In this document: one piece after another, positions 1-64,000 of the stretch
Layout of the letters: each line of letters begins with the position of its first letter
Position numbering within the stretch: position 1 is the stretch's first letter
NCBI GenBank assembly: GCA_027459505.1
Contig: DAIDIE010000043.1
Location: 163,281 to 227,280, forward strand
Direction: 5' to 3'
Source of the DNA: Acidobacteriota bacterium
Lineage (GTDB): Bacteria > Acidobacteriota > Terriglobia > Terriglobales > SCQP01
DNA length: 64,000 nt
Notes under the pieces: generated by a model
What the model was told of the DNA's origin: nothing
Databases searched by the model: none
What the model saw: the letters and a program-made list of their open reading frames with translations, nothing else
Program-made: the position numbers and the translations under genes

Positions 1-1153
1 GCAGCTTGGCGAGCAGTCCCGCCGCCCAGGCTTTCACCAGCGCCGCCGGATCGTGCGAGCGCTGAATACGGCGGGGCACATCATCGGCTTTGCTCAGCAG
101 CCAAAGACCGAGCAGGCCACAGGCAATATCCGGCGCCCAGAGTCCAAACCAGGGCGCCACCCGCCCCTGTCGCGCCATGCTGAGACCCAGGATGAAGACT
201 ATGTAGTAGCCAAACACCAGCAGCAATGTCAGTAGAAAACCGTTGGATTTGCTGCCGCGCGCCCCGCGACTGGCCGATAGCCCCAACGGAATGCCGGCCA
301 GCGCCAGAGCGAGTGCCGCAAACGCCAGCGAGAAGCGCCGGTGAAACTCGATCCGCGCGCTTCGCCAGTCTTTGCTGTAGCGCGCCGCCCACCAGAGTTG
401 CCCCAGGTTCATGGCCTGGGGGCTGAGCACCGGCGGCGGGGTGGGCTTCAGCAGAATCGGCAGGTCACTGCTGAGAAACGAGTTGACCAGAAACTGGCTG
501 GGGCGTGCCGGGGTGGCTTCATAGGTGGCGCCCTGCTGCAGATGAAGTTGCAGCGAGTTCGGCCCGGTGTTGAGCAGCTCTCCCCGCCGCGCCAGGGTCA
601 GCCGTGGAAAGCCCGGATTGGCAATCTCGCCCACCAACACCTTGCGCCAGCGCTGTCCTCCATTAATGGCGTCGCCGACGTAGACGACCATGTTGGGAAT
701 GTTTTCAATGAAGACGCGCGGCTGCACCTCGTACTTGATCTGCGAGTTGCGCAGCCCGGTCTCCATGTTGAGCAGGTTGCGCGCCGCCAGCGGTGCAATC
801 CAGAGGCTGGTCACCAACCCAAGTCCCAACGCGCCCACGGCGAACATCATCAGTGGACGCATCAGCGTCCGCGTATTCACGCCCGCGGCCCGCATTGCGG
901 TCAATTCGCTGTCGCCCGCCAATCGCCCCAGCCCGATCAGAATGCCCACCAGCACCGCCATGGGAATGGTGAAAATCAGGGTGGCCGGCAAGGCGTACAG
1001 AAACGCCACCAGCAGCGAGGCGGAATTGCTCCGCACCACAATCTCCAGCAGCCGCCCCGCCTCGCGCATGAAAATGACAAACGTGAACAGCAGCAATCCC
1101 AGCAGGGCATTGCTCAGCACTTCACGCAGCAGGTAGCGGGTCAGGATGCGCAC
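1..1153 (-). CDS. lptF: LptF/LptG family permease (3' end outside window)
   Basis: This minus-strand frame stays open from a GTG at 1153 to the window edge, giving 384 residues. It begins VRILTRYLLREVLSNALLG and contains an early membrane segment, a periplasmic stretch (about residues 150-250), and a membrane segment near LAFAALALALAGIPLGLSA. These are the hallmarks of the YjgP/YjgQ permeases that pair with LptB to extract lipopolysaccharide and pass it to the periplasmic Lpt bridge. No ATG is available after the upstream in-frame stop, so GTG is the likely start. It is transcribed divergently from the GH57 gene. The frame is still open at position 1, about where LptF usually ends, so a fused LptF-LptG protein cannot be excluded. 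LptF is preferred over LptG only from N-terminal resemblance. Confidence 0.85.
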   Translation of the reverse strand, partial: MRILTRYLLREVLSNALLGLLLFTFVIFMREAGRLLEIVVRSNSASLLVAFLYALPATLIFTIPMAVLVGILIGLGRLAGDSELTAMRAAGVNTRTLMRPLMMFAVGALGLGLVTSLWIAPLAARNLLNMETGLRNSQIKYEVQPRVFIENIPNMVVYVGDAINGGQRWRKVLVGEIANPGFPRLTLARRGELLNTGPNSLQLHLQQGATYEATPARPSQFLVNSFLSSDLPILLKPTPPPVLSPQAMNLGQLWWAARYSKDWRSARIEFHRRFSLAFAALALALAGIPLGLSASRGARGSKSNGFLLTLLLVFGYYIVFILGLSMARQGRVAPWFGLWAPDIACGLLGLWLLSKADDVPRRIQRSHDPAALVKAWAAGLLAKL

Positions 1154-1291
1154 GGGAATCCATTCCAGTGTAGAACTGCTTTCCGTTTCCGGTCCATTTT
1201 GGGCAAAATCCCCCGCCGGGATGACCTCTCCTCATGGGGGAGCGCCCGCCGCGACGGGGGAAGCGGGAGGCTGCCCCGCTATTATGGAATC

Positions 1292-3448
1292 ATGATCCGC
1301 GTTGCCATCCTCTGGCACATGCATCAGCCGCTCTACAAGGATCCGCGCACGCAGCGCTATGAGCTGCCCTGGACGCGCATGCACGCCTTGAAGGACTACT
1401 ACGGCATGGTGCGCTTGGCGGAGGAGTTCCCCAGCCTGCATTTGACCTTCAATCTGGTCCCGTCATTGCTCATGCAGATTCAGGATTATGCCAACGGGAC
1501 CGCCGTAGATCCCTTTTGGGAGCTTGCTCGCCGCCCCGCCGAGGAACTGGACCGCTCCGAACGCGAGTTCGTGCTGCGCTACTTCTTCCAGGCTCACCCG
1601 AAGACGATGATTGGGCGCTTTCCCCGCTACGCCGAGCTGCTGGAGAAATTCCGCCAAGTGCGCTGGGATGCGGGGCGTGCCGCCCGCCTGTTTACCAATC
1701 AGGAGTTGCGCGATTTACAGGTCCTCAGCCAATTAGCCTGGTTCGACGAGTACTTCCGTGAGGAGGAGCCCGCTCGATCGCTCATTGAACAGGGGCTTGC
1801 CTACAGCCTGGAAGATCAGGCGGAAGTCTGCGAGCTGCAGACGGAACTAATCCAGCGCGTCATCCCCGCATATCGCAAAGCCAGGGAGCGTGGTCAGGTA
1901 GAGCTGTCGGTCACGCCCCTTTACCACCCGATCCTGCCGCTGATCTGCGATACCAGTGTGGCGAGCGAGTCGCGTCCGGATGTGCGCCTGCCGCGTTCCG
2001 CCTTCCGCCAGCCTGATGACGCGCGTGAGCAACTGCAACGGGCGCGCGCGCTGTACCGGGAATTGTTCGGCGAAGATCCCGCCGGGCTTTGGCCTTCGGA
2101 GGGAAGCGTCTCTGACGAAGTCGCCCGCATCGCCAGCGAACAGGGTTTTCGTTGGCTGGCCACCGATGAGGGCGTATTGGGGCGCTCGCTGGGGGTCAAG
2201 TTCGCCCGTGACGAACAGGGCGAAGTCATCGAGGCGGAGCGGCTTTACCGGCCGTATGTCTTTACCGGAACCAGTCCCTCCCTGTATGTGTTCTTCCGCG
2301 ATCACAACCTCTCGGATCTGATCGGCTTCGTCTATTCCTCTATGGACGCGGAAAAAGCGGCGGAAGACTTCGTGCAACGAATTCGCTCGTCATGCCGTCC
2401 CGCCGTGCGGAAGGGTGCTGATGCCCTGGTCGCGGTCATTCTGGATGGGGAGAACGCCTGGGAACACTACGAGCAGAGCGGCCGCCCGTTTCTGCGCGCC
2501 CTCTACCGCCGCCTGACCAGCAGCCCGGATATCGCCACCTGCACCTTTTCGGAAGCCTGCGGCTTGCCGGCTTCCGATCTGAGTCACCTCGTCCCCGGCT
2601 CATGGATCAACGCCAACTTTGACGTCTGGATCGGCGCCGAGGAGGACAACCGCTCGTGGGATCTTCTTGCCGCGGCTCGTCGCGTCTGGCAGTCCGCCCG
2701 CGACGCTTCCCCGGGAACCTTGACCGCCGCCCTGGAGCTCTCTCGCGAAGCCCTGCTCGCGGCCGAGGGCAGCGACTGGAACTGGTGGTACGGCCCTGAA
2801 CATCAGACCGAAAACCTGTCGGAGTTTGACAGCCTCTACCGCGGCCACCTCAGCATGGTTTATACCGCTCTTGGGCAGGCGCCGCCGGCTTCACTGCTGG
2901 TGCCCATCTTCCGGCTACGCCACGCCGCCGCCTTCCAGCCCGCCACCAAGTGGATTCAACCCCATATCGATGGGCGCGTCAGCAGCTATTTCGAGTGGAT
3001 GGGCGCCGCCGAGTACCACGTCGACCGGCGCACCTCCACCATGAGTGGTAAAGAGTTCACCATCGCCGCCCTGCTGGCCGGCTACAACGGAACGGATCTC
3101 TTCCTCCGCCTTGATTACCACCGCCCGCTCAGCGAACTGACGGCCGAGATCAAGATCGACTTCAACACGGGCGCCGCAGCGCTCTCGATTCACCTCTTGC
3201 ATGGACAACTGCAGAACTGGCAGTGGACACACGGAGGCGAAACCCGCCATCCCGATGGGGTGATCGTCGCGGCAGGGAAGATCCTCGAAGCGCAGCTTCC
3301 GCGGGCCCTCCTGAGCGCCGCCCTACCGAATGCTCCGGTAACAGTGAGCGCCACAGTTTACGTTGGCTCGCTCCCCATCCAGGTAGTCCCCGCTGAGGGA
3401 GCCCTGACGCTGGAGTTGAGCAGCGAGCAAACCTTGCAGGAAGTCTGA
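1292..3448 (+). CDS. Glycoside hydrolase family 57 protein
   Basis: A 718-residue protein starting MIRVAILWHMHQP. The early HMHQP block is conserved region 1 of GH57. GLWPSEGSVSDE carries the likely catalytic nucleophile at E270, and FFRDHNLSD the likely acid at D337; DGENAWEHY is also typical. GH57 enzymes act on alpha-glucans (amylase, 4-alpha-glucanotransferase, branching), and this long form with a beta-rich C-terminal region is usually annotated only as alpha-amylase/alpha-mannosidase. There is no signal peptide, so a cytoplasmic role in glycogen or maltodextrin metabolism is inferred. The frame is open far upstream (to 341), but that part is the antisense of the Lpt permease. ATG 1292 is chosen because the conserved domain starts there. 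Confidence 0.9.
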   Translation: MIRVAILWHMHQPLYKDPRTQRYELPWTRMHALKDYYGMVRLAEEFPSLHLTFNLVPSLLMQIQDYANGTAVDPFWELARRPAEELDRSEREFVLRYFFQAHPKTMIGRFPRYAELLEKFRQVRWDAGRAARLFTNQELRDLQVLSQLAWFDEYFREEEPARSLIEQGLAYSLEDQAEVCELQTELIQRVIPAYRKARERGQVELSVTPLYHPILPLICDTSVASESRPDVRLPRSAFRQPDDAREQLQRARALYRELFGEDPAGLWPSEGSVSDEVARIASEQGFRWLATDEGVLGRSLGVKFARDEQGEVIEAERLYRPYVFTGTSPSLYVFFRDHNLSDLIGFVYSSMDAEKAAEDFVQRIRSSCRPAVRKGADALVAVILDGENAWEHYEQSGRPFLRALYRRLTSSPDIATCTFSEACGLPASDLSHLVPGSWINANFDVWIGAEEDNRSWDLLAAARRVWQSARDASPGTLTAALELSREALLAAEGSDWNWWYGPEHQTENLSEFDSLYRGHLSMVYTALGQAPPASLLVPIFRLRHAAAFQPATKWIQPHIDGRVSSYFEWMGAAEYHVDRRTSTMSGKEFTIAALLAGYNGTDLFLRLDYHRPLSELTAEIKIDFNTGAAALSIHLLHGQLQNWQWTHGGETRHPDGVIVAAGKILEAQLPRALLSAALPNAPVTVSATVYVGSLPIQVVPAEGALTLELSSEQTLQEV

Positions 3449-4121
3449 CCGCCCGCTGTTCAGCCCCCACGCCCTTTCATTTCGTTCATTTCCACTGAAC
3501 CTTTTGGCGCCGCTGCTGCCTGTCCTAAGCGGCTCAAGCGGCTCAGCGAGTGGCTCGGCTCTCCACCTTGGCCCTCTCGCCGCTCCGAATTATGTAAACC
3601 AATCATCCGCAGTCGCAGCTTGCCGATGTGCAAAAAAGAATTATCAGACGTAACGCGGGTACGCTTGAGCCTTGGCGGGCTATCGCGACGCCCCACGTTT
3701 GGATGAATCCAGACGGGTGTGCCACTCGTCTGAAAAGATGGAAATGGACCTGGTCGAGTCTTCCTGAGGGGGACAAATAGGCCACCAAAATACCGCTTGC
3801 GACCTGGGAAACCAGCGTCAGCACAAGCCGCCGGTCGGTCTGCGGAGCTGATGAAAAGTGGTGAATTTGAAGGGTTTGGCTGTGGGGCGTTCAGGAGCCC
3901 CACGGTTCGGGCTGGTGGGGCTCCTGAACTGCTTCGCAGCAGGTGAGGGAACCTGCTAACGAGGAGAACGAACGCGTTAACCCCAAGCTAGCAACACATT
4001 GTTACAAAATTGTTTCAATCACCGTAAATTTTGATCCCGAACGTTATTTTTCTGGTGCGTATCGGGCATTTTCGGGTCAAAAAATTTTTTTTCGCTCGCC
4101 TGCTACACTGGATCAACAGCC
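3449..4121. other. Intergenic region without a supported gene
   Basis: No convincing gene. A 147-codon minus-strand frame (3460-3903) has no recognisable domain and unlikely composition. The segment contains a perfect 14-bp inverted repeat (listed separately) and becomes AT-rich from 4000 to 4100, consistent with a promoter region for lgt; TACACT near 4103 is a possible -10 box. Confidence 0.5.
3890..3928. repeat. Perfect 14-bp inverted repeat (hairpin)
   Basis: TTCAGGAGCCCCAC (3890-3903) is followed after 11 nt by its exact reverse complement (3915-3928). There is no T-tract, so it is not a canonical intrinsic terminator. It could be a transcript-stabilising hairpin or a dispersed palindromic element. 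Confidence 0.7.
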
Positions 4122-4925
4122 ATGTTTCCTCGCCTTTTCTCCATTGGACATTTCACTCTCCATACCTACGGCCTGCTGGTCGCAACCGGGTTCCTGCTCG
4201 GAATCTACGTTGCCCAGAAGCTCGCGAAGCAATTTGGCCTGAATCCCGATCTGGTGTTTAACCTGGCGGTTTACGTCGCCTTCGCCGCCGTGGTGGGTTC
4301 CAAGGTGTTCCTGGTGATTCAGGACTGGCGCTTTTACTGGCATAATCCGGCCGCTCTGGTCTCCACGGAATTCCTGCAATCCGCCGGAATCTTTTATGGG
4401 GGCTTGGTTTTCGGCCTGCTCACCCTCACGCTCTACGTGCGCCACCACAAAATGCGCTGGCTGGCCGTGGGCGATTGCCTTGCCCCCGGCGCTGCTTTAG
4501 GACATGCCATTGGCCGGCTTGGCTGTTTTTCCGCCGGATGCTGCTGGGGTAAACCCACCAATGCCAGTTGGGGCGTCATCTTCACCAGCCAGTACGCACA
4601 CCAGACCGTTGGCGTCCCGCTGGGCGTGCGGCTTTATCCCACGCAGCTCATCGAATCGGGAGCCGAGTTCATCATCTTCGGCATCCTGATGTGGATCGCA
4701 CGCCGTCGCGGCTTTAGCGGCGAACTCACCTCCTTTTATCTGGTGGTCTACGGCATTGTTCGTTACCTGGTGGATTTTCTGCGCGTCTATGAACCGCAGG
4801 CCATGTTGTTCCATGGGCTTATGACAGACGCCCAATTGACCAGCCTGTTCATGATCGCCCTCGGCATTGGTATCTGGATGCGACAGGGGCGCCGCCGCAC
4901 AGTGCTCTCTAACGTTCCCGCCTGA
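4122..4925 (+). CDS. lgt: Prolipoprotein diacylglyceryl transferase
   Basis: A 267-residue integral membrane enzyme. Lgt transfers diacylglycerol from phosphatidylglycerol to the lipobox cysteine of prelipoproteins in the inner membrane, the first step of lipoprotein maturation. The sequence shows the N-terminal HTYGLLVATGF segment, the Lgt signature GRLGCFSAGCCWGKP (conserved Arg at 132) and several hydrophobic segments. Length fits the family. It is followed after 20 nt by the pseudouridine synthase gene, with recO, glyQ and glyS further along on the same strand. The Shine-Dalgarno is weak. Confidence 0.95.
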   Translation: MFPRLFSIGHFTLHTYGLLVATGFLLGIYVAQKLAKQFGLNPDLVFNLAVYVAFAAVVGSKVFLVIQDWRFYWHNPAALVSTEFLQSAGIFYGGLVFGLLTLTLYVRHHKMRWLAVGDCLAPGAALGHAIGRLGCFSAGCCWGKPTNASWGVIFTSQYAHQTVGVPLGVRLYPTQLIESGAEFIIFGILMWIARRRGFSGELTSFYLVVYGIVRYLVDFLRVYEPQAMLFHGLMTDAQLTSLFMIALGIGIWMRQGRRRTVLSNVPA

Positions 4926-4945
4926 TTCCCGCCACCCACACCGGC

Positions 4946-6112
4946 ATGCACGCCCCGGCCTCCAACCCCTGCATCTTTATCGTTCCACCAGAGGAGGGGA
5001 GTGTTCGCCTGGACCGCTTCCTGACCGGGCAGTTGCCGCAACTGAGCCGTGCCCGCATCCAGGAACTCATCCAGCAGGGGCAAGTCCAGGTCGCTGGCCG
5101 CACCGCCGGCAAGGCCTCGGAAACCCTCAAAGGCGGTGAGCAGGTTGCGATTGCCGTCTCCGCGCGCCCCCAGCCGTCGCTGGAACCGGAAGCACTGCCC
5201 CTGGACGTGCTTTACGAGGACGACGACCTGGCCGCGATCAACAAGCCCGCCGGCCTCGTGGTCCACCCCGGAGCGGGGCGCAGCGGCGGCACACTGGTCA
5301 ACGCCTTATTGCATCGTTTCGAGCACCTCTCCGGACGGGGACAAGCGCCCCTGGTCGTAGCCGAAACGTTTGCCGTCCCAAGTGCTGCATTCGAGCAGGA
5401 GGGTTCGCCGGACGCTTCCGACGAGGAGCTGACGCCTCTTACCGATCGCGCCTTGCGGCCTGGTATCGTCCACCGCCTGGACCGCGATACCAGCGGCGTA
5501 CTGGTGATCGCGAAAAATGACTGGGCCCATCAACGCCTGGCCGCGCAGTTTCAAGCGCGCACGGTACGTAAGCAATATCTTGCGCTGGTGCATGGGCGAG
5601 TCCCCACTGAACAGGGGCGGGTGGACGCTCCAATCGACAGAGACCGCTTTAATCGTGTCCGCATGACCACCAAACGCCGCTCGGGCCGCGAAGCGCACAC
5701 CCTCTATACGGTTTTGGAGCGGTTTGTGGGGCTGCCGGGCATTTCTGCAGCCCCTGGCGGGGTTCAGACATCTGGCCAAAAGGGCTCAGTTCGTGCAGCA
5801 AGACAGCCAGTGCACTACACTTGGCTGAGCGTGCAGATCCTCACCGGGCGCACTCATCAGATTCGCGTGCATCTGGCTTCCATTGGCCACCCGGTTGCTG
5901 GAGATCGCTTGTACGGCGCGCCGGCAGTTCTGGCTGGCCCGGGAGATTGGACCGGTCGCGGCTTGTCACGCGTCTTTCTGCATTCCGCGGAGTTGCGTTT
6001 GCAACACCCGCGCTCTGCTGCGGAGCTTGTGTTTCAAGCTCCTTTGCCGGATGAGTTAAAGCAATGGTTGAATGAACTGCGGGCCCAGGGAACGGGGCTG
6101 AATAAGGCATGA
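4946..6112 (+). CDS. rluD: RluD-type 23S rRNA pseudouridine synthase
   Basis: A 388-residue protein with an N-terminal S4 RNA-binding domain (VRLDRFLTGQLPQLSRARIQ) followed by an RluA/RluD catalytic domain. HRLDRDTSGVLVIAKND holds the catalytic aspartate (D179). Such enzymes isomerise uridines in helix 69 of 23S rRNA (RluD) or related sites; substrate choice cannot be read from sequence. It is longer than the usual ~320 residues because of two low-complexity insertions, around residues 130-165 and 245-285. The stop codon overlaps the start of the VWA gene (ATGATG), suggesting translational coupling. Confidence 0.9.
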   Translation: MHAPASNPCIFIVPPEEGSVRLDRFLTGQLPQLSRARIQELIQQGQVQVAGRTAGKASETLKGGEQVAIAVSARPQPSLEPEALPLDVLYEDDDLAAINKPAGLVVHPGAGRSGGTLVNALLHRFEHLSGRGQAPLVVAETFAVPSAAFEQEGSPDASDEELTPLTDRALRPGIVHRLDRDTSGVLVIAKNDWAHQRLAAQFQARTVRKQYLALVHGRVPTEQGRVDAPIDRDRFNRVRMTTKRRSGREAHTLYTVLERFVGLPGISAAPGGVQTSGQKGSVRAARQPVHYTWLSVQILTGRTHQIRVHLASIGHPVAGDRLYGAPAVLAGPGDWTGRGLSRVFLHSAELRLQHPRSAAELVFQAPLPDELKQWLNELRAQGTGLNKA

Positions 6113-7128
6113 TGAACTCTCGCAATCTGTTTACGGTGGCTCTGGCCGCTGGTCTTTTTTTCGCCCCAGTCACGCTCGGCGCCCAAAGCAAGCCGGGGCA
6201 GAGCGCCGGCGCCGCGCCAGCCGCTACTGCCAGTGAAGCCGGGCCCACCCCCCCCGGTCCCACGCGAATCGTGCAGAACGTCAATGAAGTGAGTGTGGTC
6301 TTCTCCGCGCTGGATAAGCACCACCACCTCATCCAGGGGCTGCAGCCCAATCAGGTGCAGGTGTTTGACAACAATCACCCGCAGCAGATCGTGCATTTCG
6401 CCAACGAAGGAAACCTGCCGCTGCGCATTGCCATTCTGGTCGATACCAGCAGCAGCATTCGTGACCGGTTCCAGTTCGAGCAGCAGGCGATGATTAATTT
6501 CCTGAACTCGGTGGTGCGGCCCAGCGAAGACAAGGCAATGGTCGTCTCCTTCGATTCAACCGTCGAGGTGGTGCAGGGCTTTACCTCCAGTCCCGACAAG
6601 TTGCGCCGCGCCATCCAGGTGCTGCGCCCGGGGGGCGGCACCGCGCTCTATGACGCCGTCTACGACACGGTGAAAGAACAGATGAGCACGCCCGACCCCA
6701 ATGTTCGCAAGGTCATCGTCCTGGTCAGTGATGGCGCCGACACGCAAAGCCGCTGGCCGAGTCCGGTCGCCGCCATTCGCGAGGCCCTCAACCAAGGTGT
6801 CACCGTCTTTACGGTGAGTACGGAAGCCACCGGAATCGACCCCAAAAGCGATGATGTGCTGAAAAAGATCGCCGGGCAGACGGGCGGCTTGAGCCTGTTC
6901 CCCTTTGAGGCCAATCAACTGGTCAAGAGTTTTGGCCAGATTGCCAACGAGTTACGTCACCAGTACGTTGTGGATTACCACCCCAACGACTTCCAGCCCG
7001 ATGGCAGCTTCCACAGGGTCACAGTGAAGCTGGCCATTAAAAAGGCGAAAGCGCGGACGCGCGTTGGCTACTACGCGCAAAACGAGAGCGAGTCCGCCGA
7101 GGCCCACTCGCCCGCCCCGGCGCACTGA
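6109..7128 (+). CDS. Secreted VWA-domain protein (acidobacterial VWFA-related type)
   Basis: A 339-residue protein with a signal peptide (cleavage probably after TLGAQ) and a von Willebrand factor A domain. The MIDAS metal site DxSxS is seen as DTSSS (D112, S114, S116), with the supporting GGGTALYDAV and SDGADT motifs. The leading strand VNEVSVVFSALDKHHHLI matches the acidobacterial 'VWFA-related domain' family (TIGR03436). These exported proteins bind a divalent cation and probably protein partners; exact function is unknown. Its ATG overlaps the rluD stop. Confidence 0.88.
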   Translation: MMNSRNLFTVALAAGLFFAPVTLGAQSKPGQSAGAAPAATASEAGPTPPGPTRIVQNVNEVSVVFSALDKHHHLIQGLQPNQVQVFDNNHPQQIVHFANEGNLPLRIAILVDTSSSIRDRFQFEQQAMINFLNSVVRPSEDKAMVVSFDSTVEVVQGFTSSPDKLRRAIQVLRPGGGTALYDAVYDTVKEQMSTPDPNVRKVIVLVSDGADTQSRWPSPVAAIREALNQGVTVFTVSTEATGIDPKSDDVLKKIAGQTGGLSLFPFEANQLVKSFGQIANELRHQYVVDYHPNDFQPDGSFHRVTVKLAIKKAKARTRVGYYAQNESESAEAHSPAPAH

Positions 7129-7178
7129 AGCGCCGCGCGGTTCGCCTTACCGGCTTGATTCGGTAACCGGATACCCCT

Positions 7179-7925
7179 ATGCCGCTGCGCGAAGCGGATG
7201 CCATCATTTTGCGGAGCTATCCGCTCAAGGAATCCGACAAGATCGTCAGCTTTTATACCCGTGAGTACGGTAAGCTGCGTGGCGTCTGCCGCGGCGCGCG
7301 CCGCCCGAAAAGCGGTTTTGGCGGAGCGCTGGAGCCCCTCACCCACGTCCGCATGCAGTTTTTCGAGCGGCCCAACCGCGACCTGTGCACGGTGGACCGT
7401 TGTGATGTCGTGGCCTCCATGCTGGAGACCGCCAGCCGCGACTACACCATATCCGTCGGCCTGAGCTATATTGCCGAAATTGCGGAAAAACTGCTTCCCG
7501 AACGCGAGGTGCAGGACGCGGTCTTCCGGCTCATGCTGGTTGTCATGGCCGCCCTGCGCGACGGCGCCCCCATCTGGCTCCCCCTGCTCTATGACCAGTA
7601 CTGGAATGTGCGCCTGGCTGGCTTTCTTCCTGATTTCTCTTACTGCGCCGCCTGCGGCGCCGCTCTTGTAGAAATGGCCGGATATCATCCCGCCACCGGC
7701 GAGGGGCTGATGTGCCCCGATTGCCAGCACCCCGCCAGCAGCCATCTTGGGGCCACCTCGCTGCGCCTGGCTCAGGCAATGGCCCGGACACCTCTGCCGC
7801 AACTGCTCACCTCGGCGGAGAACGCCCGCGAAGCCTTTGCAGACCTGCGAGGCCTGCTGCATGAACGGCTGGAAGCCCATCTCGAACATCCCCTGCAAAG
7901 CTGGCGCCTGCTCTTGCAGGCGTGA
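7179..7925 (+). CDS. recO: DNA repair protein RecO
   Basis: A 248-residue RecO. It has an N-terminal OB fold (READAIILRSYPLKESDKIV...GKLRGVCRGARRPKS), a helical middle and a four-Cys zinc cluster, C156xxC159 and C179xxC182. RecO works with RecR and RecF to load RecA onto SSB-covered single-stranded DNA and can anneal strands. Length and motif order are normal. It lies between the VWA gene and glyQ on the same strand; recR and recF are not in the window. Confidence 0.95.
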   Translation: MPLREADAIILRSYPLKESDKIVSFYTREYGKLRGVCRGARRPKSGFGGALEPLTHVRMQFFERPNRDLCTVDRCDVVASMLETASRDYTISVGLSYIAEIAEKLLPEREVQDAVFRLMLVVMAALRDGAPIWLPLLYDQYWNVRLAGFLPDFSYCAACGAALVEMAGYHPATGEGLMCPDCQHPASSHLGATSLRLAQAMARTPLPQLLTSAENAREAFADLRGLLHERLEAHLEHPLQSWRLLLQA

Positions 7926-8009
7926 CTCACAACTGCATCGCTCCTCGCCCTCATGAATTAAACTGGAAAGACGCGGCCCTCCTTGTCCAGGCGGCCGCTG
8001 AGTTGAATC

Positions 8010-8978
8010 ATGAGCCAATCGACCCCCACCGCCGAAGCGGCTGCCGCTTCCACCAATGTGGCCGCCAACCGCGGCCTGAGCTTCCAGGAAGTTCTGCTCA
8101 AACTCCAGCAATTCTGGGCCGAGCAGGGCTGTGTTCTCCAAATGCCCTATGACCTGGAAGTCGGCGCCGGCACCATGTCGCCGGAAACCTTTCTGCGCGT
8201 TCTCGGTCCCCAGCCCTACAAAGTCGCCTACCTGCAGCCCAGCCGCCGTCCCGCCGACGGCCGTTATGGCGAAAACCCCAACCGCCTCTATAAGCACACG
8301 CAGTTGCAGGTCATTCTCAAGCCGCCTCCCGCCGACGTCATCGCCCTCTACCTGCGCAGTCTGGAGGCCATCGGCATTGAACTCGCCAAGCACGACATCA
8401 AGTTTGAAGAAGACAATTGGGAGTCGCCCACTCTCGGCGCCTGGGGGCTCGGCTGGCAAGTGATGCTGGACGGACTGGAAATCACCCAGTTCACTTATTT
8501 CCAGCAGTGTGGTGGCGTCGACCTCAACCCCATTTCCGCCGAAATCACCTACGGCATGGAGCGCATCACCGCCTTCCTGCAGGATGTCGAGTCGGTCTAC
8601 GACATCCGCTGGAGCGGTGCATTCAAGTACAGCGATGTGCGCTTCGCCGACGAACTGCAAATGTCGGTCTACAACTTCGAGAAGGCCGACGTCGGCAAAC
8701 TTTGGCAGCACTTTGAGCTCAATGAGGAAGAGTGCAAGGCGCTCCTTACTGAATATCGCCAGCTTAGCGCCCAAAAAGAAGATGCCGGGTCGCAGGCAAA
8801 GTTGGCCCGCTTCCCGCTGCTGGGCGCCTATGAGCTTTGTCTGAAGTGCTCGCATTTATTCAATCTGCTGGACGCGCGCGGCGCGATTTCGGTCACTGAG
8901 CGGGTGGGCGTTATCCAGCGTGTACGCAACCTGGCAGTCGCCATTGCCCGCGGCTGGACCGAACAGAACGCGCGTTAG
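8010..8978 (+). CDS. glyQ: Glycyl-tRNA synthetase alpha subunit
   Basis: A 322-residue class II aminoacyl-tRNA synthetase catalytic subunit. [19 protein letters not shown] and the block around [19 protein letters not shown] are diagnostic for bacterial GlyQ, which activates glycine and charges tRNA-Gly in an alpha2beta2 complex with GlyS. glyS follows 66 nt downstream. About 25 N-terminal residues of low complexity precede the conserved domain, so a slightly later start is possible. Confidence 0.97.
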
Positions 8979-9044
8979 CCGCGCGCCATGCGGCGCGTAG
9001 CTGCCTCCGGACTGAACAATTTTTAGGCTCAAACAGGCTCAAGC

Positions 9045-11177
9045 ATGGGAAACGATCTGCTCGTTGAAATTGGTGGGGAAGAAATCCCGGCGCGTATGGT
9101 AGCTGGCATCGCGGAGAGCTTTGCCGCTTCACTGCTGAACGAACTCCGCGGTCAGCAACTGCTTTCCGCCACGGATGCGCCGCAAACCGCCTGGGCGTAC
9201 ACCCCGCGCCGCCTGGTCTTTGAGTGCTCCGGAGTCGCCGCGCGCCAGGCCGATCGGGAAGAGCAGGTGCTGGGACCGCCCGCGAAAGTCGCCTTCGCCG
9301 CCGACGGCAGTGTCTCCGCGCAGGGCGCCAACTTTGCCGCCAAATTCGGCGCGCCGCCTTCCGCTTTGCAGCGCGTGCAAACCCCCAAGGGCGACTACGT
9401 CGCCCTCCAGCGCCAGATCCCCGGCCGCGACGCGGCCGCATTGCTGGGCGAGATCATTCCCCAGGCCCTGCGTAACGTTCAACTACCGAAAGCGATGCAG
9501 TGGAACGAGTCCGGTTTCCGCTTTATCCGTCCCTTGCGCTGGCTCACGGTGTTGCTGGGTGGTGAGGTCGTTCCGGTGGAACTGGCCGGCCTGCGCAGCG
9601 GACGCACCACGGAAGGCCATCGCACGCTCGGCAAGCGCGCTATCACATTGAATTCGCCTGCCGGGTTTGCGGATGTGCTGCGCCAACAGTTTGTCCTGCT
9701 CAGCCGCGACGAGCGCCGCGCCCGTATCGAGCAGGGCATTGCTGCCGCGCTACGGGGGACCGGCCTCCGTGTGCGGCAGGACGATGGTCTGCTTGAGACC
9801 CTCATCAATCTCACCGAATTCCCCACCGTCGTCAAAGGCGATTTCGATCCAGCTTTCCTCGACCTTCCCGCGGAAGTGCTGGTCACCGTCATGCGCGATC
9901 ACCAGAAATACTTCGCGGTCGAACAGGAAAAGCCGGCGGCGAATGGGGAGCACCCCCTGGCGCCGCACTTCCTGGCCATCATGGATCTGGATGCGGATCG
10001 CGAGGGCCTGATCCGCCACGGCCATGAACGGGTTCTACGCGCCCGCTTCAACGACGCGCGTTTCTTCTGGCAGACCGACCGCAAACGCAAACTCGAGCAG
10101 CGCATCGCCGATCTGGAATACGTCACCTTCCAGGCGCAACTGGGCAGCTACGCGGAAAAAACTAAACGTGTTGTTCAGCTTAGCCGCCTCCTCGCACAGC
10201 ACTTCAACGGCAAAATCGCGGCGTTTCAGGAAGAAGCGGTGCAACAGGCCGCCCGTCTGTTGAAATGCGATCTCACCACAGAGGTGGTCAAGGAGTTCAC
10301 CGAACTGCAGGGCATGATGGGTGGCCTGTACGCCCGCGCGGAGGGCTTGGGTGAAGCCACCGCCGTGGCGATCTATGACCAGTACAAACCCCTGGCAGCC
10401 GACGCCGAACCGCCGCGCAGCCTGGAAGGCGCTATCGTTTCGCTGGCCGATAAGCTCGACACGCTCGCCGGAATGTTCGCCTTGGGAGAGATTCCCAGCG
10501 GCTCCCGCGACCCCTACGCCCTGCGCCGCCAGGCCAACGGCGTGGTTAGAATTATCGACCGGCACAAGTTACCGATCGACTTGCAGGGCGTGCTCAAAGA
10601 GGCACTTGCCGGCTATGACCGCGAGGACTTCGAAAGCAGCAAGACCATTGAAGCCCTGCTGCAGTTCTTCCGCGAGCGCGAGCAGTTCTACTTTGAGGAA
10701 ATCGCGGCCTTTCCGCAGGACGAGGTGCGCGCTGTGCTGGCGGTCAATGCCAGCAATCCGCTCCAGGCCGCCGAGCGTCTGGCGGCCCTGCATCAGGTTC
10801 GCGAACAGCAGCCGCAGGCCTTTGCCGCGGTGGCAGCGGCGCTGAAACGCATGCGGAACATCGTCCGCAAAGAGAGCTGGACTGAAAGCGCGTGGCAACA
10901 GCAGCTCCTCAAGGAGAATGCGGAAAAGGAACTCGCCAGCCGCGTCGCAAACGCCGCCGGGCAGGGAAAGGCCGGTCACAACGCTGGCTATGCGGAGCAG
11001 TTGCTCGCCATCGCCGCGCTGGCGCCCCAACTCGAAGAGTTCTTTAACGCCGTCCGTGTCAACGACCCCGATTCCGCGTTGCGCGCCAATCGCTTGTCGC
11101 TGCTGGTCTGGGCGGGCGCTGAACTCTCGCGGGTGGCCGACTTCTCCGAAATTGTGATTGCCGGCGAGCGCCCCTGA
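9045..11177 (+). CDS. glyS: Glycyl-tRNA synthetase beta subunit
   Basis: A 710-residue GlyS beginning MGNDLLVEIGGEEIPARM, the canonical N-terminus. It contains the HD-like central region (KCDLTTEVVKEFTELQGMMGG) and the GEIPSGSRDPYALRRQANG block, with a C-terminal anticodon-binding domain. It binds tRNA and completes the two-subunit glycyl-tRNA synthetase with the upstream glyQ product. Length and domain order are normal. Confidence 0.97.
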   Translation: MGNDLLVEIGGEEIPARMVAGIAESFAASLLNELRGQQLLSATDAPQTAWAYTPRRLVFECSGVAARQADREEQVLGPPAKVAFAADGSVSAQGANFAAKFGAPPSALQRVQTPKGDYVALQRQIPGRDAAALLGEIIPQALRNVQLPKAMQWNESGFRFIRPLRWLTVLLGGEVVPVELAGLRSGRTTEGHRTLGKRAITLNSPAGFADVLRQQFVLLSRDERRARIEQGIAAALRGTGLRVRQDDGLLETLINLTEFPTVVKGDFDPAFLDLPAEVLVTVMRDHQKYFAVEQEKPAANGEHPLAPHFLAIMDLDADREGLIRHGHERVLRARFNDARFFWQTDRKRKLEQRIADLEYVTFQAQLGSYAEKTKRVVQLSRLLAQHFNGKIAAFQEEAVQQAARLLKCDLTTEVVKEFTELQGMMGGLYARAEGLGEATAVAIYDQYKPLAADAEPPRSLEGAIVSLADKLDTLAGMFALGEIPSGSRDPYALRRQANGVVRIIDRHKLPIDLQGVLKEALAGYDREDFESSKTIEALLQFFREREQFYFEEIAAFPQDEVRAVLAVNASNPLQAAERLAALHQVREQQPQAFAAVAAALKRMRNIVRKESWTESAWQQQLLKENAEKELASRVANAAGQGKAGHNAGYAEQLLAIAALAPQLEEFFNAVRVNDPDSALRANRLSLLVWAGAELSRVADFSEIVIAGERP

Positions 11178-11472
11178 GCGCTCCACCAGGCGCAGCAGCC
11201 ATTGAACCGGTTCTTCTTGAGGGCGCGCTTGCCCGTGACGCGCGTGCATGATTTCAGGGCAGCGGCGACTCGGATCCGCCGGTATTTTGAACTCACCGGC
11301 GGGGCGCCCCAAAGAGCTGTATCGTTGCAGCCGCTTCTCGCATTCCGGTCGCGCATCCTTTTCTGACATAATTTCTCTTCGCGCTCGACGCTTCCGGTGA
11401 TGCGAATCCAAGACTCGCTCTGCCGGGCGGGCCGCGCGCGCAGTTAGCGGTGTTCTTCAAGGGGGAGCGGGG
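11178..11472. other. Intergenic region with a short inverted repeat
   Basis: About 295 nt without a gene. CCGCCGGT (11276-11283) and ACCGGCGG (11295-11302) form an 8-bp hairpin with an 11-nt loop; it lacks a T-run. GGGGGAG just before 11473 is a plausible ribosome-binding site for the next gene. Confidence 0.5.
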
Positions 11473-14400
11473 ATGTCCACTTCACGCCGTACGTTTTTGA
11501 AGAGCAGTACCTTCGCCGCGGCCAGCGCCGCATTGGGGGAGTTGGCCGGCAAAAGCAAGGCGGGCGCGCAGCAACCTGCCGCGGACAACGCCGCGCCCCT
11601 GCAGGAGACGCCTGCTCTTTTTGACAGCCCCGCCGCCGCCGGGTTTACCCGCGGCATTGGCATCTATCCCGGCGACCCGCGCCAGTTCACCGGTCCCTCG
11701 CTCGTCCTCGACACCAGCAACGCCTATCGCAATCTCGCGCTGCTGCGTCCGGCCTACCACTCCAGCAGCTACGATTACAACCTCACCGCTCAGCTTGTCA
11801 CCGACGGCATCAAAGACTCCGTGCTGCCCACCTGGGTCGTCACTTCGGTCAGTCCTGGCTTTGTTCTGCCCAAAGATGAACGCGAGTTCGTTCTCGATCA
11901 CGCCCCCACCAGCGTCACTCCAGTGCGCGGACCGGAGGGTTGGATTCAGGTGCAGCTCGGGGGCGGGGAACAGCTTCCGGCTGTCGACGCGGTTGCCATC
12001 ACCATGGTCGCGCGCAGCTATAGCGGTCATCCGCGCAGCTTTACCCTGAAGCTCCTGGGTTCCGCCGATGGCCATGTCTGGACCCAACTCGGGACGGTCA
12101 GTAACCCTGCTGCCGCTCCTTTGACCGGCTATCCCCCGGACTTCGCCCGCCCCGGCGAGTTGTTCAAGCCTGAAATCGACTTCAGCGCGCCGGTGTCGCT
12201 GCGCTACTACCGGCTGGTGTGCGAGGGCGAGGGCGACTTCGCAATTGGCGAAATCAAGTTCTTTCACCAGAAACAGCGCGTCGAATTCGGCGGCCCTTAC
12301 AGCTTTACCAGTGCCTGGATGAGCGCCGGCCTGGACGAGGAGTGGGTGTATGTCGATCTCGGCGGCAGCTTCTCCTTTGACCGCGTGAAGCTCTACTGGA
12401 TTGCCCCTCCCGCCGCCGGCTCGCTGCAAGTCTCCGATGACGCGCAGAACTGGAAGACGGTTCAGGCGCTCCCCACCGCCGCTCCGGTGCATGATCTCCG
12501 TCTGAGTGGCGTGCGTGCCCGTTACGTGCGCGTACTGCTGACCAAGCCCAGCGCCCCATACGGCTATATCCTCAGCGAGTTTGAAGTCTATGGACGCGGC
12601 GGCTTCATTGCCCAGCCGCAGGCTCAACCGCAACCCGCGAATGGCCGCCTTGACCTGACTGGTGGCTCCTGGCGGCTGCAGCGCGACTCGCTGGTATCGG
12701 CCCAGCCCGCTGCCATCGCCACCACCGGCTTTGCCGCGGATGCATGGCTGCCGGCTACCGTTCCCGGCACCGTGCTGGCCTCCTACCGTAATCTGGGCGC
12801 CATTCCTGATCCCAACTACGCCGATAATCAACTGCAGATCTCCGATTCCTACTTCTACGCTGACTTTTGGTATCGCACCGAATTCACCGCGCCAACCACG
12901 AAAAAGGGCGAGCGGCAGTGGTTGAATTTTGATGGCCTCAACTGGAAGGGCGAGATCTATCTCAACGGTCAGCACCTGGGCGCCATCGACGGCGGCTTTA
13001 TGCGTGGACGCTTCGACGTCACCAGCCTGCTGCGTCCAGGTCCAAGCAACGCGCTAGCGGTGCTGGTCCGCAAAAATGCCACCCCGGGAAGCTGCAAACA
13101 GAAAACCTTTCAGAGTTCTGGCAAAAACGGCGGCGCCCTCGGCCTGGATAACCCCACCTACCACGCCTCCATTGGCTGGGACTGGATTCCCACCATCCGC
13201 GGCCGCAATACCGGCATCTGGGATGACGTTTACCTCACCACCAGCGGCCCGGTCCTGATTGAAAACCCCCTGGTCACCACCCAGCTCCCGCTGCCGTCCA
13301 CCCAATCGGCCGACGTAACCCTGAGTCTGGAGCTGGCCAACTACGCCGCCAAAACCGTCTCGGGCAATCTGCGCGTTCGTTTCGGGGACATCCAGCTTCA
13401 TGATCACGTGAGCGTCGCGGCAGGGAAGCGCCAGACCGTCACCCTCAATGCCACACGCTTTAAGCAGTTGCACATCGAGAATCCGCGCCTCTGGTGGCCC
13501 AACGGTTATGGCGAGCCATCGTTGTACGAGGTCGAGATCAGCTTTGAGCCGCATGGCGCCCCCGCCGATCGCAAAATCTTCAACACCGGCATTCGCCAGA
13601 TTACCCGTGACGTCGTTCCCGTGGAGAACGGCCATGCTTTGCGCATGTTCGTCAATGGACGACGCTTCATTCCTCGCGGCGGAAACTGGGGCTTTGCCGA
13701 ATCCATGCTGCTGTACCGCGCCCGCGAATACGACGCCGCGTTGCGCTACCACCGCGAAATGAACATGAACATGGTGCGCAACTGGGTAGGGCAGATCGGC
13801 GACGACGAGTTCTACCAGGCCTGCGATCGCCACGGCATTGTCGTCATGCAGGACTTCTGGCTGGCCAATCCCTGGGACGGTCCCGAACCCTCTGACGACA
13901 ACCTGTTCATGAGCAATGCCCGCGACCTGGTCAAGCGCATTCGCCATCACGCCTCAATCGGACTCTACTGCGGCCGTAACGAGGGCTATCCGCCAGTTCC
14001 CCTGCGCCAGGAATTGCCCCAACTCGTTGCCCAATTGCATCCCGGCATTCCTTACATTGGGAGTTCCGCCGACGATGTGGTCAGCGGACACGGCCCCTAT
14101 ATGGCCATGCCTCCGGACTTCTATTTCAAGCACGCCGCCTCGCGCCACTTTCACAGCGAGATCGGCATGCCCAACATTCCCAGCCTGGAGAGCGTCAGCC
14201 TGATGATGCCACCCGCGCAGATGTGGCCGCAGGGCCTCACCTGGGGCCTGCACGACTTCTGCCTGGAAGGGGCGCAGGGCGGAGTCACTTTCCGCGGCAT
14301 GGTGGACGACAACTATGGCGGCGCCACCAGCGCGGCCGACTGGATCAGCCTCGCGCAGTTCATCAACTACTCGGGCTACAAGGCCATGTTCGAGGCCCAG

Positions 14401-15120
14401 AGCAAGCACCGTATGGGGCTGCTCATCTGGATGAGCCACCCCTGTTGGCCCTCCTTCGTGTGGCAAACCTACGACTACTACCTGGAACCCACCGCCGCCT
14501 ATTTCGGGGCCAAACAGGCCAACGAGCCGCTGCACATCCAGTGGAATCAGGCGGACGACACCGTCGAGGTGGTCAATTACAGCGCCGGCGCGGTCAGCGG
14601 CCTTACCGCATTGGTTGAAGTCATCAACTCCGATGGCGCGGTGAAGTGGCGCACCCAGGCGGCGCTCACCAGCGCCGAGGACTCGACCGCCGCTCCTATT
14701 CGCATGCAGTACCCGGCGGGCCTGACCCCGGTACACTTCATCCGGCTGCGCTTGAGCCAGGGCGGCAAGCTGCTCTCACAGAACCTCTACTGGCGCGGCG
14801 CGGAGCAGGGCAATTATCGCGCCCTGCGCGATCTGCCCATGGTCAAACTGCAGGCCAACACCAGCGTGCAGCAAGAGGGCGAGATTTGGCGCCTGAGCAC
14901 GGCGCTGCATAATCCGGGAACGAGCGCAGCGCTTCTGGTGCGGCTCAAAGCCGTGGGCGAACGCAGCGGTGACCGCATCTTGCCGGTGATCTACGAGGAC
15001 AATTACTTCGCGCTCATGCCGGGGGAAACCCGCGTGATCAGCAGCGAACTACGGCAGTCGGACACGCGCGGCGAACCACCCGCCATCCGCGTGGAAGGCT
15101 TTAACGTTGCGGCGAGATGA
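11473..15120 (+). CDS. Tat-exported GH2-family glycosidase with discoidin domain
   Basis: A 1215-residue protein with a twin-arginine signal (SRRTFLKSS, R5-R6). It is followed by an F5/8 type C (discoidin) carbohydrate-binding region (about 110-375) and a GH2 architecture: sugar-binding domain from about residue 395 (WLPATVPGTVLASY...YFYADFWYRTEF), immunoglobulin-like domain, then a TIM barrel. The NE of CGRNEG (E837) is the likely acid/base and HSEIGMP (E896) the likely nucleophile. Overall it is closest to the beta-mannosidase and exo-beta-glucosaminidase branches of GH2; substrate is not determinable. Tat export implies folding, possibly with a cofactor, before secretion. It stands alone, without a sugar-utilisation cluster. 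Confidence 0.88.
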   Translation: MSTSRRTFLKSSTFAAASAALGELAGKSKAGAQQPAADNAAPLQETPALFDSPAAAGFTRGIGIYPGDPRQFTGPSLVLDTSNAYRNLALLRPAYHSSSYDYNLTAQLVTDGIKDSVLPTWVVTSVSPGFVLPKDEREFVLDHAPTSVTPVRGPEGWIQVQLGGGEQLPAVDAVAITMVARSYSGHPRSFTLKLLGSADGHVWTQLGTVSNPAAAPLTGYPPDFARPGELFKPEIDFSAPVSLRYYRLVCEGEGDFAIGEIKFFHQKQRVEFGGPYSFTSAWMSAGLDEEWVYVDLGGSFSFDRVKLYWIAPPAAGSLQVSDDAQNWKTVQALPTAAPVHDLRLSGVRARYVRVLLTKPSAPYGYILSEFEVYGRGGFIAQPQAQPQPANGRLDLTGGSWRLQRDSLVSAQPAAIATTGFAADAWLPATVPGTVLASYRNLGAIPDPNYADNQLQISDSYFYADFWYRTEFTAPTTKKGERQWLNFDGLNWKGEIYLNGQHLGAIDGGFMRGRFDVTSLLRPGPSNALAVLVRKNATPGSCKQKTFQSSGKNGGALGLDNPTYHASIGWDWIPTIRGRNTGIWDDVYLTTSGPVLIENPLVTTQLPLPSTQSADVTLSLELANYAAKTVSGNLRVRFGDIQLHDHVSVAAGKRQTVTLNATRFKQLHIENPRLWWPNGYGEPSLYEVEISFEPHGAPADRKIFNTGIRQITRDVVPVENGHALRMFVNGRRFIPRGGNWGFAESMLLYRAREYDAALRYHREMNMNMVRNWVGQIGDDEFYQACDRHGIVVMQDFWLANPWDGPEPSDDNLFMSNARDLVKRIRHHASIGLYCGRNEGYPPVPLRQELPQLVAQLHPGIPYIGSSADDVVSGHGPYMAMPPDFYFKHAASRHFHSEIGMPNIPSLESVSLMMPPAQMWPQGLTWGLHDFCLEGAQGGVTFRGMVDDNYGGATSAADWISLAQFINYSGYKAMFEAQSKHRMGLLIWMSHPCWPSFVWQTYDYYLEPTAAYFGAKQANEPLHIQWNQADDTVEVVNYSAGAVSGLTALVEVINSDGAVKWRTQAALTSAEDSTAAPIRMQYPAGLTPVHFIRLRLSQGGKLLSQNLYWRGAEQGNYRALRDLPMVKLQANTSVQQEGEIWRLSTALHNPGTSAALLVRLKAVGERSGDRILPVIYEDNYFALMPGETRVISSELRQSDTRGEPPAIRVEGFNVAAR

Positions 15121-15246
15121 GCGCGGCAAACCGCCGACCTGCCACAACTGCTGGAACGATTGACGGGAATGGTCCTGCGACGGGATGGCTGGCCGTCCGC
15201 GCAACTAGTCTGCCGGAAGCGCTTCCGCTCCTCGCCCAAGCGACGC

Positions 15247-15684
15247 TCACGGCGAAAGTACCGGGCCGCCCCCATTATTCCCGCCGGGCAACAATGGGTA
15301 AAGCCATCCCGAAGATTCCCGGATTCTGCGCAGCTCTTTCTCGCTGATCAGTTTCACCCGAAATCCTTCTCCGGGCTGGGAGCTCAGAAGCCATGGAGCG
15401 CGGATTACCAGAACGCCCTTTAGTGAGGGCAAGTCTGATTCATTATGTTGCACACGGGTATCTTGTGCAACTATCGCCATGTCGACGTCTTCGTCCGAAG
15501 GCCAAGTGGCCGCTGTTTCTCCAGGCAGTCCGCAGTGACAAGGCATAACTTCGGCAATACTGGGCTTCCGTGGCAATCGCTTTAGGGAAGCACGGCCAAG
15601 AGCGCCGGGTGGCACAAACGCCCCGTTCACAAGCAGCAACATCGCTGCCGCCAAGACACACTTCACCTGAGCATTGCGCTTCAT
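15247..15684 (-). CDS. Small secreted protein, unknown function
   Basis: A 145-residue frame starting at the ATG of 15684, preceded by a good Shine-Dalgarno (GGGAGG, 8 nt upstream). The N-terminus MKRNAQVKCVLAAAMLLLVNGAF is a clear signal peptide or membrane anchor. No family was recognised. A longer frame reaches 15834, but the upstream part lacks coding character and the internal start has the ribosome-binding site. It lies just downstream of the other secreted minus-strand gene (15831-16808). Confidence 0.6.
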   Translation of the reverse strand: MKRNAQVKCVLAAAMLLLVNGAFVPPGALGRASLKRLPRKPSIAEVMPCHCGLPGETAATWPSDEDVDMAIVAQDTRVQHNESDLPSLKGVLVIRAPWLLSSQPGEGFRVKLISEKELRRIRESSGWLYPLLPGGNNGGGPVLSP

Positions 15685-15830
15685 CAATACCTCCCGTCCG
15701 GGAGCCGAAAGGGACTCCAGGGCGCCTCGTGAGTCAGTTGTCTTCGGTCCGGTGAGCCGCTTGCCAGGCGCCTCCCCGAGCAGATAGGCGCCTGGCTGAA
15801 TTAGCGGTTTTAGTTTTAGCTGTCTCCTCC

Positions 15831-16808
15831 TCAACTGTGATCGTAGTCATTGAGAATGTAGCCTTTGGCGCAGTTCCCCTCATGCAGCTTCAGAACGCCG
15901 CGGAATACCTGTCCGCTGACGCTGAACCCGTTGGAGAGCGTCAGCGTGAAAGTGCTGGAATGGCCCCCATTACGCTCAGTGACGATCAGGTCGTAAGCAT
16001 AGCCACCCGCCCCGTTGATGCTGGCGGTTCCGGCGATGTGACGCGTAAAGGCGTCTACCTTGGTATAGGCCGTAACACTGTCGGACCTCATGAGCAGACC
16101 TGACTGGCTGAAATAGACATTGCCCCACAGATTGCCGTCGCGTACGCCCGCATGAACGGCGATGATGCCGCTGTCGCCATTGGAGAGGCTGAGGAACGCA
16201 TGCCCGGTGATCCAGTCATTGCAAGGTGCGCACTCGGTGCCGCCACCCGGAACAACGACGGATGGCCACTCAATCTGGCCCGTGATGTCTCCAGTGGCGT
16301 TCACCAACGCCTGTAAGGGGCCTCCCACGGCGAATTCCAACGTGACCGACGCCTCATCTCCGCCGGCCGCGGCGGCGAAGCTGCCGCCCGTGATATTCAT
16401 ATCTCCGGTGGCCACTACGACGTTGGAACCAGCGCCCTGAGCCATGGTGTACAAAGTGATGACTCCAGTAAGCGTACCCTGAGATGAGCTGTAGCTGAAA
16501 TTCAAGGGCGCCGTCTGGTTCACCAGGAATGTGTCCCGGTCCACCAGGGTCAATGTTAATGGCGCCTGCACGGGTGAACTGATGGTGAAGGTTCCGTCAA
16601 GCGAAAAGAGCGAGCCACTGCCGTTGGCGCTGCCCGACATCTGGCAGGGGCTGCAGTCACGAAACTGCATCGTGATTGTTGGCGACCCGGTCCCAAGAAA
16701 ATCCACATCGGTTGTTGACGTGCCCAGAGTGAGCGCGCTCTGCGCCCACAGACTGACAGGCAGAAGTGCGCACAACACTAGTCCACAAGACCATATTCGT
16801 GTCCTCAT
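15831..16808 (-). CDS. Secreted beta-rich protein with post-COAP-like C-terminus
   Basis: A 325-residue protein with a signal peptide (MRTRIWSCGLVLCALLPVSLWAQ region) and long Thr/Ser/Gly-rich beta stretches. The last ~90 residues (TASINGAGGYAYDLIVTE... to FRGVLKLHEGNC) resemble the post-COAP pattern seen at the C-terminus of exported bacterial proteins; this is inferred from pattern only. AAGGGGG ends 7 nt before the start. Two Cys pairs (CSPC, CAPC) may form disulfides after export. Function unknown. Confidence 0.65.
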   Translation of the reverse strand: MRTRIWSCGLVLCALLPVSLWAQSALTLGTSTTDVDFLGTGSPTITMQFRDCSPCQMSGSANGSGSLFSLDGTFTISSPVQAPLTLTLVDRDTFLVNQTAPLNFSYSSSQGTLTGVITLYTMAQGAGSNVVVATGDMNITGGSFAAAAGGDEASVTLEFAVGGPLQALVNATGDITGQIEWPSVVVPGGGTECAPCNDWITGHAFLSLSNGDSGIIAVHAGVRDGNLWGNVYFSQSGLLMRSDSVTAYTKVDAFTRHIAGTASINGAGGYAYDLIVTERNGGHSSTFTLTLSNGFSVSGQVFRGVLKLHEGNCAKGYILNDYDHS

Positions 16809-17385
16809 TTAACCGCCCCCTTGTGATCAGACTCCACTTCCCATAGAACTGAAGTAAGGTGCTACTGTTGTGTCTTTGTAAAAAGAAACTCCAGGACCAC
16901 GGCAAGAGGGACTTATAGTCCATGCTGCTGCTCACAACTTAAGCCGGGGAGCGTGATTAGTAAGTTAATGTACTGACACTAAACGTGCACTGGTGCGTAT
17001 AGTCCAACAAAGACCAAGGGGACGGTGACTTCTGAGCACGGAATCACCCGTCTGTGCCGCCTCCGGTATCGAAGAGACCGGCCGGGGCGGGTTTGGGCGC
17101 AGTATCGGTCCTGGCAGGATGTGCGGCCCTCTCGGGCAAAACAGATGCTCGGTAGTCGGGAACTTCACGGGCTCGCCGGAGGAACAGCCAAACGCCGCGC
17201 AGGAGCGACGTCAGCGGGTGGCTCAGGAGACGAGGCCAAGCGTTTTCTGCCCCGATGCATAGAGTGCCGCGCTCACCGCTTCAGCCCCTGTTTCCCTGTT
17301 TTCCGGCACTCGACTCCCCGCGTTCGACCTGCTATAAATAGCTGACGGCCAGCAGTTGCCCCAAGTCCCGAGGGGAGACGTCTCT
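16809..17385. other. Intergenic region between divergent genes
   Basis: No supported gene; the plus-strand frame 17025-17345 has no start context or recognisable domain. The right end carries the candidate promoter of the selenoprotein gene. The rest shows nothing I can interpret. Confidence 0.5.
17310..17338 (+). promoter_or_regulatory. Candidate sigma-70 promoter of the selenoprotein gene
   Basis: TCGACT (17310-17315) and TATAAA (17333-17338) are separated by 17 bp, about 48 nt upstream of the start codon. The -10 is strong, the -35 is 4/6. Inferred by eye. Confidence 0.4.
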
Positions 17386-17952
17386 ATGCGAAAGACTCTG
17401 ATCGCCGGCCTGCTCTGCGCCGCGTTGTCGTGCGCGGCCGCGGCGCAATCCGGTCATATTGTCCGCACTCAACTCAAAGTCGGACAAAAAGCCCCCGACT
17501 TCACCCTGCTGGACGACCACTTCCAGCCGGTCTCGCTCCATCAGTTCCGCGGCAAACAGAAGGTCATCCTCGCCATCTACCTGCTCGCCTTCACCCCCGG
17601 TTGAAAGCAGGAGTTGCAGGGCTATCAGGCTGATAGCCAGAAATTGAAAGCTGCCAATACCGTCGTTCTGGGCATGAGCATGGATTCACCCGCCGCCAAT
17701 GGCGTCTTCGCCAAGCAGATCGGGGTCACCTTCCCGTTGCTCAGCGATCCCGCCGGATTCGTGGAGAAGCAGTACGGCGTGCTGGACGCGAGAAACACCA
17801 TCCATGGCGTGAAATTCGCCATCGCCCGCCGCACCACGTTTGTGATCGACAAGCAGGGCATCATCCGCCACATTGACGTCAGTGACACCGCGCTGAATCC
17901 CAACAACGCCGTCGCGTTCTGTCTCCTGCACGCGCATGGCAAAGGGAAGTAG
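17386..17952 (+). CDS. Secreted peroxiredoxin-like selenoprotein (UGA = Sec73)
   Basis: Reading through one in-frame TGA (17602-17604) gives 188 residues. They comprise a signal peptide (MRKTLIAGLLCAALSCAAAAQ), the redoxin start VGQKAPDFTLLDDHF, the active-site loop LAFTPG-[UGA]-KQEL, and the rest of a thioredoxin fold (VVLGMSMDS...FPLLSDP...RTTFVID). In AhpC/TSA and Bcp-type peroxiredoxins the residue after TPG is the peroxidatic cysteine, so the UGA occupies exactly the catalytic position. Both halves keep the same frame with no other stop. An 8-bp hairpin with a GGC loop follows 15 nt after the UGA, as required for a bacterial SECIS, and selC lies 63 nt beyond the gene. The expected product is a periplasmic or secreted selenoperoxidase reducing peroxides. 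The consensus Pro seven residues before the catalytic site is Leu66. Ordinary gene callers would report two broken frames. Confidence 0.88.
17620..17638 (+). promoter_or_regulatory. Bacterial SECIS-like hairpin
   Basis: GGCTATCA (17620-17627), loop GGC (17628-17630), TGATAGCC (17631-17638): a perfect 8-bp stem with a 3-nt loop opening with G. The loop starts 23 nt after the UGA. Bacterial SECIS elements lie inside the coding region just after the UGA, with a short apical loop having G in its first two positions, to bind SelB. Confidence 0.8.
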
Positions 17953-18015
17953 ACCAGCGGGGCCAGGTCAAACAGGGTACAACTTCCACCGGGTTTTCGG
18001 ACTGGGGGAGGTGAT

Positions 18016-18110
18016 TGGCGGAAGCGCATCGGAGTCGAACCGACCGAGCCCCGTAAAGAGGCCCCACTGGTTTTGAAGACCAGGGCAGCCACCGGACCAC
18101 ATGCGCTTCC
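18016..18110 (-). tRNA. selC: tRNA-Sec (anticodon UCA)
   Basis: Read on the minus strand, GGAAGCGC (5') pairs with GCGCTTCC (3') in the 8-bp acceptor stem special to bacterial tRNA-Sec, followed by discriminator G and an encoded CCA (18018-18016). The anticodon loop CTTCAAA gives UCA, cognate to UGA, between CTGGT and ACCAG. A long variable arm (GCCTC paired with GGGGC) and a T-arm with GGTTCGACTCC are present. Total 95 nt with CCA, a normal selC length. It is convergent with the selenoprotein gene. Confidence 0.95.
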
Positions 18111-18117
18111 GCTTTCC

Positions 18118-18146
18118 AGTGTAGCCCAGCACTTGCTTGGGACTAA
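18118..18146 (-). promoter_or_regulatory. Candidate selC promoter
   Basis: On the minus strand, TTAGTC (-35, 18146-18141) and TACACT (-10, 18123-18118) are exactly 17 bp apart. The mature tRNA 5' end follows 7 nt after the -10, the spacing expected of a tRNA promoter. Confidence 0.6.
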
Positions 18147-18190
18147 TCCGTCTTCCGCCATCCCGCTAACGAAATCGTCCTCCGCTGCCG

Positions 18191-19114
18191 ATGAAAGCAG
18201 TGGTGCTTTCCATGACGACAACCTCATCCTTCCGTATTGCCCTCATCTTGCCGCTGTTCGGCATGTTGTTCCTCCACACGCAGAGAGCGGCCGCGCAGAA
18301 TGCTAGTGCAACGACTTCGAATCCGGGCGCCGCGGCAGGGCCGCTGCTCAATGTTTCGTTCACGGGAACCCATGAGGCGGGCGTCAACAGCATCGAAGTG
18401 GACCTCGCCACCGGTTACCAGTTCAACCCAAAATGGTCGCTCACCTTTGGCCTTCCTATCCTGACGACGACCGGCAGTGGCGTGAGCGCCAATGGCATTG
18501 GCGATAGCTATGGTTCGCTGAATTACCAGACGGGAAGCGCGATCCAGTCCACCAGCGCCTTCACCGTCTCGGCGCCTACCGGCAGCAAGACCAAGGGACT
18601 CACCAACGGCCATATGGGCGTCAGCCTTGACGAACGGCTGGAGACGGAAAACTTCACCGTCAATCCCTTTGTGGAAGTGGGCGTCGCCAACAACAATTCC
18701 TTGTCCGTGCTGCAGATCCGCCGTGTGCGCGCCTACAGCAGCAGCGGTGAGCAGGCCGACAGCCAGGCGGGACTAGGGTGGAGCGCCGGCGCGCTGAGCC
18801 TCAGCGTTGCCGGCTACGACGTCGCGGGCATCTCGCGCCAGATCGTCTACAGCCGCATTGCCGGCAGCAGCGCAGCCAGCAAGTCCCACTCCATGACCAA
18901 GCACGCCGCTCCCAACCTCGCATTGAAGAGCGTCTCCGGTCCCTCCACCTTGGTCAACGATTACGGAGCTGTGGGTGAACTGGACTACGACCTCACGCCC
19001 AACGTGAGCCTTGGCGCCAACTACGCCCGCAGTGTTTACTACGGCAGCAACAGCGCGTCGTTCTCGGTGAACTTTGACGTGATGGGCATGCTGCATCACG
19101 CGCAAAAGCACTAG
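18191..19114 (+). CDS. Probable outer-membrane beta-barrel protein
   Basis: A 307-residue protein with a signal peptide (IALILPLFGMLFLHTQRAAAQ). Alternating beta strands follow throughout (EVDLATGYQFNPKWSLTFGLPI, VNPFVEVGVAN, GAVGELDYDLTPNVSLGANYARSVYYG), ending in SASFSVNFDVMGM. This pattern fits an outer-membrane barrel of roughly 10-12 strands. The start may instead be ATG 18212; neither has a clear Shine-Dalgarno. No family assigned. Confidence 0.65.
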   Translation: MKAVVLSMTTTSSFRIALILPLFGMLFLHTQRAAAQNASATTSNPGAAAGPLLNVSFTGTHEAGVNSIEVDLATGYQFNPKWSLTFGLPILTTTGSGVSANGIGDSYGSLNYQTGSAIQSTSAFTVSAPTGSKTKGLTNGHMGVSLDERLETENFTVNPFVEVGVANNNSLSVLQIRRVRAYSSSGEQADSQAGLGWSAGALSLSVAGYDVAGISRQIVYSRIAGSSAASKSHSMTKHAAPNLALKSVSGPSTLVNDYGAVGELDYDLTPNVSLGANYARSVYYGSNSASFSVNFDVMGMLHHAQKH

Positions 19115-19300
19115 GGGATCATTCAATTCCACACTGGCTCTACCCTCGGTCCGCCCAGCGTGCGTCCCGGGCAGGTTCCGGGCGGCCACGCTCACAGCCG
19201 TTTGCTGCCAGGACAACCAGCTAAAAAAATGCCGGCATCGCTTTGGATGGCTCATTCGATCGCCAAGCATTAGCGTCCTGAGTTAAGGAGGTACAACTGT

Positions 19301-19816
19301 ATGGCTGGCCGATTCTTGCAACGCCGTGACCCATACTTGTCCGACCTGTTTCAATTCCGCCGCAACTTCGATGATTTGTTCACCCAGATGCTGCAGCCGT
19401 TGGGCGTCTCCAGCAGCGAGCAGCAACTGAACTTGGGCTGGGTTCCGGCGATGGAGTGCTCGCTGGACCAGAGCCAGAACAAGTACCATGTCCGCCTGGC
19501 CTTGCCGGGCGTCAAGCCCGACGAGGTCAATATCCAGGTGCATGGCAACGAGCTCACCATCAGCGGCGAGCGCCGTCAGGAGAGTGAACAGAAGCAGCGG
19601 CAGTACCTGCAGCGGGAGTTCAGCTATGGCGCCTTCGAGCGCAGCATCGCCTTGCCGGAGGGCATTGATCCCGACAAGATCGAAGCCCGCTTTGAGCAAG
19701 GGGTACTGAACATTACCGTGCCGCTTTCCGAAAAGGCTCAACCGAAACGTATTCAGATCCAGGGCGGCGAGTCTCAGCCCAGGCAGGTTTCCGCCAAGGC
19801 CGAGAAGGCTGCCTAA
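19301..19816 (+). CDS. Small heat-shock protein, Hsp20/alpha-crystallin family
   Basis: A 171-residue chaperone. The alpha-crystallin domain runs from about 45 to 145 (YHVRLALPGVKPDEVNIQVHGNELTISGERR...GAFERSIALPEGIDPDKIEARFEQGVLNITVP), including the G-V-L motif of the last strand. Such proteins form oligomers that hold unfolding proteins for refolding. A very strong ribosome-binding site (TAAGGAGGT) sits about 10 nt before the start. A rho-independent terminator follows about 165 nt downstream. It is the last host gene before the prophage boundary. Confidence 0.93.
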   Translation: MAGRFLQRRDPYLSDLFQFRRNFDDLFTQMLQPLGVSSSEQQLNLGWVPAMECSLDQSQNKYHVRLALPGVKPDEVNIQVHGNELTISGERRQESEQKQRQYLQREFSYGAFERSIALPEGIDPDKIEARFEQGVLNITVPLSEKAQPKRIQIQGGESQPRQVSAKAEKAA

Positions 19817-19979
19817 TGCAGGTGAGCTTGCGGCGGCTGCGAGGTTGTGGAGCAGGCTGGCTGCTCGCCACGTCCAAAGGTGTCTTCGGACTCGGCGTGG
19901 AAGCCAGTGCAAACTTAGGCCTCGCAAGAACACCCCTGGCGGGAAGCGCGCCTTAAAATGGCCTCACAGCAAAGAAAAA

Positions 19980-20010
19980 GGGCGGCCAGAACAGCGGCCG
20001 CCCTTCCTTT
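19980..20010 (+). terminator. Rho-independent terminator
   Basis: GGGCGGCC (19980-19987), an 8-nt loop, GGCCGCCC (19996-20003), then TTCCTTT. The 8-bp GC stem and T-rich tail fit termination of the hsp20 transcript just outside the prophage. Confidence 0.7.
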
Positions 20011-20021
20011 GAGCCTATTTG

Positions 20022-20040
20022 CAATGTCTGATAATGGATA
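20022..20040 (+). repeat. attL: 19-bp core, XerC arm plus central region
   Basis: CAATGTCTGATAATGGATA, identical to 55832-55850. Within it, 20024-20034 aligns to the XerC arm of dif and 20035-20040 (TGGATA) to the central region. The following 11 nt (ACAGGTCCCTT) do not resemble a XerD arm and are taken to be phage-derived. Confidence 0.85.
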
Positions 20041-20088
20041 ACAGGTCCCTTCAACGTTTCCCATTGCGGTGCCCTCAACGTCCACACT

Positions 20089-20373
20089 CTACTTCCGGCG
20101 CGGTGCCGCTGTCAACCTCGCGGGAGTAGCGGCCTTGAGCCTTCGTCGCTTCCACTGCGCGAGGTAGGCCGGGTAGGCCTTCCTGCAACCGCGGCACACG
20201 GCTCGTCCCGTCGCGCGTTTATGCCGCCCGCATCGATCGCACAACCCGAGCCGGCGGCGCCGTCGGCGCGTGCGTTGCATCGCCTCTCGCGCGCTGGCCA
20301 GGCACCGCTCACAGCGCGACCGGCCGGGTGCTGCGGAGGCCAAACAGCTCGAACACTTCTTCCGTGGTGGCAT
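20089..20373 (-). CDS. Small four-CxxC zinc-ribbon protein
   Basis: About 94 residues from ATG 20373 (MPPRKKCSSC...). Four CxxC pairs are spaced through a very Arg/Lys-rich chain (CSSC, CERC, CDRC, CRGC), consistent with two zinc ribbons binding nucleic acid. A GTG six codons upstream is an alternative start. It lies just inside attL, transcribed toward it, separate from the phage operons. Function unknown; a regulatory or DNA-binding role is inferred. Confidence 0.55.
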   Translation of the reverse strand: MPPRKKCSSCLASAAPGRSRCERCLASAREAMQRTRRRRRRLGLCDRCGRHKRATGRAVCRGCRKAYPAYLAQWKRRRLKAATPARLTAAPRRK

Positions 20374-21036
20374 CGGCCAGCAATATACCACACCAGCGGC
20401 GGAGGGTAACCCTCCTTACTTTTGCTGTCCGTTTCGGACCATTCTGAGTCCGTGCGGAGTTGAAGCGTCCCGCTTCCGTTTCCAGCCTTGGTCCTCGATG
20501 CATATTCACTTCAATGTTTACTTCAATGTTTGTGGAATCCGCGAAAGCGGCCGCTCGCGATAGGCCGGGCGGGGGAGAGCCCCGGGGGAGGGCGTTCCTC
20601 CGCGTGCAATGCTCGCGGCGCGACCGAGAGCAAATAAAAATCGAGAAATTACAGCGTTCGATGCAGAAATGGCTGCAAGTCGTTGATGTCACGCGAGTTG
20701 CGACGCGCGGAAAACGCGAAGCCACGCCGGTACGGCGCACTCCGGTTGGCGATGCTGCGATTGACGAATGGCGCTAAGGATGCGGCTGAGGCGGCCGCCG
20801 AAGGCGGCCGCCGGGAATTAGGCGAAATTCGGGCAATTTATAGGCGTTTTTCGGCAGAGAGTCGCAAAATCGGCGAAAAGCGCTGCGACACAGGCGTTTT
20901 CGGATACTGCGATCCGTAGACTGCGCGTTGCGGGGCTGTTGGCGGCGCTTATCTTGCCGATTCCCACGTGTGAGGGGCGCTTGTGCACTCGCAGCGATGG
21001 ACAACGGAGCCGGATCGGCGTAATTTCAAGTCACTC
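20374..21036. other. Left-end control region of the prophage
   Basis: No supported gene. It holds a tandem 12-bp repeat (20508-20531), two copies of the palindrome GGCGGCCGCC (20790-20799 and 20803-20812) that can fold together, and an AT-richer stretch (20813-20900) that may contain promoters. A regulatory or replication-origin role is possible but unproven. Confidence 0.45.
20508..20531. repeat. Tandem direct repeat ACTTCAATGTTT x2
   Basis: Two perfect, directly adjacent 12-bp copies (20508-20519, 20520-20531). An 11-bp match (ACTTCAATGTT) recurs at 45045-45055 in front of the secreted moron gene. On the minus strand the copies contain TTGAAG, a possible -35, followed 16 nt later by TATGCA. 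Confidence 0.7.
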
Positions 21037-21384
21037 ATGAGTCAGAATCCCGGCAGTCACGCGCACCCGGACGCTTCTGGCGCCGCGCCTCGCGTGGAGG
21101 CGCCCCTCGCGATCGAGCTCGACTCGATGGGCTGCGCAGTGCGGGTGTACGGGCGCCTGATCCGGCTCCCGGCGTCCGAATACCGGGTGCTCGCGCTGCT
21201 AACCGCGCGACCACTGAGGTGGCATACGGCAAGCAGCCTCGCCGAGACGGCGGCGCTGGGCATGAACGCGCTTCGGTGCGCGATATGCAGCTTGCGCATG
21301 AAGCTGCCGCCTGGAACGATCGCCAGCCGGTACCGTCTGGGCTACCGTATCTCGCCGGTGGCGATGAAGGCCTCACTCAATTAG
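21037..21384 (+). CDS. Winged-helix DNA-binding protein (OmpR/PhoB C-terminal type)
   Basis: A 115-residue protein. Residues from about 35 to the end match the transcriptional-regulatory C-terminal fold: VRVYGRLIRLPASEYRVLAL (strand then helix), HTASSLAETAALGMNALRCA (recognition-helix region), RYRLGYRIS (wing). There is no receiver domain, so it is a stand-alone regulator and the only candidate transcriptional regulator I recognise in the prophage. A frame extends up to GTG 20983, but ATG 21037 is preferred. It precedes the chain of small overlapping genes. Confidence 0.65.
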   Translation: MSQNPGSHAHPDASGAAPRVEAPLAIELDSMGCAVRVYGRLIRLPASEYRVLALLTARPLRWHTASSLAETAALGMNALRCAICSLRMKLPPGTIASRYRLGYRISPVAMKASLN

Positions 21385-21797
21385 CCATCCTGTGCACTGC
21401 CTGCCGGATTTCTCCGTCACCGCAACAGGGCAAGTGGCGAAGGGTGTGCGGCACCTGACCTAACGGTCAGATTATGTCTAAAAAAAACAATTGCCGAGGC
21501 CGGCGAAAACGCGCGCACAGTGGGAGGTGTGCTCGCGCGCTTCCCGAGGCTAACCTGCCTTGACCAGCGCGTGACGCGGCGCCCCGGCGGCGCCGGCGAC
21601 AACGGGGAACACATCGCCACGGCAACGGCGTCGCCCTTCGGGGCCACCAGCCAGAGCCCATGCGACGCAAGTAGTCCGTTTGGCGATCCGGCGCCGCTTC
21701 CAATCCTTCCAGGACCAGGCGTCGCGGGCTCGATACGACTAGGGCCGCGATCTTGTCGTCTCCACGTTCGCGCACCCGTCTATCTTCCCCTTCCCGT
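21385..21797. other. Gap with a small palindrome, no confident gene
   Basis: CTGACC-TAAC-GGTCAG (21455-21470) is an operator-like palindrome directly before ATG 21474, which opens a frame of only 29 codons. A 93-codon plus frame (21520-21801) ends with an ATGA overlap on the next gene, but its second half has low third-position GC. A 127-codon minus frame (21467-21850) has more balanced composition. Neither is convincing. Confidence 0.4.
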
Positions 21798-22091
21798 ATG
21801 AATCGAACAGCTTCCGCCGGAACGCCGGTGCTGACACCGAGCCGTCGCATCGCGTATTACGCCTCCGCGCGCGTTCGTAGCCGGTTGCTGCGCAATGAGG
21901 CACGGCTTGTCTGCGAGCACGGGCGCGAGTACTTGATTCTTTTGCGAGAGCCCCCCGAGGTCGAACAGCGGCGCCACATCGACTCGGGACCGCCGGCGCC
22001 GGGCCAGACCGATATCCTCCGATTCGCACACGTCGCCGGAGACAAACACCTTTGGGCCGCCGCGCGCGTACGCGTCGAGGCCTTCGCGTGA
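21798..22091 (+). CDS. Small phage protein, unknown
   Basis: 97 residues beginning MNRTASAGTPVLTPS, with high third-position GC supporting coding. No recognised domain. It is the first of five genes joined by 4-nt overlaps: its stop overlaps the GTG start of the next (GTGA at 22088). Confidence 0.55.
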   Translation: MNRTASAGTPVLTPSRRIAYYASARVRSRLLRNEARLVCEHGREYLILLREPPEVEQRRHIDSGPPAPGQTDILRFAHVAGDKHLWAAARVRVEAFA

Positions 22092-22306
22092 AGGGCGGCC
22101 GACGCCCCTGTCGAGAAAGCGGCGCGCCGCTTTCGCATTCCGTAAGGCAGGCCATCGAGGCCATCGGCGATGCGACCAGCGAGGCCATCACGACCTCAGA
22201 ACGCGACATGTTTCCTCAGGACGCGGCGGCGCTGCTTGATGTACTAAAGCCGCTGCGGGCCATTCGAAATACGGTAGACACACTACTGGAGGCCGACGGG
22301 CAATGA
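22088..22306 (+). CDS. Small phage protein, unknown (GTG start)
   Basis: 72 residues. The GTG start overlaps the upstream TGA (GTGA), and the stop overlaps the next ATG (ATGA at 22303). The second half (SHSVRQAIEAIGDATSEAITTSERDMFPQDAAALLDVLKP) is helical. No family recognised. Confidence 0.6.
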   Translation: MKGGRRPCRESGAPLSHSVRQAIEAIGDATSEAITTSERDMFPQDAAALLDVLKPLRAIRNTVDTLLEADGQ

Positions 22307-22482
22307 GAGCCGTCTGCCTGCACATGATGTCGCACTGGATCGCCGGACGCCTGCTGTGCAATTACTGCTTTTCGGACCTGACTCCGGATCGGCTTCGCGC
22401 ACCCGAGCGCAAAACGGCCGCGCCGGCAACGCCCGCACGCGGGGCGGACACTCGCGAGCAGTTGGAGGACTTTTTCAGATGA
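22303..22482 (+). CDS. Small His/Cys-containing phage protein, 59 residues
   Basis: Starts MRAVCLHMMSHWIAGRLLC and ends REQLEDFFR. It fits exactly between neighbours through ATGA overlaps at both ends (22303 and 22479), which is the main support. The Cys/His residues near the N-terminus (C5, H7, H11, C19, C22) could bind a metal. Unknown function. Confidence 0.6.
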   Translation: MRAVCLHMMSHWIAGRLLCNYCFSDLTPDRLRAPERKTAAPATPARGADTREQLEDFFR

Positions 22483-22730
22483 ACATCGAAGTGGGATCGG
22501 CAGAAGGCGCGGGCGAACGCTTCATAGGCGTCCGGTTCAGCGGTGAGGGCGCGGCGTTTGAAGCCACCATGCGTATTGAGGACGCCGAAGCGCTCTCGCG
22601 TACCATCGCCGCGGAGGTGCAGCGGCTGCGGCCTCAAGCGCTGATCGTGGCGCCCCCTCCTGCGAAGGACCTCGGAGAGGCGCTGCAACGCGTCGACGCG
22701 GCGATGGCCGCCGTCAAGCAGGTCAATTGA
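22479..22730 (+). CDS. Small phage protein, unknown
   Basis: 83 residues beginning MNIEVGSAEGAGERFIGVRF. ATGA overlap with the gene before and TTGA overlap with the gene after. A beta-rich N-terminal half is followed by a helix (EDAEALSRTIAAEVQRLRP). No family recognised. Confidence 0.6.
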   Translation: MNIEVGSAEGAGERFIGVRFSGEGAAFEATMRIEDAEALSRTIAAEVQRLRPQALIVAPPPAKDLGEALQRVDAAMAAVKQVN

Positions 22731-22942
22731 GCCGGCGCCGGCCGCGGACGCTGCTTTCGGCGCTCGGGCGCCTGGCGCGAGACCGCCGCGTGTCCGCCGG
22801 CATCCAGATTCGCGCGTGCGAGCTGCTTATGGTCGTGCACGGCTTCAAGTTGCCGGCGCCGGCCGCGCCGGTGAAGCGAGGGAAGCCGACGAAGGCCGAC
22901 CGAGAGGACGGCGCGCGGCTACGGAGGCTGCTGCACGCGTAG
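22727..22942 (+). CDS. Small basic phage protein, TTG start
   Basis: 71 residues starting with TTG in a TTGA overlap with the preceding stop, then SRRRPRTLLSALGRLARDRR. Rich in Arg and Lys, suggesting nucleic-acid binding. The TTG start is supported by the same overlap pattern elsewhere in this phage (26899, 52596). Confidence 0.55.
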   Translation: MSRRRPRTLLSALGRLARDRRVSAGIQIRACELLMVVHGFKLPAPAAPVKRGKPTKADREDGARLRRLLHA

Positions 22943-23045
22943 TCGACGCCAGCGGCTGCAACGATTTTTGTTGTACAACCATCTCGGCCGCGGGGGCCGA
23001 TATATACCCCGCTCCGCGGCGGCAAGCGCCGCATAGGAGAACAGA

Positions 23046-23588
23046 ATGCGAACGATTGCTGCAGGAAATCTTGCGGGGCCCCCGCAGGTCTCCAACACCG
23101 CCATCACGACCGCTCAGATTTTTGCGATTTACGCCAACCAAGCCGCGACGACCACGCCTGTCCTGGTCACACTGCCTGGCAGCTTGCGGTTTGACGGCAA
23201 GCCGTTCCGGCTGAGGGCCTCCGGATGGGCCACCGTCGGCGGCACGTCTCCGACGCTGAACGTGACACTCTACGAAGGCAGCTCGTTGACCCCGGGGAGC
23301 AACACCGTGCTGGCGGCGCTCGGGAGCGCCCAGGCGGTCACCACGGCCGCCAGTTACCCGTGGGCGATTGAGGCCGTCCTGCAGGGAGACAGCAAGAGCA
23401 AGATTCTGCAGGGGCGCTTTTCCGTGACGCTCGATAACGTCGTCAGCGCATGGGCCGCGCTCACCAACGCCCCGACCAGCATCGATCTCTTGACCGAAGG
23501 TAGCTTGCAATTCTGCGTGGGCGTGACTTTCGGGGTGGCCAACGCCGCCAACCTCGCGCAGTTGGACGCGCTGATCATCGAGGGCTAA
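23046..23588 (+). CDS. Putative phage structural protein, beta-rich
   Basis: 180 residues, mainly small and beta-forming (LRFDGKPFRLRASGWATVGGTSPTLNVTLYEGSSLTPGSN), resembling decoration or minor virion proteins. A clear ribosome-binding site (TAGGAG) precedes the ATG. TTGTAC and TATATA around 22970-23005 may form its promoter. It opens the late transcription unit. Function inferred only from composition and position. Confidence 0.6.
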   Translation: MRTIAAGNLAGPPQVSNTAITTAQIFAIYANQAATTTPVLVTLPGSLRFDGKPFRLRASGWATVGGTSPTLNVTLYEGSSLTPGSNTVLAALGSAQAVTTAASYPWAIEAVLQGDSKSKILQGRFSVTLDNVVSAWAALTNAPTSIDLLTEGSLQFCVGVTFGVANAANLAQLDALIIEG

Positions 23589-23656
23589 CGTTCCCGACCA
23601 GCGGCGCGTGACTCCCTTCGCGGCGCGCGCCAATCTTCTCCTCTCCCCGTCTCCTT

Positions 23657-23887
23657 ATGGACCCGTTGCCTTTGCCCCTCCTCCGGCCGCGCCGGCGCGG
23701 CATCTTCACGTCTTCGCTGCGCAAGCGTGCGCCGCAGCCGTGCTCATTCCACCAGTTCCGCGCGGCGGCTATGGAACGGCTGCAGGCGCGGCCGGGCCTT
23801 GCGGAGCTGCCACGCAAGGAGCGGCGCCGCATCGCGTCGGAATGGGCGCGACGCGCCAAGAAGGCGCAGCGGCAGCAACGGCCGTAG
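23657..23887 (+). CDS. Small basic phage protein
   Basis: 76 residues; the second half is a strongly basic helix (RKERRRIASEWARRAKKAQRQQRP). No domain recognised. It lies between the beta-rich protein and two other small genes upstream of the terminase, the usual place for small terminase or accessory packaging subunits, but no TerS signature is visible. Confidence 0.45.
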   Translation: MDPLPLPLLRPRRRGIFTSSLRKRAPQPCSFHQFRAAAMERLQARPGLAELPRKERRRIASEWARRAKKAQRQQRP

Positions 23888-23919
23888 GCCGCACGTTTAC
23901 CACGTTCTACAGGACACCC

Positions 23920-24252
23920 ATGGCTCAAGTGCACGACACCGCCGCCCACGCGCTGGGAACACCGAAACGCCGCGAGGCGACGGCCGCGGCCAGCAAGCGC
24001 GAGAAGGGCGGAAAGCCGAAGCGCCGCGTCACCGGCATGCGGATTCACAAAGCCGCCGACGGCAGCTACAGCGTGCGGCATGAGCACGAAGGCGAACAGA
24101 CGGCGGCCGAAGCGCCAACGATGCTGCCCGACACCGACGCGCTGCACGACCATATCGAGGCGCAGATGGGCGAGCCGAACCCAGGAGAGGACCAGGACGA
24201 GGACAACGAGCCCGTCAGTGGGCAAGGAGGGGCTGATGGCCAAGCGCAATAA
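23920..24252 (+). CDS. Small charged phage protein
   Basis: 110 residues from ATG 23920 (MAQVHDTAAHALGTPKRREA). A basic N-terminal half (SKREKGGKPKRRVTGMRIHK) is followed by an acidic tail (GEPNPGEDQDEDNEPVSG). The frame runs further upstream without coding character. Its 3' end overlaps the next gene by 17 nt. Confidence 0.55.
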   Translation: MAQVHDTAAHALGTPKRREATAAASKREKGGKPKRRVTGMRIHKAADGSYSVRHEHEGEQTAAEAPTMLPDTDALHDHIEAQMGEPNPGEDQDEDNEPVSGQGGADGQAQ

Positions 24253-24445
24253 CCCAAGCCTCTACCGCGCTCTGCACCACCTGCGCGAGGGAGGCCTCCA
24301 TAAGGCGCTCCACGTTCCGCTCGATGAAGACATTCCGGAGGCGCGCGTCGAGCGAGCCACGCACTCGCCGAACCCCCACGTGGAGCACATGGCGCGAATG
24401 GCTCTGACGATGGAGGGATTCCACCATACCGGCAAAAAGAAGTAA
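24236..24445 (+). CDS. Small His-rich phage protein
   Basis: 69 residues, MAKRNNPSLYRALHHLREGG..., preceded by a strong Shine-Dalgarno (AAGGAGGGG). It ends 10 nt before the terminase gene, so it is probably co-translated with packaging functions. No family recognised. Confidence 0.6.
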   Translation: MAKRNNPSLYRALHHLREGGLHKALHVPLDEDIPEARVERATHSPNPHVEHMARMALTMEGFHHTGKKK

Positions 24446-24455
24446 AGCCACGGGC

Positions 24456-26399
24456 GTGGCAATGCCGGTGGCGCCAGAAGCGCCAGCAAAGCAGCGCCGA
24501 GGGCGGCCGCCTAAAGCCGGGGTCAGCGACCACGACCGCGAATGGCTGCGCTGGCGCGCAATGACAGATCTGTACTTCCTCTGCAAGGAAGTGCTCGGCT
24601 ACCGGCTGCTGACCGAGGAGACGCATCGCGAGCTCTGCGACGCGTTCGTGCATAAGGATTCGAGCTGGCGTTGCGCGGCATGCGGCGCGATATTCATTCC
24701 CGACCTGGTTTATCAACCAGGGCTGCGCGCCTTGGCTGATGGGACATGGTCTCTGCACCCGAACGGCCAGCGCGCCCGCGGCGACAGGTGCGAATGCGGG
24801 GGTCTGTTAAGGCGGCGATCGATACCCGACCAGGATGCGGTCAAGGAACGGCTGATCTTCTTTCCGCGCGGCGGCTTCAAGAGCTCCATCGACGTCGGTG
24901 ACATCGTTCAGTGGATCCTCAACTTTCCGGCTGAGGTCACGATCCAGCTCCTGACAGGAGACGAAGACCTGGCTTTCGCGCTCCAAGGCGAGGCCGTCGC
25001 GCATTTCGTCAGGAAAGAGACCGTCAGCGATCTGCAGGCGCTCTTCCCGGAGCTTTGCGTCGCCAGCGACCGCGGTACGACAGAAGAATTTGTTTGCCCG
25101 CTCCGCAAGGCGTCGCCCAGCGCGGCGGGCAAGAAAGACCCGACGCTGCGCTCAAGTTCCCTATTGGGGAGCGCCGCTGGTTGGCACCCGTGGATCATGA
25201 AATTCGATGATCCAGTCACGGAGACCAACAGCGAGTCGGAGTACATGCTTGGGAAGATATGCGATCGCCGCAACGCGGTGCGACCGCTGCTGCGCATTGG
25301 AGGGTATACCGATCAGATCGGCACGACCTACGACGCCAGCGATGCCAACTGCACGGTACTCCGTGAAGCGATGCAGGCAGCCGGTATGGAGGCCATGCCG
25401 GATTGGGGCCGCACACAGATGGGCGACTTCGCCTACTTTGCACGGCCGGCCTGGGAGCTGACGCCCGAGGCGAAAGCCAAAGGGCTCGACAAGCCGGAAC
25501 GGTTGATGGAGATCAAGCCGGGCGACGTGAAGCTGCTGTTCCCGGTTGACGGCGAAGGAAACCCGGCACAAACATTCGAGTTCCTCGCGAAGATGCGGGC
25601 GCCGTCGCGGCAGCGGTTACTGTGGGCGCAGTACCTGCTGAACCCCTACGCCGCCGCCGGCGCGGTGATCACGCGCGCGGAAATCGACGCGCTGCGCGTG
25701 CCGTGGACGCAGCTTCCGCAGCCGACGCAAGGTTACACCGTCCTCTGGTGGGACCTCGCGTACAGCAAGCCAGGCGCGAAGTGGGTACGCGACTACACCG
25801 TTGGCGTTTACGCCCAGGTGGTGTTCGACCGGCTGTTCGTGCTGAAGATCGTGCGCGGCAAGTTTTTGCCGGACGACACCGCTCACCAGATCGTGGCTGC
25901 CCAGCGCAGCATGCAGGCGGACCGGCTGTGCATCGAGGACACGCTGGGCAGCCGTTACCTGATGAACGAAATGTCACGTCAGGCGGAAACGATGCAGCTC
26001 GACTTCCGGCCGGAGTTCGTCACGATCGACGTGACGGAGCAAGCCAAGCTGATCCGCTACAACGAGCTGCAGCCGCTGGTGCGAACCAAGCGGCTTCTGT
26101 TCAGCGACCAGCTCGACCACTGGAGCGATACGGTGGACGAGATGACGCAGTTCCGGACCATCCGGCACAAAGACATTGCGGACGCGATCGGGCAGATCCG
26201 GCAGAAGTTCATGTCGACGTCGGTCGCCGTTCGTACACAAGCCCAAGTGGACGAGGATCTGCGGCGCAAAGACGCACACGACCGGGCCTACGGACTCGGA
26301 ATTTATGCTCCCGTAGTTGAGGAGCCTGCAGTCGCACCAGCTCCGGAGCCCGCGGCACCCTGGGGACTTGAGGACATCCTGGGAGGGCTGCGTGGCTGA
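24456..26399 (+). CDS. terL: Terminase large subunit
   Basis: A 647-residue packaging motor and nuclease that threads DNA into the prohead through the portal. The ATPase P-loop reads FFPRGGFKSS (K142), a variant of the usual GKS/T form also seen in short-tailed phages. RLIFFPRGG starts the ATPase core, and LLTGDEDLAFAL follows. The RNase H-like nuclease is marked by VLWWDLAYSKPG and LCIEDTLGSRYL. Unusual: about 45 residues between the N-terminal helix region and the P-loop contain C73xxC76 and C112xC114, a zinc-ribbon-like insertion. The downstream gene starts inside the last codons. Confidence 0.9.
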   Translation: MAMPVAPEAPAKQRRGRPPKAGVSDHDREWLRWRAMTDLYFLCKEVLGYRLLTEETHRELCDAFVHKDSSWRCAACGAIFIPDLVYQPGLRALADGTWSLHPNGQRARGDRCECGGLLRRRSIPDQDAVKERLIFFPRGGFKSSIDVGDIVQWILNFPAEVTIQLLTGDEDLAFALQGEAVAHFVRKETVSDLQALFPELCVASDRGTTEEFVCPLRKASPSAAGKKDPTLRSSSLLGSAAGWHPWIMKFDDPVTETNSESEYMLGKICDRRNAVRPLLRIGGYTDQIGTTYDASDANCTVLREAMQAAGMEAMPDWGRTQMGDFAYFARPAWELTPEAKAKGLDKPERLMEIKPGDVKLLFPVDGEGNPAQTFEFLAKMRAPSRQRLLWAQYLLNPYAAAGAVITRAEIDALRVPWTQLPQPTQGYTVLWWDLAYSKPGAKWVRDYTVGVYAQVVFDRLFVLKIVRGKFLPDDTAHQIVAAQRSMQADRLCIEDTLGSRYLMNEMSRQAETMQLDFRPEFVTIDVTEQAKLIRYNELQPLVRTKRLLFSDQLDHWSDTVDEMTQFRTIRHKDIADAIGQIRQKFMSTSVAVRTQAQVDEDLRRKDAHDRAYGLGIYAPVVEEPAVAPAPEPAAPWGLEDILGGLRG

Positions 26400-26646
26400 G
26401 GGCGAACGCAAGTTCTTTGGCGCGTTCGAGCGCGGGACCTATCGCGGGCCAGGGTCCGATTACGAGGTCCACATCGTGCCGGTGGTTGATTCCGCCGCGG
26501 ATGAACCGCAAGCGGCGGAGGGCCACGCGCTAGCGGGCATCTGCACCTGCCATTACAACGTTGTCTACCTGCGGGAACAAAATTGGCCGACCGTTGTGCA
26601 TGACGCCCCCGAAGGGCAAACCTATGTTGACGAGCTTCTCCGATAA
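26392..26646 (+). CDS. Small phage protein, GTG start
   Basis: 84 residues beginning (V)AEGERKFFGAFERGTYRGPG, with GTG 26392 overlapping the terL stop by 8 nt. Contains a short Cys/His pair (CTCHYN). Placed between terminase and portal; no recognised domain. Confidence 0.6.
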   Translation: MAEGERKFFGAFERGTYRGPGSDYEVHIVPVVDSAADEPQAAEGHALAGICTCHYNVVYLREQNWPTVVHDAPEGQTYVDELLR

Positions 26647-26902
26647 GGCCGTTGAGCCGCGGATAGTGAGCGTGCTGGATCCGTTCTTGCGGTTGCCCGA
26701 AGTCTGGCGCCGGCTGCGCCGGCCCGAAGGTGTGCACATCGCCGCAGAACCGCCGGCCGGGGCGCTCGCCGGCGAAGTGCCGCGCACTCCGCAATGCGTG
26801 CGTATAGTGCAATGGCTGCCGAACGAACATCCGGCCGCGCCGGTTGATGGGGCTTCCGGGACGGACTGCCTCTCGGTAACCGTCGAGGTGGGCAGCGCTT
26901 GA
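26624..26902 (+). CDS. Small phage protein, unknown
   Basis: 92 residues from ATG 26624 (MLTSFSDKAVEPRIVSVLDPF). Overlaps the preceding gene by 23 nt and the following portal gene by a TTGA tetranucleotide. No family recognised. Confidence 0.5.
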   Translation: MLTSFSDKAVEPRIVSVLDPFLRLPEVWRRLRRPEGVHIAAEPPAGALAGEVPRTPQCVRIVQWLPNEHPAAPVDGASGTDCLSVTVEVGSA

Positions 26903-28968
26903 GGCTACCGGAGACCGTCACCACTCAGCTCCCTGTCGCGGAACACCAGGTCACAACGCCGGGAGGCGGACGGCCGGTCGAATTTGACGACCAGGCTGCG
27001 CTGTCGATCGTCGTGCAGGACTTCCAGCGCGGATCGGAATACATCGCCGAACAGCAGTATTCGCTGCGCTGGCGCGAGAACGACCTGCTTTATCGGTCGC
27101 CGCGCGTGACGTCGGTTTTTGAGGGCACGACAGTGACTCGCGCGAACGTGAGCTGCTTCACCGTCGCCAAGCACGTCAACTCGATCGACCCCCAAATAGA
27201 GAGTGCCGTCTTCGGGTCCGAAGACCCTCCCTTTCTGTTGCGGCCGCGGCCAGACACCAGCGAGGAAGTGATCCGCGAGAAGACCGAGCTGATAGCCGCG
27301 TTTCTCGAAGAGATGGACGCCCAAACCGAGTTTGGACTTGGGCTTTTCAGCATGGAGCTCATGGGTACCGGCATCTGGAAGTGGGGCGACGAGACTGTCA
27401 CCAAGATAGAGAAGCGCTATAAGCGCAAAAATACCCAGGTGACCGCTCAGACGGCCAGCGGCGCGATCGAAGTACCCACAGAGGCCGACGACGAGTTCTC
27501 CGTGATCGAAAAGAAGGTCACACGTTGGCGCCCGTGGATCGAGCAGCGCGACGTCGAAGAGATCATTCCCGACCCGGGGCTGCTGAAACCCGATATCCGG
27601 AAAGCGAAGTGGATCTGCGACGTGATGTATCTGGACTACTACGAGCTCGAAGATCTGCGCGGCAATCCGGATTACACGTTGCCGCCGCCAGCCGAACTCA
27701 AAGCGCTGTTTTTTCCTCCGGAAGAGGATGCGCCGGCGCCCAACTCGACCGAGTCTTCGACTACGCAACGCGGACTGCTGCAGACGGCCGCGCCACGCAA
27801 TGAAGAGGCATCGTCGGATCCCCTGCGGCGGAAGCTGCAGGTCATCGAGCGGACGGATTGCGACCGCGTGATGGCGGTGCTTGACCAAAAGCTGGTCATC
27901 CGCAACGGCGAAAACAAGTTCCACCGGATCAACTACTACTCAAGTAACTGGTGGAATGTGCGGCGCAGCTTCTGGGGTCTTGGCATCGGCCACCTGATCG
28001 GCCAGGACCAGCGCGTGGACCAGGGAGTAAAGAACTCGGCGCTCGACATGCTCAGCTTTGGGGTCAACCCGTCGTACTTGCGCTCGCGCGGCGCCAACGC
28101 ACCGACGCAGCAGATCCGAGAGCGGCTGGGCGGCATCATCGACGTTGACGGGGACCCGAAAGCCGCCTTCGCGCTCAAGCCGATGCCCGAGGTGCCATCC
28201 GCGGCTTTCGCAGTACTGCAGCAATCGAGCGCGCAGGAAGAGAGCACGACCGGAGCGAATGAGCTTTTAGTGCAGGGGTCGCTGCCGGCAGTGGGGCGCA
28301 CCTCTATGGGCCGCACGGCGACCGGCGCCGCCGGGCTGCAAGGCGCATCGGCGTCGCGGCTGCAGGGACCGCTGGACCGCTTTTTGCGACAGGTGTACGT
28401 GCCGTGGCTTTACACGCTCGATGAACTAATCCGGGAGTTTTGCCCGGTGGCACAGATCCGCGACGTCCTCGGCGACGCCATGGGCCAAAGCTATCAGGTC
28501 GACATGGTGCGCTACCTCAACTCGCGCACCAAGTTCGAAGCGCTTGCGGGCACCAAGCTCGCCGCCAAACGCATGATGGCCCAGAGTCTGCCGCTCATGA
28601 TTCAAGTGTTCGATAATCCCGCGCTGGTACAGCAGCTCAACGAGCTGTGCGGGGAATACGTGGACGTGGGCGAGCTCTTCCAGATGTTTATGGAGGTTAG
28701 CGACTGGAAGAACCGCAAGGACGTCATCAAGAAGCTGACACCGGAGATGATGGAGCGGCTGAATCAGAAGCTGAGCGGCCCGGGCCAGAAGGTGCAGGCG
28801 GCGCAGGCCATGCAAAACCAACGCTTCCAGCAGACCCAGGACCTGGAGGACCAGCGCACTATGAACCGCGCCGGATCGCGGGTGCTGGTTGAAGCCCTCA
28901 TGGAGGCGATGCGCAACCAGGCGATTACGGGGGAGCCTGGCGGCCCCGGGTTTGGAGGTGGCCAGTGA
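26899..28968 (+). CDS. Portal protein (TTG start)
   Basis: A 689-residue portal of the short-tailed phage type. Portals form the dodecameric ring at the capsid vertex through which DNA passes and to which the neck attaches. Supporting segments: VAKHVNSIDPQIESAVFG near the N-terminus, LFSMELMGTGIWKWGDE, the crown region SFWGLGIGHLIGQDQRVDQG with NSALDMLSFGVNP, and a Gln/Gly-rich tail. The TTG start overlaps the preceding stop (TTGA). Position directly after terL supports the call. Confidence 0.82.
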   Translation: MRLPETVTTQLPVAEHQVTTPGGGRPVEFDDQAALSIVVQDFQRGSEYIAEQQYSLRWRENDLLYRSPRVTSVFEGTTVTRANVSCFTVAKHVNSIDPQIESAVFGSEDPPFLLRPRPDTSEEVIREKTELIAAFLEEMDAQTEFGLGLFSMELMGTGIWKWGDETVTKIEKRYKRKNTQVTAQTASGAIEVPTEADDEFSVIEKKVTRWRPWIEQRDVEEIIPDPGLLKPDIRKAKWICDVMYLDYYELEDLRGNPDYTLPPPAELKALFFPPEEDAPAPNSTESSTTQRGLLQTAAPRNEEASSDPLRRKLQVIERTDCDRVMAVLDQKLVIRNGENKFHRINYYSSNWWNVRRSFWGLGIGHLIGQDQRVDQGVKNSALDMLSFGVNPSYLRSRGANAPTQQIRERLGGIIDVDGDPKAAFALKPMPEVPSAAFAVLQQSSAQEESTTGANELLVQGSLPAVGRTSMGRTATGAAGLQGASASRLQGPLDRFLRQVYVPWLYTLDELIREFCPVAQIRDVLGDAMGQSYQVDMVRYLNSRTKFEALAGTKLAAKRMMAQSLPLMIQVFDNPALVQQLNELCGEYVDVGELFQMFMEVSDWKNRKDVIKKLTPEMMERLNQKLSGPGQKVQAAQAMQNQRFQQTQDLEDQRTMNRAGSRVLVEALMEAMRNQAITGEPGGPGFGGGQ

Positions 28969-29282
28969 ACCGGAAAGGCGAGCTGAGCCACGAGGAATGG
29001 CTGCAGTTGCGCAGCTTGCAGGCGGTGGCCGGCTACCAGGTGCTGCTGGCGATCATGGAGCGCGAAGTGCAAAACGCCGAGCGCGACCTGGTCGAGGCCG
29101 ATCCGCTCGAAAAAGAGCTTGTGCTTGAATGCCACCGGCGCGCCCGGCACGTGCGCGAATACGTGGAACGGCTCAAGACCATTGTCAGCTTCGAGCTGGC
29201 CGAAGGAATGGAGCGGGGCACGCTCGCCGCGCCCAGCGGCATGGAAGACGAGCTGGCGGCAGTGCCACGCTGGCCAGAATAA
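28965..29282 (+). CDS. Small helical phage protein
   Basis: 105 residues, GTG start overlapping the portal stop (GTGA). Almost entirely helical (WLQLRSLQAVAGYQVLLAIM, RARHVREYVERLKTIVSFEL). Located between portal and scaffold-like genes; a head-assembly role is inferred. Confidence 0.6.
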   Translation: MNRKGELSHEEWLQLRSLQAVAGYQVLLAIMEREVQNAERDLVEADPLEKELVLECHRRARHVREYVERLKTIVSFELAEGMERGTLAAPSGMEDELAAVPRWPE

Positions 29283-29305
29283 TCCGCGGATTGCGGGAGG
29301 GCATA

Positions 29306-30142
29306 TTGAACCAAGAGACTGTGACCGTCGAAAAGATCATCGACATCGGCGATGGCTCCGGCGCGCAACGTTTTGTTGGGACGGGCGAAACCGAAACTGA
29401 CGCGCTACGCGACCTGGCCGACAAGATGGCCACCGCGCAGGAACACGCCACGCGCAAGATCCGCGCGCAAGCGCTGCAGATCAAGACGGGCAAGGCGCCG
29501 GAGGGCGTGGACCCTGACACGCCAGCACCGACTTACGCCGCGCGCGAGCTGACTGCGGAAGAGCAGTTACAGCTCGCTACCGACATCGGGAATCCCGCGA
29601 CATTCGGGACCGCGCTGGACCAGGCGATCGAGGCGCGTACCGGCCTGAAGCCGGCGCAGATCGGGCAACTCGCGACACAGCTCGAACAAGAGCGGCGACA
29701 GAGGGCGGCCGCCCAGGAGTGCGAGCAATGGATTGGGGCGCACCCCGACTACCACGTCTGCGGTGAGAACGGTCAACGGCTCGCACGCTACCTGGAGCTG
29801 CACGGCATGGCCGTCACCGCGCGCAACCTGGACTCTGCGTTTGCCGAGCTGTCGGCCGAGGGGCTGCTGATCGCCGCTCCGGCCACCGGAAACGAGACCG
29901 AGCCGGCCGCCGAAGAGGCCGTCCCAACGCCGACGGAAGCGCCCGTCGAACGGCCACGCGCAACACCTGCGGCGAGCTCCCTGCGCCGGGGCAACGGCAG
30001 TGCGCAGCCCGCGCCGCCCCCGACCAAGGCGACCAAGTACACACGCGCGCAGATCGACGCAATGCCATCCGCGGAATACAAGCAACGGCTGCAGGAGCGG
30101 TCGTTTCGCGAAGAGGTCGAGCGACTCTACAGCGCGCGATAA
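29306..30142 (+). CDS. Probable scaffolding protein (TTG start)
   Basis: 278 residues from TTG 29306, which has GGGAGG 6 nt upstream; the frame runs further back but overlaps the preceding gene. It is rich in Ala, Glu and Gln, with a central coiled coil (TQLEQERRQRAAAQECEQWI) and a basic C-terminal region ending FREEVERLYSAR, the arrangement of phage scaffolds whose C-terminus contacts coat protein. It sits directly before the major capsid gene, the expected scaffold position. Confidence 0.65.
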   Translation: MNQETVTVEKIIDIGDGSGAQRFVGTGETETDALRDLADKMATAQEHATRKIRAQALQIKTGKAPEGVDPDTPAPTYAARELTAEEQLQLATDIGNPATFGTALDQAIEARTGLKPAQIGQLATQLEQERRQRAAAQECEQWIGAHPDYHVCGENGQRLARYLELHGMAVTARNLDSAFAELSAEGLLIAAPATGNETEPAAEEAVPTPTEAPVERPRATPAASSLRRGNGSAQPAPPPTKATKYTRAQIDAMPSAEYKQRLQERSFREEVERLYSAR

Positions 30143-30356
30143 CGTTGACATTTTGTCAGTTTCCCCTGGCGCCCGGATTGGACGCCGCGGGGCTTGGGAG
30201 CGGACCGCCGCAGCCCACACCGCAGCGCCGGCGGCGCGGCTAAGGGCTGGGCGGATCCGCTCTCGCTTTTCGCTAGCGGCCGCTCAGGCCGCTTTGTTCG
30301 CACATTTCATCCCGCCGCGGCGGGACTTCCCCTTCTGGGGTTAGGGAGCACTTTTT
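30143..30356. promoter_or_regulatory. Leader of the major capsid gene
   Basis: TGACA-TTT-TGTCA (30146-30158) is a 13-bp palindrome overlapping a perfect -35 hexamer TTGACA (30145-30150), but no good -10 follows at 17 bp. The rest is GC-rich with several short hairpins. GGGAG precedes the capsid start. A dedicated capsid promoter or processed leader is possible. Confidence 0.4.
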
Positions 30357-31370
30357 ATGGGCCCATTGCAAGCATCGATGACTACGGCGAACCTGCCGCA
30401 GAGCACGGTGATTTCGTACGATAAAACGTTCATCGAGAACCTGAAGCCGAACACGCCGTTCGTCCGTTGCACGGCGCGGCGCCCGCTCGACCTCAACAGC
30501 GGCAACCAATTGCGGTTGCACATGTACAACCCGCTCGGCGGCAACACCGCGCAGGTGTCGGAAGGCGTTGTCGGCGCTCCGATCTATGTGTCCGTCGCGT
30601 TCACGACCGCGACGATCGGGCAGTTCGCTGATTATGTGAACGTCAGCGATCTCGCGATCGACACGTCCATCGATCCCGTGCTCGAAAACATCCGCAAGGA
30701 AATGTCCAACCGCCTGGCAATCACGCTGAGCACCCTGGTGCGCAACACGGCGGACAGCGCTTCGTCGGTCGATAGCTCCGTCTCGGCACTGAGCAAGACC
30801 GGCACGGCGACGCTCGGACGCAGCGACATCACGTCGAGCGTGAGCCACCTGCTTGGCCGGAACGTGATGCCGTTCAACACGGCGGAAGGCCGCATGGTGG
30901 GCGTGATCCACCCCTTCAACGTGGGGGATGCGCTCAACGACAGTTCCAACAACAGCATCACCGACATTTTGAAGCGCAATCCCAAAGGTGTTGAGCTGCT
31001 GCAGGAGCTGCCGGGGTTGGACGAAGTGCCCGCGTTGGAGTGGGGAGGCGTGACCTTCTTCCCGTCGACCCTGGTGACGCAGACCAGCGACTATCAGTCG
31101 ACCGGCAAGACCGCGTATCGCACTTACGTTTTCGGGGAGAACGGAGTCATCTCCATCAGCCTCGGCGACGTGAACGGCGCGACCGGGCCGGCCGACGGCG
31201 ACCGCAAGAACCTGCGCCTCTGGCTGCAGAGGTTCGAAGGGCCATCGCGCAGTGATCCCAGCCGCATGATCGGCGGCGTCACGTCGTACAACGTGCGCTT
31301 CACGTCGACGCTGCCGCCAGACACGGTGATGCGAATCGCCTACATCGACGCGGTGTCGAACATCAGCTAG
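30357..31370 (+). CDS. Major capsid protein, N4-gp56 type
   Basis: 337 residues that resemble the N4 gp56 family of HK97-fold coat proteins. Features are the N-terminal arm with VISYDKTFIENLKPNTPFVR, the SGNQLRLHMYNPLGGNT loop, IGQFADYVNVSDLA, IHPFNVGDALNDSS and the C-terminal DTVMRIAYIDAVS. It forms the icosahedral shell. A good Shine-Dalgarno (TAGGGAGC) and a separate leader fit high expression. Family assignment is by motif memory, not by a search. Confidence 0.8.
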   Translation: MGPLQASMTTANLPQSTVISYDKTFIENLKPNTPFVRCTARRPLDLNSGNQLRLHMYNPLGGNTAQVSEGVVGAPIYVSVAFTTATIGQFADYVNVSDLAIDTSIDPVLENIRKEMSNRLAITLSTLVRNTADSASSVDSSVSALSKTGTATLGRSDITSSVSHLLGRNVMPFNTAEGRMVGVIHPFNVGDALNDSSNNSITDILKRNPKGVELLQELPGLDEVPALEWGGVTFFPSTLVTQTSDYQSTGKTAYRTYVFGENGVISISLGDVNGATGPADGDRKNLRLWLQRFEGPSRSDPSRMIGGVTSYNVRFTSTLPPDTVMRIAYIDAVSNIS

Positions 31371-31466
31371 GCATTTGCCTGATAAACCTTTTGCGCCTGC
31401 GCGCCGGCCGCGCCGCCCCTGTCTTCTGACACGCGACGCAGCCGGCCGCGCCGGCGAGGAGACCCT

Positions 31467-31994
31467 ATGTCGGAACCCAAACCGGAAACCAGCCTTGACC
31501 GCGAGGCGCGCGAGCTCGACCTTGAGCTTAAGCGCTTGACCGTCGAGGACTTACGCGTCCGCCTGGCCTCGGACGCGGCAATGCGCGAGGACCGGCGGCG
31601 TATCGCCGAACAACGCGAGCGCAGCGCGGAGAGCGAACGTCGGACGCAACGGCAGCGCCAAACCGTGTGTCCGCACCGCAAGGGCGGCAAAGACCTTGAA
31701 GGCCTGGAACGGGGCAACGACGCCAACGCCAGCGTTCTGAAGCACACTTACCCGACGGGCGCGGTGCATGTGCTCTGCACGCGCTGCCTCAAGGATTGGG
31801 GCCCAGCCTGCTGCGGCAAGCCGAAGAAGGTACGCGGAACGGACCGCTGCCAGACGTGCGGGAAGGCGTACCGCGAGCAGACGCCGGGCTACCGCGAGGC
31901 TCTCGCGATGGCCACCGACAACGAACCCAGCGGCGCCGGCGTCTTCCAGTTCTCCAGCGCTCCCCCTCCAGGCTGGGAAGCCGAGCAGCAATAG
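31467..31994 (+). CDS. Cys-rich phage protein with N-terminal coiled coil
   Basis: 175 residues. Residues 1-65 are a charged coiled coil (REARELDLELKRLTVEDLRVRL). The middle and C-terminus carry CPH, CTRC, CCGK and CQTC, a probable zinc-binding fold. GAGGAG precedes the start. It lies between capsid and neck genes; function unknown. Confidence 0.6.
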   Translation: MSEPKPETSLDREARELDLELKRLTVEDLRVRLASDAAMREDRRRIAEQRERSAESERRTQRQRQTVCPHRKGGKDLEGLERGNDANASVLKHTYPTGAVHVLCTRCLKDWGPACCGKPKKVRGTDRCQTCGKAYREQTPGYREALAMATDNEPSGAGVFQFSSAPPPGWEAEQQ

Positions 31995-31997
31995 CCG

Positions 31998-32699
31998 ATG
32001 ACAACGATCACGGTGCAGCAAAGCCTGAACTGGGCCCAGCCGTTCATTCGGAACGCGCCCATGGCGATCAGCGGATCGGAACCGGCGCTGACGTCCGCCA
32101 ACATCATCCTGCAGACGATGCTACGGCCGCCTTTCGCGTGGCCATGGAACCGCGCGACCGCTCAGGCAAACCTCGCGGCTGGAAACCAGGACCTGGTGAT
32201 CGACCTGGCGGACTTCGGGCATTTGGAGAAATGCTCGGTGACGGACCCGAATGGCAACACGCGCGAGATCGAGATCCGCAACGTGATTGGGGCGGGCAGC
32301 GAGCAGGCCCGGCCGAAGGCGGTTGCCACCCAGGCCAACGACGGCGCCGGGAACATCACGTTCCGGTTTCTGCCCGCGCCTGATGCCGGCTACCAAGCGA
32401 CCCTGACCTATCAGAAGCGGCAGGCGCTTCTTACCGCGCTGGGCTCCTCCTGGGCACCCGTGCCGGACGAGCTCAGCCACATCTACAACCAAGGGCTGCT
32501 GGGCTTCGCCCTGCTCCTCGAAGACGACGTGCGCGCGCAGTACTTTCTGCAGCGGTTCGCGCTTTCGCTGGTGAGCGAGAGCGAGGGCCTCGACGAAACA
32601 CAGAAGAATCTTTTCCTCGGCCACTGGCTGCAGCTTGCGCGCGAGCAGCAGGCGACGCAGCTCCGCACACAGGCCGGCGCGGCCGGCCGGAACACTTAG
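31998..32699 (+). CDS. Putative neck/head-completion protein 1
   Basis: 233 residues. The N-terminal segment NIILQTMLRPPFAWPWNR shares the PFxWxWNR motif with the product of 35278-36288, suggesting related neck or adaptor components. The C-terminal half is helical (YNQGLLGFALLLEDDVRAQYFLQRFALSLV). Position after the capsid gene fits a head-tail connector. The call rests on position and shared motif. Confidence 0.6.
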   Translation: MTTITVQQSLNWAQPFIRNAPMAISGSEPALTSANIILQTMLRPPFAWPWNRATAQANLAAGNQDLVIDLADFGHLEKCSVTDPNGNTREIEIRNVIGAGSEQARPKAVATQANDGAGNITFRFLPAPDAGYQATLTYQKRQALLTALGSSWAPVPDELSHIYNQGLLGFALLLEDDVRAQYFLQRFALSLVSESEGLDETQKNLFLGHWLQLAREQQATQLRTQAGAAGRNT

Positions 32700-32703
32700 A
32701 CCT

Positions 32704-35277
32704 ATGCTTATTCGACTTCGCGGAGCAGTGCTTTTCGCGCTGCTGCTTACGCTGTTTGTGCCGTGCGCGATAGCGCAGGGCGCGCGCTACGACAACGTCG
32801 TGTGGGGCTCAACCGCCATCAACGGTGTTACGCTGCCGCGGCTGGTGGGAGGCGCGACGATCACCGTTTGCGCGCCGAAGGCGAGCGGAGTGCCGTGCTC
32901 GCCGGTGGCGACCGTGTACAACGACATCGGCCTCAGCTCGGCGAAGACGAACCCGTTTCAGGCCGACAGCGCCGGCAACTTCGGGTTCTTCGCCTCGCCT
33001 GGCGCGTATTTAGTCTGCGAGTCGGGAAGCGGGCTGCAAGCGAGCTGCTCGACGGTGACGTTGGGAGCAGGCATTACGGGGACCGCGACCAACGTGCCGA
33101 CGCTGAGCTCGCAATCTGCCACGATAGGGGCGATTAACAGCATCGTCAACGCCGCCAGCTACCCGTCGATACAGGCGGCAATCAACAGTTGCGCCGCCCC
33201 CGGTTGCAGAGTATTCGTCCCGTCCGGGACGTACACGCTCACCAGCGCCCTCAGCTCGCCAAGCACCGTCCCCGTAGACCTGGAATGCGCTTCGAAGACG
33301 AGTACGGTTCTCCATTGGACCTCCCTAGCTGGCAGCTGGGCGATCAACGTGCTACCAGGTGGATCGTCGATCCAGCACTGCACGCTGGAGGGCCCGGGGG
33401 AAGCGTCGAACGTCGGCGCGCTAAACAGCGGTTACGACCCATGGGCGCCATCGACCTACTACTCAGCCGGTGACCAAGTTGTGCCCACGTTCACGGGCGG
33501 CCAAGAGGCCGGCCTGTACTTCCTAGCTACTGCCGGTGGCACAAGCGCCGGCTCAGAGCCAACGTGGTGTCATGACGCTGGGTGCACCCTGACAGACGGC
33601 GGCGTTACCTGGACTGCTTACACCACCAAGCTTTTGATCGCTGACAACGTTTTTACGGGTTGGGGGGGCGCGAGCGGCGGCCAGGTGATCAACACCGGGG
33701 GATACAACTTCGGGTGGGTGATCAGCGGGAACGAGTTTCGCGAAGATGGGAACGAGGGAGTGTACTCCGGAAGCGACTCCCAGCGGATGCTAGTTGTCGG
33801 AAACACGTTCTCCGCCATAGGCTCGAACGCGATCGACTTCGGCGGTGGCAGCAACAACGTCGCTGCCAACAATACCATCGTCGATGCTGGCGCGAACGGC
33901 TCGTTCGGCGTGGACACTGACGGTATACAGATGGCGGCGATTCCCGGCTACTCATCCAGCGGCAACGTCGCCACCAGCAACTATATTGCCGGGTCGGGAC
34001 AGTCTGGGGTCAGGGTCCGCGCGATCACCTCCTTGGGGGTTGACTACACAAGCAGCCGCGACCAGGTGACCGGCAACACCATTGTAAGTCCACAGGATGA
34101 CTGTATCTTGCTGGACACATCTGCGCTCACCATCGGCGGCACGGCTATCTCGAAGACCGACATCGCGGGGAACCGATGCATCAGCCCCGGAAGGTACGGG
34201 ATATACATCCCCACGACCGAGTCCAATGATACCGCCGACACCACCATCAGTGGCAACACGGTCGAAGGGGTTTCTTCCTCCTACGCCGATATCTTCGTAG
34301 GGAATCAGGCCTCTGACACTATCATCAGTTCAAACCACCTGCTATCGTCCGCTCCGGCCGATAACGTCATCGACAGCGGGATCAATACGATCTCGGTCGC
34401 AAACTTCCAGCAGAATGGGACTGTGCTCACGAGGCTACCAGGAGACCTCGTCATCGGCAATGTATTTCAGCCGCAATTCAAGTTCGACGACGGGTCTGGC
34501 GACCAGACGGCGCTCGGTGGAATGGTTATTTGCGGCTCTGCAAACCAGTTCGGCGTTCAGCCGCCCGGAGGGCAGGCTCTGTGCGTAGATGGCTCCGGAG
34601 GGGGCGCCCTGATGACGAACCTGAACACGGCGAACTCTTCTGCTAACTACATGGGCGGCCCGTGGGGGTCCAAAGGGAGCTGCTGGAACGGCAGCAGTGC
34701 CGTTTCCTGCCAGTTCGTGCTCGCAACAACCCTGGGTTCCGGGAGCAATCCTTCGATCACCGTGACGCCTTCGGCGACGACCGGGCTGGGGACGCGCACG
34801 TGGGATCTATCACAATGGGACGTCCTCAAGCTCGCAACCTCGGTGGTGAATGCAAGTGGCCAGACCGTCAGTAGTTCAGCCAGCGCAGCGAGCAACACTG
34901 TGCAGCCGCTCGCTGGGGCGACCCCTCATGAGTGGGTAACTTACGCCGACAGTGCTGGGGTGCAGCATCTGTCGCAGCCTCTGACGTCCGATCTCGGCGC
35001 GGCGTCACAGACGACCATCACCGGAACGTCAGCTGGCTCAGCTGTATGTTCGGAGCCATTCTTGTCTAGCGCCTATAGAAAGGTGCTGTGCTACCTGAAC
35101 GGGTACGAGAACTCGTCGGCTACGGCGCAGACCTACACGTTCCCAGTAGCTTTTAGCAATGCCGGCTATCTCGCGCATGACGATTCGGGCGGTTCGACGA
35201 CCAGCGCGACGACACTGACGCTGCCGGCATCGATGGCATCGGCGAAGACCGGATGGGTGGTCGTCGAGGGCTACTAA
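32704..35277 (+). CDS. Tail spike / beta-helix protein with signal peptide
   Basis: 857 residues. The N-terminus MLIRLRGAVLFALLLTLFVP...AIAQ is a classic Sec signal, unusual for a virion protein. Next come a phage-appendage-like domain (GGATITVCAPKASGVPCSPVATVYNDIGLSS), then YPSIQAAINSCAAPGCRVFVPSGTYT (start of a pectate-lyase superfamily beta-helix), many parallel repeats (NVFTG, GNTFSAIGSNAIDFGG, SNNVAANNTIV) to about residue 560, and a C-terminal trimerisation-like region ending KTGWVVVEGY. Likely a receptor-binding or polysaccharide-degrading spike. A Trp-rich module at about residues 245-310 is shared with two downstream proteins. Confidence 0.75.
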   Translation: MLIRLRGAVLFALLLTLFVPCAIAQGARYDNVVWGSTAINGVTLPRLVGGATITVCAPKASGVPCSPVATVYNDIGLSSAKTNPFQADSAGNFGFFASPGAYLVCESGSGLQASCSTVTLGAGITGTATNVPTLSSQSATIGAINSIVNAASYPSIQAAINSCAAPGCRVFVPSGTYTLTSALSSPSTVPVDLECASKTSTVLHWTSLAGSWAINVLPGGSSIQHCTLEGPGEASNVGALNSGYDPWAPSTYYSAGDQVVPTFTGGQEAGLYFLATAGGTSAGSEPTWCHDAGCTLTDGGVTWTAYTTKLLIADNVFTGWGGASGGQVINTGGYNFGWVISGNEFREDGNEGVYSGSDSQRMLVVGNTFSAIGSNAIDFGGGSNNVAANNTIVDAGANGSFGVDTDGIQMAAIPGYSSSGNVATSNYIAGSGQSGVRVRAITSLGVDYTSSRDQVTGNTIVSPQDDCILLDTSALTIGGTAISKTDIAGNRCISPGRYGIYIPTTESNDTADTTISGNTVEGVSSSYADIFVGNQASDTIISSNHLLSSAPADNVIDSGINTISVANFQQNGTVLTRLPGDLVIGNVFQPQFKFDDGSGDQTALGGMVICGSANQFGVQPPGGQALCVDGSGGGALMTNLNTANSSANYMGGPWGSKGSCWNGSSAVSCQFVLATTLGSGSNPSITVTPSATTGLGTRTWDLSQWDVLKLATSVVNASGQTVSSSASAASNTVQPLAGATPHEWVTYADSAGVQHLSQPLTSDLGAASQTTITGTSAGSAVCSEPFLSSAYRKVLCYLNGYENSSATAQTYTFPVAFSNAGYLAHDDSGGSTTSATTLTLPASMASAKTGWVVVEGY

Positions 35278-36288
35278 ATGCCTATCGTCATCCTCTCCAA
35301 CTCGACGCCCACCGGGAACTCGACCACGACCTTGCAGGACGTGGTCGATTTCACGCGCATGTATCCGGAGCTGGAACCGCTGGTCGACGCTGCCGGGTTC
35401 TCGACGGAGAAGGCCACGCGCATTGGCACCAGGGTGATGGCCGCTCTGCTTGCGCAGCCGTTTGACTGGAAATGGAACCGGCTGATCTACGCTCCATTTC
35501 CGACCATCTCGCTGCAGCAGGACTACGCTGGGCAGGGAAGCTCCCTGGCCTGGATCAGCTCGGCTGCCGCGATCGACAGCAACAACACGGCCCCATCAAA
35601 GCCGGTCGCGCGGATCGAAGCAGTGCGCGAGCTGCCTCTGGTTTCGCTTTATGCGAGCCAGCGGCCGCAGGTATGCTGGCTGCCAAACGACCAGCTCGCT
35701 TATTCGACGTGGGCGCCCAACACCACATTCACCGATCCGCTGACCGTGCTGCAAAACCCGTCGAACCCGATTACCCAGATTGTCGACAGCAACGGAAACT
35801 ACCAGGTCGTGACCACCTACGGGACGACCGGCAGCGTCGCGCCGGCGTGGCCGGCGGCGGCAGCCACCGCCGGCACACAGACCACCGACGGCACGGTCGT
35901 CTGGACCGTGGTCGCGCCGAAGGGACGCGGGATCCGCCTTGGATGGCTACCGCCGCAATCCGCGCCGGTGTTCCAGATCAACGTGATCGGACAGGCGCGG
36001 CCGCCGGCGTTCACCTCACTATCGCAGACGCTCGATCCTATACCGGACGACGTCGCTCACCACTTTTTCGACGGCTTTAAAGCCTACTGCTGGGAGTTCA
36101 CCGACAATCCGCAGCGCTTTCGCGATGAGTACGCCTTGTGGGAGGCCTCGCTCAGCAAGGCCACGAGGACCGACGATCGCGAGCGCGACGCGGCAGCTTT
36201 CTATCCCGACCAGAGCGTGATGGAGCGCGGCGGCCCGATGACGTTTGACATCGGGCCGGCGTGGCCGTTCGCGCCGTTTACCGCCTAA
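35278..36288 (+). CDS. Putative neck/tail protein 2
   Basis: 336 residues; starts directly after the spike stop. Contains AALLAQPFDWKWNR (motif shared with neck protein 1) and one copy of the module IVDSNGNYQVVTTYGTTGSV...TTDGTVVWTV. The C-terminal segment DDVAHHFFDGFKAYCWEFTD is typical of proteins annotated as phage head-tail or tail-tube adaptor components. Probably part of the neck between portal and nozzle. Confidence 0.6.
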   Translation: MPIVILSNSTPTGNSTTTLQDVVDFTRMYPELEPLVDAAGFSTEKATRIGTRVMAALLAQPFDWKWNRLIYAPFPTISLQQDYAGQGSSLAWISSAAAIDSNNTAPSKPVARIEAVRELPLVSLYASQRPQVCWLPNDQLAYSTWAPNTTFTDPLTVLQNPSNPITQIVDSNGNYQVVTTYGTTGSVAPAWPAAAATAGTQTTDGTVVWTVVAPKGRGIRLGWLPPQSAPVFQINVIGQARPPAFTSLSQTLDPIPDDVAHHFFDGFKAYCWEFTDNPQRFRDEYALWEASLSKATRTDDRERDAAAFYPDQSVMERGGPMTFDIGPAWPFAPFTA

Positions 36289-36292
36289 AGCC

Positions 36293-36637
36293 ATGTCAAA
36301 AAAACGGCAGGAATCGCTGGCCGAACTGGTCGACCGTGGCGGTCGCCTCAGCGAGCAAAAGCGGCTCGCCGAAAACGCCCTCAAGCCGATTACGGACGCG
36401 CTGCGCAAGCGCGTCGGAAAAGGGAAGTCTGCGGAGGGGCTGCGCTACAGCGTCTCCATCGAGGCGGGCGCGCCCGAATACGATTCGCTCGACTACCGCG
36501 CCGCGCTAATCGGCGCGCTCGGCGAGGAGACCGTGGCCACCATGGAGCGGACCTACGCGAAGAAGGTGATCGGACAGAAGACCGACCGGTGCAAGTTCCA
36601 GTCGCGCACCAAGGAGACCGGCAAGACGAATGCCTAG
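36293..36637 (+). CDS. Small phage protein, unknown
   Basis: 114 residues from ATG 36293 (MSKKRQESLAELVDRGGRLSEQK), mostly charged helix followed by a compact region (EYDSLDYRAALIGALGEETVATME). The 3' end overlaps the next gene by 8 nt. No family recognised. Confidence 0.6.
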   Translation: MSKKRQESLAELVDRGGRLSEQKRLAENALKPITDALRKRVGKGKSAEGLRYSVSIEAGAPEYDSLDYRAALIGALGEETVATMERTYAKKVIGQKTDRCKFQSRTKETGKTNA

Positions 36638-39245
36638 CGCGCTGCGCATGGCCGGCAGTGAGCCGCAGCGGCCCACCCGGTATGTGCCCATCACCGCGAG
36701 CCGGTTTTTCACCGGGCTCTGGACGCAGCGCTCTCCGCTGCGCGAAGCGGCGGTGCCGTACCTCTACGAGAAGTTCTATTCCGGCGCGCGGTTTGATTCA
36801 CTGATTGCCGGGCAGAACGTGGAGATCTCCAGCCGGCTTACGCTGATCCGGCGCCCCGGGCTTTCTTCCTTCAACGCGAGCAGCTTTCCCGCTATCCAGG
36901 CCTTCCAGGCGTTCCGGACGCAGTCGGCAGGGGTCGAGTCGATCCAGGTGCTAGCGGACAGCGCCGCAGCCGTCTACGACGCCACCAACGGCGCTAAAAC
37001 GGCGTTGCTGACCAAAGCCGCTGGCGCCGGGCAGACTCGTTTCCAGCCGGTGGGCAATGTGCTCTACCTCGCCGATGGCGTAGAGCTCAAGAAGTACTTG
37101 AAGGTTTCGGGTTCGTGGGTAGTGCAGAACGCGGGCGGCGCCGCTCCGGCGAACGCGCCGCAAGTCAGCCTGGCGGCGCTCCCTGACCCTTACCCGGTCT
37201 GGGCGGCGGACACGTTTTACTCCCCGTCGCTGCTGATTGTCGATTCGAACGACAACCTGCAGTTGCTGACAACGGCGGGCACGACCGGGAGCGCGGAACC
37301 CGCGTGGGCGACTGCGGCCGGCGCAACCACCACTGACGGCTCGGCCGTGTGGACCTGCCAGGGGACCGCAGCATGGCAGGCCAACCACGCCTATGCGGCG
37401 GGGGCTTATATCGCGGCGACCTGGACGGTCACCGTCAGCTACCAGTACTACGACGCGTACACACGCCAGTATGAGACTGGTTACGCCACCACCACTTACA
37501 AAGACTTTTTTCAGTGCACGACCGCCGGCACGAGCGGCGCGGCCGCGCCGGCCTGGCAGAGCGGCCTGGGCTCGACTACCGTCGATGACACGGTGGTCTG
37601 GACCGACCAGGGCGCGCAGATCACCTGGACCGCGATCGGCGCGACTACGCTGGTGGCCACCGACCAGGCCATCCAAGACAGCAATAACAATCTGCAGCAG
37701 GTGACCGCAGCGGGCAAATCGGGAGCGGCGGTGCCAACCTGGAAGACGTCCACCGGTGCTTACACCGCCGACGGCACGGCGAGCTGGCGCTGCGCCGGAC
37801 CGCCGGCGCTGGGCCCGGCCAACTCGGGACAGTGGTACTACGGCTACTGCTTCTATTCGGATTTGACGCAGGCCTGCACGACGCTTTCGCCGCTTAGCGT
37901 GGGCATCGAGCTGCAAGCCAATAATTACGTCGCAGTGCAGGGCAGCGGCAGCGGCGATAGCCAGTACACGAAGATCCGCCTCTTCCGATCCACGCAGCAG
38001 GTTGGCTCAGCCGTGCCGGCGACGATGAGCGAGATGCTCTTCCTGGCGGACATTGCGATGCCAGCCGGCGGCGCCGCGGGAACATGGACGTATAACGACA
38101 CCATAGCGGACGACGGACTAAATGAATTCATCCAGGCGCCGCTCGCCGATCACAACGACGCGCCGCCGGCGTCGACGGTAGCGATGGCCTATCACCTGGG
38201 GCTCATGTGGTACGCCTCCGGCACGACCGTTTGGTACTCGCGCGTGGCCGACGCGGCGCCCGGCATTCCGCTGGAATGCGTGCCGCCCTCGAACTACTTC
38301 ACGTTTCCGGCGGCAGTGGTGCGGATCGAGCCGTGCCCCGTCGGGCTCCTCGTTTTCACCGCGAGCGACGTTGGGCTGATCGCCGGCACCAACACATCCA
38401 ACTCTCCGCTCTATGCGGTCACCAATTTTGTCGCTGGGGTTGGCCTGGCGAACTACAACGCGCTGACGTCTTACGCCGGAACTTTCTATCTTTTCTCGCG
38501 CGACAGCCGGCTGCTGACGCTGCGGCCATACGCATCGCTGAATGCGCAGGTTGCCGCGGTCGAGACGCAGGCCGAACTACAGGAGGCCGGGTTCCCAATC
38601 GGGGATCAGCTCGCCACCTGGAACCAAGCCAACGTCTACCTCACGTGGCACCGCGGCGGCACGACTGACGTGTCGCTGTTCGTCAGCGACGGCGCGACCG
38701 GGTGGTTCCGCATGAGCGCCGCCGCGCCTCCGGAGAACGCCCTCATCTGGTCGCCCTTTGCCAAGGTCACCGGCGGCTGCGGGGCGGTGCAGTCCATCGA
38801 GACGTCACCGGGCGTCTACAAGCTCTTGGTGGGGCCCAGCGCCGCCGGGGGCGCCATCCTGCAGCGCGACTGGAGCACTTTCGCCGATGCCGGCACGCCC
38901 TACACCGCGTTCGCCCGGATCGGCTCGATCATGCTCGCGCAGAGCGGCAACCAGGCGCTGGTGGACTTTATCAGCGTCGAAGGCCCTGCCGCGGGCAGCG
39001 CACCGACGCTGGGCGTGCTGGTCAATGAGATCAGCGGAACGCCGACGGCGCTGAGCAACTCGACCAACGATAACTGGTACCAAGGACTGCCCTCGACCAC
39101 CCTCTACGCGTTGCGCTTCTGGATGTCGCAGACACGGCAAGCGGCGATCTGCCGCCACCTGCAGGTCGAGATCGACTGGGCGGCCGAGGACGCCGCCAAT
39201 GAGCTCTATGGCTACACCATCTTTGCGGCCCAGCACGTCGGCTGA
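36630..39245 (+). CDS. Putative tail nozzle/tubular protein
   Basis: 871 residues. The N-terminus (PTRYVPITASRFFTGLWTQRSPLREAA...NVEISSRLTLIRRPGL) and long beta-rich body resemble tail tubular protein B/nozzle proteins of short-tailed phages, which extend the tail tube and hold the fibres. Three copies of the Trp-containing module lie at about 202-247, 290-329 and 348-392. Size and place before the internal virion genes fit. The call is inference from architecture. Confidence 0.65.
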   Translation: MPSALRMAGSEPQRPTRYVPITASRFFTGLWTQRSPLREAAVPYLYEKFYSGARFDSLIAGQNVEISSRLTLIRRPGLSSFNASSFPAIQAFQAFRTQSAGVESIQVLADSAAAVYDATNGAKTALLTKAAGAGQTRFQPVGNVLYLADGVELKKYLKVSGSWVVQNAGGAAPANAPQVSLAALPDPYPVWAADTFYSPSLLIVDSNDNLQLLTTAGTTGSAEPAWATAAGATTTDGSAVWTCQGTAAWQANHAYAAGAYIAATWTVTVSYQYYDAYTRQYETGYATTTYKDFFQCTTAGTSGAAAPAWQSGLGSTTVDDTVVWTDQGAQITWTAIGATTLVATDQAIQDSNNNLQQVTAAGKSGAAVPTWKTSTGAYTADGTASWRCAGPPALGPANSGQWYYGYCFYSDLTQACTTLSPLSVGIELQANNYVAVQGSGSGDSQYTKIRLFRSTQQVGSAVPATMSEMLFLADIAMPAGGAAGTWTYNDTIADDGLNEFIQAPLADHNDAPPASTVAMAYHLGLMWYASGTTVWYSRVADAAPGIPLECVPPSNYFTFPAAVVRIEPCPVGLLVFTASDVGLIAGTNTSNSPLYAVTNFVAGVGLANYNALTSYAGTFYLFSRDSRLLTLRPYASLNAQVAAVETQAELQEAGFPIGDQLATWNQANVYLTWHRGGTTDVSLFVSDGATGWFRMSAAAPPENALIWSPFAKVTGGCGAVQSIETSPGVYKLLVGPSAAGGAILQRDWSTFADAGTPYTAFARIGSIMLAQSGNQALVDFISVEGPAAGSAPTLGVLVNEISGTPTALSNSTNDNWYQGLPSTTLYALRFWMSQTRQAAICRHLQVEIDWAAEDAANELYGYTIFAAQHVG

Positions 39246-39663
39246 GGCTGCCGCGCCGGCGCCGGCGCGCTCAATCGCCATCCGGCTTGCTGGTCCCAGC
39301 GACTACCCGACGCTGGCATCGATGCTGGCCGCGGACGCGGATCACGCCGGAACCGCTCCGGAGTTTTTTTTCGAGCCGGGGAGCGATCTGTACTGCGTCG
39401 AGGACGAGCGGGGCCCCGTGCTTTACCTGCGCCTCTCGCGAGCGCTCCGCATCGATGTGCAGTTCCGGCCGGGCAGCTCGGCCGGCGATCGCATGCGCAC
39501 CGCGCGGGTGCTGGCCCAAGGCATGCCCTGGCTGGAGCGTCAGGCGCGCGATGCCGGCTTCAAGGAGCTGATTTTTACCAGTCTGACAAGGCGGCTGATT
39601 CGCTTTTGCGAGGGGCGCCTGGGTCTCCGGTTGTCGCCACACGAGTACAGGAAGGCGTTGTGA
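39199..39663 (+). CDS. GNAT-like acetyltransferase-fold protein
   Basis: 154 residues. After a low-complexity N-terminus, SIAIRLAGPSDYPTLASMLAAD is a typical GNAT first strand and helix. FRPGSSAGDRMRTARVLAQGMPWLERQARDAGFKELIFTS corresponds to the acetyl-CoA region and following helix, ending FCEGRLGLRLSPHEYRKAL. Small GNAT-like proteins are common beside podoviral tail genes. The catalytic state is unclear. Its start overlaps the nozzle gene by 47 nt; ATG 39211 is an alternative. Confidence 0.6.
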   Translation: MSSMATPSLRPSTSAEAAAPAPARSIAIRLAGPSDYPTLASMLAADADHAGTAPEFFFEPGSDLYCVEDERGPVLYLRLSRALRIDVQFRPGSSAGDRMRTARVLAQGMPWLERQARDAGFKELIFTSLTRRLIRFCEGRLGLRLSPHEYRKAL

Positions 39664-40290
39664 ATGTGCGGATCCACTGACCAACAGAGCGATATCGCCG
39701 GAGAGCAGCAGGCTTTCTATAAACAGCTCCAGAGCCAATACCAGCAGGAGTACGGGAACTTCAGCGGCATCCTGGCGAAGCTGCAGTCGACCTTCGAGCC
39801 CATCCTGGCAGCAGGTCCCAACCAGGAAGGCTTCAGCGCCGCCGAGAAGACTAACCTTGAGACGCAGGCGACCACGAAAACAGCAGGGAACTATGACAAG
39901 GCTCTGCAGGCGGCCAACGAGGGAATGAACGCCGAAGGCGGCGGCGATACCTTCGCGCCCTCCGGCGCGAAAGAAGCCGTGCGCGGCCAGATTGCCAGCG
40001 CCGGCGCGGCCGAACAGAGCCAGCTGGACCAAGCGATCACCTCGGCGGATTACGACCAGGGACGCAACAACTTCCTGACCGCCGCGCAAGTGCTGGGCTC
40101 AACGGCCAGCATGCAGAACCCCGTCGGCATTGGCGGGGTGACCAACAACGCCGGGGGCGAGGCCATGCAGGGGGCGAACGACGTGGCCACCGCCGACAAC
40201 GCATTCTGGGGATCGGTGATGGGCGCCCTGGGCGGCGCGGCCGGCACCGCGCTCGGCAATGGCGGCGCGGTGACAAAGGCACTCGGGTAA
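39664..40290 (+). CDS. Internal virion protein, gp14-like
   Basis: 208 residues starting directly at the previous stop. A helical Gln-rich N-terminus (QQAFYKQLQSQYQQEYGNFS) is followed by Ala/Gly-rich segments and a C-terminal AFWGSVMGALGGAAGTALG that could insert in membranes. In T7-like phages the small ejection protein gp14 has this place and composition. Inference from order and composition. Confidence 0.55.
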   Translation: MCGSTDQQSDIAGEQQAFYKQLQSQYQQEYGNFSGILAKLQSTFEPILAAGPNQEGFSAAEKTNLETQATTKTAGNYDKALQAANEGMNAEGGGDTFAPSGAKEAVRGQIASAGAAEQSQLDQAITSADYDQGRNNFLTAAQVLGSTASMQNPVGIGGVTNNAGGEAMQGANDVATADNAFWGSVMGALGGAAGTALGNGGAVTKALG

Positions 40291-40293
40291 CGC

Positions 40294-42189
40294 ATGTCTT
40301 TTGACGTAGCTTCGGCACTCGGCGGCGGCGCAGCGCCGCCGCCATTGACAACGCCCGCGATGAGCGCGGCGCAAAGCGCCGTGCAATCGGTCGCGCCCGC
40401 GGGCACGCCGGGAGCGGCGCCCGCTCCTGCCGGCATAAACCCAGGGGCCGGCGTGCGCCCGGTCGCGCCAGCGACGTCAGGATCGGGGGCAGCGGCGCCT
40501 GGTGCGTCCGCGGGCGCGACCGCTCAGGGCGCCGGCGCACCGCCGGGCAGCTCGCCGGCGGCGCCGGCGGGGAGCGCCGTCAATCCGCGGCACAGCTTCC
40601 TCGGCACCGTTTTCGACACGGTGAGCTCGGCGCTGGGCGGCCGGCGCGTCGTCACCGGATATAAGGCGGACGCCAATGGCAACCTGGTGCCGCAGACTAC
40701 TGCGGCGACGCCTGGCGAACAGTGGCGCAACATCCTCAGCGGCGTGCTGACCGGCCTGGCCGCCGGCGCGCAGATGCCGGCGCGGCCAGGAGGCGCCATC
40801 GGTGGCCTCGGCGCGGGCTTCGAGGCCGTGCAGCGGCAGCAGCTCGCCAAGCAGGAGCTCATGCGCCAGCACTCTGCCGAGGACTGGCAGCGGCAACAGC
40901 AGGCGGCGCTGCAGAAGGCGCACATGGCGCTGCTGAACCAGCAGACGGCTTCGCTCGCTTTCGGGCTGCAGGGCCAGAAGTTCGCTCTGGCCAAAGAGGC
41001 GGCCGACGAGTTCAACGCGATAGCGCAGTCAGTCGCAGAAGACCCGAACCATCAGGATCTGGGGACGTTCTCTCATATCCAGGATGTCTACCAGAAGGTC
41101 CAGGCCAATCCCAATTTGCTTGGCGCGCATGCCCGTGGCCAGATCGTCATGGTGACGCTTGTGGACGCGAAGACGGGCGCGCTGCAGGGCTTTCATGGCT
41201 GGGTCGTAACTCCCGATTGGCTGGGTCAGAAAAACGCCGAACCGACAACGCTCTACACGGTAAAGTACCCCGCGAAGCCAGGCGAGCTGCCCACGTTAGT
41301 CGGCACGACGGTAAAGGCCGGGGGCATCAGTAACAGAGATCTGATCGCGAACAACACGCAGGCCTTCAACCAGGTCTTTGCGGCGCAACTGCGGCAGCAA
41401 CAGATGGAAGTGCAGGTCAAGGACCTGAAGCTGAGGCTGCAGCAGCAGCGAACGGCCGCAGCGGTCGCTGCCAGCGAAATAAAGAAAAACCTCGCGATGG
41501 CCGCCAATCTTGCGCCGATCAGCGGAACGGATCCGTTTGGAAATCCGGTGGGAGGCAACGGCGTTGGCGGCACCGGCGGCGCAATGACGCGCAAGGAAGT
41601 TGATGCAGCGCGCACGAAATGGCTGACCAGCTTTGTTGTACCGGCGGAGAGCACCGAACAAAGCTTTGAAAAGGCCGACAAGGCCTATCGCGAATATCGA
41701 GCCGCGGCGGCGCAGGGCAGGCAACTACCTACCGGCGCTCAATCGATGCTGATGCTGTCGCAGCATCTCGCGACCACGTTTGGAACTGTGAAGGGTTCCC
41801 GCGTCACAAAAGAGATGATCCAAGAGCACCTCGGGGCGCGTGGTGTCGGTGACGCCGCCGTCGCAGCCGTGCAGCGGCTCGTCAACGGCGACGCGCTTAG
41901 CCCGGACCAATGGGCTGCGTTTCATGATCTGGTCGCACAGTCGCGGAATGCGCGATGGGAAGCCGCGATCAACGAGGCGAAAAACCTCGGCATCGGCGTC
42001 ACGTCGATGCCACGCGGCAACGGGAACCCGATCGATCCCTACACGATAAAGCTGTTTATCGATGCGGCGGACGGCAACAAAAAAACTGCTGCGGCCGCGG
42101 CCAAGAAATTCGGCTGGGCGCCCCCCGCACCCCAGCCTGCGGCGGCAAGCGGCCCCCCCCCTAACCTTTCACCGATTCGGCCTGTATGA
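40294..42189 (+). CDS. Internal virion / ejection protein, gp15-like
   Basis: 631 residues: a Pro/Ala/Gly-rich N-terminal 100 residues, then long helices and Gln-rich coiled coil (QQQMEVQVKDLKLRLQQQR). No enzymatic motif seen. It lies between the gp14-like and the third large virion protein; such trios form the trans-envelope DNA-ejection channel in podoviruses. Its stop overlaps the next ATG (ATGA). Confidence 0.55.
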   Translation: MSFDVASALGGGAAPPPLTTPAMSAAQSAVQSVAPAGTPGAAPAPAGINPGAGVRPVAPATSGSGAAAPGASAGATAQGAGAPPGSSPAAPAGSAVNPRHSFLGTVFDTVSSALGGRRVVTGYKADANGNLVPQTTAATPGEQWRNILSGVLTGLAAGAQMPARPGGAIGGLGAGFEAVQRQQLAKQELMRQHSAEDWQRQQQAALQKAHMALLNQQTASLAFGLQGQKFALAKEAADEFNAIAQSVAEDPNHQDLGTFSHIQDVYQKVQANPNLLGAHARGQIVMVTLVDAKTGALQGFHGWVVTPDWLGQKNAEPTTLYTVKYPAKPGELPTLVGTTVKAGGISNRDLIANNTQAFNQVFAAQLRQQQMEVQVKDLKLRLQQQRTAAAVAASEIKKNLAMAANLAPISGTDPFGNPVGGNGVGGTGGAMTRKEVDAARTKWLTSFVVPAESTEQSFEKADKAYREYRAAAAQGRQLPTGAQSMLMLSQHLATTFGTVKGSRVTKEMIQEHLGARGVGDAAVAAVQRLVNGDALSPDQWAAFHDLVAQSRNARWEAAINEAKNLGIGVTSMPRGNGNPIDPYTIKLFIDAADGNKKTAAAAAKKFGWAPPAPQPAAASGPPPNLSPIRPV

Positions 42190-44078
42190 GCGCACCCCAG
42201 CAGCAAGACCCGATGCTTGCGGCGTTCGAGAGTTTCCCGTACAACGAGCCGTCGCCCGCAGGCCGAGCGGGGGCACCCCAGGCGTCGGCGGCTCCGGCGC
42301 CGACGGCGTCCCCCGGCGCCGCTTCAGCCGCGCCGACTCCGGACCCGATGCTGCAGACGTTCGAGGATTTCCACGGCATCGACGCGGGCGCGGCAGCGCC
42401 CCGGGCTCAGCCGACCTCCGGAGGGCTGCTTTCGGAAGCGAACGGCTGGATGAACTCGGCCGACGAGTTCAACGAGCGCCTCAAGGTCGGCTTCCTGAAA
42501 GATTTCCTGGGGACTGCCCACGGCATCGCGCGGGCGCTCCACGCGCTGCCGATCATCGGGCGCGTTGTGAATGACCAGGGGCTCAAAGAATGGGACGCCC
42601 TATCGTCGGGCGCGGTGCAGGCCGACCGTTCCGCGCTTGAAACTTCGCTCGCGCCAAAGCGCGGCGTCGCAGAGGATATTGGGGGCGGTCTCGAGAACAT
42701 CGCCGAATTTGCGTTGGGCGACGAGGCGCTCAAAGGGCTCTCCCTCGCGGAGCGGCTGAAGCAGGTCTCGCAGGTGACGAAGCTCCTGGAGGACAGCCCG
42801 CGGCTCGCGCGGCTGCTGCGCTGGGGTATGTCAAGCGCGATGCGCATGGGACTCGTGAGCGCGGTGCAGGGCGGCGTAAAGTCGGCTGGCGCCGGCGACG
42901 AGCTCCCACTGGAAGCGGCGGCCGAGCAGGGCGCGATCGGGGCCGGCATGGCGGGGCTGGGCGATTGGGCGACCGGGGCGTTGCGCCGCTACCTGGAAGG
43001 CATAAGGCCGTCGACCATTCGGATCGCCGGCGAGGAAGCGCCCCTGCTTGCATCGGAACTGCCCGGCGCGACGCCGGCGGCACAGCGGATCCAGATCGCC
43101 ACGGAACCGGCGATTCGCGAGGCGCAGCAGATCGCCGGCCAGAAGGCCGTAAAGAACGTGGCGGCTGACGCGGTGGACCAGTGGGCCCAGCGGCTCAACC
43201 TGCCGACGGCCGGTCAGCTGACGCCCATGAGCTTTGGCGACGCGGCCGACGCGCTGGGTGGAATGGCCAAGCCGATCTTCGAGAAGATGGACGAGGCCTC
43301 TGGTGGGCGCTTCACGCAATATCGCAACGCGGTTCAGAAGTACCAAAGGCTGCTGCGCCGCGCTACGAGCGAGGAACAAGTCGAACTTTACGAGCGGCGT
43401 CTTGAGGAGGCACAGCGAAAGATCGACGGACTATTCGACGATGCTCAGCCAGCTGCGGCGCCGGAATCAGCCGCTGGGCTGGCTGCTTCGGCCGCTGCAG
43501 ACGCACGCGTGCCGACAGGCCTCACAAAAGCGCAGCTCGAACAGGGGCGGTCCATCTGGCGCGACATGAAGGTATTGCAGCGCGTGGACGGCGCCGTGGA
43601 GTCGGCGTTTGACATGCCGGAGGCTGAGGCAGCGCGCGCGAGAGGCGGCCCGGCGCCGCGGACGTTGCGCGGATCGTCGTTGCGGGCGACCCTCAACGCC
43701 ATGACGCAGCGGTTTGGCGCCCCTACGCTCTACCGGGTGCTTGGCGGTGATGGTCTCACCAACCTTTACCGCATCGCCGACCTCACCGACAAGCCGGCTA
43801 CCCGCGAGGTGGCAAAGAGCGCACTTGCTCAGGTCGCTGGAGTTATTTTCGGAGCGGGCGGCGCCAGTGTGGCTCTGGGCCACCCATTGGCCGGCGCGAT
43901 CGAGGCAGGAGGCGGCGTTGCAGCGCTGGCTCTGCCAAAGCTTGAGCGCTGGCTTGCGACAGATCCGGAGGCGAACCGGGCGTTCACGCGGCTGGTGATG
44001 AAGGGGGCTTCTGTGCCGAAGGTTATTGTGCCGGTGATGCTGCAGCTCTGGCGCGGCAGCGACGCCGCGTCTCAATAG
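42186..44078 (+). CDS. Internal virion / ejection protein, gp16-like
   Basis: 630 residues. Disordered, Pro/Ala-rich N-terminus; helical core; a hydrophobic Gly/Ala region near the C-terminus (VIFGAGGASVALGHPLAGAI) that could cross a membrane. No lytic transglycosylase motif is evident. ATGA overlap with the upstream gene. Its last codons overlap the convergent moron gene by 7 nt. Confidence 0.55.
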   Translation: MSAPQQQDPMLAAFESFPYNEPSPAGRAGAPQASAAPAPTASPGAASAAPTPDPMLQTFEDFHGIDAGAAAPRAQPTSGGLLSEANGWMNSADEFNERLKVGFLKDFLGTAHGIARALHALPIIGRVVNDQGLKEWDALSSGAVQADRSALETSLAPKRGVAEDIGGGLENIAEFALGDEALKGLSLAERLKQVSQVTKLLEDSPRLARLLRWGMSSAMRMGLVSAVQGGVKSAGAGDELPLEAAAEQGAIGAGMAGLGDWATGALRRYLEGIRPSTIRIAGEEAPLLASELPGATPAAQRIQIATEPAIREAQQIAGQKAVKNVAADAVDQWAQRLNLPTAGQLTPMSFGDAADALGGMAKPIFEKMDEASGGRFTQYRNAVQKYQRLLRRATSEEQVELYERRLEEAQRKIDGLFDDAQPAAAPESAAGLAASAAADARVPTGLTKAQLEQGRSIWRDMKVLQRVDGAVESAFDMPEAEAARARGGPAPRTLRGSSLRATLNAMTQRFGAPTLYRVLGGDGLTNLYRIADLTDKPATREVAKSALAQVAGVIFGAGGASVALGHPLAGAIEAGGGVAALALPKLERWLATDPEANRAFTRLVMKGASVPKVIVPVMLQLWRGSDAASQ

Positions 44079-45022
44079 GTCGTTGCTAAACTCGGCTCGG
44101 AGCGCCAAGCCGACGTCCCGCATCTCCAGAGCAGCTGCCAGTGATACACGGAGGCGGCCCTAAAGGGAAAAACGGTACGAAGTGTGTCCCTGAACCCCGA
44201 TAGGACCCCCCTGTGGAACCGGAGTGTCGGTTCGAGTTGCACTCGTTCGAGCGGTTTCTTGTCGCGGTCCTCTAGCTCGGCGCCAAAGGAGCACCGGCTC
44301 GCTAAGGAGAGGATTGCGCGCGTGCTGTAGTTATCGAGTTCAGTCGAACTCCACTTCGGGTCGCCGCCGACGACGAGGCTAAATGACAGCCTTGTCGCTT
44401 GACCGTCCGGGCGCAGCTTCAGAAATGCGAAGGCTTCGAGCTTTTGCCAGTACGCGGATCCTGCGCGCGGGGCGAAATCGGCCCCGGCTATCTGGACGTC
44501 CCCGGGGGCGACCGTGCCGTTCTCTTTGACCCTTTGGCTTTCGCGCTCCAGCGGTAAGCACACTTCGGACCCCAGACCGATTACGGCTGGTACGGGTCGC
44601 CAGTCGATTAGCCACGAGCTCGCGTTGCTCCATCGGGCGTCCGCTGGCGCGGACCATATTTCGTTGGCGTTCATGCCGTTCATTTCCTGGCGGTCGAACT
44701 GCAGATGAATCCTCTGCGATGGCAGACTCCGAAGCGCGATCACCGGCCGCGCATCGTCGATGAGCGACCAGAGCGCGACAGCACCGGGGCGCCCGGTGGC
44801 TTGCAACATTTCGTCCAAGGGCAGGCGAAGGGTGACTTCTGCGGTTCCGTTGCTGTAGGACGTCGCTTCCGGAATAGCAATACTAGGGAGCTTTGCGGCG
44901 TTGCAGGTGAGGTTGTCTCCTCCGAGGATCGTAGCGAGGCTGCTTGCGTTTGGCGCTTGAGCGGCGCCCGACAAACAGAGCGCTCCAAGGGCAATCGCCA
45001 GAATCGCGCATTTGCTTTTCAT
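44072..45022 (-). CDS. Secreted protein encoded by a prophage 'moron'
   Basis: 316 residues from ATG 45022: signal peptide MKSKCAILAIALGALCLSGAAQA, then a beta-rich exported domain with Cys (NLTCNAAKLP, SEVCLPL, RCSFGAEL) and FAFLKLRPDGQATRLSFSLVVG. It is the only minus-strand gene inside the late region, inserted between virion genes and lysis genes, with its own upstream region containing the ACTTCAATGTT motif. This is the layout of a lysogenic-conversion gene expressed from the prophage. No family recognised. Confidence 0.7.
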   Translation of the reverse strand: MKSKCAILAIALGALCLSGAAQAPNASSLATILGGDNLTCNAAKLPSIAIPEATSYSNGTAEVTLRLPLDEMLQATGRPGAVALWSLIDDARPVIALRSLPSQRIHLQFDRQEMNGMNANEIWSAPADARWSNASSWLIDWRPVPAVIGLGSEVCLPLERESQRVKENGTVAPGDVQIAGADFAPRAGSAYWQKLEAFAFLKLRPDGQATRLSFSLVVGGDPKWSSTELDNYSTRAILSLASRCSFGAELEDRDKKPLERVQLEPTLRFHRGVLSGFRDTLRTVFPFRAASVYHWQLLWRCGTSAWRSEPSLATTY

Positions 45023-45044
45023 GGCCAGCGACAATATCACAGGC

Positions 45045-45055
45045 ACTTCAATGTT
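45045..45055. repeat. Third copy of the ACTTCAATGTT motif
   Basis: An 11-bp exact match to the tandem repeat at 20508-20531, 23 bp upstream of the moron start. Candidate operator or promoter element shared by two minus-strand prophage genes. Confidence 0.5.
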
Positions 45056-45121
45056 ACAAGCGGCGGCGGTAGACGGGGCTCGAAGCGTGGCGGCCGCCGT
45101 GAGGGAGACGCGCGCGGTAAG

Positions 45122-45502
45122 ATGAGCCCCATGACAAGCTACTTGTTACGGCTCGTCGACGCCGGCGAGATTGTCGCGCTGCGCGTTGAATGCCTTGCGT
45201 GCGGCATCGAGGTGCGCGTGCCGCTGCGCGCGACCGTCGACCGCGAGTTGCGCTGCCCGCGATGCGGAACTCCGTTCAAAAGCCCGGGCGCGGATCTGTC
45301 GGTCGGCGACGTCGCCCGGCAGCTCCACACGCTGCTGAAGCAATTCTTCGCAGGGCCGAACAACCACTTCACCGCGCGCCTGGTGATCGAAACCCAGTCG
45401 GATGACGACTCGCCAATAGACCCAAAGATTGAGCGGGCGGCGAACGAGTTGGTGAAATCAATGATTGAGAACACTAGGCAACGCTTCCTCGACGCAAAGT
45501 AG
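45122..45502 (+). CDS. Zinc-ribbon phage protein
   Basis: 126 residues (MSPMTSYLLRLVDAG...). A zinc ribbon CLAC...CPRC at residues about 24-46 is followed by a helical domain (DVARQLHTLLKQFF, IERAANELVKSMIENTRQRF). Divergent from the moron. The start could also be ATG 45131. Function unknown. Confidence 0.6.
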   Translation: MSPMTSYLLRLVDAGEIVALRVECLACGIEVRVPLRATVDRELRCPRCGTPFKSPGADLSVGDVARQLHTLLKQFFAGPNNHFTARLVIETQSDDDSPIDPKIERAANELVKSMIENTRQRFLDAK

Positions 45503-45569
45503 CGGGTAGCAGCCTGCTTCCCTGCGCCGAGGCCCAGACTTTTGCCCACGAGACGACAGATCGGAAGCC

Positions 45570-46250
45570 ATGGAGACGTCTTTCTTGAATTCGAACTCGC
45601 CAACCAACCAGATCCAGGACGTTTTTCTGGACCATCCGGACCCGGAAAAGCGGCCGGCCGCGCCGGCGGACCTCGACGCCGAACTCGACCGCGCGGAGTT
45701 CCACGACCCCGAGCTCACCGAGCAGGCCAAACGCGACTGGGAGAACCGCGCGCTAACCGCCAGCTCCCAGGAACGCATCGAAAAGGCCGCCCAACTGCAC
45801 GAAGACAACGTCGAGGCGCACCGGCCCAGCCGCATGGATCGCCAGGATGAAATCACCCAGGTGCGGCTCGGCCGCGTGATGCACATGAACGAGTTTTTGC
45901 GGCGTCTGCGCACCGTCTGTCCCGGCGCTCACTATAACGACTGGTCGGTGGCCGGAATGCGCGGCCTCAACGTGGTGGTCGGCGGCGAACGGAAGTACGT
46001 CTGCGCCGTGCAGAACGGTGTGATGCCGGAGTTTGAGACGTTGCGCACGGATGAATACGGGGTGGCCACCACGTCGCGTTACCGCGGCTGGCGCACCGTC
46101 ATCCTCAACCTGATCGAAAAAGGGCACATCACCCACGCCCAAGCCGAACGCGCGTTTGGGCAGGCGGGTGGCGCCCACGCCAGCCGCTTCCTGAGGGAGG
46201 CGTCGCTGATTCGTCCAGAGCGCAGCCGGCTGACGCTGGCCAGCCGATAA
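45570..46250 (+). CDS. Phage protein, unknown
   Basis: 226 residues. Acidic disordered N-terminus (FLDHPDPEKRP...), then a compact region (MHMNEFLRRLRTVCPGAHYNDWSVAGMRGLNVVV...GWRTVILNLIEKGHITHAQAERAFGQA). Found immediately before the lysis genes. No family recognised. Confidence 0.6.
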   Translation: METSFLNSNSPTNQIQDVFLDHPDPEKRPAAPADLDAELDRAEFHDPELTEQAKRDWENRALTASSQERIEKAAQLHEDNVEAHRPSRMDRQDEITQVRLGRVMHMNEFLRRLRTVCPGAHYNDWSVAGMRGLNVVVGGERKYVCAVQNGVMPEFETLRTDEYGVATTSRYRGWRTVILNLIEKGHITHAQAERAFGQAGGAHASRFLREASLIRPERSRLTLASR

Positions 46251-46272
46251 CGTTTCGCCCCGTCCGCCTGCC

Positions 46273-46761
46273 ATGACAGCCAAACAATTCATTGCAGCGC
46301 AGCTTGCCCTGCTGGCCTGGCGCGAGGCCGGCCGCTATGGCCTGAACCCGATGCTGGCGATCGGAGAGCTGGCCGCCAACCGCGTGCAGGCCGGCTGGCA
46401 CGGCGGAAACTGGCTGGCGATCATTGGCGGCTTTCCGATCCATGCGGCGCATGAGACGGCATCCGGCGCGGCCGGGGAGGCCGGCCCCGGCCCCGAGACC
46501 GACGAAAGTGGCATTGGCGCACTGCTGCCGGACGTACGCGAGCCCAACTTCGTGTTGCTGCTGGAGCAGATCGATGGCCTCTTGCGGCTTCCCGCGCCGC
46601 AGCTGACCCTGGGCGCGGGTCCGGACGGCCTGGCGTGCGGCGCCCTCTACGCTTGCGACCACCAGCGGCCGCTGCGGCCGTGGTTCCGGAAAACCATCCT
46701 CGAACAGCCGGATGAGCACCCGCGGCTGGCCGACGTCGGGCCCCTGTCGTTTTTCCGCTGA
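46273..46761 (+). CDS. Putative SleB-like cell-wall hydrolase
   Basis: 162 residues. QLALLAWREAGRYGLNPMLAIGELAANRVQAGWHGGNWLAII matches the spacing of SleB/CwlJ hydrolase domains (an acidic residue after the first helix, then AxxVxNRV and WxxII). The C-terminal half is divergent. First gene of the lysis block. It may assist the endolysin below or act as a virion-associated hydrolase; the call is inference. Confidence 0.5.
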   Translation: MTAKQFIAAQLALLAWREAGRYGLNPMLAIGELAANRVQAGWHGGNWLAIIGGFPIHAAHETASGAAGEAGPGPETDESGIGALLPDVREPNFVLLLEQIDGLLRLPAPQLTLGAGPDGLACGALYACDHQRPLRPWFRKTILEQPDEHPRLADVGPLSFFR

Positions 46762-46833
46762 CTTCGCTTTTTTTTCGCGGTTTATGCAAATAGCCGCCGG
46801 TTTATGCAATAGGACCCAGTTTTAGGCACTTCC

Positions 46834-47007
46834 ATGCATTTCACCCTCACTGTTACCGCCGGCGACTTGATGCTCTGTGTGGCCGTGGTCGGCGCCATGA
46901 TGCAGCGTGCGAGCCAGTTTGCCGTCATCCGCGACCGCGTGCAGGTGCTCTGGACCGACTTCCTGGAGCGCAATGGGCAGCCGCACACCGGACGGGCGCG
47001 TGGCTAG
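46834..47007 (+). CDS. 57-residue single-span membrane protein
   Basis: MHFTLTVTAGDLMLCVAVVGAMM forms one hydrophobic segment, followed by a basic tail (RASQFAVIRDRVQVLW...). Located between the SleB-like gene and the endolysin, overlapping the latter by 35 nt. A holin, antiholin or pinholin-like role is possible. Confidence 0.5.
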   Translation: MHFTLTVTAGDLMLCVAVVGAMMQRASQFAVIRDRVQVLWTDFLERNGQPHTGRARG

Positions 47008-47542
47008 CGCGGTCAACGTGGCGGCCGCCGTGAGGGCGATGCTGTGGGAAGAAGATCCCAGGCTCTCGGGCGACGTCGAAGATGTCGCCGGCGACGCCGG
47101 CGGCAAGACCAGGTTCGGCATCTCGCAGCTCGCGCCGGCGCCGGTCGACCCGGCGTACTGGTCCATGCCGCGGGAACAGGCCCTTGCCTATGCGATCGAC
47201 TGGTACACGCGCTTCTTTTGCGACGTCCTGCAGGTCGAGCACATGCCCGGCCAGGTCGTGGCCAATGAAGTCGTTTCGTTCGCGGTGAACCAGGGCAGAG
47301 AATACGTCGCCCGGCTGCTGCAGGAGTCACTGCGCGACTGCGGCGCACAGATCGAGGTCGACGGCGTAATTGGAAATGAGACGGCGGCGGCCGCTAAGCA
47401 GGCCGACCCGAAGCGGCTCGCGGTCGCGATTCTGGTGCGCGCGAGCTTCCGTTACGGTTTCATCGAGGGGCAAAACCCGAGGCTGGAAAAGTTTGAGCTT
47501 GGTTGGATCCGGCGCGCGGAAGACGCCGCCAGGGAGGCATAG
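46973..47542 (+). CDS. Endolysin, glycosyl hydrolase family 108 type
   Basis: 189 residues from ATG 46973, which has GGAG 5 nt upstream. The N-terminal catalytic part LWEEDPRLSGDVEDVAGDAGG then KTRFGISQ follows the GH108 pattern (Glu, then DPGG-like turn, then FGI). The C-terminal NQGREYVARLLQESLRDCG with DGVIGNETAAAAKQ is the peptidoglycan-binding_3 domain normally paired with it. It degrades host murein at lysis. The catalytic Glu is one of E in WEEDP; the canonical EGG is not conserved. Confidence 0.8.
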   Translation: MGSRTPDGRVASAVNVAAAVRAMLWEEDPRLSGDVEDVAGDAGGKTRFGISQLAPAPVDPAYWSMPREQALAYAIDWYTRFFCDVLQVEHMPGQVVANEVVSFAVNQGREYVARLLQESLRDCGAQIEVDGVIGNETAAAAKQADPKRLAVAILVRASFRYGFIEGQNPRLEKFELGWIRRAEDAAREA

Positions 47543-48004
47543 ATGGCTGGAGTGTTTGAGAGGATCGGCGGCATTCTCGCCGGCAACACGTTGGGCGGCG
47601 CGGCCCAACTGGTCGACTCAATCAAGGGAAAAAGCCCCGAGGACGCGGCGAAGCTGGCGCAGATTAACGAAGACTACAAAGCGCTGCAGCTCAAATATCC
47701 AGCCGAGTTTCGCACGGCTCTCGTCGGGCTGGTCGAGGGACAGATCGACACCAACAAGGCCGAGGCGGGCAACATCCACTGGTTCATCGCTGGCTGGCGG
47801 CCCTACGTGGGGTGGATCTGCGGAACCGCGCTTGCCGTGCCGATGCTGGTCTACTTCATCCAGTGCGTGGTGCTGCTCTCTCATCACCAGTACGCGCTGC
47901 CGGCGTTTGATGCCCGCGAGCTCGATACCGTCCTCATGGGGATGCTCGGGCTCGGCGGCATGCGCATGACCGAGAAGCTGCAGGGCGCGGCCGGGAACCA
48001 CTAA
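47543..48004 (+). CDS. Holin, three-transmembrane superfamily
   Basis: 153 residues starting directly at the endolysin stop. A helical N-terminal half (ERIGGILAGNTLGGAAQLVDS...LVEGQIDTNKAEA) leads to WRPYVGWICGTALAVPMLVYFIQ and MGMLGLGGMRMTEKLQG, the signature of 3TM holins. It permeabilises the inner membrane to release or activate the endolysin. Confidence 0.8.
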   Translation: MAGVFERIGGILAGNTLGGAAQLVDSIKGKSPEDAAKLAQINEDYKALQLKYPAEFRTALVGLVEGQIDTNKAEAGNIHWFIAGWRPYVGWICGTALAVPMLVYFIQCVVLLSHHQYALPAFDARELDTVLMGMLGLGGMRMTEKLQGAAGNH

Positions 48005-48070
48005 CCTAACGCCTTGCGTTCAACCGTTTATTTTGTTTCGCCGCCGGCGCCCCCGGCAGAAGGATGAGCT

Positions 48071-48334
48071 ATGCATAACTTGCTGATTTACCTCCTCATT
48101 GCCGCTGTGTCTTTTGCCGCCGGCATCGCTTTGCGACGCTACGTCGTTTACGAGGCCTACCAAGCCCGGGACCTGGCCAAGCGCCAGGTCGAGTTCTACC
48201 GGCAGCAGGCGCTCGACGTCGAGACCAAGCTGCGGTTGGCTCTGCAGCGACAGGTACAGTTGACCACCGCCGACGCCAAACGCGCCGAAGGCGCCGTGCG
48301 CGGGGCCGCAGAGAACGCGGCGGCAAAAATCTGA
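48071..48334 (+). CDS. Rz-like inner-membrane spanin
   Basis: 87 residues: N-terminal membrane anchor (LLIYLLIAAVSFAAGIAL) then a long periplasmic coiled coil (YQARDLAKRQVEFYRQQALDV...). This is the architecture of i-spanins, which fuse inner and outer membranes at the last step of lysis. No embedded Rz1 lipoprotein frame was identified. Confidence 0.6.
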   Translation: MHNLLIYLLIAAVSFAAGIALRRYVVYEAYQARDLAKRQVEFYRQQALDVETKLRLALQRQVQLTTADAKRAEGAVRGAAENAAAKI

Positions 48335-48365
48335 CGCAGCGACGCAATTAGCGCCGGCAGCAAAA

Positions 48366-48409
48366 GCGGGCGACGGGAGACATCTACTCCCGTCGCCCGC
48401 TCTTTTTTT
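48366..48409 (+). terminator. Strong rho-independent terminator
   Basis: A perfect 14-bp stem (GCGGGCGACGGGAG, 48366-48379, and its complement 48387-48400) with a 7-nt loop, followed by TCTTTTTTT. Ends the late/lysis operon. Confidence 0.92.
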
Positions 48410-48410
48410 G

Positions 48411-48464
48411 TTGACTTATTCCGGTTGCCCGGAATATGCTGCGGTCAACTCCGGGTCTCCGGAG
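48411..48464 (+). promoter_or_regulatory. Promoter with two operator-like palindromes
   Basis: TTGACT (48411-48416) and TATGCT (48435-48440), 18-bp spacer. Between them lies ATTCCGG-TTGC-CCGGAAT (48418-48435). Just downstream is CTCCGG-GTCT-CCGGAG (48449-48464). Both share TCCGG-N4-CCGGA, so a dimeric repressor could bind both and block the promoter. Confidence 0.65.
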
Positions 48465-48501
48465 CAGGGAGGCCGACTACTATGAGGTCCGGAGAATCAC
48501 C

Positions 48502-48660
48502 ATGAGCAAGTCGATTGTGCAGAAGATGTACGAGCATGCGTGCAAACGCTGCTCTCACGTGTGGCGCAGTCTACTAAAGCGGCCGAAAAAGTGTCCGCGT
48601 TGCGATGACCCTTACTGGGATCAGCCGCGAATGCGAGCTAAACGTTCGAAAACGCAGTAA
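48502..48660 (+). CDS. Small zinc-ribbon protein, 52 residues
   Basis: MSKSIVQKMYEHACKRCSHVW then KKCPRCDDPYWDQPR: a two-CxxC zinc ribbon of a type common in short prokaryotic and viral DNA-associated proteins. Directly under the operator-containing promoter, so its expression is probably regulated by lysogeny. Confidence 0.7.
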   Translation: MSKSIVQKMYEHACKRCSHVWRSLLKRPKKCPRCDDPYWDQPRMRAKRSKTQ

Positions 48661-48740
48661 ACATGCGGCTTTTCTGACTATCACGACATCTCTTCACACG
48701 CGCGGCGGCCAACCTTGGCGGCCGCGCTTCCACACTCCCC

Positions 48741-49085
48741 ATGCCCAGGCTGCCCGAACCGGACTATTGGCAGTTGCGCCGCGATGACCTGACCAGGTTG
48801 CTGGCCAGTTCCACGCGCGAGCAGGCTTTGAGCCTCGCCGTGAGTTGCGCCTGGCACCTGCGCAACCTGGAACAGCAACACCGTCAGCTCGGCGCCAATG
48901 TGCGCGACACCAGGGAGCGGCTGGCCGAGATCCGCGCGCGGATCGCCGAGCTGGAACCCGCGCAAATGCGATTACCGCTGGACGGCGCACAGACCGATAC
49001 CGCCTTCGGTCTGCCTGCGGCTATGCCGCTGCGGTCGGCCGAATCGGGAAAGCCAGGCTTTCACCGGTTGCAGCGCCGGGCGTAG
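48741..49085 (+). CDS. Small coiled-coil phage protein
   Basis: 114 residues; MPRLPEPDYWQLRRDDLTRL then a long coiled coil (HLRNLEQQHRQLGANVRDTR, RLAEIRARIAELEPAQMRLP). Second gene after the regulated promoter. Function unknown. Confidence 0.5.
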   Translation: MPRLPEPDYWQLRRDDLTRLLASSTREQALSLAVSCAWHLRNLEQQHRQLGANVRDTRERLAEIRARIAELEPAQMRLPLDGAQTDTAFGLPAAMPLRSAESGKPGFHRLQRRA

Positions 49086-49643
49086 ATCGAGCCATCCTGA
49101 TGCCGACCGGTACGGTCGGCGCTCTCTTTCGCCCATCCGGCGGCTTCCGTTACACCCATGCGTTTGGCACTCAACGTGCGTTTAGCTCCTTTGAGGATCA
49201 GGAAGCAACGTCTTGCGGCGCGGCAGTTGCCTTCGACGCTGGTCAGGGAATGGGCGCGGCGGTGGGTACGGTCCTCGGCATCGGCCGCCGCTTTGGGCGG
49301 CCCTCCACCTCTCCGGCTGGATATCTCTCGTGAAAAAACAGAGCTGAGGACAAAGACCTGACGGTTTCGGTACTGAACTGACTGCGTTTCGGCAGCAACG
49401 CGACTCACCTCGGCACTTACACGACTGCCACCGGTAACCAGACGACATCCGGACCAAGGCGCACGGCGCCCCGGAGCCGGCGAAACGGCGGTAGTGACGT
49501 CTCGCGGCGTCCTTCGGCGCAACGCCAGGGGCCGATTAGGGGCCTTCCGGGCGTGGCGAGGCATGGCTTGGGGTGCCGGAGCGGCTTGCGGCGGCCTGGA
49601 ATCGAACCTGGGACGATTTGAGGAGGCTCTTAAATGGGCGGCG
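49086..49643. other. Gap between convergent phage operons
   Basis: No confident gene. A 67-codon plus frame (49158-49361) is Arg-rich but has no clear ribosome-binding site. 49588-49616 contains a GGTTCGATTCC-like T-arm on the minus strand, but no matching acceptor or anticodon stem. The gap separates the rightward block from the leftward early operon. Confidence 0.45.
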
Positions 49644-50876
49644 TCAGCGCCGGAGGGGGGGGCTATCGGCAGGAGCAGGCGAAGAAGGGAAGAGCGTGCG
49701 GATCACCCAGGCAGGGAAGCGTGCTTCTTCGAGCTGGTGCCGCACCACGCGCAGAACCTGGACATCCGTCATCGGGGCGTCGACCGCGCCGGCGACGACG
49801 TCGTCGAGCAGGCGCAGGGCCGGGCGCCCGAATGTCTGGGCCCCTGACTCGCCGAGCTGCTCGATCGAGCGGACAAACGTCGCGCGCAAACGGCTCGCGG
49901 CCGTCTGCGTGAACTGACCGGTGCGCGTGAAGAGCACGCGCTGCGCACCGCGGCGCAATGCGCCATCCGCGCAACGCTGCGGCTTCTCATTGACTACGCG
50001 GAAGACCGCGGGAATAAAGCCGCGGCCGGCGCAGGTGTCACACGCCACATGCCCGCGCCGGCAATGGCTGGAGTGGCAACGCACCTCGCGGCCGCGACGG
50101 TCGAGCTGGCCGCTCTTGCCGGTGCCAGTGCAGCGGCTACAGAGCTCGGCTGCCTGACCAGTGCCATTGCAGGCGCTGCAATCGTCGGCGCCGACGCGCT
50201 CGATCGCGCAGTTCGCCGCGTACACGGTGCGCACGCTGACGTGACAGCGCTCGGCCACCGTCTTCTGCGTCACGTCGACGTGTCCGCGACCGAGACCGCG
50301 GATGAAATAAAAAATGAGCACGGTCAGATGGTCGGGCTCCAGGCCCAGGTGCCGGATCCACTTGGGCACCTCGCCGAAGCCCGCCGGAACCTCGACGATG
50401 CGGCCCTCGGCAGCGCGACTGCCTGGTTCCGGCTGGGCTTCGATCTCCAGGCCGTTCCTCCGCCATTGGTTTGGCCGGTTAGCTCCAAGTCGGCGGCGCT
50501 GCAGGTACTGCCGGTTCGCCGGCGTCTCGATCGCCTTCACTCGCCGGCTGCCGCGATCATAGGAGCTGAAATGGGCGGCATTGGAGAAGCGCGTGCCCCA
50601 TTCCGTCCATGTGGTGCGGGCGACGCCGCAATGCTCGGCGAGCGCGGCCTGGCTGACCTCCGCCGGCGCCGCAAAATAAGCGTCCTTCGCGCCGTCGGGC
50701 TCGATCGCGCGGGCCGCGATCAGGGAATACATCACCAGCGCGAGCCGTTTCGGGCCGGCAAAGTAGCTCTCGTTGACCACGGCTGGACGCGAGGATCCAG
50801 CCGGCAGAAAGTACTTTCGCTGCACGGCCAGCGGCGCCGAGTAGTCGACCGCGCGGGATGGAGAGGTGGTCTTCAT
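49644..50876 (-). CDS. Putative phage replication protein: two HTHs plus DnaJ-like zinc fingers
   Basis: 410 residues. An N-terminal helix-turn-helix (SQAALAEHCGVARTTWTEWG), a second (VTQKTVAERCHVSVRTVYAA), then Cys motifs of the DnaJ type (CSACNGTGQ, CSRCTGTGK, CDTCAGRGF), and a helical C-terminus. Last gene of the leftward operon, the position of replication initiators in many phages. Winged helices plus zinc fingers suggest a DNA-binding initiator or regulator, but no replicase motif is visible. Its start overlaps the previous stop (ATGA). Confidence 0.6.
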   Translation of the reverse strand: MKTTSPSRAVDYSAPLAVQRKYFLPAGSSRPAVVNESYFAGPKRLALVMYSLIAARAIEPDGAKDAYFAAPAEVSQAALAEHCGVARTTWTEWGTRFSNAAHFSSYDRGSRRVKAIETPANRQYLQRRRLGANRPNQWRRNGLEIEAQPEPGSRAAEGRIVEVPAGFGEVPKWIRHLGLEPDHLTVLIFYFIRGLGRGHVDVTQKTVAERCHVSVRTVYAANCAIERVGADDCSACNGTGQAAELCSRCTGTGKSGQLDRRGREVRCHSSHCRRGHVACDTCAGRGFIPAVFRVVNEKPQRCADGALRRGAQRVLFTRTGQFTQTAASRLRATFVRSIEQLGESGAQTFGRPALRLLDDVVAGAVDAPMTDVQVLRVVRHQLEEARFPAWVIRTLFPSSPAPADSPPLRR

Positions 50877-51079
50877 CCGGAAGAGCGGCCGCCCTCCTCG
50901 AGCGTCACGCGCACTGTCCAGCGCCTGCCCGTGCTTACCTCAGCGACTTGCGCGTAGGCGGATCGCCGGTTGCCGTCCAGCTGGCGAGCGGCGAGCAGAG
51001 CAAGCGCGAGCGCGGCGCGGGGCGATGACTCCAACACGCGGAGCGTTTCGTCGGCATCGAGTTGGATCAAGTACTCCAT
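50873..51079 (-). CDS. Small phage protein, unknown
   Basis: 68 residues from ATG 51079 (MEYLIQLDADETLRVLESS). ATGA overlap with the replication-like gene. The longer frame to 51184 lacks support. Beta-rich C-terminus (VAEVSTGRRWTVRVTLEEGG). Confidence 0.55.
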   Translation of the reverse strand: MEYLIQLDADETLRVLESSPRAALALALLAARQLDGNRRSAYAQVAEVSTGRRWTVRVTLEEGGRSSG

Positions 51080-51134
51080 GGGCGATCGCAGTGCGGCGGC
51101 CGCTCTCTCACCTTTGCGCGGCCGCCGCTGGCGG

Positions 51135-51713
51135 TTATGCGGGTTCCACCTCCTCTCGCGGAATCGGACTTCCAAGCCCTCCACAGTCAGCAGCCAGCGC
51201 AGGACCTGTCACGAAGGCGCCGACGAGATCAGGCGGCGACGGCGATTCGGCGCTCTCGCGCTCGGGCCAGTGCCATGTGCCGGGCTCCCGCGACGCGGAG
51301 TACAAGACGCTCGTCTTTCGCAACAGCGGACGCTCCTCCGGGTGTCCGTCGTTCAACCCGTCGGTGAAGACTTGCAGGTTGACGCAGTTGCCCGAATGCA
51401 CGGCGACGACGATCGCCGGGCGCTCCGGGAGTACTTCTCCTTCGCTTCTCCCTCTGTAGGGACCGATGTCCCCTGGTTGGGGAACGTAATGCACAATGCG
51501 GCCAATCGATGACATCCATCCTCCTCTCGCACGGGTTGGGGCGGCGCCACGCTGCTCGCGGCGCCGCAGTTCGTAATAGACCTCCAGGAGTTCCTCGTGC
51601 AGCTCCTGGCGGTAAGGGTTGCCCTCCGACAATGCCTGGTGGAGGGCTTGCAGGTTCGCGCCATGCATGGCCAGCGCGACTACGGACATCGAACGGAGTC
51701 CGCACGCGATCAT
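51135..51713 (-). CDS. Phage protein with 'GTWHWP' domain
   Basis: 192 residues from ATG 51713 (ATGA overlap with the upstream gene). The N-terminal 67 residues are helical (LHQALSEGNPYRQELHEELLEVYYELRRRE). From about 68 on, MSSIGRIVHYVPQPGDIGPY...CVNLQVFTDG...PGTWHWPE is a domain often seen alone in phage genomes, of unknown function. The two parts may be a fusion, or a second start at MSSIG may be used. Confidence 0.6.
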   Translation of the reverse strand: MIACGLRSMSVVALAMHGANLQALHQALSEGNPYRQELHEELLEVYYELRRREQRGAAPTRARGGWMSSIGRIVHYVPQPGDIGPYRGRSEGEVLPERPAIVVAVHSGNCVNLQVFTDGLNDGHPEERPLLRKTSVLYSASREPGTWHWPERESAESPSPPDLVGAFVTGPALAADCGGLGSPIPREEVEPA

Positions 51714-51979
51714 TCGCGCGCCTCCGGGGAAGCAACCACGTGAACCGCAGGGACCGGCACCGGCGCGCTGACGGGGCGGCCGCAATGGCCGCAGGCACAG
51801 CCGGCCGCGCGATACGGCGCGGGCTCGACGAGACGAATGGCAAAGCCCTCCAGCAACGCCTGGAACATCCCGTGGACGTGCTCTGGCGCAATCGGAAGAT
51901 CGAGAAAAAACAGGGAGCCCGGCCCCGGAACGTCACAGGTGACCGAGCGGCCACAATCGCATGAGATCTTCAGCTTCAT
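51710..51979 (-). CDS. Small Cys-rich phage protein
   Basis: 89 residues: MKLKISCDCGRSVTCDVPGPG, a beta segment, then CACGHCGRPVS. Cys pairs at both ends could form one zinc site. Overlaps neighbours by 4 nt on both sides (51710-51713 and 51976-51979). Confidence 0.6.
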   Translation of the reverse strand: MKLKISCDCGRSVTCDVPGPGSLFFLDLPIAPEHVHGMFQALLEGFAIRLVEPAPYRAAGCACGHCGRPVSAPVPVPAVHVVASPEARE

Positions 51980-52596
51980 GGCTGGGGCTCCCGCCAGGAC
52001 CTCTCGTCTCCCCGCAGGGAGAAGATCTCTGGGAAATCGGCCGTGATCGCCACTTTCGCTTCAAGTTCAATGCGCGAGCTCCCATCGGGATCCAGCTCCG
52101 CATAGCGCTTGAGGAAGCGGAAACGGGCCAGTGCCGGATTTTCGGGATCGAGCGCCTGCGGCATAACGACAGGAATCGCTCCGTCGCACCAAGCGCCCAT
52201 CAATGCGCGGTGCTCAGTGGCGAAGGCGATTTCGTCGGCGATCTGGATCGATGCGGGGTTTTCGGGCCTCAGGCCGAATCGCTGCCAGATCTGGCGTTGC
52301 ACTTGCTGCTCGATCGATGCGAACTGCGGGAGGGCGGCCTTCAGCGGGCGCACCATGTCGCCGACGTACGCTTCAGCCGCATCATGCAGCAGTGCGTGGA
52401 GCGCCTCCTCCTCACGCACCAAGCGCGAGGCCAGCACGGCGTGCTGCGCAACGCTATAAAAACGGCGGCAGTGGCCGCCGAAGCGGCAGATATTGGATAG
52501 CGCATGAGCGATGTCGATCACGCGGATCGATAACCACAGGTCATTCGCCAACAGGTCGACCTCGAGGCCGGTGTAGGTGCGAATGCGGATGCTCAA
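51976..52596 (-). CDS. HD-domain phosphohydrolase, YfbR-like
   Basis: 206 residues. IRTYTGLEVDLLANDLWLSI with IDIAHALSNICRFGGHC, then YSVAQHAVLASRLV and ALLHDAAEAYVGD carry the HD metal motif (H...HD...). Phage and bacterial homologues are 5'-nucleotidases or phosphohydrolases acting on (deoxy)nucleotides. In an early operon it could adjust nucleotide pools or degrade a host signal. TTG 52596 is chosen: it has GGAGG 6 nt upstream and overlaps the previous stop (TTGA), and homologues begin near here. Confidence 0.75.
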   Translation of the reverse strand: MSIRIRTYTGLEVDLLANDLWLSIRVIDIAHALSNICRFGGHCRRFYSVAQHAVLASRLVREEEALHALLHDAAEAYVGDMVRPLKAALPQFASIEQQVQRQIWQRFGLRPENPASIQIADEIAFATEHRALMGAWCDGAIPVVMPQALDPENPALARFRFLKRYAELDPDGSSRIELEAKVAITADFPEIFSLRGDERSWREPQP

Positions 52597-52736
52597 TTGC
52601 GCCTCCAGGGGCGAGAGTTCGACCAATCGATCAGGCCAACGACGCCCAGCGCGGCTGAGGCCCCGAAAGCGGCGACCGCCGCGCACAGCAAGAGCGAGCG
52701 CAGCGATCGCCGGCAGAATTGAGTGGAGCGGCTCAT
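52593..52736 (-). CDS. 47-residue membrane protein
   Basis: MSRSTQFCRRSLRSLLLCAA followed by a hydrophobic segment (VAAFGASAALGVVGLI) and a short polar tail. Joined to neighbours by ATGA (52733-52736) and TTGA (52593-52596) overlaps, which support the frame. Unknown function. Confidence 0.55.
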   Translation of the reverse strand: MSRSTQFCRRSLRSLLLCAAVAAFGASAALGVVGLIDWSNSRPWRRN

Positions 52737-54199
52737 GCGCGTGCCGCCTTGCGCGCCTTGGCCGGCGTGGCCGACGGTTCGCCGGCAGACTGCTTGGTGA
52801 GGGGCTCCGCAGCGCAGGAAATGCTGTGCCGCTCGCAAAACTTTACTGCTTCCGACACACCGCTCCATGACGGCTCCAACGAGAACCGGCGCAGCAATAG
52901 CGCGCGCACCGCTACGACGCGCAGATCGCCTGGCTTAAGCTTGGCGGCGCCGCCCTCGGGGTCTCTGCCGAAGTCGAAGCCGAGATACTCGACCGCGGGT
53001 TTGCTCATGTAGCCGCCGAGCAAGGCCGTAACCGTCAAGCGCATCATGTCGGGCGGCCAGCCAACCAGCTGCTCCAAGGCCCATTCCTCAATGGCCTTCA
53101 GCGCGCGCCGATGGGACTCCAGCGCGCGCCGCTTCTTTTCACGCTCACGCTTCTGCTCGGCCTTCTGCTTCTCCGCGTCCGGACCTTGCGCTTTCGAGCG
53201 TCGTGCACCGTTGTGGGCCGCTTGATCCGCGCAGACATGGCGCACCGCGTCGCGGCCAGATTTGACCAGAACCAGGTTCTGCTCGCAGCCCGGGCAGCCG
53301 CGCTTGCGCTCGCCATCCCACAGCACCATAGGCTGCCGCAGCTCCCTGTACTCTTTCTCCGTGATCACTCGGCCGGCGTGCGCCTCGGCCCAGCCGCACA
53401 TCTTGGCGCGGAAGCACTCCACATTCGTGCAGAACCCGCGATCTTTGGCTTTGTTCTCCAGAATGGGGAGGGGAAGCTGCCCATCGCGGAACACACGGTC
53501 TTCGCAGCCTTCGCAGGACGGCGTCGACTTCGCCAAGGAAAACACCGCCTCGCGCAGGTCGATGAAGCTCTGTCCCATGCGTTCGCGAATGCGATCGAGC
53601 GAGTAATGCTCGCTCGCCGCGTCGCGTGCGAGGCGCACGCGTTCCTCGGGATCTCGGACGCGCGCGATCAGACGCGCGGCCTTCAGCGCGAGCTCCTTGG
53701 ACTCGACCTTCGCCTGTATCTCCCCATCGAGATCGAGCAGCGCCAGGCGCTCGCGCACATAGTCGTCGGACTTGCCAATGCGCTGTGCCAACGACTTCAC
53801 GTCGCGCCCGGCGCCGCCGGCGCTGACGTAAGACTGGAACGCGCGCGCCTCCTCCAGCGGCGAAAGGTCGGCGCGCTGCATGTTTTCGACCAGCATCGCT
53901 TCCGCGGCGTCCTGGTCGTTCATCTCTTGAACGATGCAGGGAAGCTCCTCAAGGCCGGCAAGCCGCGCCGCCCGGTAGCGGCGATCACCGGCAATGATCT
54001 CGTAACCGCCGCTCCCGGCCAGCGGGTGAGGGCGCACGACTAAAGGCTCTATGACGCCCTTTTCTTTAAGCGATGTCGCGAGCTCCGCGAGCTCGACATG
54101 GTCGAAGAGCTTGCGTGGATTCAGCTGCGAAGGAAAAAGTTCGTCGATCGGCAGGTTGCGCAATAACGCGCCTGCCGCGCCACTTTTGTGATTGGTCAT
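52733..54199 (-). CDS. ParB/Spo0J-family protein with Cys-rich insert
   Basis: 488 residues. ParB N-terminal domain: LPIDELFPSQLNPRK, AELATSLKEKGVIEPLVVRP, then AGDRRYRAA (usual GERRxRA) and VENMQRADLSPLEEARAF. The HTH part is SLAQRIGKSDDYVRERLAL. The distal half holds Cys clusters (CEGCEDRVF, CTNVECFRAKMC, CPGCEQN) and a long basic coiled coil. Such proteins bind centromere-like sites and partition plasmids, or act as regulators. No ParA is present in the window. It could reflect a phage-plasmid lifestyle or a repurposed regulator. Confidence 0.8.
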   Translation of the reverse strand: MTNHKSGAAGALLRNLPIDELFPSQLNPRKLFDHVELAELATSLKEKGVIEPLVVRPHPLAGSGGYEIIAGDRRYRAARLAGLEELPCIVQEMNDQDAAEAMLVENMQRADLSPLEEARAFQSYVSAGGAGRDVKSLAQRIGKSDDYVRERLALLDLDGEIQAKVESKELALKAARLIARVRDPEERVRLARDAASEHYSLDRIRERMGQSFIDLREAVFSLAKSTPSCEGCEDRVFRDGQLPLPILENKAKDRGFCTNVECFRAKMCGWAEAHAGRVITEKEYRELRQPMVLWDGERKRGCPGCEQNLVLVKSGRDAVRHVCADQAAHNGARRSKAQGPDAEKQKAEQKREREKKRRALESHRRALKAIEEWALEQLVGWPPDMMRLTVTALLGGYMSKPAVEYLGFDFGRDPEGGAAKLKPGDLRVVAVRALLLRRFSLEPSWSGVSEAVKFCERHSISCAAEPLTKQSAGEPSATPAKARKAARA

Positions 54200-54510
54200 T
54201 CAACACCCCCTCGATGGCGTGATGTGGCTCCGGAAGACGGCACGGTCCGCCCGGCGGAGCTCCGGACGGCTGCGGACGGGACAAAAAGCATTTGCTGCAC
54301 CGGCGCGGCCGGCTGCGCACGCATCCGCGCACCAATCGCGCTCAGATGGTTCCAGCTGCGGCGTTGACGGCCAGCGTCGACGGCGGTCGCCGACTCGAAA
54401 CCGCAGGCGAGGCAAACGACCTGGTGCGCCGCAGGGTCGAACAGAGGACGCACCTGGTGCACGTCGCGCGACGCGCACCGCGGGCACGGGGAAAGACCGG
54501 AGCGCTTCAT
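54196..54510 (-). CDS. Lar-like zinc-ribbon protein
   Basis: 104 residues: MKRSGLSPCPRCASRDVHQV, VVCLACGFES, then RRSWNHLSA. The CPxC...CxxCG...WN pattern is that of Lar/restriction-alleviation-like small proteins often encoded by phages. Function is inferred; Lar of Rac prophage modulates type I restriction. ATGA overlaps at both ends. Confidence 0.55.
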   Translation of the reverse strand: MKRSGLSPCPRCASRDVHQVRPLFDPAAHQVVCLACGFESATAVDAGRQRRSWNHLSAIGARMRAQPAAPVQQMLFVPSAAVRSSAGRTVPSSGATSRHRGGVE

Positions 54511-54809
54511 TGCGACCTCCGGTAGTAGCCGAACGCCGGCACGCTGCAGAGATGACTGCACTGGTTCGGCAGCGCCGCGCTCCGGCCCGGCCGGATCTCG
54601 ACCGCGCCGACGCACTCGCAGTTGTCGCCGCAAACAGGGCAGGAGTGGCGGGCCCGCTTGCTCGGTTGCACCGGCCGGCGATCGAGCCACCGGGCGATGT
54701 TCACAAGCGCGTACGAGCCGCAGCCGATGCAGCTCGCCCCGGAAACCGAGATCTGGTGACAGTCCAGGCAGAGGGTCGCGCGCTCCAGGGGGATGAGCTC
54801 GTTATTCAC
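54507..54809 (-). CDS. Zinc-ribbon phage protein (GTG start)
   Basis: 100 residues from GTG 54809 (NNELIPLERATLCLDCHQIS). Contains CLDC, CIGC and CPVC/CEC clusters, enough for two zinc sites. Overlaps the upstream gene by 8 nt and the Lar-like gene by 4 nt. Unknown. Confidence 0.55.
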   Translation of the reverse strand: MNNELIPLERATLCLDCHQISVSGASCIGCGSYALVNIARWLDRRPVQPSKRARHSCPVCGDNCECVGAVEIRPGRSAALPNQCSHLCSVPAFGYYRRSQ

Positions 54810-55614
54810 GGCGCAGCTCCTCTCGCAGGAGGCTGTCGCAGCGTTCGGCTTTCGCGCTGGGGGAATAGCAGAGGTCGCCGCGATCACGACAGACAAAACC
54901 CGGGACCTCGACCACACGCGGCACGTCGTCGCCGCCTTCAAGTTGGAGGCCGCGGATCACGACCGTGGAGCGCGGCAGCTTGACGATGAGAACTGACGGC
55001 TCAACGAGCGATTTGCCCACCGTCGCAGGCCCCGAAAATGGTGCGAGCGCGCGGTACAGCGCCCAGCCGTTTAGCGGAATGCCAAGCACTCGTACAGCCA
55101 CGTCTTCGATGGACCGCTCAGCGAACCCGCGCCAGCACCAGGGACAGCCTTGTACGCCGTCGCTGCCTTCGACCTGGCATTTGTAGCAACCGCGGCCGCC
55201 GCACGCTTCGCAAGGGATCGCTCCCGTATTGCGGCAGGCCACGCAGTCTGCTACCGGACGGCCCAACAGCGCGCGACGCAGGCCCTCCACGCTCGTGCGG
55301 ATCGGCGGATCGGAGAAGCGGGCCGCGAGAAGGCCGCATACATAGGCGATCCGGCGCGCCGCGGCCGCGCGGGATATAGCGGGCTCGAGCGCGACATTGG
55401 TTCCGGCCGGATCGCGGGCAGTCACGATCATTCCGCCCGGAACACGGTCAGTCACGATCGCAACTCGAAGGTCGCTCGCGATGAGGCGAGCGGCAGGATG
55501 ATCGCCGTCTATGGCACAGAAAGCCTCATCACAGCCGGAGCCCAGCCACCACAGCACTTGAGCCAGGCTCGCGCTGCCGCTCGGATGATCCTGGGGAACG
55601 GGATGCGCATTCAT
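54802..55614 (-). CDS. Protein with DnaJ-type zinc finger, first gene of the early operon
   Basis: 270 residues. The central segment CVACRNTGAIPCEACGGRGC...CPWCWRGFAE is a DnaJ-like CxxCxGxG zinc region without a J domain. N-terminal part helical (LAQVLWWLGSGCDEAFCAID), C-terminal part beta-rich. GGAGG sits about 10 nt before ATG. As the promoter-proximal gene next to the operator pair, it may be regulatory. Function unknown. Confidence 0.65.
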   Translation of the reverse strand: MNAHPVPQDHPSGSASLAQVLWWLGSGCDEAFCAIDGDHPAARLIASDLRVAIVTDRVPGGMIVTARDPAGTNVALEPAISRAAAARRIAYVCGLLAARFSDPPIRTSVEGLRRALLGRPVADCVACRNTGAIPCEACGGRGCYKCQVEGSDGVQGCPWCWRGFAERSIEDVAVRVLGIPLNGWALYRALAPFSGPATVGKSLVEPSVLIVKLPRSTVVIRGLQLEGGDDVPRVVEVPGFVCRDRGDLCYSPSAKAERCDSLLREELRRE

Positions 55615-55745
55615 AGCCGCGCACCTCCGCCGCTAAGCGCGCGCACCTTTTCGCTGGCGCGGGTGGTGCCGGCAAAAATTTGATGTGTGGATTTTTCGGG
55701 GGAATTGTTCGATACTAGCGGCGCGGCCGCGTGAGCGGACGCCAC

Positions 55746-55799
55746 ATCCCCAGCGCGCGCTAGGTGCCCTCGACAAGTTTCCCAGCGTGCGCTGGGGAT
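55746..55799. promoter_or_regulatory. Two near-identical 16-bp palindromes, 32 bp apart
   Basis: CCCAGCGCGCGCTAGG (55749-55764) and CCCAGCGTGCGCTGGG (55781-55796) differ at two positions and are each near-palindromes. The outer parts also form an imperfect inverted repeat (55746-55761 with 55784-55799, 15 of 16). Spacing of 32 bp is about three helical turns. Located between the leftward early operon and the right attachment site: candidate operators. Confidence 0.65.
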
Positions 55800-55816
55800 T
55801 GCTTGCTCAGCGGGCG

Positions 55817-55836
55817 CATTGGCCGTTTGGCCAATG
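55817..55836. repeat. 8-bp inverted repeat abutting the attachment core
   Basis: CATTGGCC-GTTT-GGCCAATG. Its right arm overlaps the first bases of the 19-bp core. It is on the phage side of the junction and could be an accessory recombination element or chance. Confidence 0.5.
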
Positions 55837-55861
55837 TCTGATAATGGATATTATGTAAACT
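55834..55861 (+). other. dif-like XerCD site (attR)
   Basis: XerC-arm-like ATGTCTGATAA (55834-55844), central TGGATA (55845-55850), XerD-arm-like TTATGTAAACT (55851-55861). Against E. coli dif the XerD arm matches 9/11, the centre 5/6 and the XerC arm 5/11 including the inner ATAA. The shared prophage repeat ends exactly at 55850. Confidence 0.78.
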
Positions 55862-55909
55862 GACAACCGGAGCTCGCCGCCGGCCGTGTCAAACGGCCCT
55901 GCCGCCTGC

Positions 55910-56356
55910 CTACTGGCACCCCGGCGCGCTCACATCCAGGCTGCCCATTACCGCCTGCCGCAGCGCCGGATGAACCCCCAATGGGTACTTGCGGTCGACC
56001 TGCTGCACCATGTTCTCGAACATCTGCCGCTGCTGCTGCGTCAAAATCCCGCGCAGCTGGTTCCGCCCCTGCTCGCGCACCTGATCAAACTGCGGCGCCA
56101 CCTGATCCTCAAGCTTGTTGTAGTCCTGGTAGGTTTGCTGTACCACCACGTCCACCTGCTTCTGCTGCTTGGGTGATAGTTTCAGCCGGCGTGCCAAGTG
56201 GGCGGCGATCTGTTCGTGCTGCGAGATCGAATACTCCTTGTGCAGCCCCGGATGAAACACGTCGTGTTCGGCGTAATGCATGGCCCAGGCGCCGCTGAGG
56301 CCCCCAATCAAGAACACAACCGCAAGCAAGGTCAGGCTGGAACGTTCACTGTTCAT
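55910..56356 (-). CDS. Periplasmic LTXXQ/CpxP-like protein
   Basis: 148 residues: an N-terminal membrane anchor or signal (LTLLAVVFLIGGLSGAWAM) and a helical periplasmic domain (HLARRLKLSPKQQKQVDVVV ... LRGILTQQQRQMFENMV). The two LxxQQ stretches are typical of CpxP/Spy/heavy-metal-sensor proteins. Spaced 47 nt after the anti-sigma gene on the same strand, so possibly the third gene of that stress-response unit. Confidence 0.75.
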   Translation of the reverse strand: MNSERSSLTLLAVVFLIGGLSGAWAMHYAEHDVFHPGLHKEYSISQHEQIAAHLARRLKLSPKQQKQVDVVVQQTYQDYNKLEDQVAPQFDQVREQGRNQLRGILTQQQRQMFENMVQQVDRKYPLGVHPALRQAVMGSLDVSAPGCQ

Positions 56357-56403
56357 GGGTTGCTGTGTGACCGGAACCCCCGGTCAAACCCTCAATTCAT
56401 CCC

Positions 56404-56871
56404 CTACTGGTTGACCAGCGTGGCCAGGATATCGTTCTGCCGCACTTGCTGGTGGTCGAAATTACCGTGCGGCGCGTCCAGCGCCATCGCTTCGGAGGCG
56501 TCCGTGCGTTCCGTAGTCCTCACATTGTGAACGAAGCCGGCCAGCAGGAACATCAGTGCCGCACTGGCAAAGACCAGGTCCCGCCCCGGCCGTCTCAGGC
56601 TGAGCACCCACGGTTTCACGCGGGTGCGCAGCTGTTGCGCGGCCTCCAGGCGGGGCTTCAGACGCGTATAAAAATACGGGTCGGCCGCCGCTGCCGGATC
56701 CTGCACGCTACGTAGCAGTACGCGGCTCCGCAACGCCGCCTCCGCCCCTTCGCGGCAGCTCCCACACTGGTCCAGGTGCTGCTCCAGTGGCGCGCTCAAT
56801 GGACGCCCCACACACTCCGGGTGCAGATCCAGGTAACCTTCCAACTCCAGGATGAATGAACGGCACTTCAT
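56404..56871 (-). CDS. Anti-sigma factor with zinc-finger (ZAS-like) domain
   Basis: 155 residues. H32xxxC36xxC39 (QHLDQCGSC) is the zinc-binding anti-sigma motif. One membrane segment (LVFASAALMFLLAGFV, about 98-113) and a periplasmic tail. It would hold the adjacent ECF sigma factor at the membrane until a signal releases it. The ATG overlaps the sigma stop (ATGA). Confidence 0.85.
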   Translation of the reverse strand: MKCRSFILELEGYLDLHPECVGRPLSAPLEQHLDQCGSCREGAEAALRSRVLLRSVQDPAAAADPYFYTRLKPRLEAAQQLRTRVKPWVLSLRRPGRDLVFASAALMFLLAGFVHNVRTTERTDASEAMALDAPHGNFDHQQVRQNDILATLVNQ

Positions 56872-57569
56872 AACTTCTTCCTCTTCATGGCGGCCAGCAG
56901 CTTTTGCCTCGCCCGGAACAGACGAACCTTTACCGTATTCTCGTTAAGGCCCAGGATCGCCGCCAACTCCTGCACGGAGTAGCCTTCCATCTCCTTTAGA
57001 ACCAATAACGTACGGTCTTCATGCGAAACCAGTGCTAGAAGTTTTTCCGTAAGCTCGCGAAACTCGGCCTGTTGCGCCGGCCCGGCGCGCCCCGCGGCCC
57101 CCACCACGTCCATATTCTCGACCCAGGCCTGCTCTTCCTCGCTCAAATCCGCCAAAAGGACTGCCTTGCGCACTTTCTGCTTGCGGATGTGGTCGTAGCA
57201 CTCATTGACCGCGATCTTGTAGATCCAGGTCGCCACCGCCGAGCGGAAATCGAATTTCTTCAGCGAAATGAAGACCTTGGTAAAGACCTGCTGGCAAACG
57301 TCTTCCGTATCGTTGCTCTGCCGCAGAATGCCGCGCACAATCGACTTCACCCGCGGCTGAAACCGCAGCACCAGCTCCTCGAAAGCTCCGGTGGCGTCCG
57401 CCTGGCAGCGGCGCATCAACTCGAATTGCGCCTGGGTTTCCGGCGTCAGCGAGACCTCGTGCACCGTGCCCAGCCCCACTCCCGTCATCACCGCTTCCAT
57501 ACCCTCTCTGACGTGCGCCTGCGGAGGCAGGTTTCGGGCCACGGCCGCGTCACTGTCGTCAGACCACAT
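56868..57569 (-). CDS. ECF-family RNA polymerase sigma factor
   Basis: 233 residues. Region 2: AFEELVLRFQPRVKSIVRGI then DTEDVCQQVFTKVFISLKKF and ATWIYKIAVNECYDHIRKQK. Region 4: HEDRTLLVLKEMEGYSVQEL then AAILGLNENTVKVRLFRARQ. Directs polymerase to stress promoters, probably envelope stress given its anti-sigma and periplasmic partners. The first ~25 residues are not conserved, so ATG at an internal Met (MEAVMTG) is also possible. Confidence 0.92.
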   Translation of the reverse strand: MWSDDSDAAVARNLPPQAHVREGMEAVMTGVGLGTVHEVSLTPETQAQFELMRRCQADATGAFEELVLRFQPRVKSIVRGILRQSNDTEDVCQQVFTKVFISLKKFDFRSAVATWIYKIAVNECYDHIRKQKVRKAVLLADLSEEEQAWVENMDVVGAAGRAGPAQQAEFRELTEKLLALVSHEDRTLLVLKEMEGYSVQELAAILGLNENTVKVRLFRARQKLLAAMKRKKL

Positions 57570-57688
57570 ACGTTACTGCCAGAAGCGCTTCACAACTTGT
57601 GCGGCGTCACAGATCGACGCCCTTGAGGGCGTCCAATCCCTTTTGTAGCCGCTTATCCGGCAAGAACCCCCGCCGTTCACCATCAACT

Positions 57689-59503
57689 CTACTCCCATTC
57701 GATTGTTGCCGGGGGTTTAGAGCTGATATCGTACACCACGCGATTGATTCCGGGAACTTCGTTCACAATCCGGTTCGAGATGGTCGCCAGCACCTCATAG
57801 GGGATGCGCGACCAGTCGGCGGTCATGCCGTCCTCCGACTCCACCGCGCGCAGCGCGCAGGCAAACCCGTAGGTGCGCTGGTCTCCCATTACCCCCACCG
57901 TCCGTACCGGCAGCAGCACCGCAAACGATTGCCAAATCGAGTGGTACAGCCCCGCCCGTTTGATCTCGGTGATGGCGATGTCGTCGGCGTCCTGCAGCAG
58001 CGCAATCTTTTCCGCCGTGATTTCCCCCAGGATGCGCACCGCCAGCCCCGGCCCTGGGAACGGCTGCCGCATCAGCAGCTCGTCACTCAGCCCCAGGTCG
58101 CGCCCCACCCGCCGCACCTCGTCTTTGAAGAGCTCGCGCAGGGGCTCGACCAGCTTCATGCGCATCTTCTCCGGCAGGCCCCCGACGTTGTGGTGGCTCT
58201 TGATGACCGCCGACGGCCCTTTCACGGATACGGATTCAATCACGTCCGGGTACAGGGTTCCCTGCACCAGAAAATCCACTGAACCCTCTTCCCTGCCGAT
58301 CTGTTCGGCCTCTTTCTCGAAGACTTCAATAAAGAGGCGGCCGATGATCTTGCGCTTCTGTTCCGGATCGGTGACCCCGGCCAGGGCGTCGAGAAAGGTC
58401 TGGCTGGCGTCCACCGCGCGGAGGTTTAACCCGAGGTGGTCGCGCAAGGTGTGCTGCACCTTCTCGAACTCGTTTTTGCGCAGCAGGCCGTTGTTGACGA
58501 AGACGCAGGTCAGCCGCGACCCGATGGCGCGATGCACCAGGCTGGCGGCCACGCTGGAGTCCACCCCTCCGCTCAGGGCGCAGATGGCTCGCCCCTCCCC
58601 AATCTGTTCACGGATGCGGTCCACCTGGGCGGTCACAAACGAGCTGGGCGTCCAATCGGGCTCCAGCCCGCAAATATCGAAGAGGAAGTTGGCCAGCAGG
58701 TCCGCGCCATGCTCGCTGTGCTTCACCTCGGGGTGGAACTGGACAGCCCACATACGCTTCTCGCGGTTTTCCAAGGCCGCCACCGTCTTGGCGCTCATGG
58801 CGACCACTTCAAAGCCGGGCGGCAGGTCGAGCGCTTCGTCGCCATGGCTCATCCACACCACCTGGTGCGTATCCATATTCTGGAACAGCTTTGAGGGGCG
58901 GCTCAGGGCCACTTGGGCGCGCCCGTACTCGCGCTTTTCCGCGTTGCGCACGCGTCCGCCAAAATGCGACACCAGCAACTGCAGCCCATAGCAGACACCC
59001 AGAATGGGCAGCCCGCATTCGTAGATTTCCGCCGCGCAGCGGGGCGCCAGCGGGTCGTAGACCGACGACGGGCCTCCAGAAAGAATGATGCCGGCCGGCT
59101 GGTACTTCTCGATCTCCGCCCAAGGGGTATCAAACGGCACGATCACGCTAAACACGTTCTGCTCGCGGATGCGCCGCGCAATGAGCTGCGTGTACTGCGA
59201 CCCAAAGTCCAAAACCACAACCGAGCGGTTCCCCCGGGACGACGCCGAAGAAGCTGCGGAACCCGAGGCCGTCGAGCGGGAAGAACGCGCCCCGGAGGCA
59301 CTGGCCGGCGCGGAGCTATCCGGCGTGGAGCTACCCGGCAAAGAGCTGCCTGATGAGGCGTTGGCCGGAGAGGCGCTGGCGGATGAGGCGCTGGCCAGAG
59401 CCAAGCCCGGGCGCGAGGGCTCCGCGCCCCCCGAAGTGGAGGCTGGCTTGGCAAAGACCGCGGCGGAGACACCATTGGTGGGGTCGGCGTTTTGTGAGCT
59501 CAT
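57689..59503 (-). CDS. guaA: GMP synthase (glutamine-hydrolysing) with N-terminal extension
   Basis: 604 residues from ATG 59503. Class I glutamine amidotransferase: [24 protein letters not shown] (nucleophile Cys) and the His/Glu region [13 protein letters not shown]-PPase domain: [16 protein letters not shown]. The dimerisation domain ends PPATIEWE. Converts XMP to GMP. Unusual: about 90 residues before the conserved start are Ser/Ala/Pro repeats ([25 protein letters not shown]). ATG 59545 is an alternative start; a GTG just before the domain is another. Confidence 0.95.
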
Positions 59504-59776
59504 GGGTATCGCAGCAGGTGAAAGATTCAGTGTAGCAGCCCCCATGCAACCTGCTGTTGCCTCGACTGCCGTTGCCTCGACGTAGGCTGCCTCTCAGCGA
59601 TGATTGAGAGCAGCAAACCGCAGGAGCAAGCGGCTCACCAGATCACTGGTACCAGCAGCCGCTTTGCCGAGCGGTCGCCGACACAAGCACTGGAAAAAGC
59701 GTTCGCGGGAATCTCGGCATGGCTGGGGACTTCATGTTTCTTCAGCTTGGGCAGCCGCTTCAGAACTCCTGCGGGA

Positions 59777-60439
59777 CTACTCCGATACCTGAAGGGAGCG
59801 AGCGTTCCCACTGCTGTCCAGGTATTCAATAAACGAGGCTCGGCCGGGAATTTCAAAGAGTATGCCATCGAACGGAATGTGCTCGCTCCTATCCCCTTCC
59901 GCACCGTTGTAAACACCGGGCTTTATCTTGCTGATGACGCCCAGGGTCGCAGGAGCCGGCCGGATCAGAAACGTAATTCTTGGTTTGCCGCCAGCCGTCC
60001 GGACGTAGAGAACGGTCTCAAGGAGCTGGCGCCGGCGCCTACGAACCAGGGCCAACACCCAGCCCTTTTCACCGTGGGGACCGAAGCTTTCGTACACCAG
60101 TCCAGGGCACCATTGCGGGTGGTGTTCAATCCAATAGGAGCGGTCCTCGCCAGCCAGGTCACGAAGGCGAACTGTGCGCCACCCAGGAAGGATCCTCGCA
60201 ACCTCTGACCGGAAGGATCGGGGCAGACACCGGAGTCCGCAAGTCCGGCAGCGTAGACGTTGTGGCCTGACGGTTGCTCCGCCGGGGCGGCCGAATAACA
60301 GACAAACGGTTGCGATCGCAACCATCGAACAGCAAGCCCGGCAGAAGGTGCGCCAGCATCGAGGCGGTGAGGGCGCCGCTGTGAAAGTCATGGCTATCCC
60401 CGCCAGATCAGCTCCTATTCGTGAAGCGTGGCCCGTCAT
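59777..60439 (-). CDS. Putative secreted or membrane-anchored protein
   Basis: 220 residues from ATG 60439, which forms a TGATG overlap with the upstream short gene. Hydrophobic segment (CCSMVAIATVCLLFG) followed by a Cys/Arg-rich region (RCRTCGLRCLPRSFRSE) and IEHHPQWCPGLVYESFG, then an alpha/beta-looking domain. No family recognised. Start uncertain because the hydrophobic part begins well inside. Confidence 0.5.
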   Translation of the reverse strand: MTGHASRIGADLAGIAMTFTAAPSPPRCWRTFCRACCSMVAIATVCLLFGRPGGATVRPQRLRCRTCGLRCLPRSFRSEVARILPGWRTVRLRDLAGEDRSYWIEHHPQWCPGLVYESFGPHGEKGWVLALVRRRRRQLLETVLYVRTAGGKPRITFLIRPAPATLGVISKIKPGVYNGAEGDRSEHIPFDGILFEIPGRASFIEYLDSSGNARSLQVSE

Positions 60440-60642
60440 CAATTTGCCCTGTGCCCGCAATGGTCTTCCTCAAAGCCCCAAAGACCGCTTTTCTCGATCT
60501 GTTCCATCGTTTCACGAGCGGTGTAGGCGTCGACTCCCGGAGGAACGTCTAGCGCGAACCAGCGGGCTCCCGCCTGCTCAGTTGAGCAGCCAAGATCGAA
60601 AAGTTTCCGCCGGCCCTCCACAACGCGGGGATCGTCGCGCAT
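60439..60642 (-). CDS. Truncated DUF4265-like protein
   Basis: 67 residues: RKLFDLGCSTEQAGARWFAL then DVPPGVDAYTARETMEQIE and LWGFEEDHCGH. This corresponds to the C-terminal half of DUF4265-type proteins, which are usually about twice as long. The missing N-terminal half is not found just upstream. Possibly a remnant or a short immunity-like protein. Confidence 0.5.
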   Translation of the reverse strand: MRDDPRVVEGRRKLFDLGCSTEQAGARWFALDVPPGVDAYTARETMEQIEKSGLWGFEEDHCGHRAN

Positions 60643-60727
60643 GCACGCGGCCCTACCCTCAGACCGAGGTCACAATGATATCGGCACTTCCGGACGATGC
60701 CTTGGGGCATAGCCGTTCAGCACACCA

Positions 60728-61150
60728 TCACACTTCCAGGACAAACACCGCTTCCTCTGCGTAGGCCTCGAGGTCTTCGGATATCCAAGGGGGCTCCCCC
60801 ACTCGGCGTTGGTGGAAGCGAACCGTGCCCGTTCCGTCCTCAATGTTGACTGATCCGCAGACTGTGAAACCCCTGCCTTCAAATTTCTTCAGGGCGTGGC
60901 AAAGCTCCAGGGCGTAAGAAAGCATTTCGAGCAGGGACCCACAACTCCTATCCGCATGGTCGAAATGCACATGATTGACCATCGCCTCAAAGCCGGTCCG
61001 GTCTTCAAAGGAATCAGGCTTCAGATGCGCGGAGCGTTCCAGTTCCCTTTTGTTGTACACGCATCCCTCGACGTCAATCAGCTCGATGGGGTCAGCAACT
61101 GAGCCCAGGTTTCCGCCCAGCCGCCGCCGAAGCAGCACCAGCATGTTCAT
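60728..61150 (-). CDS. Hypothetical protein, immunity-like
   Basis: 140 residues from ATG 61150 (MNMLVLLRRRLGG). PIELIDVEGCVYNKRELERS, LLEMLSYALELCHALKKFEG and a final EDLEAYAEEAVFVLEV look like a compact acidic alpha/beta protein. A longer frame reaches 61357 with a basic N-terminus of doubtful coding value. No family recognised. Confidence 0.5.
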   Translation of the reverse strand: MNMLVLLRRRLGGNLGSVADPIELIDVEGCVYNKRELERSAHLKPDSFEDRTGFEAMVNHVHFDHADRSCGSLLEMLSYALELCHALKKFEGRGFTVCGSVNIEDGTGTVRFHQRRVGEPPWISEDLEAYAEEAVFVLEV

Positions 61151-61463
61151 GTTCAGCCGGACAGCTTCACTGCTCAAATGCCTCTCCTTCGTGCTCCCAT
61201 CTTTGCACTTGCAATACACCGGCGGTATCGGAAGTATGTTGGGACCGCACTGTCCCACCCGGCGCCCTTTCCGCCAACGCCGCGCCACGCGCCATTTCCT
61301 AATGCTCGTTCCTGTCCATCGCTTGCCGTCCCCGGGGTTGTAGCCCCTCCACTTCATAATGAATATCCTAATTGGAGTCTGACTTCGACCTCAAACCGCA
61401 ACGATCTCCATTATCCACGCGGCGGTGCCTCGTTCAGCGCCGCCCACGTAACGCCAAAGCGCG

Positions 61464-61740
61464 TTACGTGGGCACCCGGCCACCGTGCCCGCTTGTAGTG
61501 GTTGAATCTCCATAACGATCAAACACACGAACCAGTCTGTCGGCGACACCTTTCCGATTCCCGCTAGGCACGAGCTCGAAATGACTGCTCAGATACTCCA
61601 ACACCCGCCAGGCTCCTGGTCGTTCAATATACGCAGCGCTTGTCAGCCGCTCCATAAGGGCGCGCAGAACGCCAGCCGGAAGCTCGCCCCGTTGCATTTC
61701 CGATTCGATTGTCTGCAGTTCGAGACTCCCCCATTTTCAT
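61464..61740 (-). pseudogene. Small helical gene with probable +1 frameshift in a G5 run
   Basis: From ATG 61740 (AAAAGG just upstream) the frame reads MKMG, then a run of five G breaks it. Skipping one G gives SLELQTIESEMQRGELPAG continuing into an open frame to 61464 (ALMERLTSAAYIERPGAWRV, FELVPSG). As it stands only a 77-codon frame from 61697 is open. Either a real frameshift, slippage or a base error. Function unknown; size fits an immunity protein. Confidence 0.4.
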
Positions 61741-61851
61741 CCTTTTACAAGCACCGCCTAGTCGTGTCCAGAACCCAGTTAGAATTCCACTCTAAAGGCA
61801 CAACCCTGCTGAGCTGCACCCACGCCCGCCCACATGGTTACGAACAGAGCC

Positions 61852-62322
61852 CTACTTTTCAGTGTTTAACCTGCGAGTACGAAGCTCACGATGCTCTCGC
61901 TTCGCGTCACTCTTAGCCAGTCGACCGCTGACAACGAAAAACACGTACATCTCACATACAGCCACGAGGCCACCTTCGACTAGATTCGGAAAATGCCCAA
62001 GCCACAACCCGTATACATAGTTCAAGGGCGCCATGCCAAATGTCACAGCCGCAAACGTCCACCGCCAGCGCACTCTTTCAGTAATGGCGGTGATAGTACC
62101 GAATTCGAAGAATAAAGAAGTAAGCGTAAACAGCACCGCATTGCCGTGCTTAAAATCATAGTCGGCCAAGCCCGACAAAAAATAAGCGGTAAGCGTTACT
62201 GAGCCGCTTACCACCGCGACAATGGCACCCGTCAACCGCCTGGCCAAACTGTATTTGGGTGGAGCGTAACGCTCCATGAGTGCCCTAAGCCTCTCCCTAG
62301 CCATTTCGCGATTAGAAGACAT
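61852..62322 (-). CDS. Small integral membrane protein
   Basis: 156 residues from ATG 62322 (MSSNREMARERLRALMERYA). Three or four membrane segments (LTGAIVAVVSGSVTLTAYFL, AVLFTLTSLFFEFGTITAI, FAAVTFGMAPLNYVYGLWLG, GLVAVCEMYVFFVVSG). Overlaps the 3' end of the upstream frame by 11 nt. No family recognised; local GC is lower than in the housekeeping genes. Confidence 0.6.
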   Translation of the reverse strand: MSSNREMARERLRALMERYAPPKYSLARRLTGAIVAVVSGSVTLTAYFLSGLADYDFKHGNAVLFTLTSLFFEFGTITAITERVRWRWTFAAVTFGMAPLNYVYGLWLGHFPNLVEGGLVAVCEMYVFFVVSGRLAKSDAKREHRELRTRRLNTEK

Positions 62323-62709
62323 CTGCACGGCACCCTCCCGACTGAAACACATTTACTTCCTGATCAATAGCTTTGCCTCCAACCCATGCAACCTGAGCCA
62401 ATATCAATGCATCGCCAGCATGATCTGCCAACGACTCACACTTGTTAGCCCACCAGGTCTTATTACTCGCTTGCTTCTCAAGAGATGCAATCTCCTCATC
62501 AATCAACTCCCCATTTTCCGGACCCTTCCGAGAGCGACTTTTACCCTCTTCTCTCAAAATGCGAACAGCGTTACTCCTTGTAGCCTGCGCCAGCAGGTCT
62601 TCGGCCTGTTGAGAGTAGTAACCAGCGGCCTGTAGAAGCGCCCTACAACAACCGCCAAGATAACGGCCATTGCCGCGGTCGCAACCGTCAGTTTTAGGTA
62701 GCCTGGCAT
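62312..62709 (-). pseudogene. Probably frameshifted membrane-anchored protein
   Basis: ATG 62709 opens MPGYLKLTVATAAMAVILAV (membrane anchor) but this frame soon becomes unlikely. Near 62645 a shift into the next frame continues RALLQAAGYYSQQAEDLLAQ ... ELIDEEIASLEKQASNKTWW ... ADHAGDALILAQVAWVGG to 62312. Joined, it makes an anchored helical protein of about 130 residues. Separate reading of the two frames is less plausible. Unknown function. Confidence 0.35.
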
Positions 62710-62893
62710 CACTTGTTCCTCTAGAAGCCACAACAACCCACCTGAGATTAGGCATTCCAGCCCGCGGCCACCGGCCTCAAATATCGGCCAGATTAAGCCG
62801 CAAGCCTTTCGCCCGGTGCAAGGACACAGCGAACCTTCCCATGAGACCCGCAGCAGTTCTGGTTTATACGGCCCGCACGCTGTCCACTGAACG

Positions 62894-63877
62894 TCACGCG
62901 CCCCCACCCGCCGTACGCATAGCACCCGGCCTCCATTGATACAACCAGCCGCCACAAGGCATGCCACTGCTGACCCCAATCAACAAACAGTCATTGCATA
63001 CCTCGACGACAGGCCCAGCCGTACGGACATGCATTTCGTCCAAAGCTTCACACGTGTGCATATCTATTAGGCGGACGACGCCATGCAGATCTCCTGTAAA
63101 ACCAGCCGGCGGCTCCGTTTCGACAACAACCATAAACCTGTCCTTCACCACCCGCACTGCGCGAATATCGTCTTGAGAGGTCCGGTCGACAGACCTGCTT
63201 ATGATCACATCACGAATAGAACTATCGAGATCAATAACGGTAATTTCGTCCGGACTCCACACAACGCACTTCCGGGTTCCAGCAATCGTCGATACTCCAC
63301 GCACGTCATCGCCGACATTCCACTCACCCAGAATGGACATGGTAGACGGGTCGAACAGTGCAAGCCGCCTGCGTTGGCCCTTTAGATTCCACTCCTCCAT
63401 CGCTAGACACGTGCCCCCATCAAACGGGAGAATATTTGTCCCCCAGCCCGGGGCCCTGAAGACCGCCGCAACGGGGCTGCCATCCCCCTTTTCATAGGCA
63501 CAATATCTAACTTGCCCTTCACTCAGACCTGCCGTCACAATAAACTCACCAACAACCCGGCACTGATCTCCGCGGTCCAGAGAAATCTTATCCAGCGTCG
63601 CCTCAGCCATGCCGTCGTGAACTCGCCTCACCTCCAGGCGCCGTCGTTCGAGACTCCCGGCGTCGCATAACACCCTGCGCCCGTCCAACCAGTCAATCGC
63701 ATGCGCCTCGCCGAGAATCACGCGCTTGGGCCAGTGACTGCAGGGCCGGTCTATACGCTCCAGCTCACTCGCTTTGCGACTGTGCCAAAGGTGGCTGCGG
63801 CGCACGGAGGCAACCGCACTCCCGCCTGGCCCTACCCTCACGTTAATGTATTCCCCTCTCCCTAGAACCAGTCTCAT
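62894..63877 (-). CDS. Putative beta-propeller (WD40-like) protein
   Basis: 327 residues from ATG 63877 (MRLVLGRGEYINVRVGPGGS). Repeating strands of the type RVILGEAHAIDWLDGRRVLC, RRLALFDPSTMSILGEWNVG, KCVVWSPDEITVIDLDSS and GVVRLIDMHTCEALDEMHV suggest blades of a propeller. No signal peptide or catalytic motif. Upstream codons to 63961 are not supported. Function unknown. Confidence 0.55.
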   Translation of the reverse strand: MRLVLGRGEYINVRVGPGGSAVASVRRSHLWHSRKASELERIDRPCSHWPKRVILGEAHAIDWLDGRRVLCDAGSLERRRLEVRRVHDGMAEATLDKISLDRGDQCRVVGEFIVTAGLSEGQVRYCAYEKGDGSPVAAVFRAPGWGTNILPFDGGTCLAMEEWNLKGQRRRLALFDPSTMSILGEWNVGDDVRGVSTIAGTRKCVVWSPDEITVIDLDSSIRDVIISRSVDRTSQDDIRAVRVVKDRFMVVVETEPPAGFTGDLHGVVRLIDMHTCEALDEMHVRTAGPVVEVCNDCLLIGVSSGMPCGGWLYQWRPGAMRTAGGGA

Positions 63878-64000
63878 AAACACTTGTACGCGAATTTTCC
63901 GTGGGATGGAGGCGAGTTGGTGGCATTCTGAAGGCCTCTGGAATCGCCGCGGACAACACATTGAGAGGACGTTGGGAACTGAACGACGAGCAATGGGCGC

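What the first reader, a model, noticed from the sequence alone, without database searches (positions are those of the whole stretch)
20022..55861. Tailed-phage prophage integrated at a dif-like XerCD site, with no integrase of its own
The element is bounded by a perfect 19-bp repeat. At the right end this repeat plus the next 11 nt reads as a 28-bp dif-like site. The repeat stops exactly at the boundary of the 6-bp central region and the XerD arm, as XerCD exchange predicts: attB = XerC arm + TGGATA + TTATGTAAACT, attP = the same left part + ACAGGTCCCTT (no proper XerD arm). Integration at dif by XerCD is established for filamentous phages such as CTX-phi and TLC-phi and for the gonococcal genetic island. 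I know of few or no well-described tailed phages doing it. No tyrosine or serine recombinase is visible in the element.
Basis: partly seen in the sequence, partly recalled or inferred. Interest (0 to 1): 0.95.

Follow-up and report, generated by a model that had tools for sequence, protein, structure and literature searches.

The report
Tailed prophage inserted at host dif
A 35.8-kb tailed-phage genome in which no integrase could be found sits exactly in dif, the site where this soil bacterium separates joined chromosome copies, and it was likely inserted there by the bacterium's own XerC and XerD enzymes, a trick best known from filamentous phages.

Summary
Confirmed. A 19-bp repeat bounds a 35.8-kb tailed prophage (TerL, SU10-type portal and adaptor, head protein, GH108 lysozyme, holin, ParB). 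The right copy completes the only dif found in the 4.06-Mb assembly. A dif matrix built from relatives alone scores it 46.6; the next site on its 227-kb contig is the prophage's own left end (16.7). Twelve of 14 held genomes of this acidobacterial family have exactly one dif match, and relatives show the empty site between the same two genes. The host encodes XerC and XerD. No tyrosine or serine recombinase was found in the element. attP is of the TLC-phage/GGI kind: good XerC arm and central region, no XerD arm.

New: two more genomes of the family, from two other genera, carry a related ParB gene directly against dif. Those elements keep the XerD arm instead, are only seen in pieces, are not shown to be tailed, and one lies beside an integrase and a tRNA. 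A distant portal relative sits near a tRNA with its own recombinase. XerCD action is inferred. Searches of open papers showed no tailed phage at dif. Verdict: new variant of the known Xer-exploiting elements.

The parts
20022..20040 (+). left copy of the 19-bp repeat
20024..20051 (+). attL: XerC arm (20024-20034), central region TGGATA (20035-20040), no XerD arm (20041-20051)
20041..55850 (.). prophage, 35,810 bp
24561..26399 (+). terminase large subunit (ORF opens at 24456)
   Evidence: phrog_38 E 3.3e-25; PF17289 E 3.1e-4, below its cut-off
26899..28968 (+). portal protein, SU10 type
   Evidence: PF23899 E 2.2e-16; 300 relatives at E <= 1e-3, capped
30357..31370 (+). major head protein
   Evidence: phrog_1357 E 3.8e-11
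31998..32699 (+). head-tail adaptor, SU10 type
   Evidence: PF24175 E 6.6e-9
32635..35277 (+). beta-helix protein, possible tail spike
   Evidence: PF13229 E 1e-6; phrog_2234 E 3.6e-7
46907..47542 (+). lysozyme (GH108 and peptidoglycan-binding domain)
   Evidence: PF09374, PF05838
47543..48004 (+). holin, 3 TM
   Evidence: PF11351 E 6.3e-10
49644..50876 (-). 410-aa helix-turn-helix and zinc-finger protein; relatives behind dif in G007
   Evidence: very weak VC1465-family match
51976..52686 (-). HD-type deoxynucleotidase
   Evidence: phrog_318 E 3.9e-56
52733..54199 (-). ParB with Cys-rich C-terminal part
   Evidence: PF02195 E 1.3e-27, PF17762 E 1.1e-15; alignment
55832..55850 (+). right copy of the 19-bp repeat
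55834..55861 (+). attR = complete dif: XerC arm (55834-55844), TGGATA (55845-55850), XerD arm (55851-55861)
19301..19816 (+). host hsp20 gene, conserved neighbour of dif
   Evidence: PF00011
55910..56356 (-). host gene (weak Metal_resist match), conserved neighbour of dif

Best explanation
This is a 35.8-kb prophage of a tailed phage lying exactly in the host's only dif site, most likely put there by the host's XerC and XerD recombining dif with a dif-like half-site on the circular phage genome. The inferred phage site (attP) has a good XerC arm and the same central region TGGATA but no recognisable XerD arm, as described for TLC phage of Vibrio cholerae and the gonococcal genetic island. Strand exchange in the central region would leave a complete dif on the right (phage XerC arm, host XerD arm), so chromosome dimers could still be resolved, and a crippled site on the left that FtsK-driven XerCD should not use, which would keep the lysogen stable. 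Excision would then need FtsK-independent activation, perhaps by a phage protein of the ParB module next to the attachment site. Shown: anatomy, single dif, empty sites, conserved neighbours, host XerC and XerD genes, no recombinase found in the element. Inferred: XerCD catalysis, circular intermediate, stability. Untested: any activator, induction, virions.
For: Repeat and complete dif; single dif in the genome and exactly one match in 12 of 14 family genomes, control pattern 0 in 14. Empty site hsp20 - dif - 55910 gene in G012 and in G013/L296 (same dif, probably one genome). Related ParB against dif in G003 and G007, each with an empty comparison: G002 for G003, L299 for G007, where 81% identity over 963 bp stops two bases past dif. 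In G003 both junctions share only GATATATTATGT, and the XerD arms beyond it differ by one base, the host-side arm agreeing with G002. In 397 genomes of the order the ParB profile's best genomes are these three (E <= 4.8e-111; the next is 2.8e-35). XerD over its NCBIfam cut-off; XerC best of its models but just under the cut-off (331.9 of 335.15). GGGNAGGG motifs point at dif from both sides in G000, G009 and G002. No recombinase found.
Against: No reads, induction or recombination data. The G003 ParB segment lies beside a tyrosine recombinase and tRNA-Gly, so the ParB-type phages are not all integrase-free. A 33% portal relative is near tRNA-Ser with its own recombinase. The elements in G003 and G007 keep the opposite arm and are not shown to be tailed. 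No dif-like site was found around other portal or ParB relatives in partial contigs. GC skew is unclear.
Confidence: 0.85

Rival explanations
1. The phage lineage normally integrates with its own tyrosine recombinase at a tRNA; here that gene has been lost or acts from elsewhere, and the dif junctions come from a later or accidental XerCD event.
For: G003 has ParB, a 237-aa gene and a tyrosine recombinase running into tRNA-Gly next to dif. Isolated ParB phages VarioGold and Aval have an integrase at the end of the ParB operon.
Against: In the window both ends are at dif, with no tRNA and no recombinase found; the two dif-half ends define a complete unit.
Confidence: 0.08
2. The element brings an unrecognised recombinase, outside the known families, that recognises dif-like DNA.
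For: Many element proteins have no family match.
Against: The site is the host's XerCD site to the base, and host XerC and XerD are present.
Confidence: 0.04
3. Assembly or binning error joined a phage to the dif region.
For: A 45-contig assembly without reads to check.
Against: Both junctions fall on the same exact dif half-repeat, the host genes on both sides are those of the empty sites, and two other assemblies have junctions at dif.
Confidence: 0.03

Closest known systems
TLC phage of Vibrio cholerae (TLC-type IMEX)
   Same: attP with a good XerC arm and central region and a divergent XerD arm; no integrase; complete dif restored (passages of PMC5357621).
   Different: A filamentous satellite (recalled); it encodes XafT (PMC9765430 passages), for which no convincing counterpart was found here.
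Gonococcal genetic island (GGI)
   Same: Large element at dif; XerC-binding site and central region like dif, divergent XerD-binding site; stable because FtsK does not activate that site (PMC5357621 passages).
   Different: An island with type IV secretion genes, not a phage.
Legionella LME-1
   Same: Phage-like element at the host dif using the host Xer enzyme (PMC9765430 passages).
   Different: Uses the single recombinase XerL; 22-bp att; the passages seen do not call it tailed.
Tailless Vibrio prophages (NO16 and relatives)
   Same: dif-like sites, proposed XerCD integration (PMC9966536 passages).
   Different: No tail; PMC11630473 says tailless prophages at dif regularly carry integrases, so the route is open, and that tailed prophages there use their own integrases.
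Tunturiibacter phage Tunturi_3
   Same: Best portal match among phage records, 41.7% identity over 85% of the query.
   Different: 97.6-kb record; how or whether it integrates was not examined.
Variovorax phage VarioGold and Acidovorax phage Aval
   Same: Isolated tailed phages with a large ParB in an early operon.
   Different: They carry their own integrase; attP of VarioGold is annotated beside it and the paper names tRNA-Ser as site.

Membership tests
IMEX (integrative mobile element exploiting Xer) | Integrated at the host's dif | tested here: met
IMEX (integrative mobile element exploiting Xer) | dif-like attP; dif restored after integration | tested here: met
   attL and attR read from the sequence; the circular form was not seen
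IMEX (integrative mobile element exploiting Xer) | No recombinase of its own | tested here: met
   limited to known families
IMEX (integrative mobile element exploiting Xer) | Integration depends on host XerC/XerD | not testable with these tools
   both genes present
TLC-type IMEX | Good XerC arm and central region, divergent XerD arm | tested here: met
   4 of 11 bases in the XerD arm, score -9.4
TLC-type IMEX | Own Xer activation factor (XafT / VC1465 family) | tested here: inconclusive
   18.7 bits against a cut-off of 70, 23 residues of an HTH only
Tailed phages (Caudoviricetes) | Terminase, portal, head protein, adaptor, lysis genes | tested here: met
Tailed phages (Caudoviricetes) | Makes tailed virions | not testable with these tools
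   no induction data

The most novel reading that the evidence does not exclude
A lineage of tailed phages in this acidobacterial family has given up integrases for the host's chromosome-dimer machinery, with a half-dif attachment site held beside the ParB operon that can carry either the XerC or the XerD arm; the phage ParB or its HTH partner serves as the FtsK-independent activator that decides when XerCD inserts or frees the phage.
Probability: 0.15. Interest if true: 0.87.

Novelty: new variant of a known kind. Interest (0 to 1): 0.72.

Why it matters
The Xer-exploiting elements in the papers I saw are filamentous or tailless phages, islands and one phage-like element. A tailed phage at dif would extend the capture of the host recombinases to the largest phage class and tie its lysogeny to control of the replication terminus and cell division. 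It also gives a concrete pair of sites and three comparable genomes in which to ask how an element without a XerD arm is inserted and freed, and whether ParB takes part.

Tried and rejected
Xaf-like activator: the only hint is HTH-level. The AlphaFold model of the 410-aa protein has mean pLDDT 42.9, so no fold search was run; a protein search returned only the query itself, with 7997 candidates scored.

Viral relatives: the portal alone gave none in viral contigs. A 23-row alignment gave 309 relatives, of which 80 were kept as loci; their 1.09 Mb of partial contigs held no full dif-like site above 16.0, against 41.7 or more for real dif sites. The same alignment gave none in genome contigs. 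ParB relatives: 23 loci from 22 of 396 sampled phylum genomes (the window's own locus left out of the scan) and 73 viral loci, none with a dif-like site over the thresholds.

GC skew: G000 left of the prophage +0.051 overall but -0.011 in the last 60 kb, right -0.128 over 8 kb; G009 +0.026 and -0.055 (48 kb each), positive again further right; G002 negative on both sides. Not usable as proof of the terminus.

Named relatives: of 80 loci of the neighbouring sigma-factor gene, 4 hold a full dif and 1 a half-site taken as chance. In the two closest, L294 and L295, the 55910 gene has no dif beside it, so the synteny is not universal.

Papers: ten searches; 41 was about TLC phage and XafT, 103 about VarioGold, the other eight aimed at phages or prophages at dif. 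No tailed phage at dif was seen in the listings or in the passages read; subscription papers and preprints are mostly not held. [quoted passage not shown] the passages seen do not say which phages, so older unnoticed cases are possible.
Full report
1. The site. The 19-bp repeat is exact and its two copies are 35,810 bp apart. The right copy completes a 28-bp dif, ATGTCTGATAA TGGATA TTATGTAAACT, at 55834-55861. The left end has the same XerC arm and central region followed by ACAGGTCCCTT. A matrix from the dif sites of eight relatives, window left out, ranks the right site first (46.6) and the left end second (16.7) on the 227-kb contig; the third scores 7.1.

2. It is the chromosome's dif. A pattern search of the 14 held genomes of the family gave exactly one match in 12 of 14, none in two incomplete ones (73% and 75%), and none for the backward control pattern. 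I looked at all 12 with up to 1.5 kb on each side. Nine have no match to an element protein and are flanked by hsp20 and/or the 55910 gene; G003 and G007 have a ParB gene against dif; the twelfth is the window, whose ParB lies 1.6 kb off. For most of the nine only one side was matched to the window's flanks; both sides match in G012 and G013 (window order), and in G009 both genes lie on one side. FtsK-guiding motifs (GGGNAGGG, the E. coli motif, recalled) run towards dif, forward:reverse left and right: G000 20:4 and 0:3, G009 4:1 and 0:8, G002 7:2 and 0:2, G003 5:0 and 0:0. Numbers are small and share the local base skew; GC skew itself is unclear. XerD (over its cut-off) and XerC (331.9 against 335.15) are encoded elsewhere in the genome. 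The family is acidobacterial: G002 C13 and G012 C139 have the lengths and dif of JAJYIU010000006.1 and JANWJU010000139.1.

3. Empty sites. In G012 (L020) and in L296 (DAIDIF010000056.1, the same dif as G013) the order hsp20 - dif - 55910 gene is unbroken, as it would be in the window without the element.

4. The element. It encodes TerL, an SU10-type portal and adaptor, a head protein, a beta-helix protein, a GH108 lysozyme, a 3-TM holin, an HD deoxynucleotidase and a ParB with a Cys-rich C-terminal part. That SU10 is a podovirus is recalled. Portal relatives occur in 2 of 14 family genomes, in 4 of 298 genomes of the order, both counts including this one, and in 309 stretches of viral contigs. 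Fifty element ORFs were scanned with Pfam and 20 with PHROGs, not every listed ORF; none matched a recombinase or transposase family convincingly (one sub-cut-off zinc-finger match at E 0.007 to an ISL3 transposase domain). Six-frame searches of the genome for PF00589 (7 matches) and PF00239 (none) placed none in the window.

5. Two more dif loci with related ParB genes. G003: host genes shared with G002 (same genus, empty), then dif, then ParB. The other junction is on contig C10: ACCGATAACTC GATATA TTATGTTAACC, then the 55910 gene. The two junctions share only GATATATTATGT; beyond it the ParB-side arm reads TTATGTCAACC and the host-side arm TTATGTTAACC, like G002's TTATGTTAACT. So the exchange lies in that 12-bp stretch, as XerCD predicts. 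Between dif and tRNA-Gly lie ParB, a 237-aa gene and a tyrosine recombinase whose frame runs into the tRNA; beyond are a Fic-type and an NRAMP-type gene. None of the G002 matches to this tRNA stretch is on its dif contig C13. The simplest reading, an inference, is that a prophage with both an integrase/tRNA site and a dif half-site recombined with dif. G007: 55910 gene, dif, a 153-aa gene, ParB, and further on a protein related to the window's 410-aa HTH protein (27% over 236 residues). Identity to the empty L299 stops two bases past dif. A second ParB contig of G007 begins inside a XerD arm. In 397 genomes of the order these three genomes stand apart by ParB profile (E <= 4.8e-111; next 2.8e-35, ordinary ParB). 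Only the window element is shown to be tailed.

6. Half-sites. The arm on the ParB side is the good one each time: XerC arm in the window, XerD arm in G003 and G007. The far side is degenerate in the window and in G003 and unseen in G007. The ParB proteins are 33-38% identical to the window's in the alignment.

7. How it likely works. Host XerC/XerD join dif and attP at TGGATA. The lysogen keeps one complete dif. The left end lacks a XerD arm, so FtsK-driven excision should be blocked, as reported for GGI (PMC5357621 passages). What frees the phage is unknown. TLC phage brings XafT (PMC9765430 passages); the VC1465-family match here is too weak to count.

8. Against generalising. The portal relative in G003 (33%) lies on contig C23, about 13 kb from a tyrosine recombinase that adjoins tRNA-Ser. 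So head genes and integration modules are exchanged. No dif-like site turned up around other relatives, in partial contigs.

9. Novelty. Integration at dif by host Xer enzymes is established for filamentous phages, GGI and LME-1 and proposed for tailless phages (passages); for microviruses I recall it and saw listings only. Eight searches of open papers aimed at this showed no tailed phage. It is a new variant of a known kind, on comparative evidence alone.

Noticed in passing
L176:4674-4701 (G196 contig C46, 40.4 kb): A contig with P22-type portal and coat genes carries CAGGTATTATGTAAA, the central region and XerD-arm part of that genome's dif (L041), without a XerC arm: a possible second, unrelated tailed phage with a dif half-site. 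It overlaps a listed ORF and may be chance.
   Followed up: partly
L029:5749-7367 and L030 (G003 contig C23): Second phage region in G003 with a 33% portal relative; a tyrosine recombinase adjoins tRNA-Ser.
   Followed up: partly
L016:9388-13950: dif, ParB, 237-aa gene, tyrosine recombinase and tRNA-Gly in 4.6 kb, which looks like a chromosome rearrangement between a prophage's dif half-site and dif.
   Followed up: partly
L174 (G007 contig C123, whole 5,070 bp): A second ParB module of G007 whose contig starts inside a XerD arm, as a tandem array at dif would give.
   Followed up: no
L016:14060-14315 and 17307-17625: Dispersed repeats of about 250 and 315 bp with many copies in genome G003.
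   Followed up: no
window 18016-18110: A tRNA-SeC gene is predicted about 1.9 kb left of the prophage, on the minus strand; it is not the attachment site.
   Followed up: no
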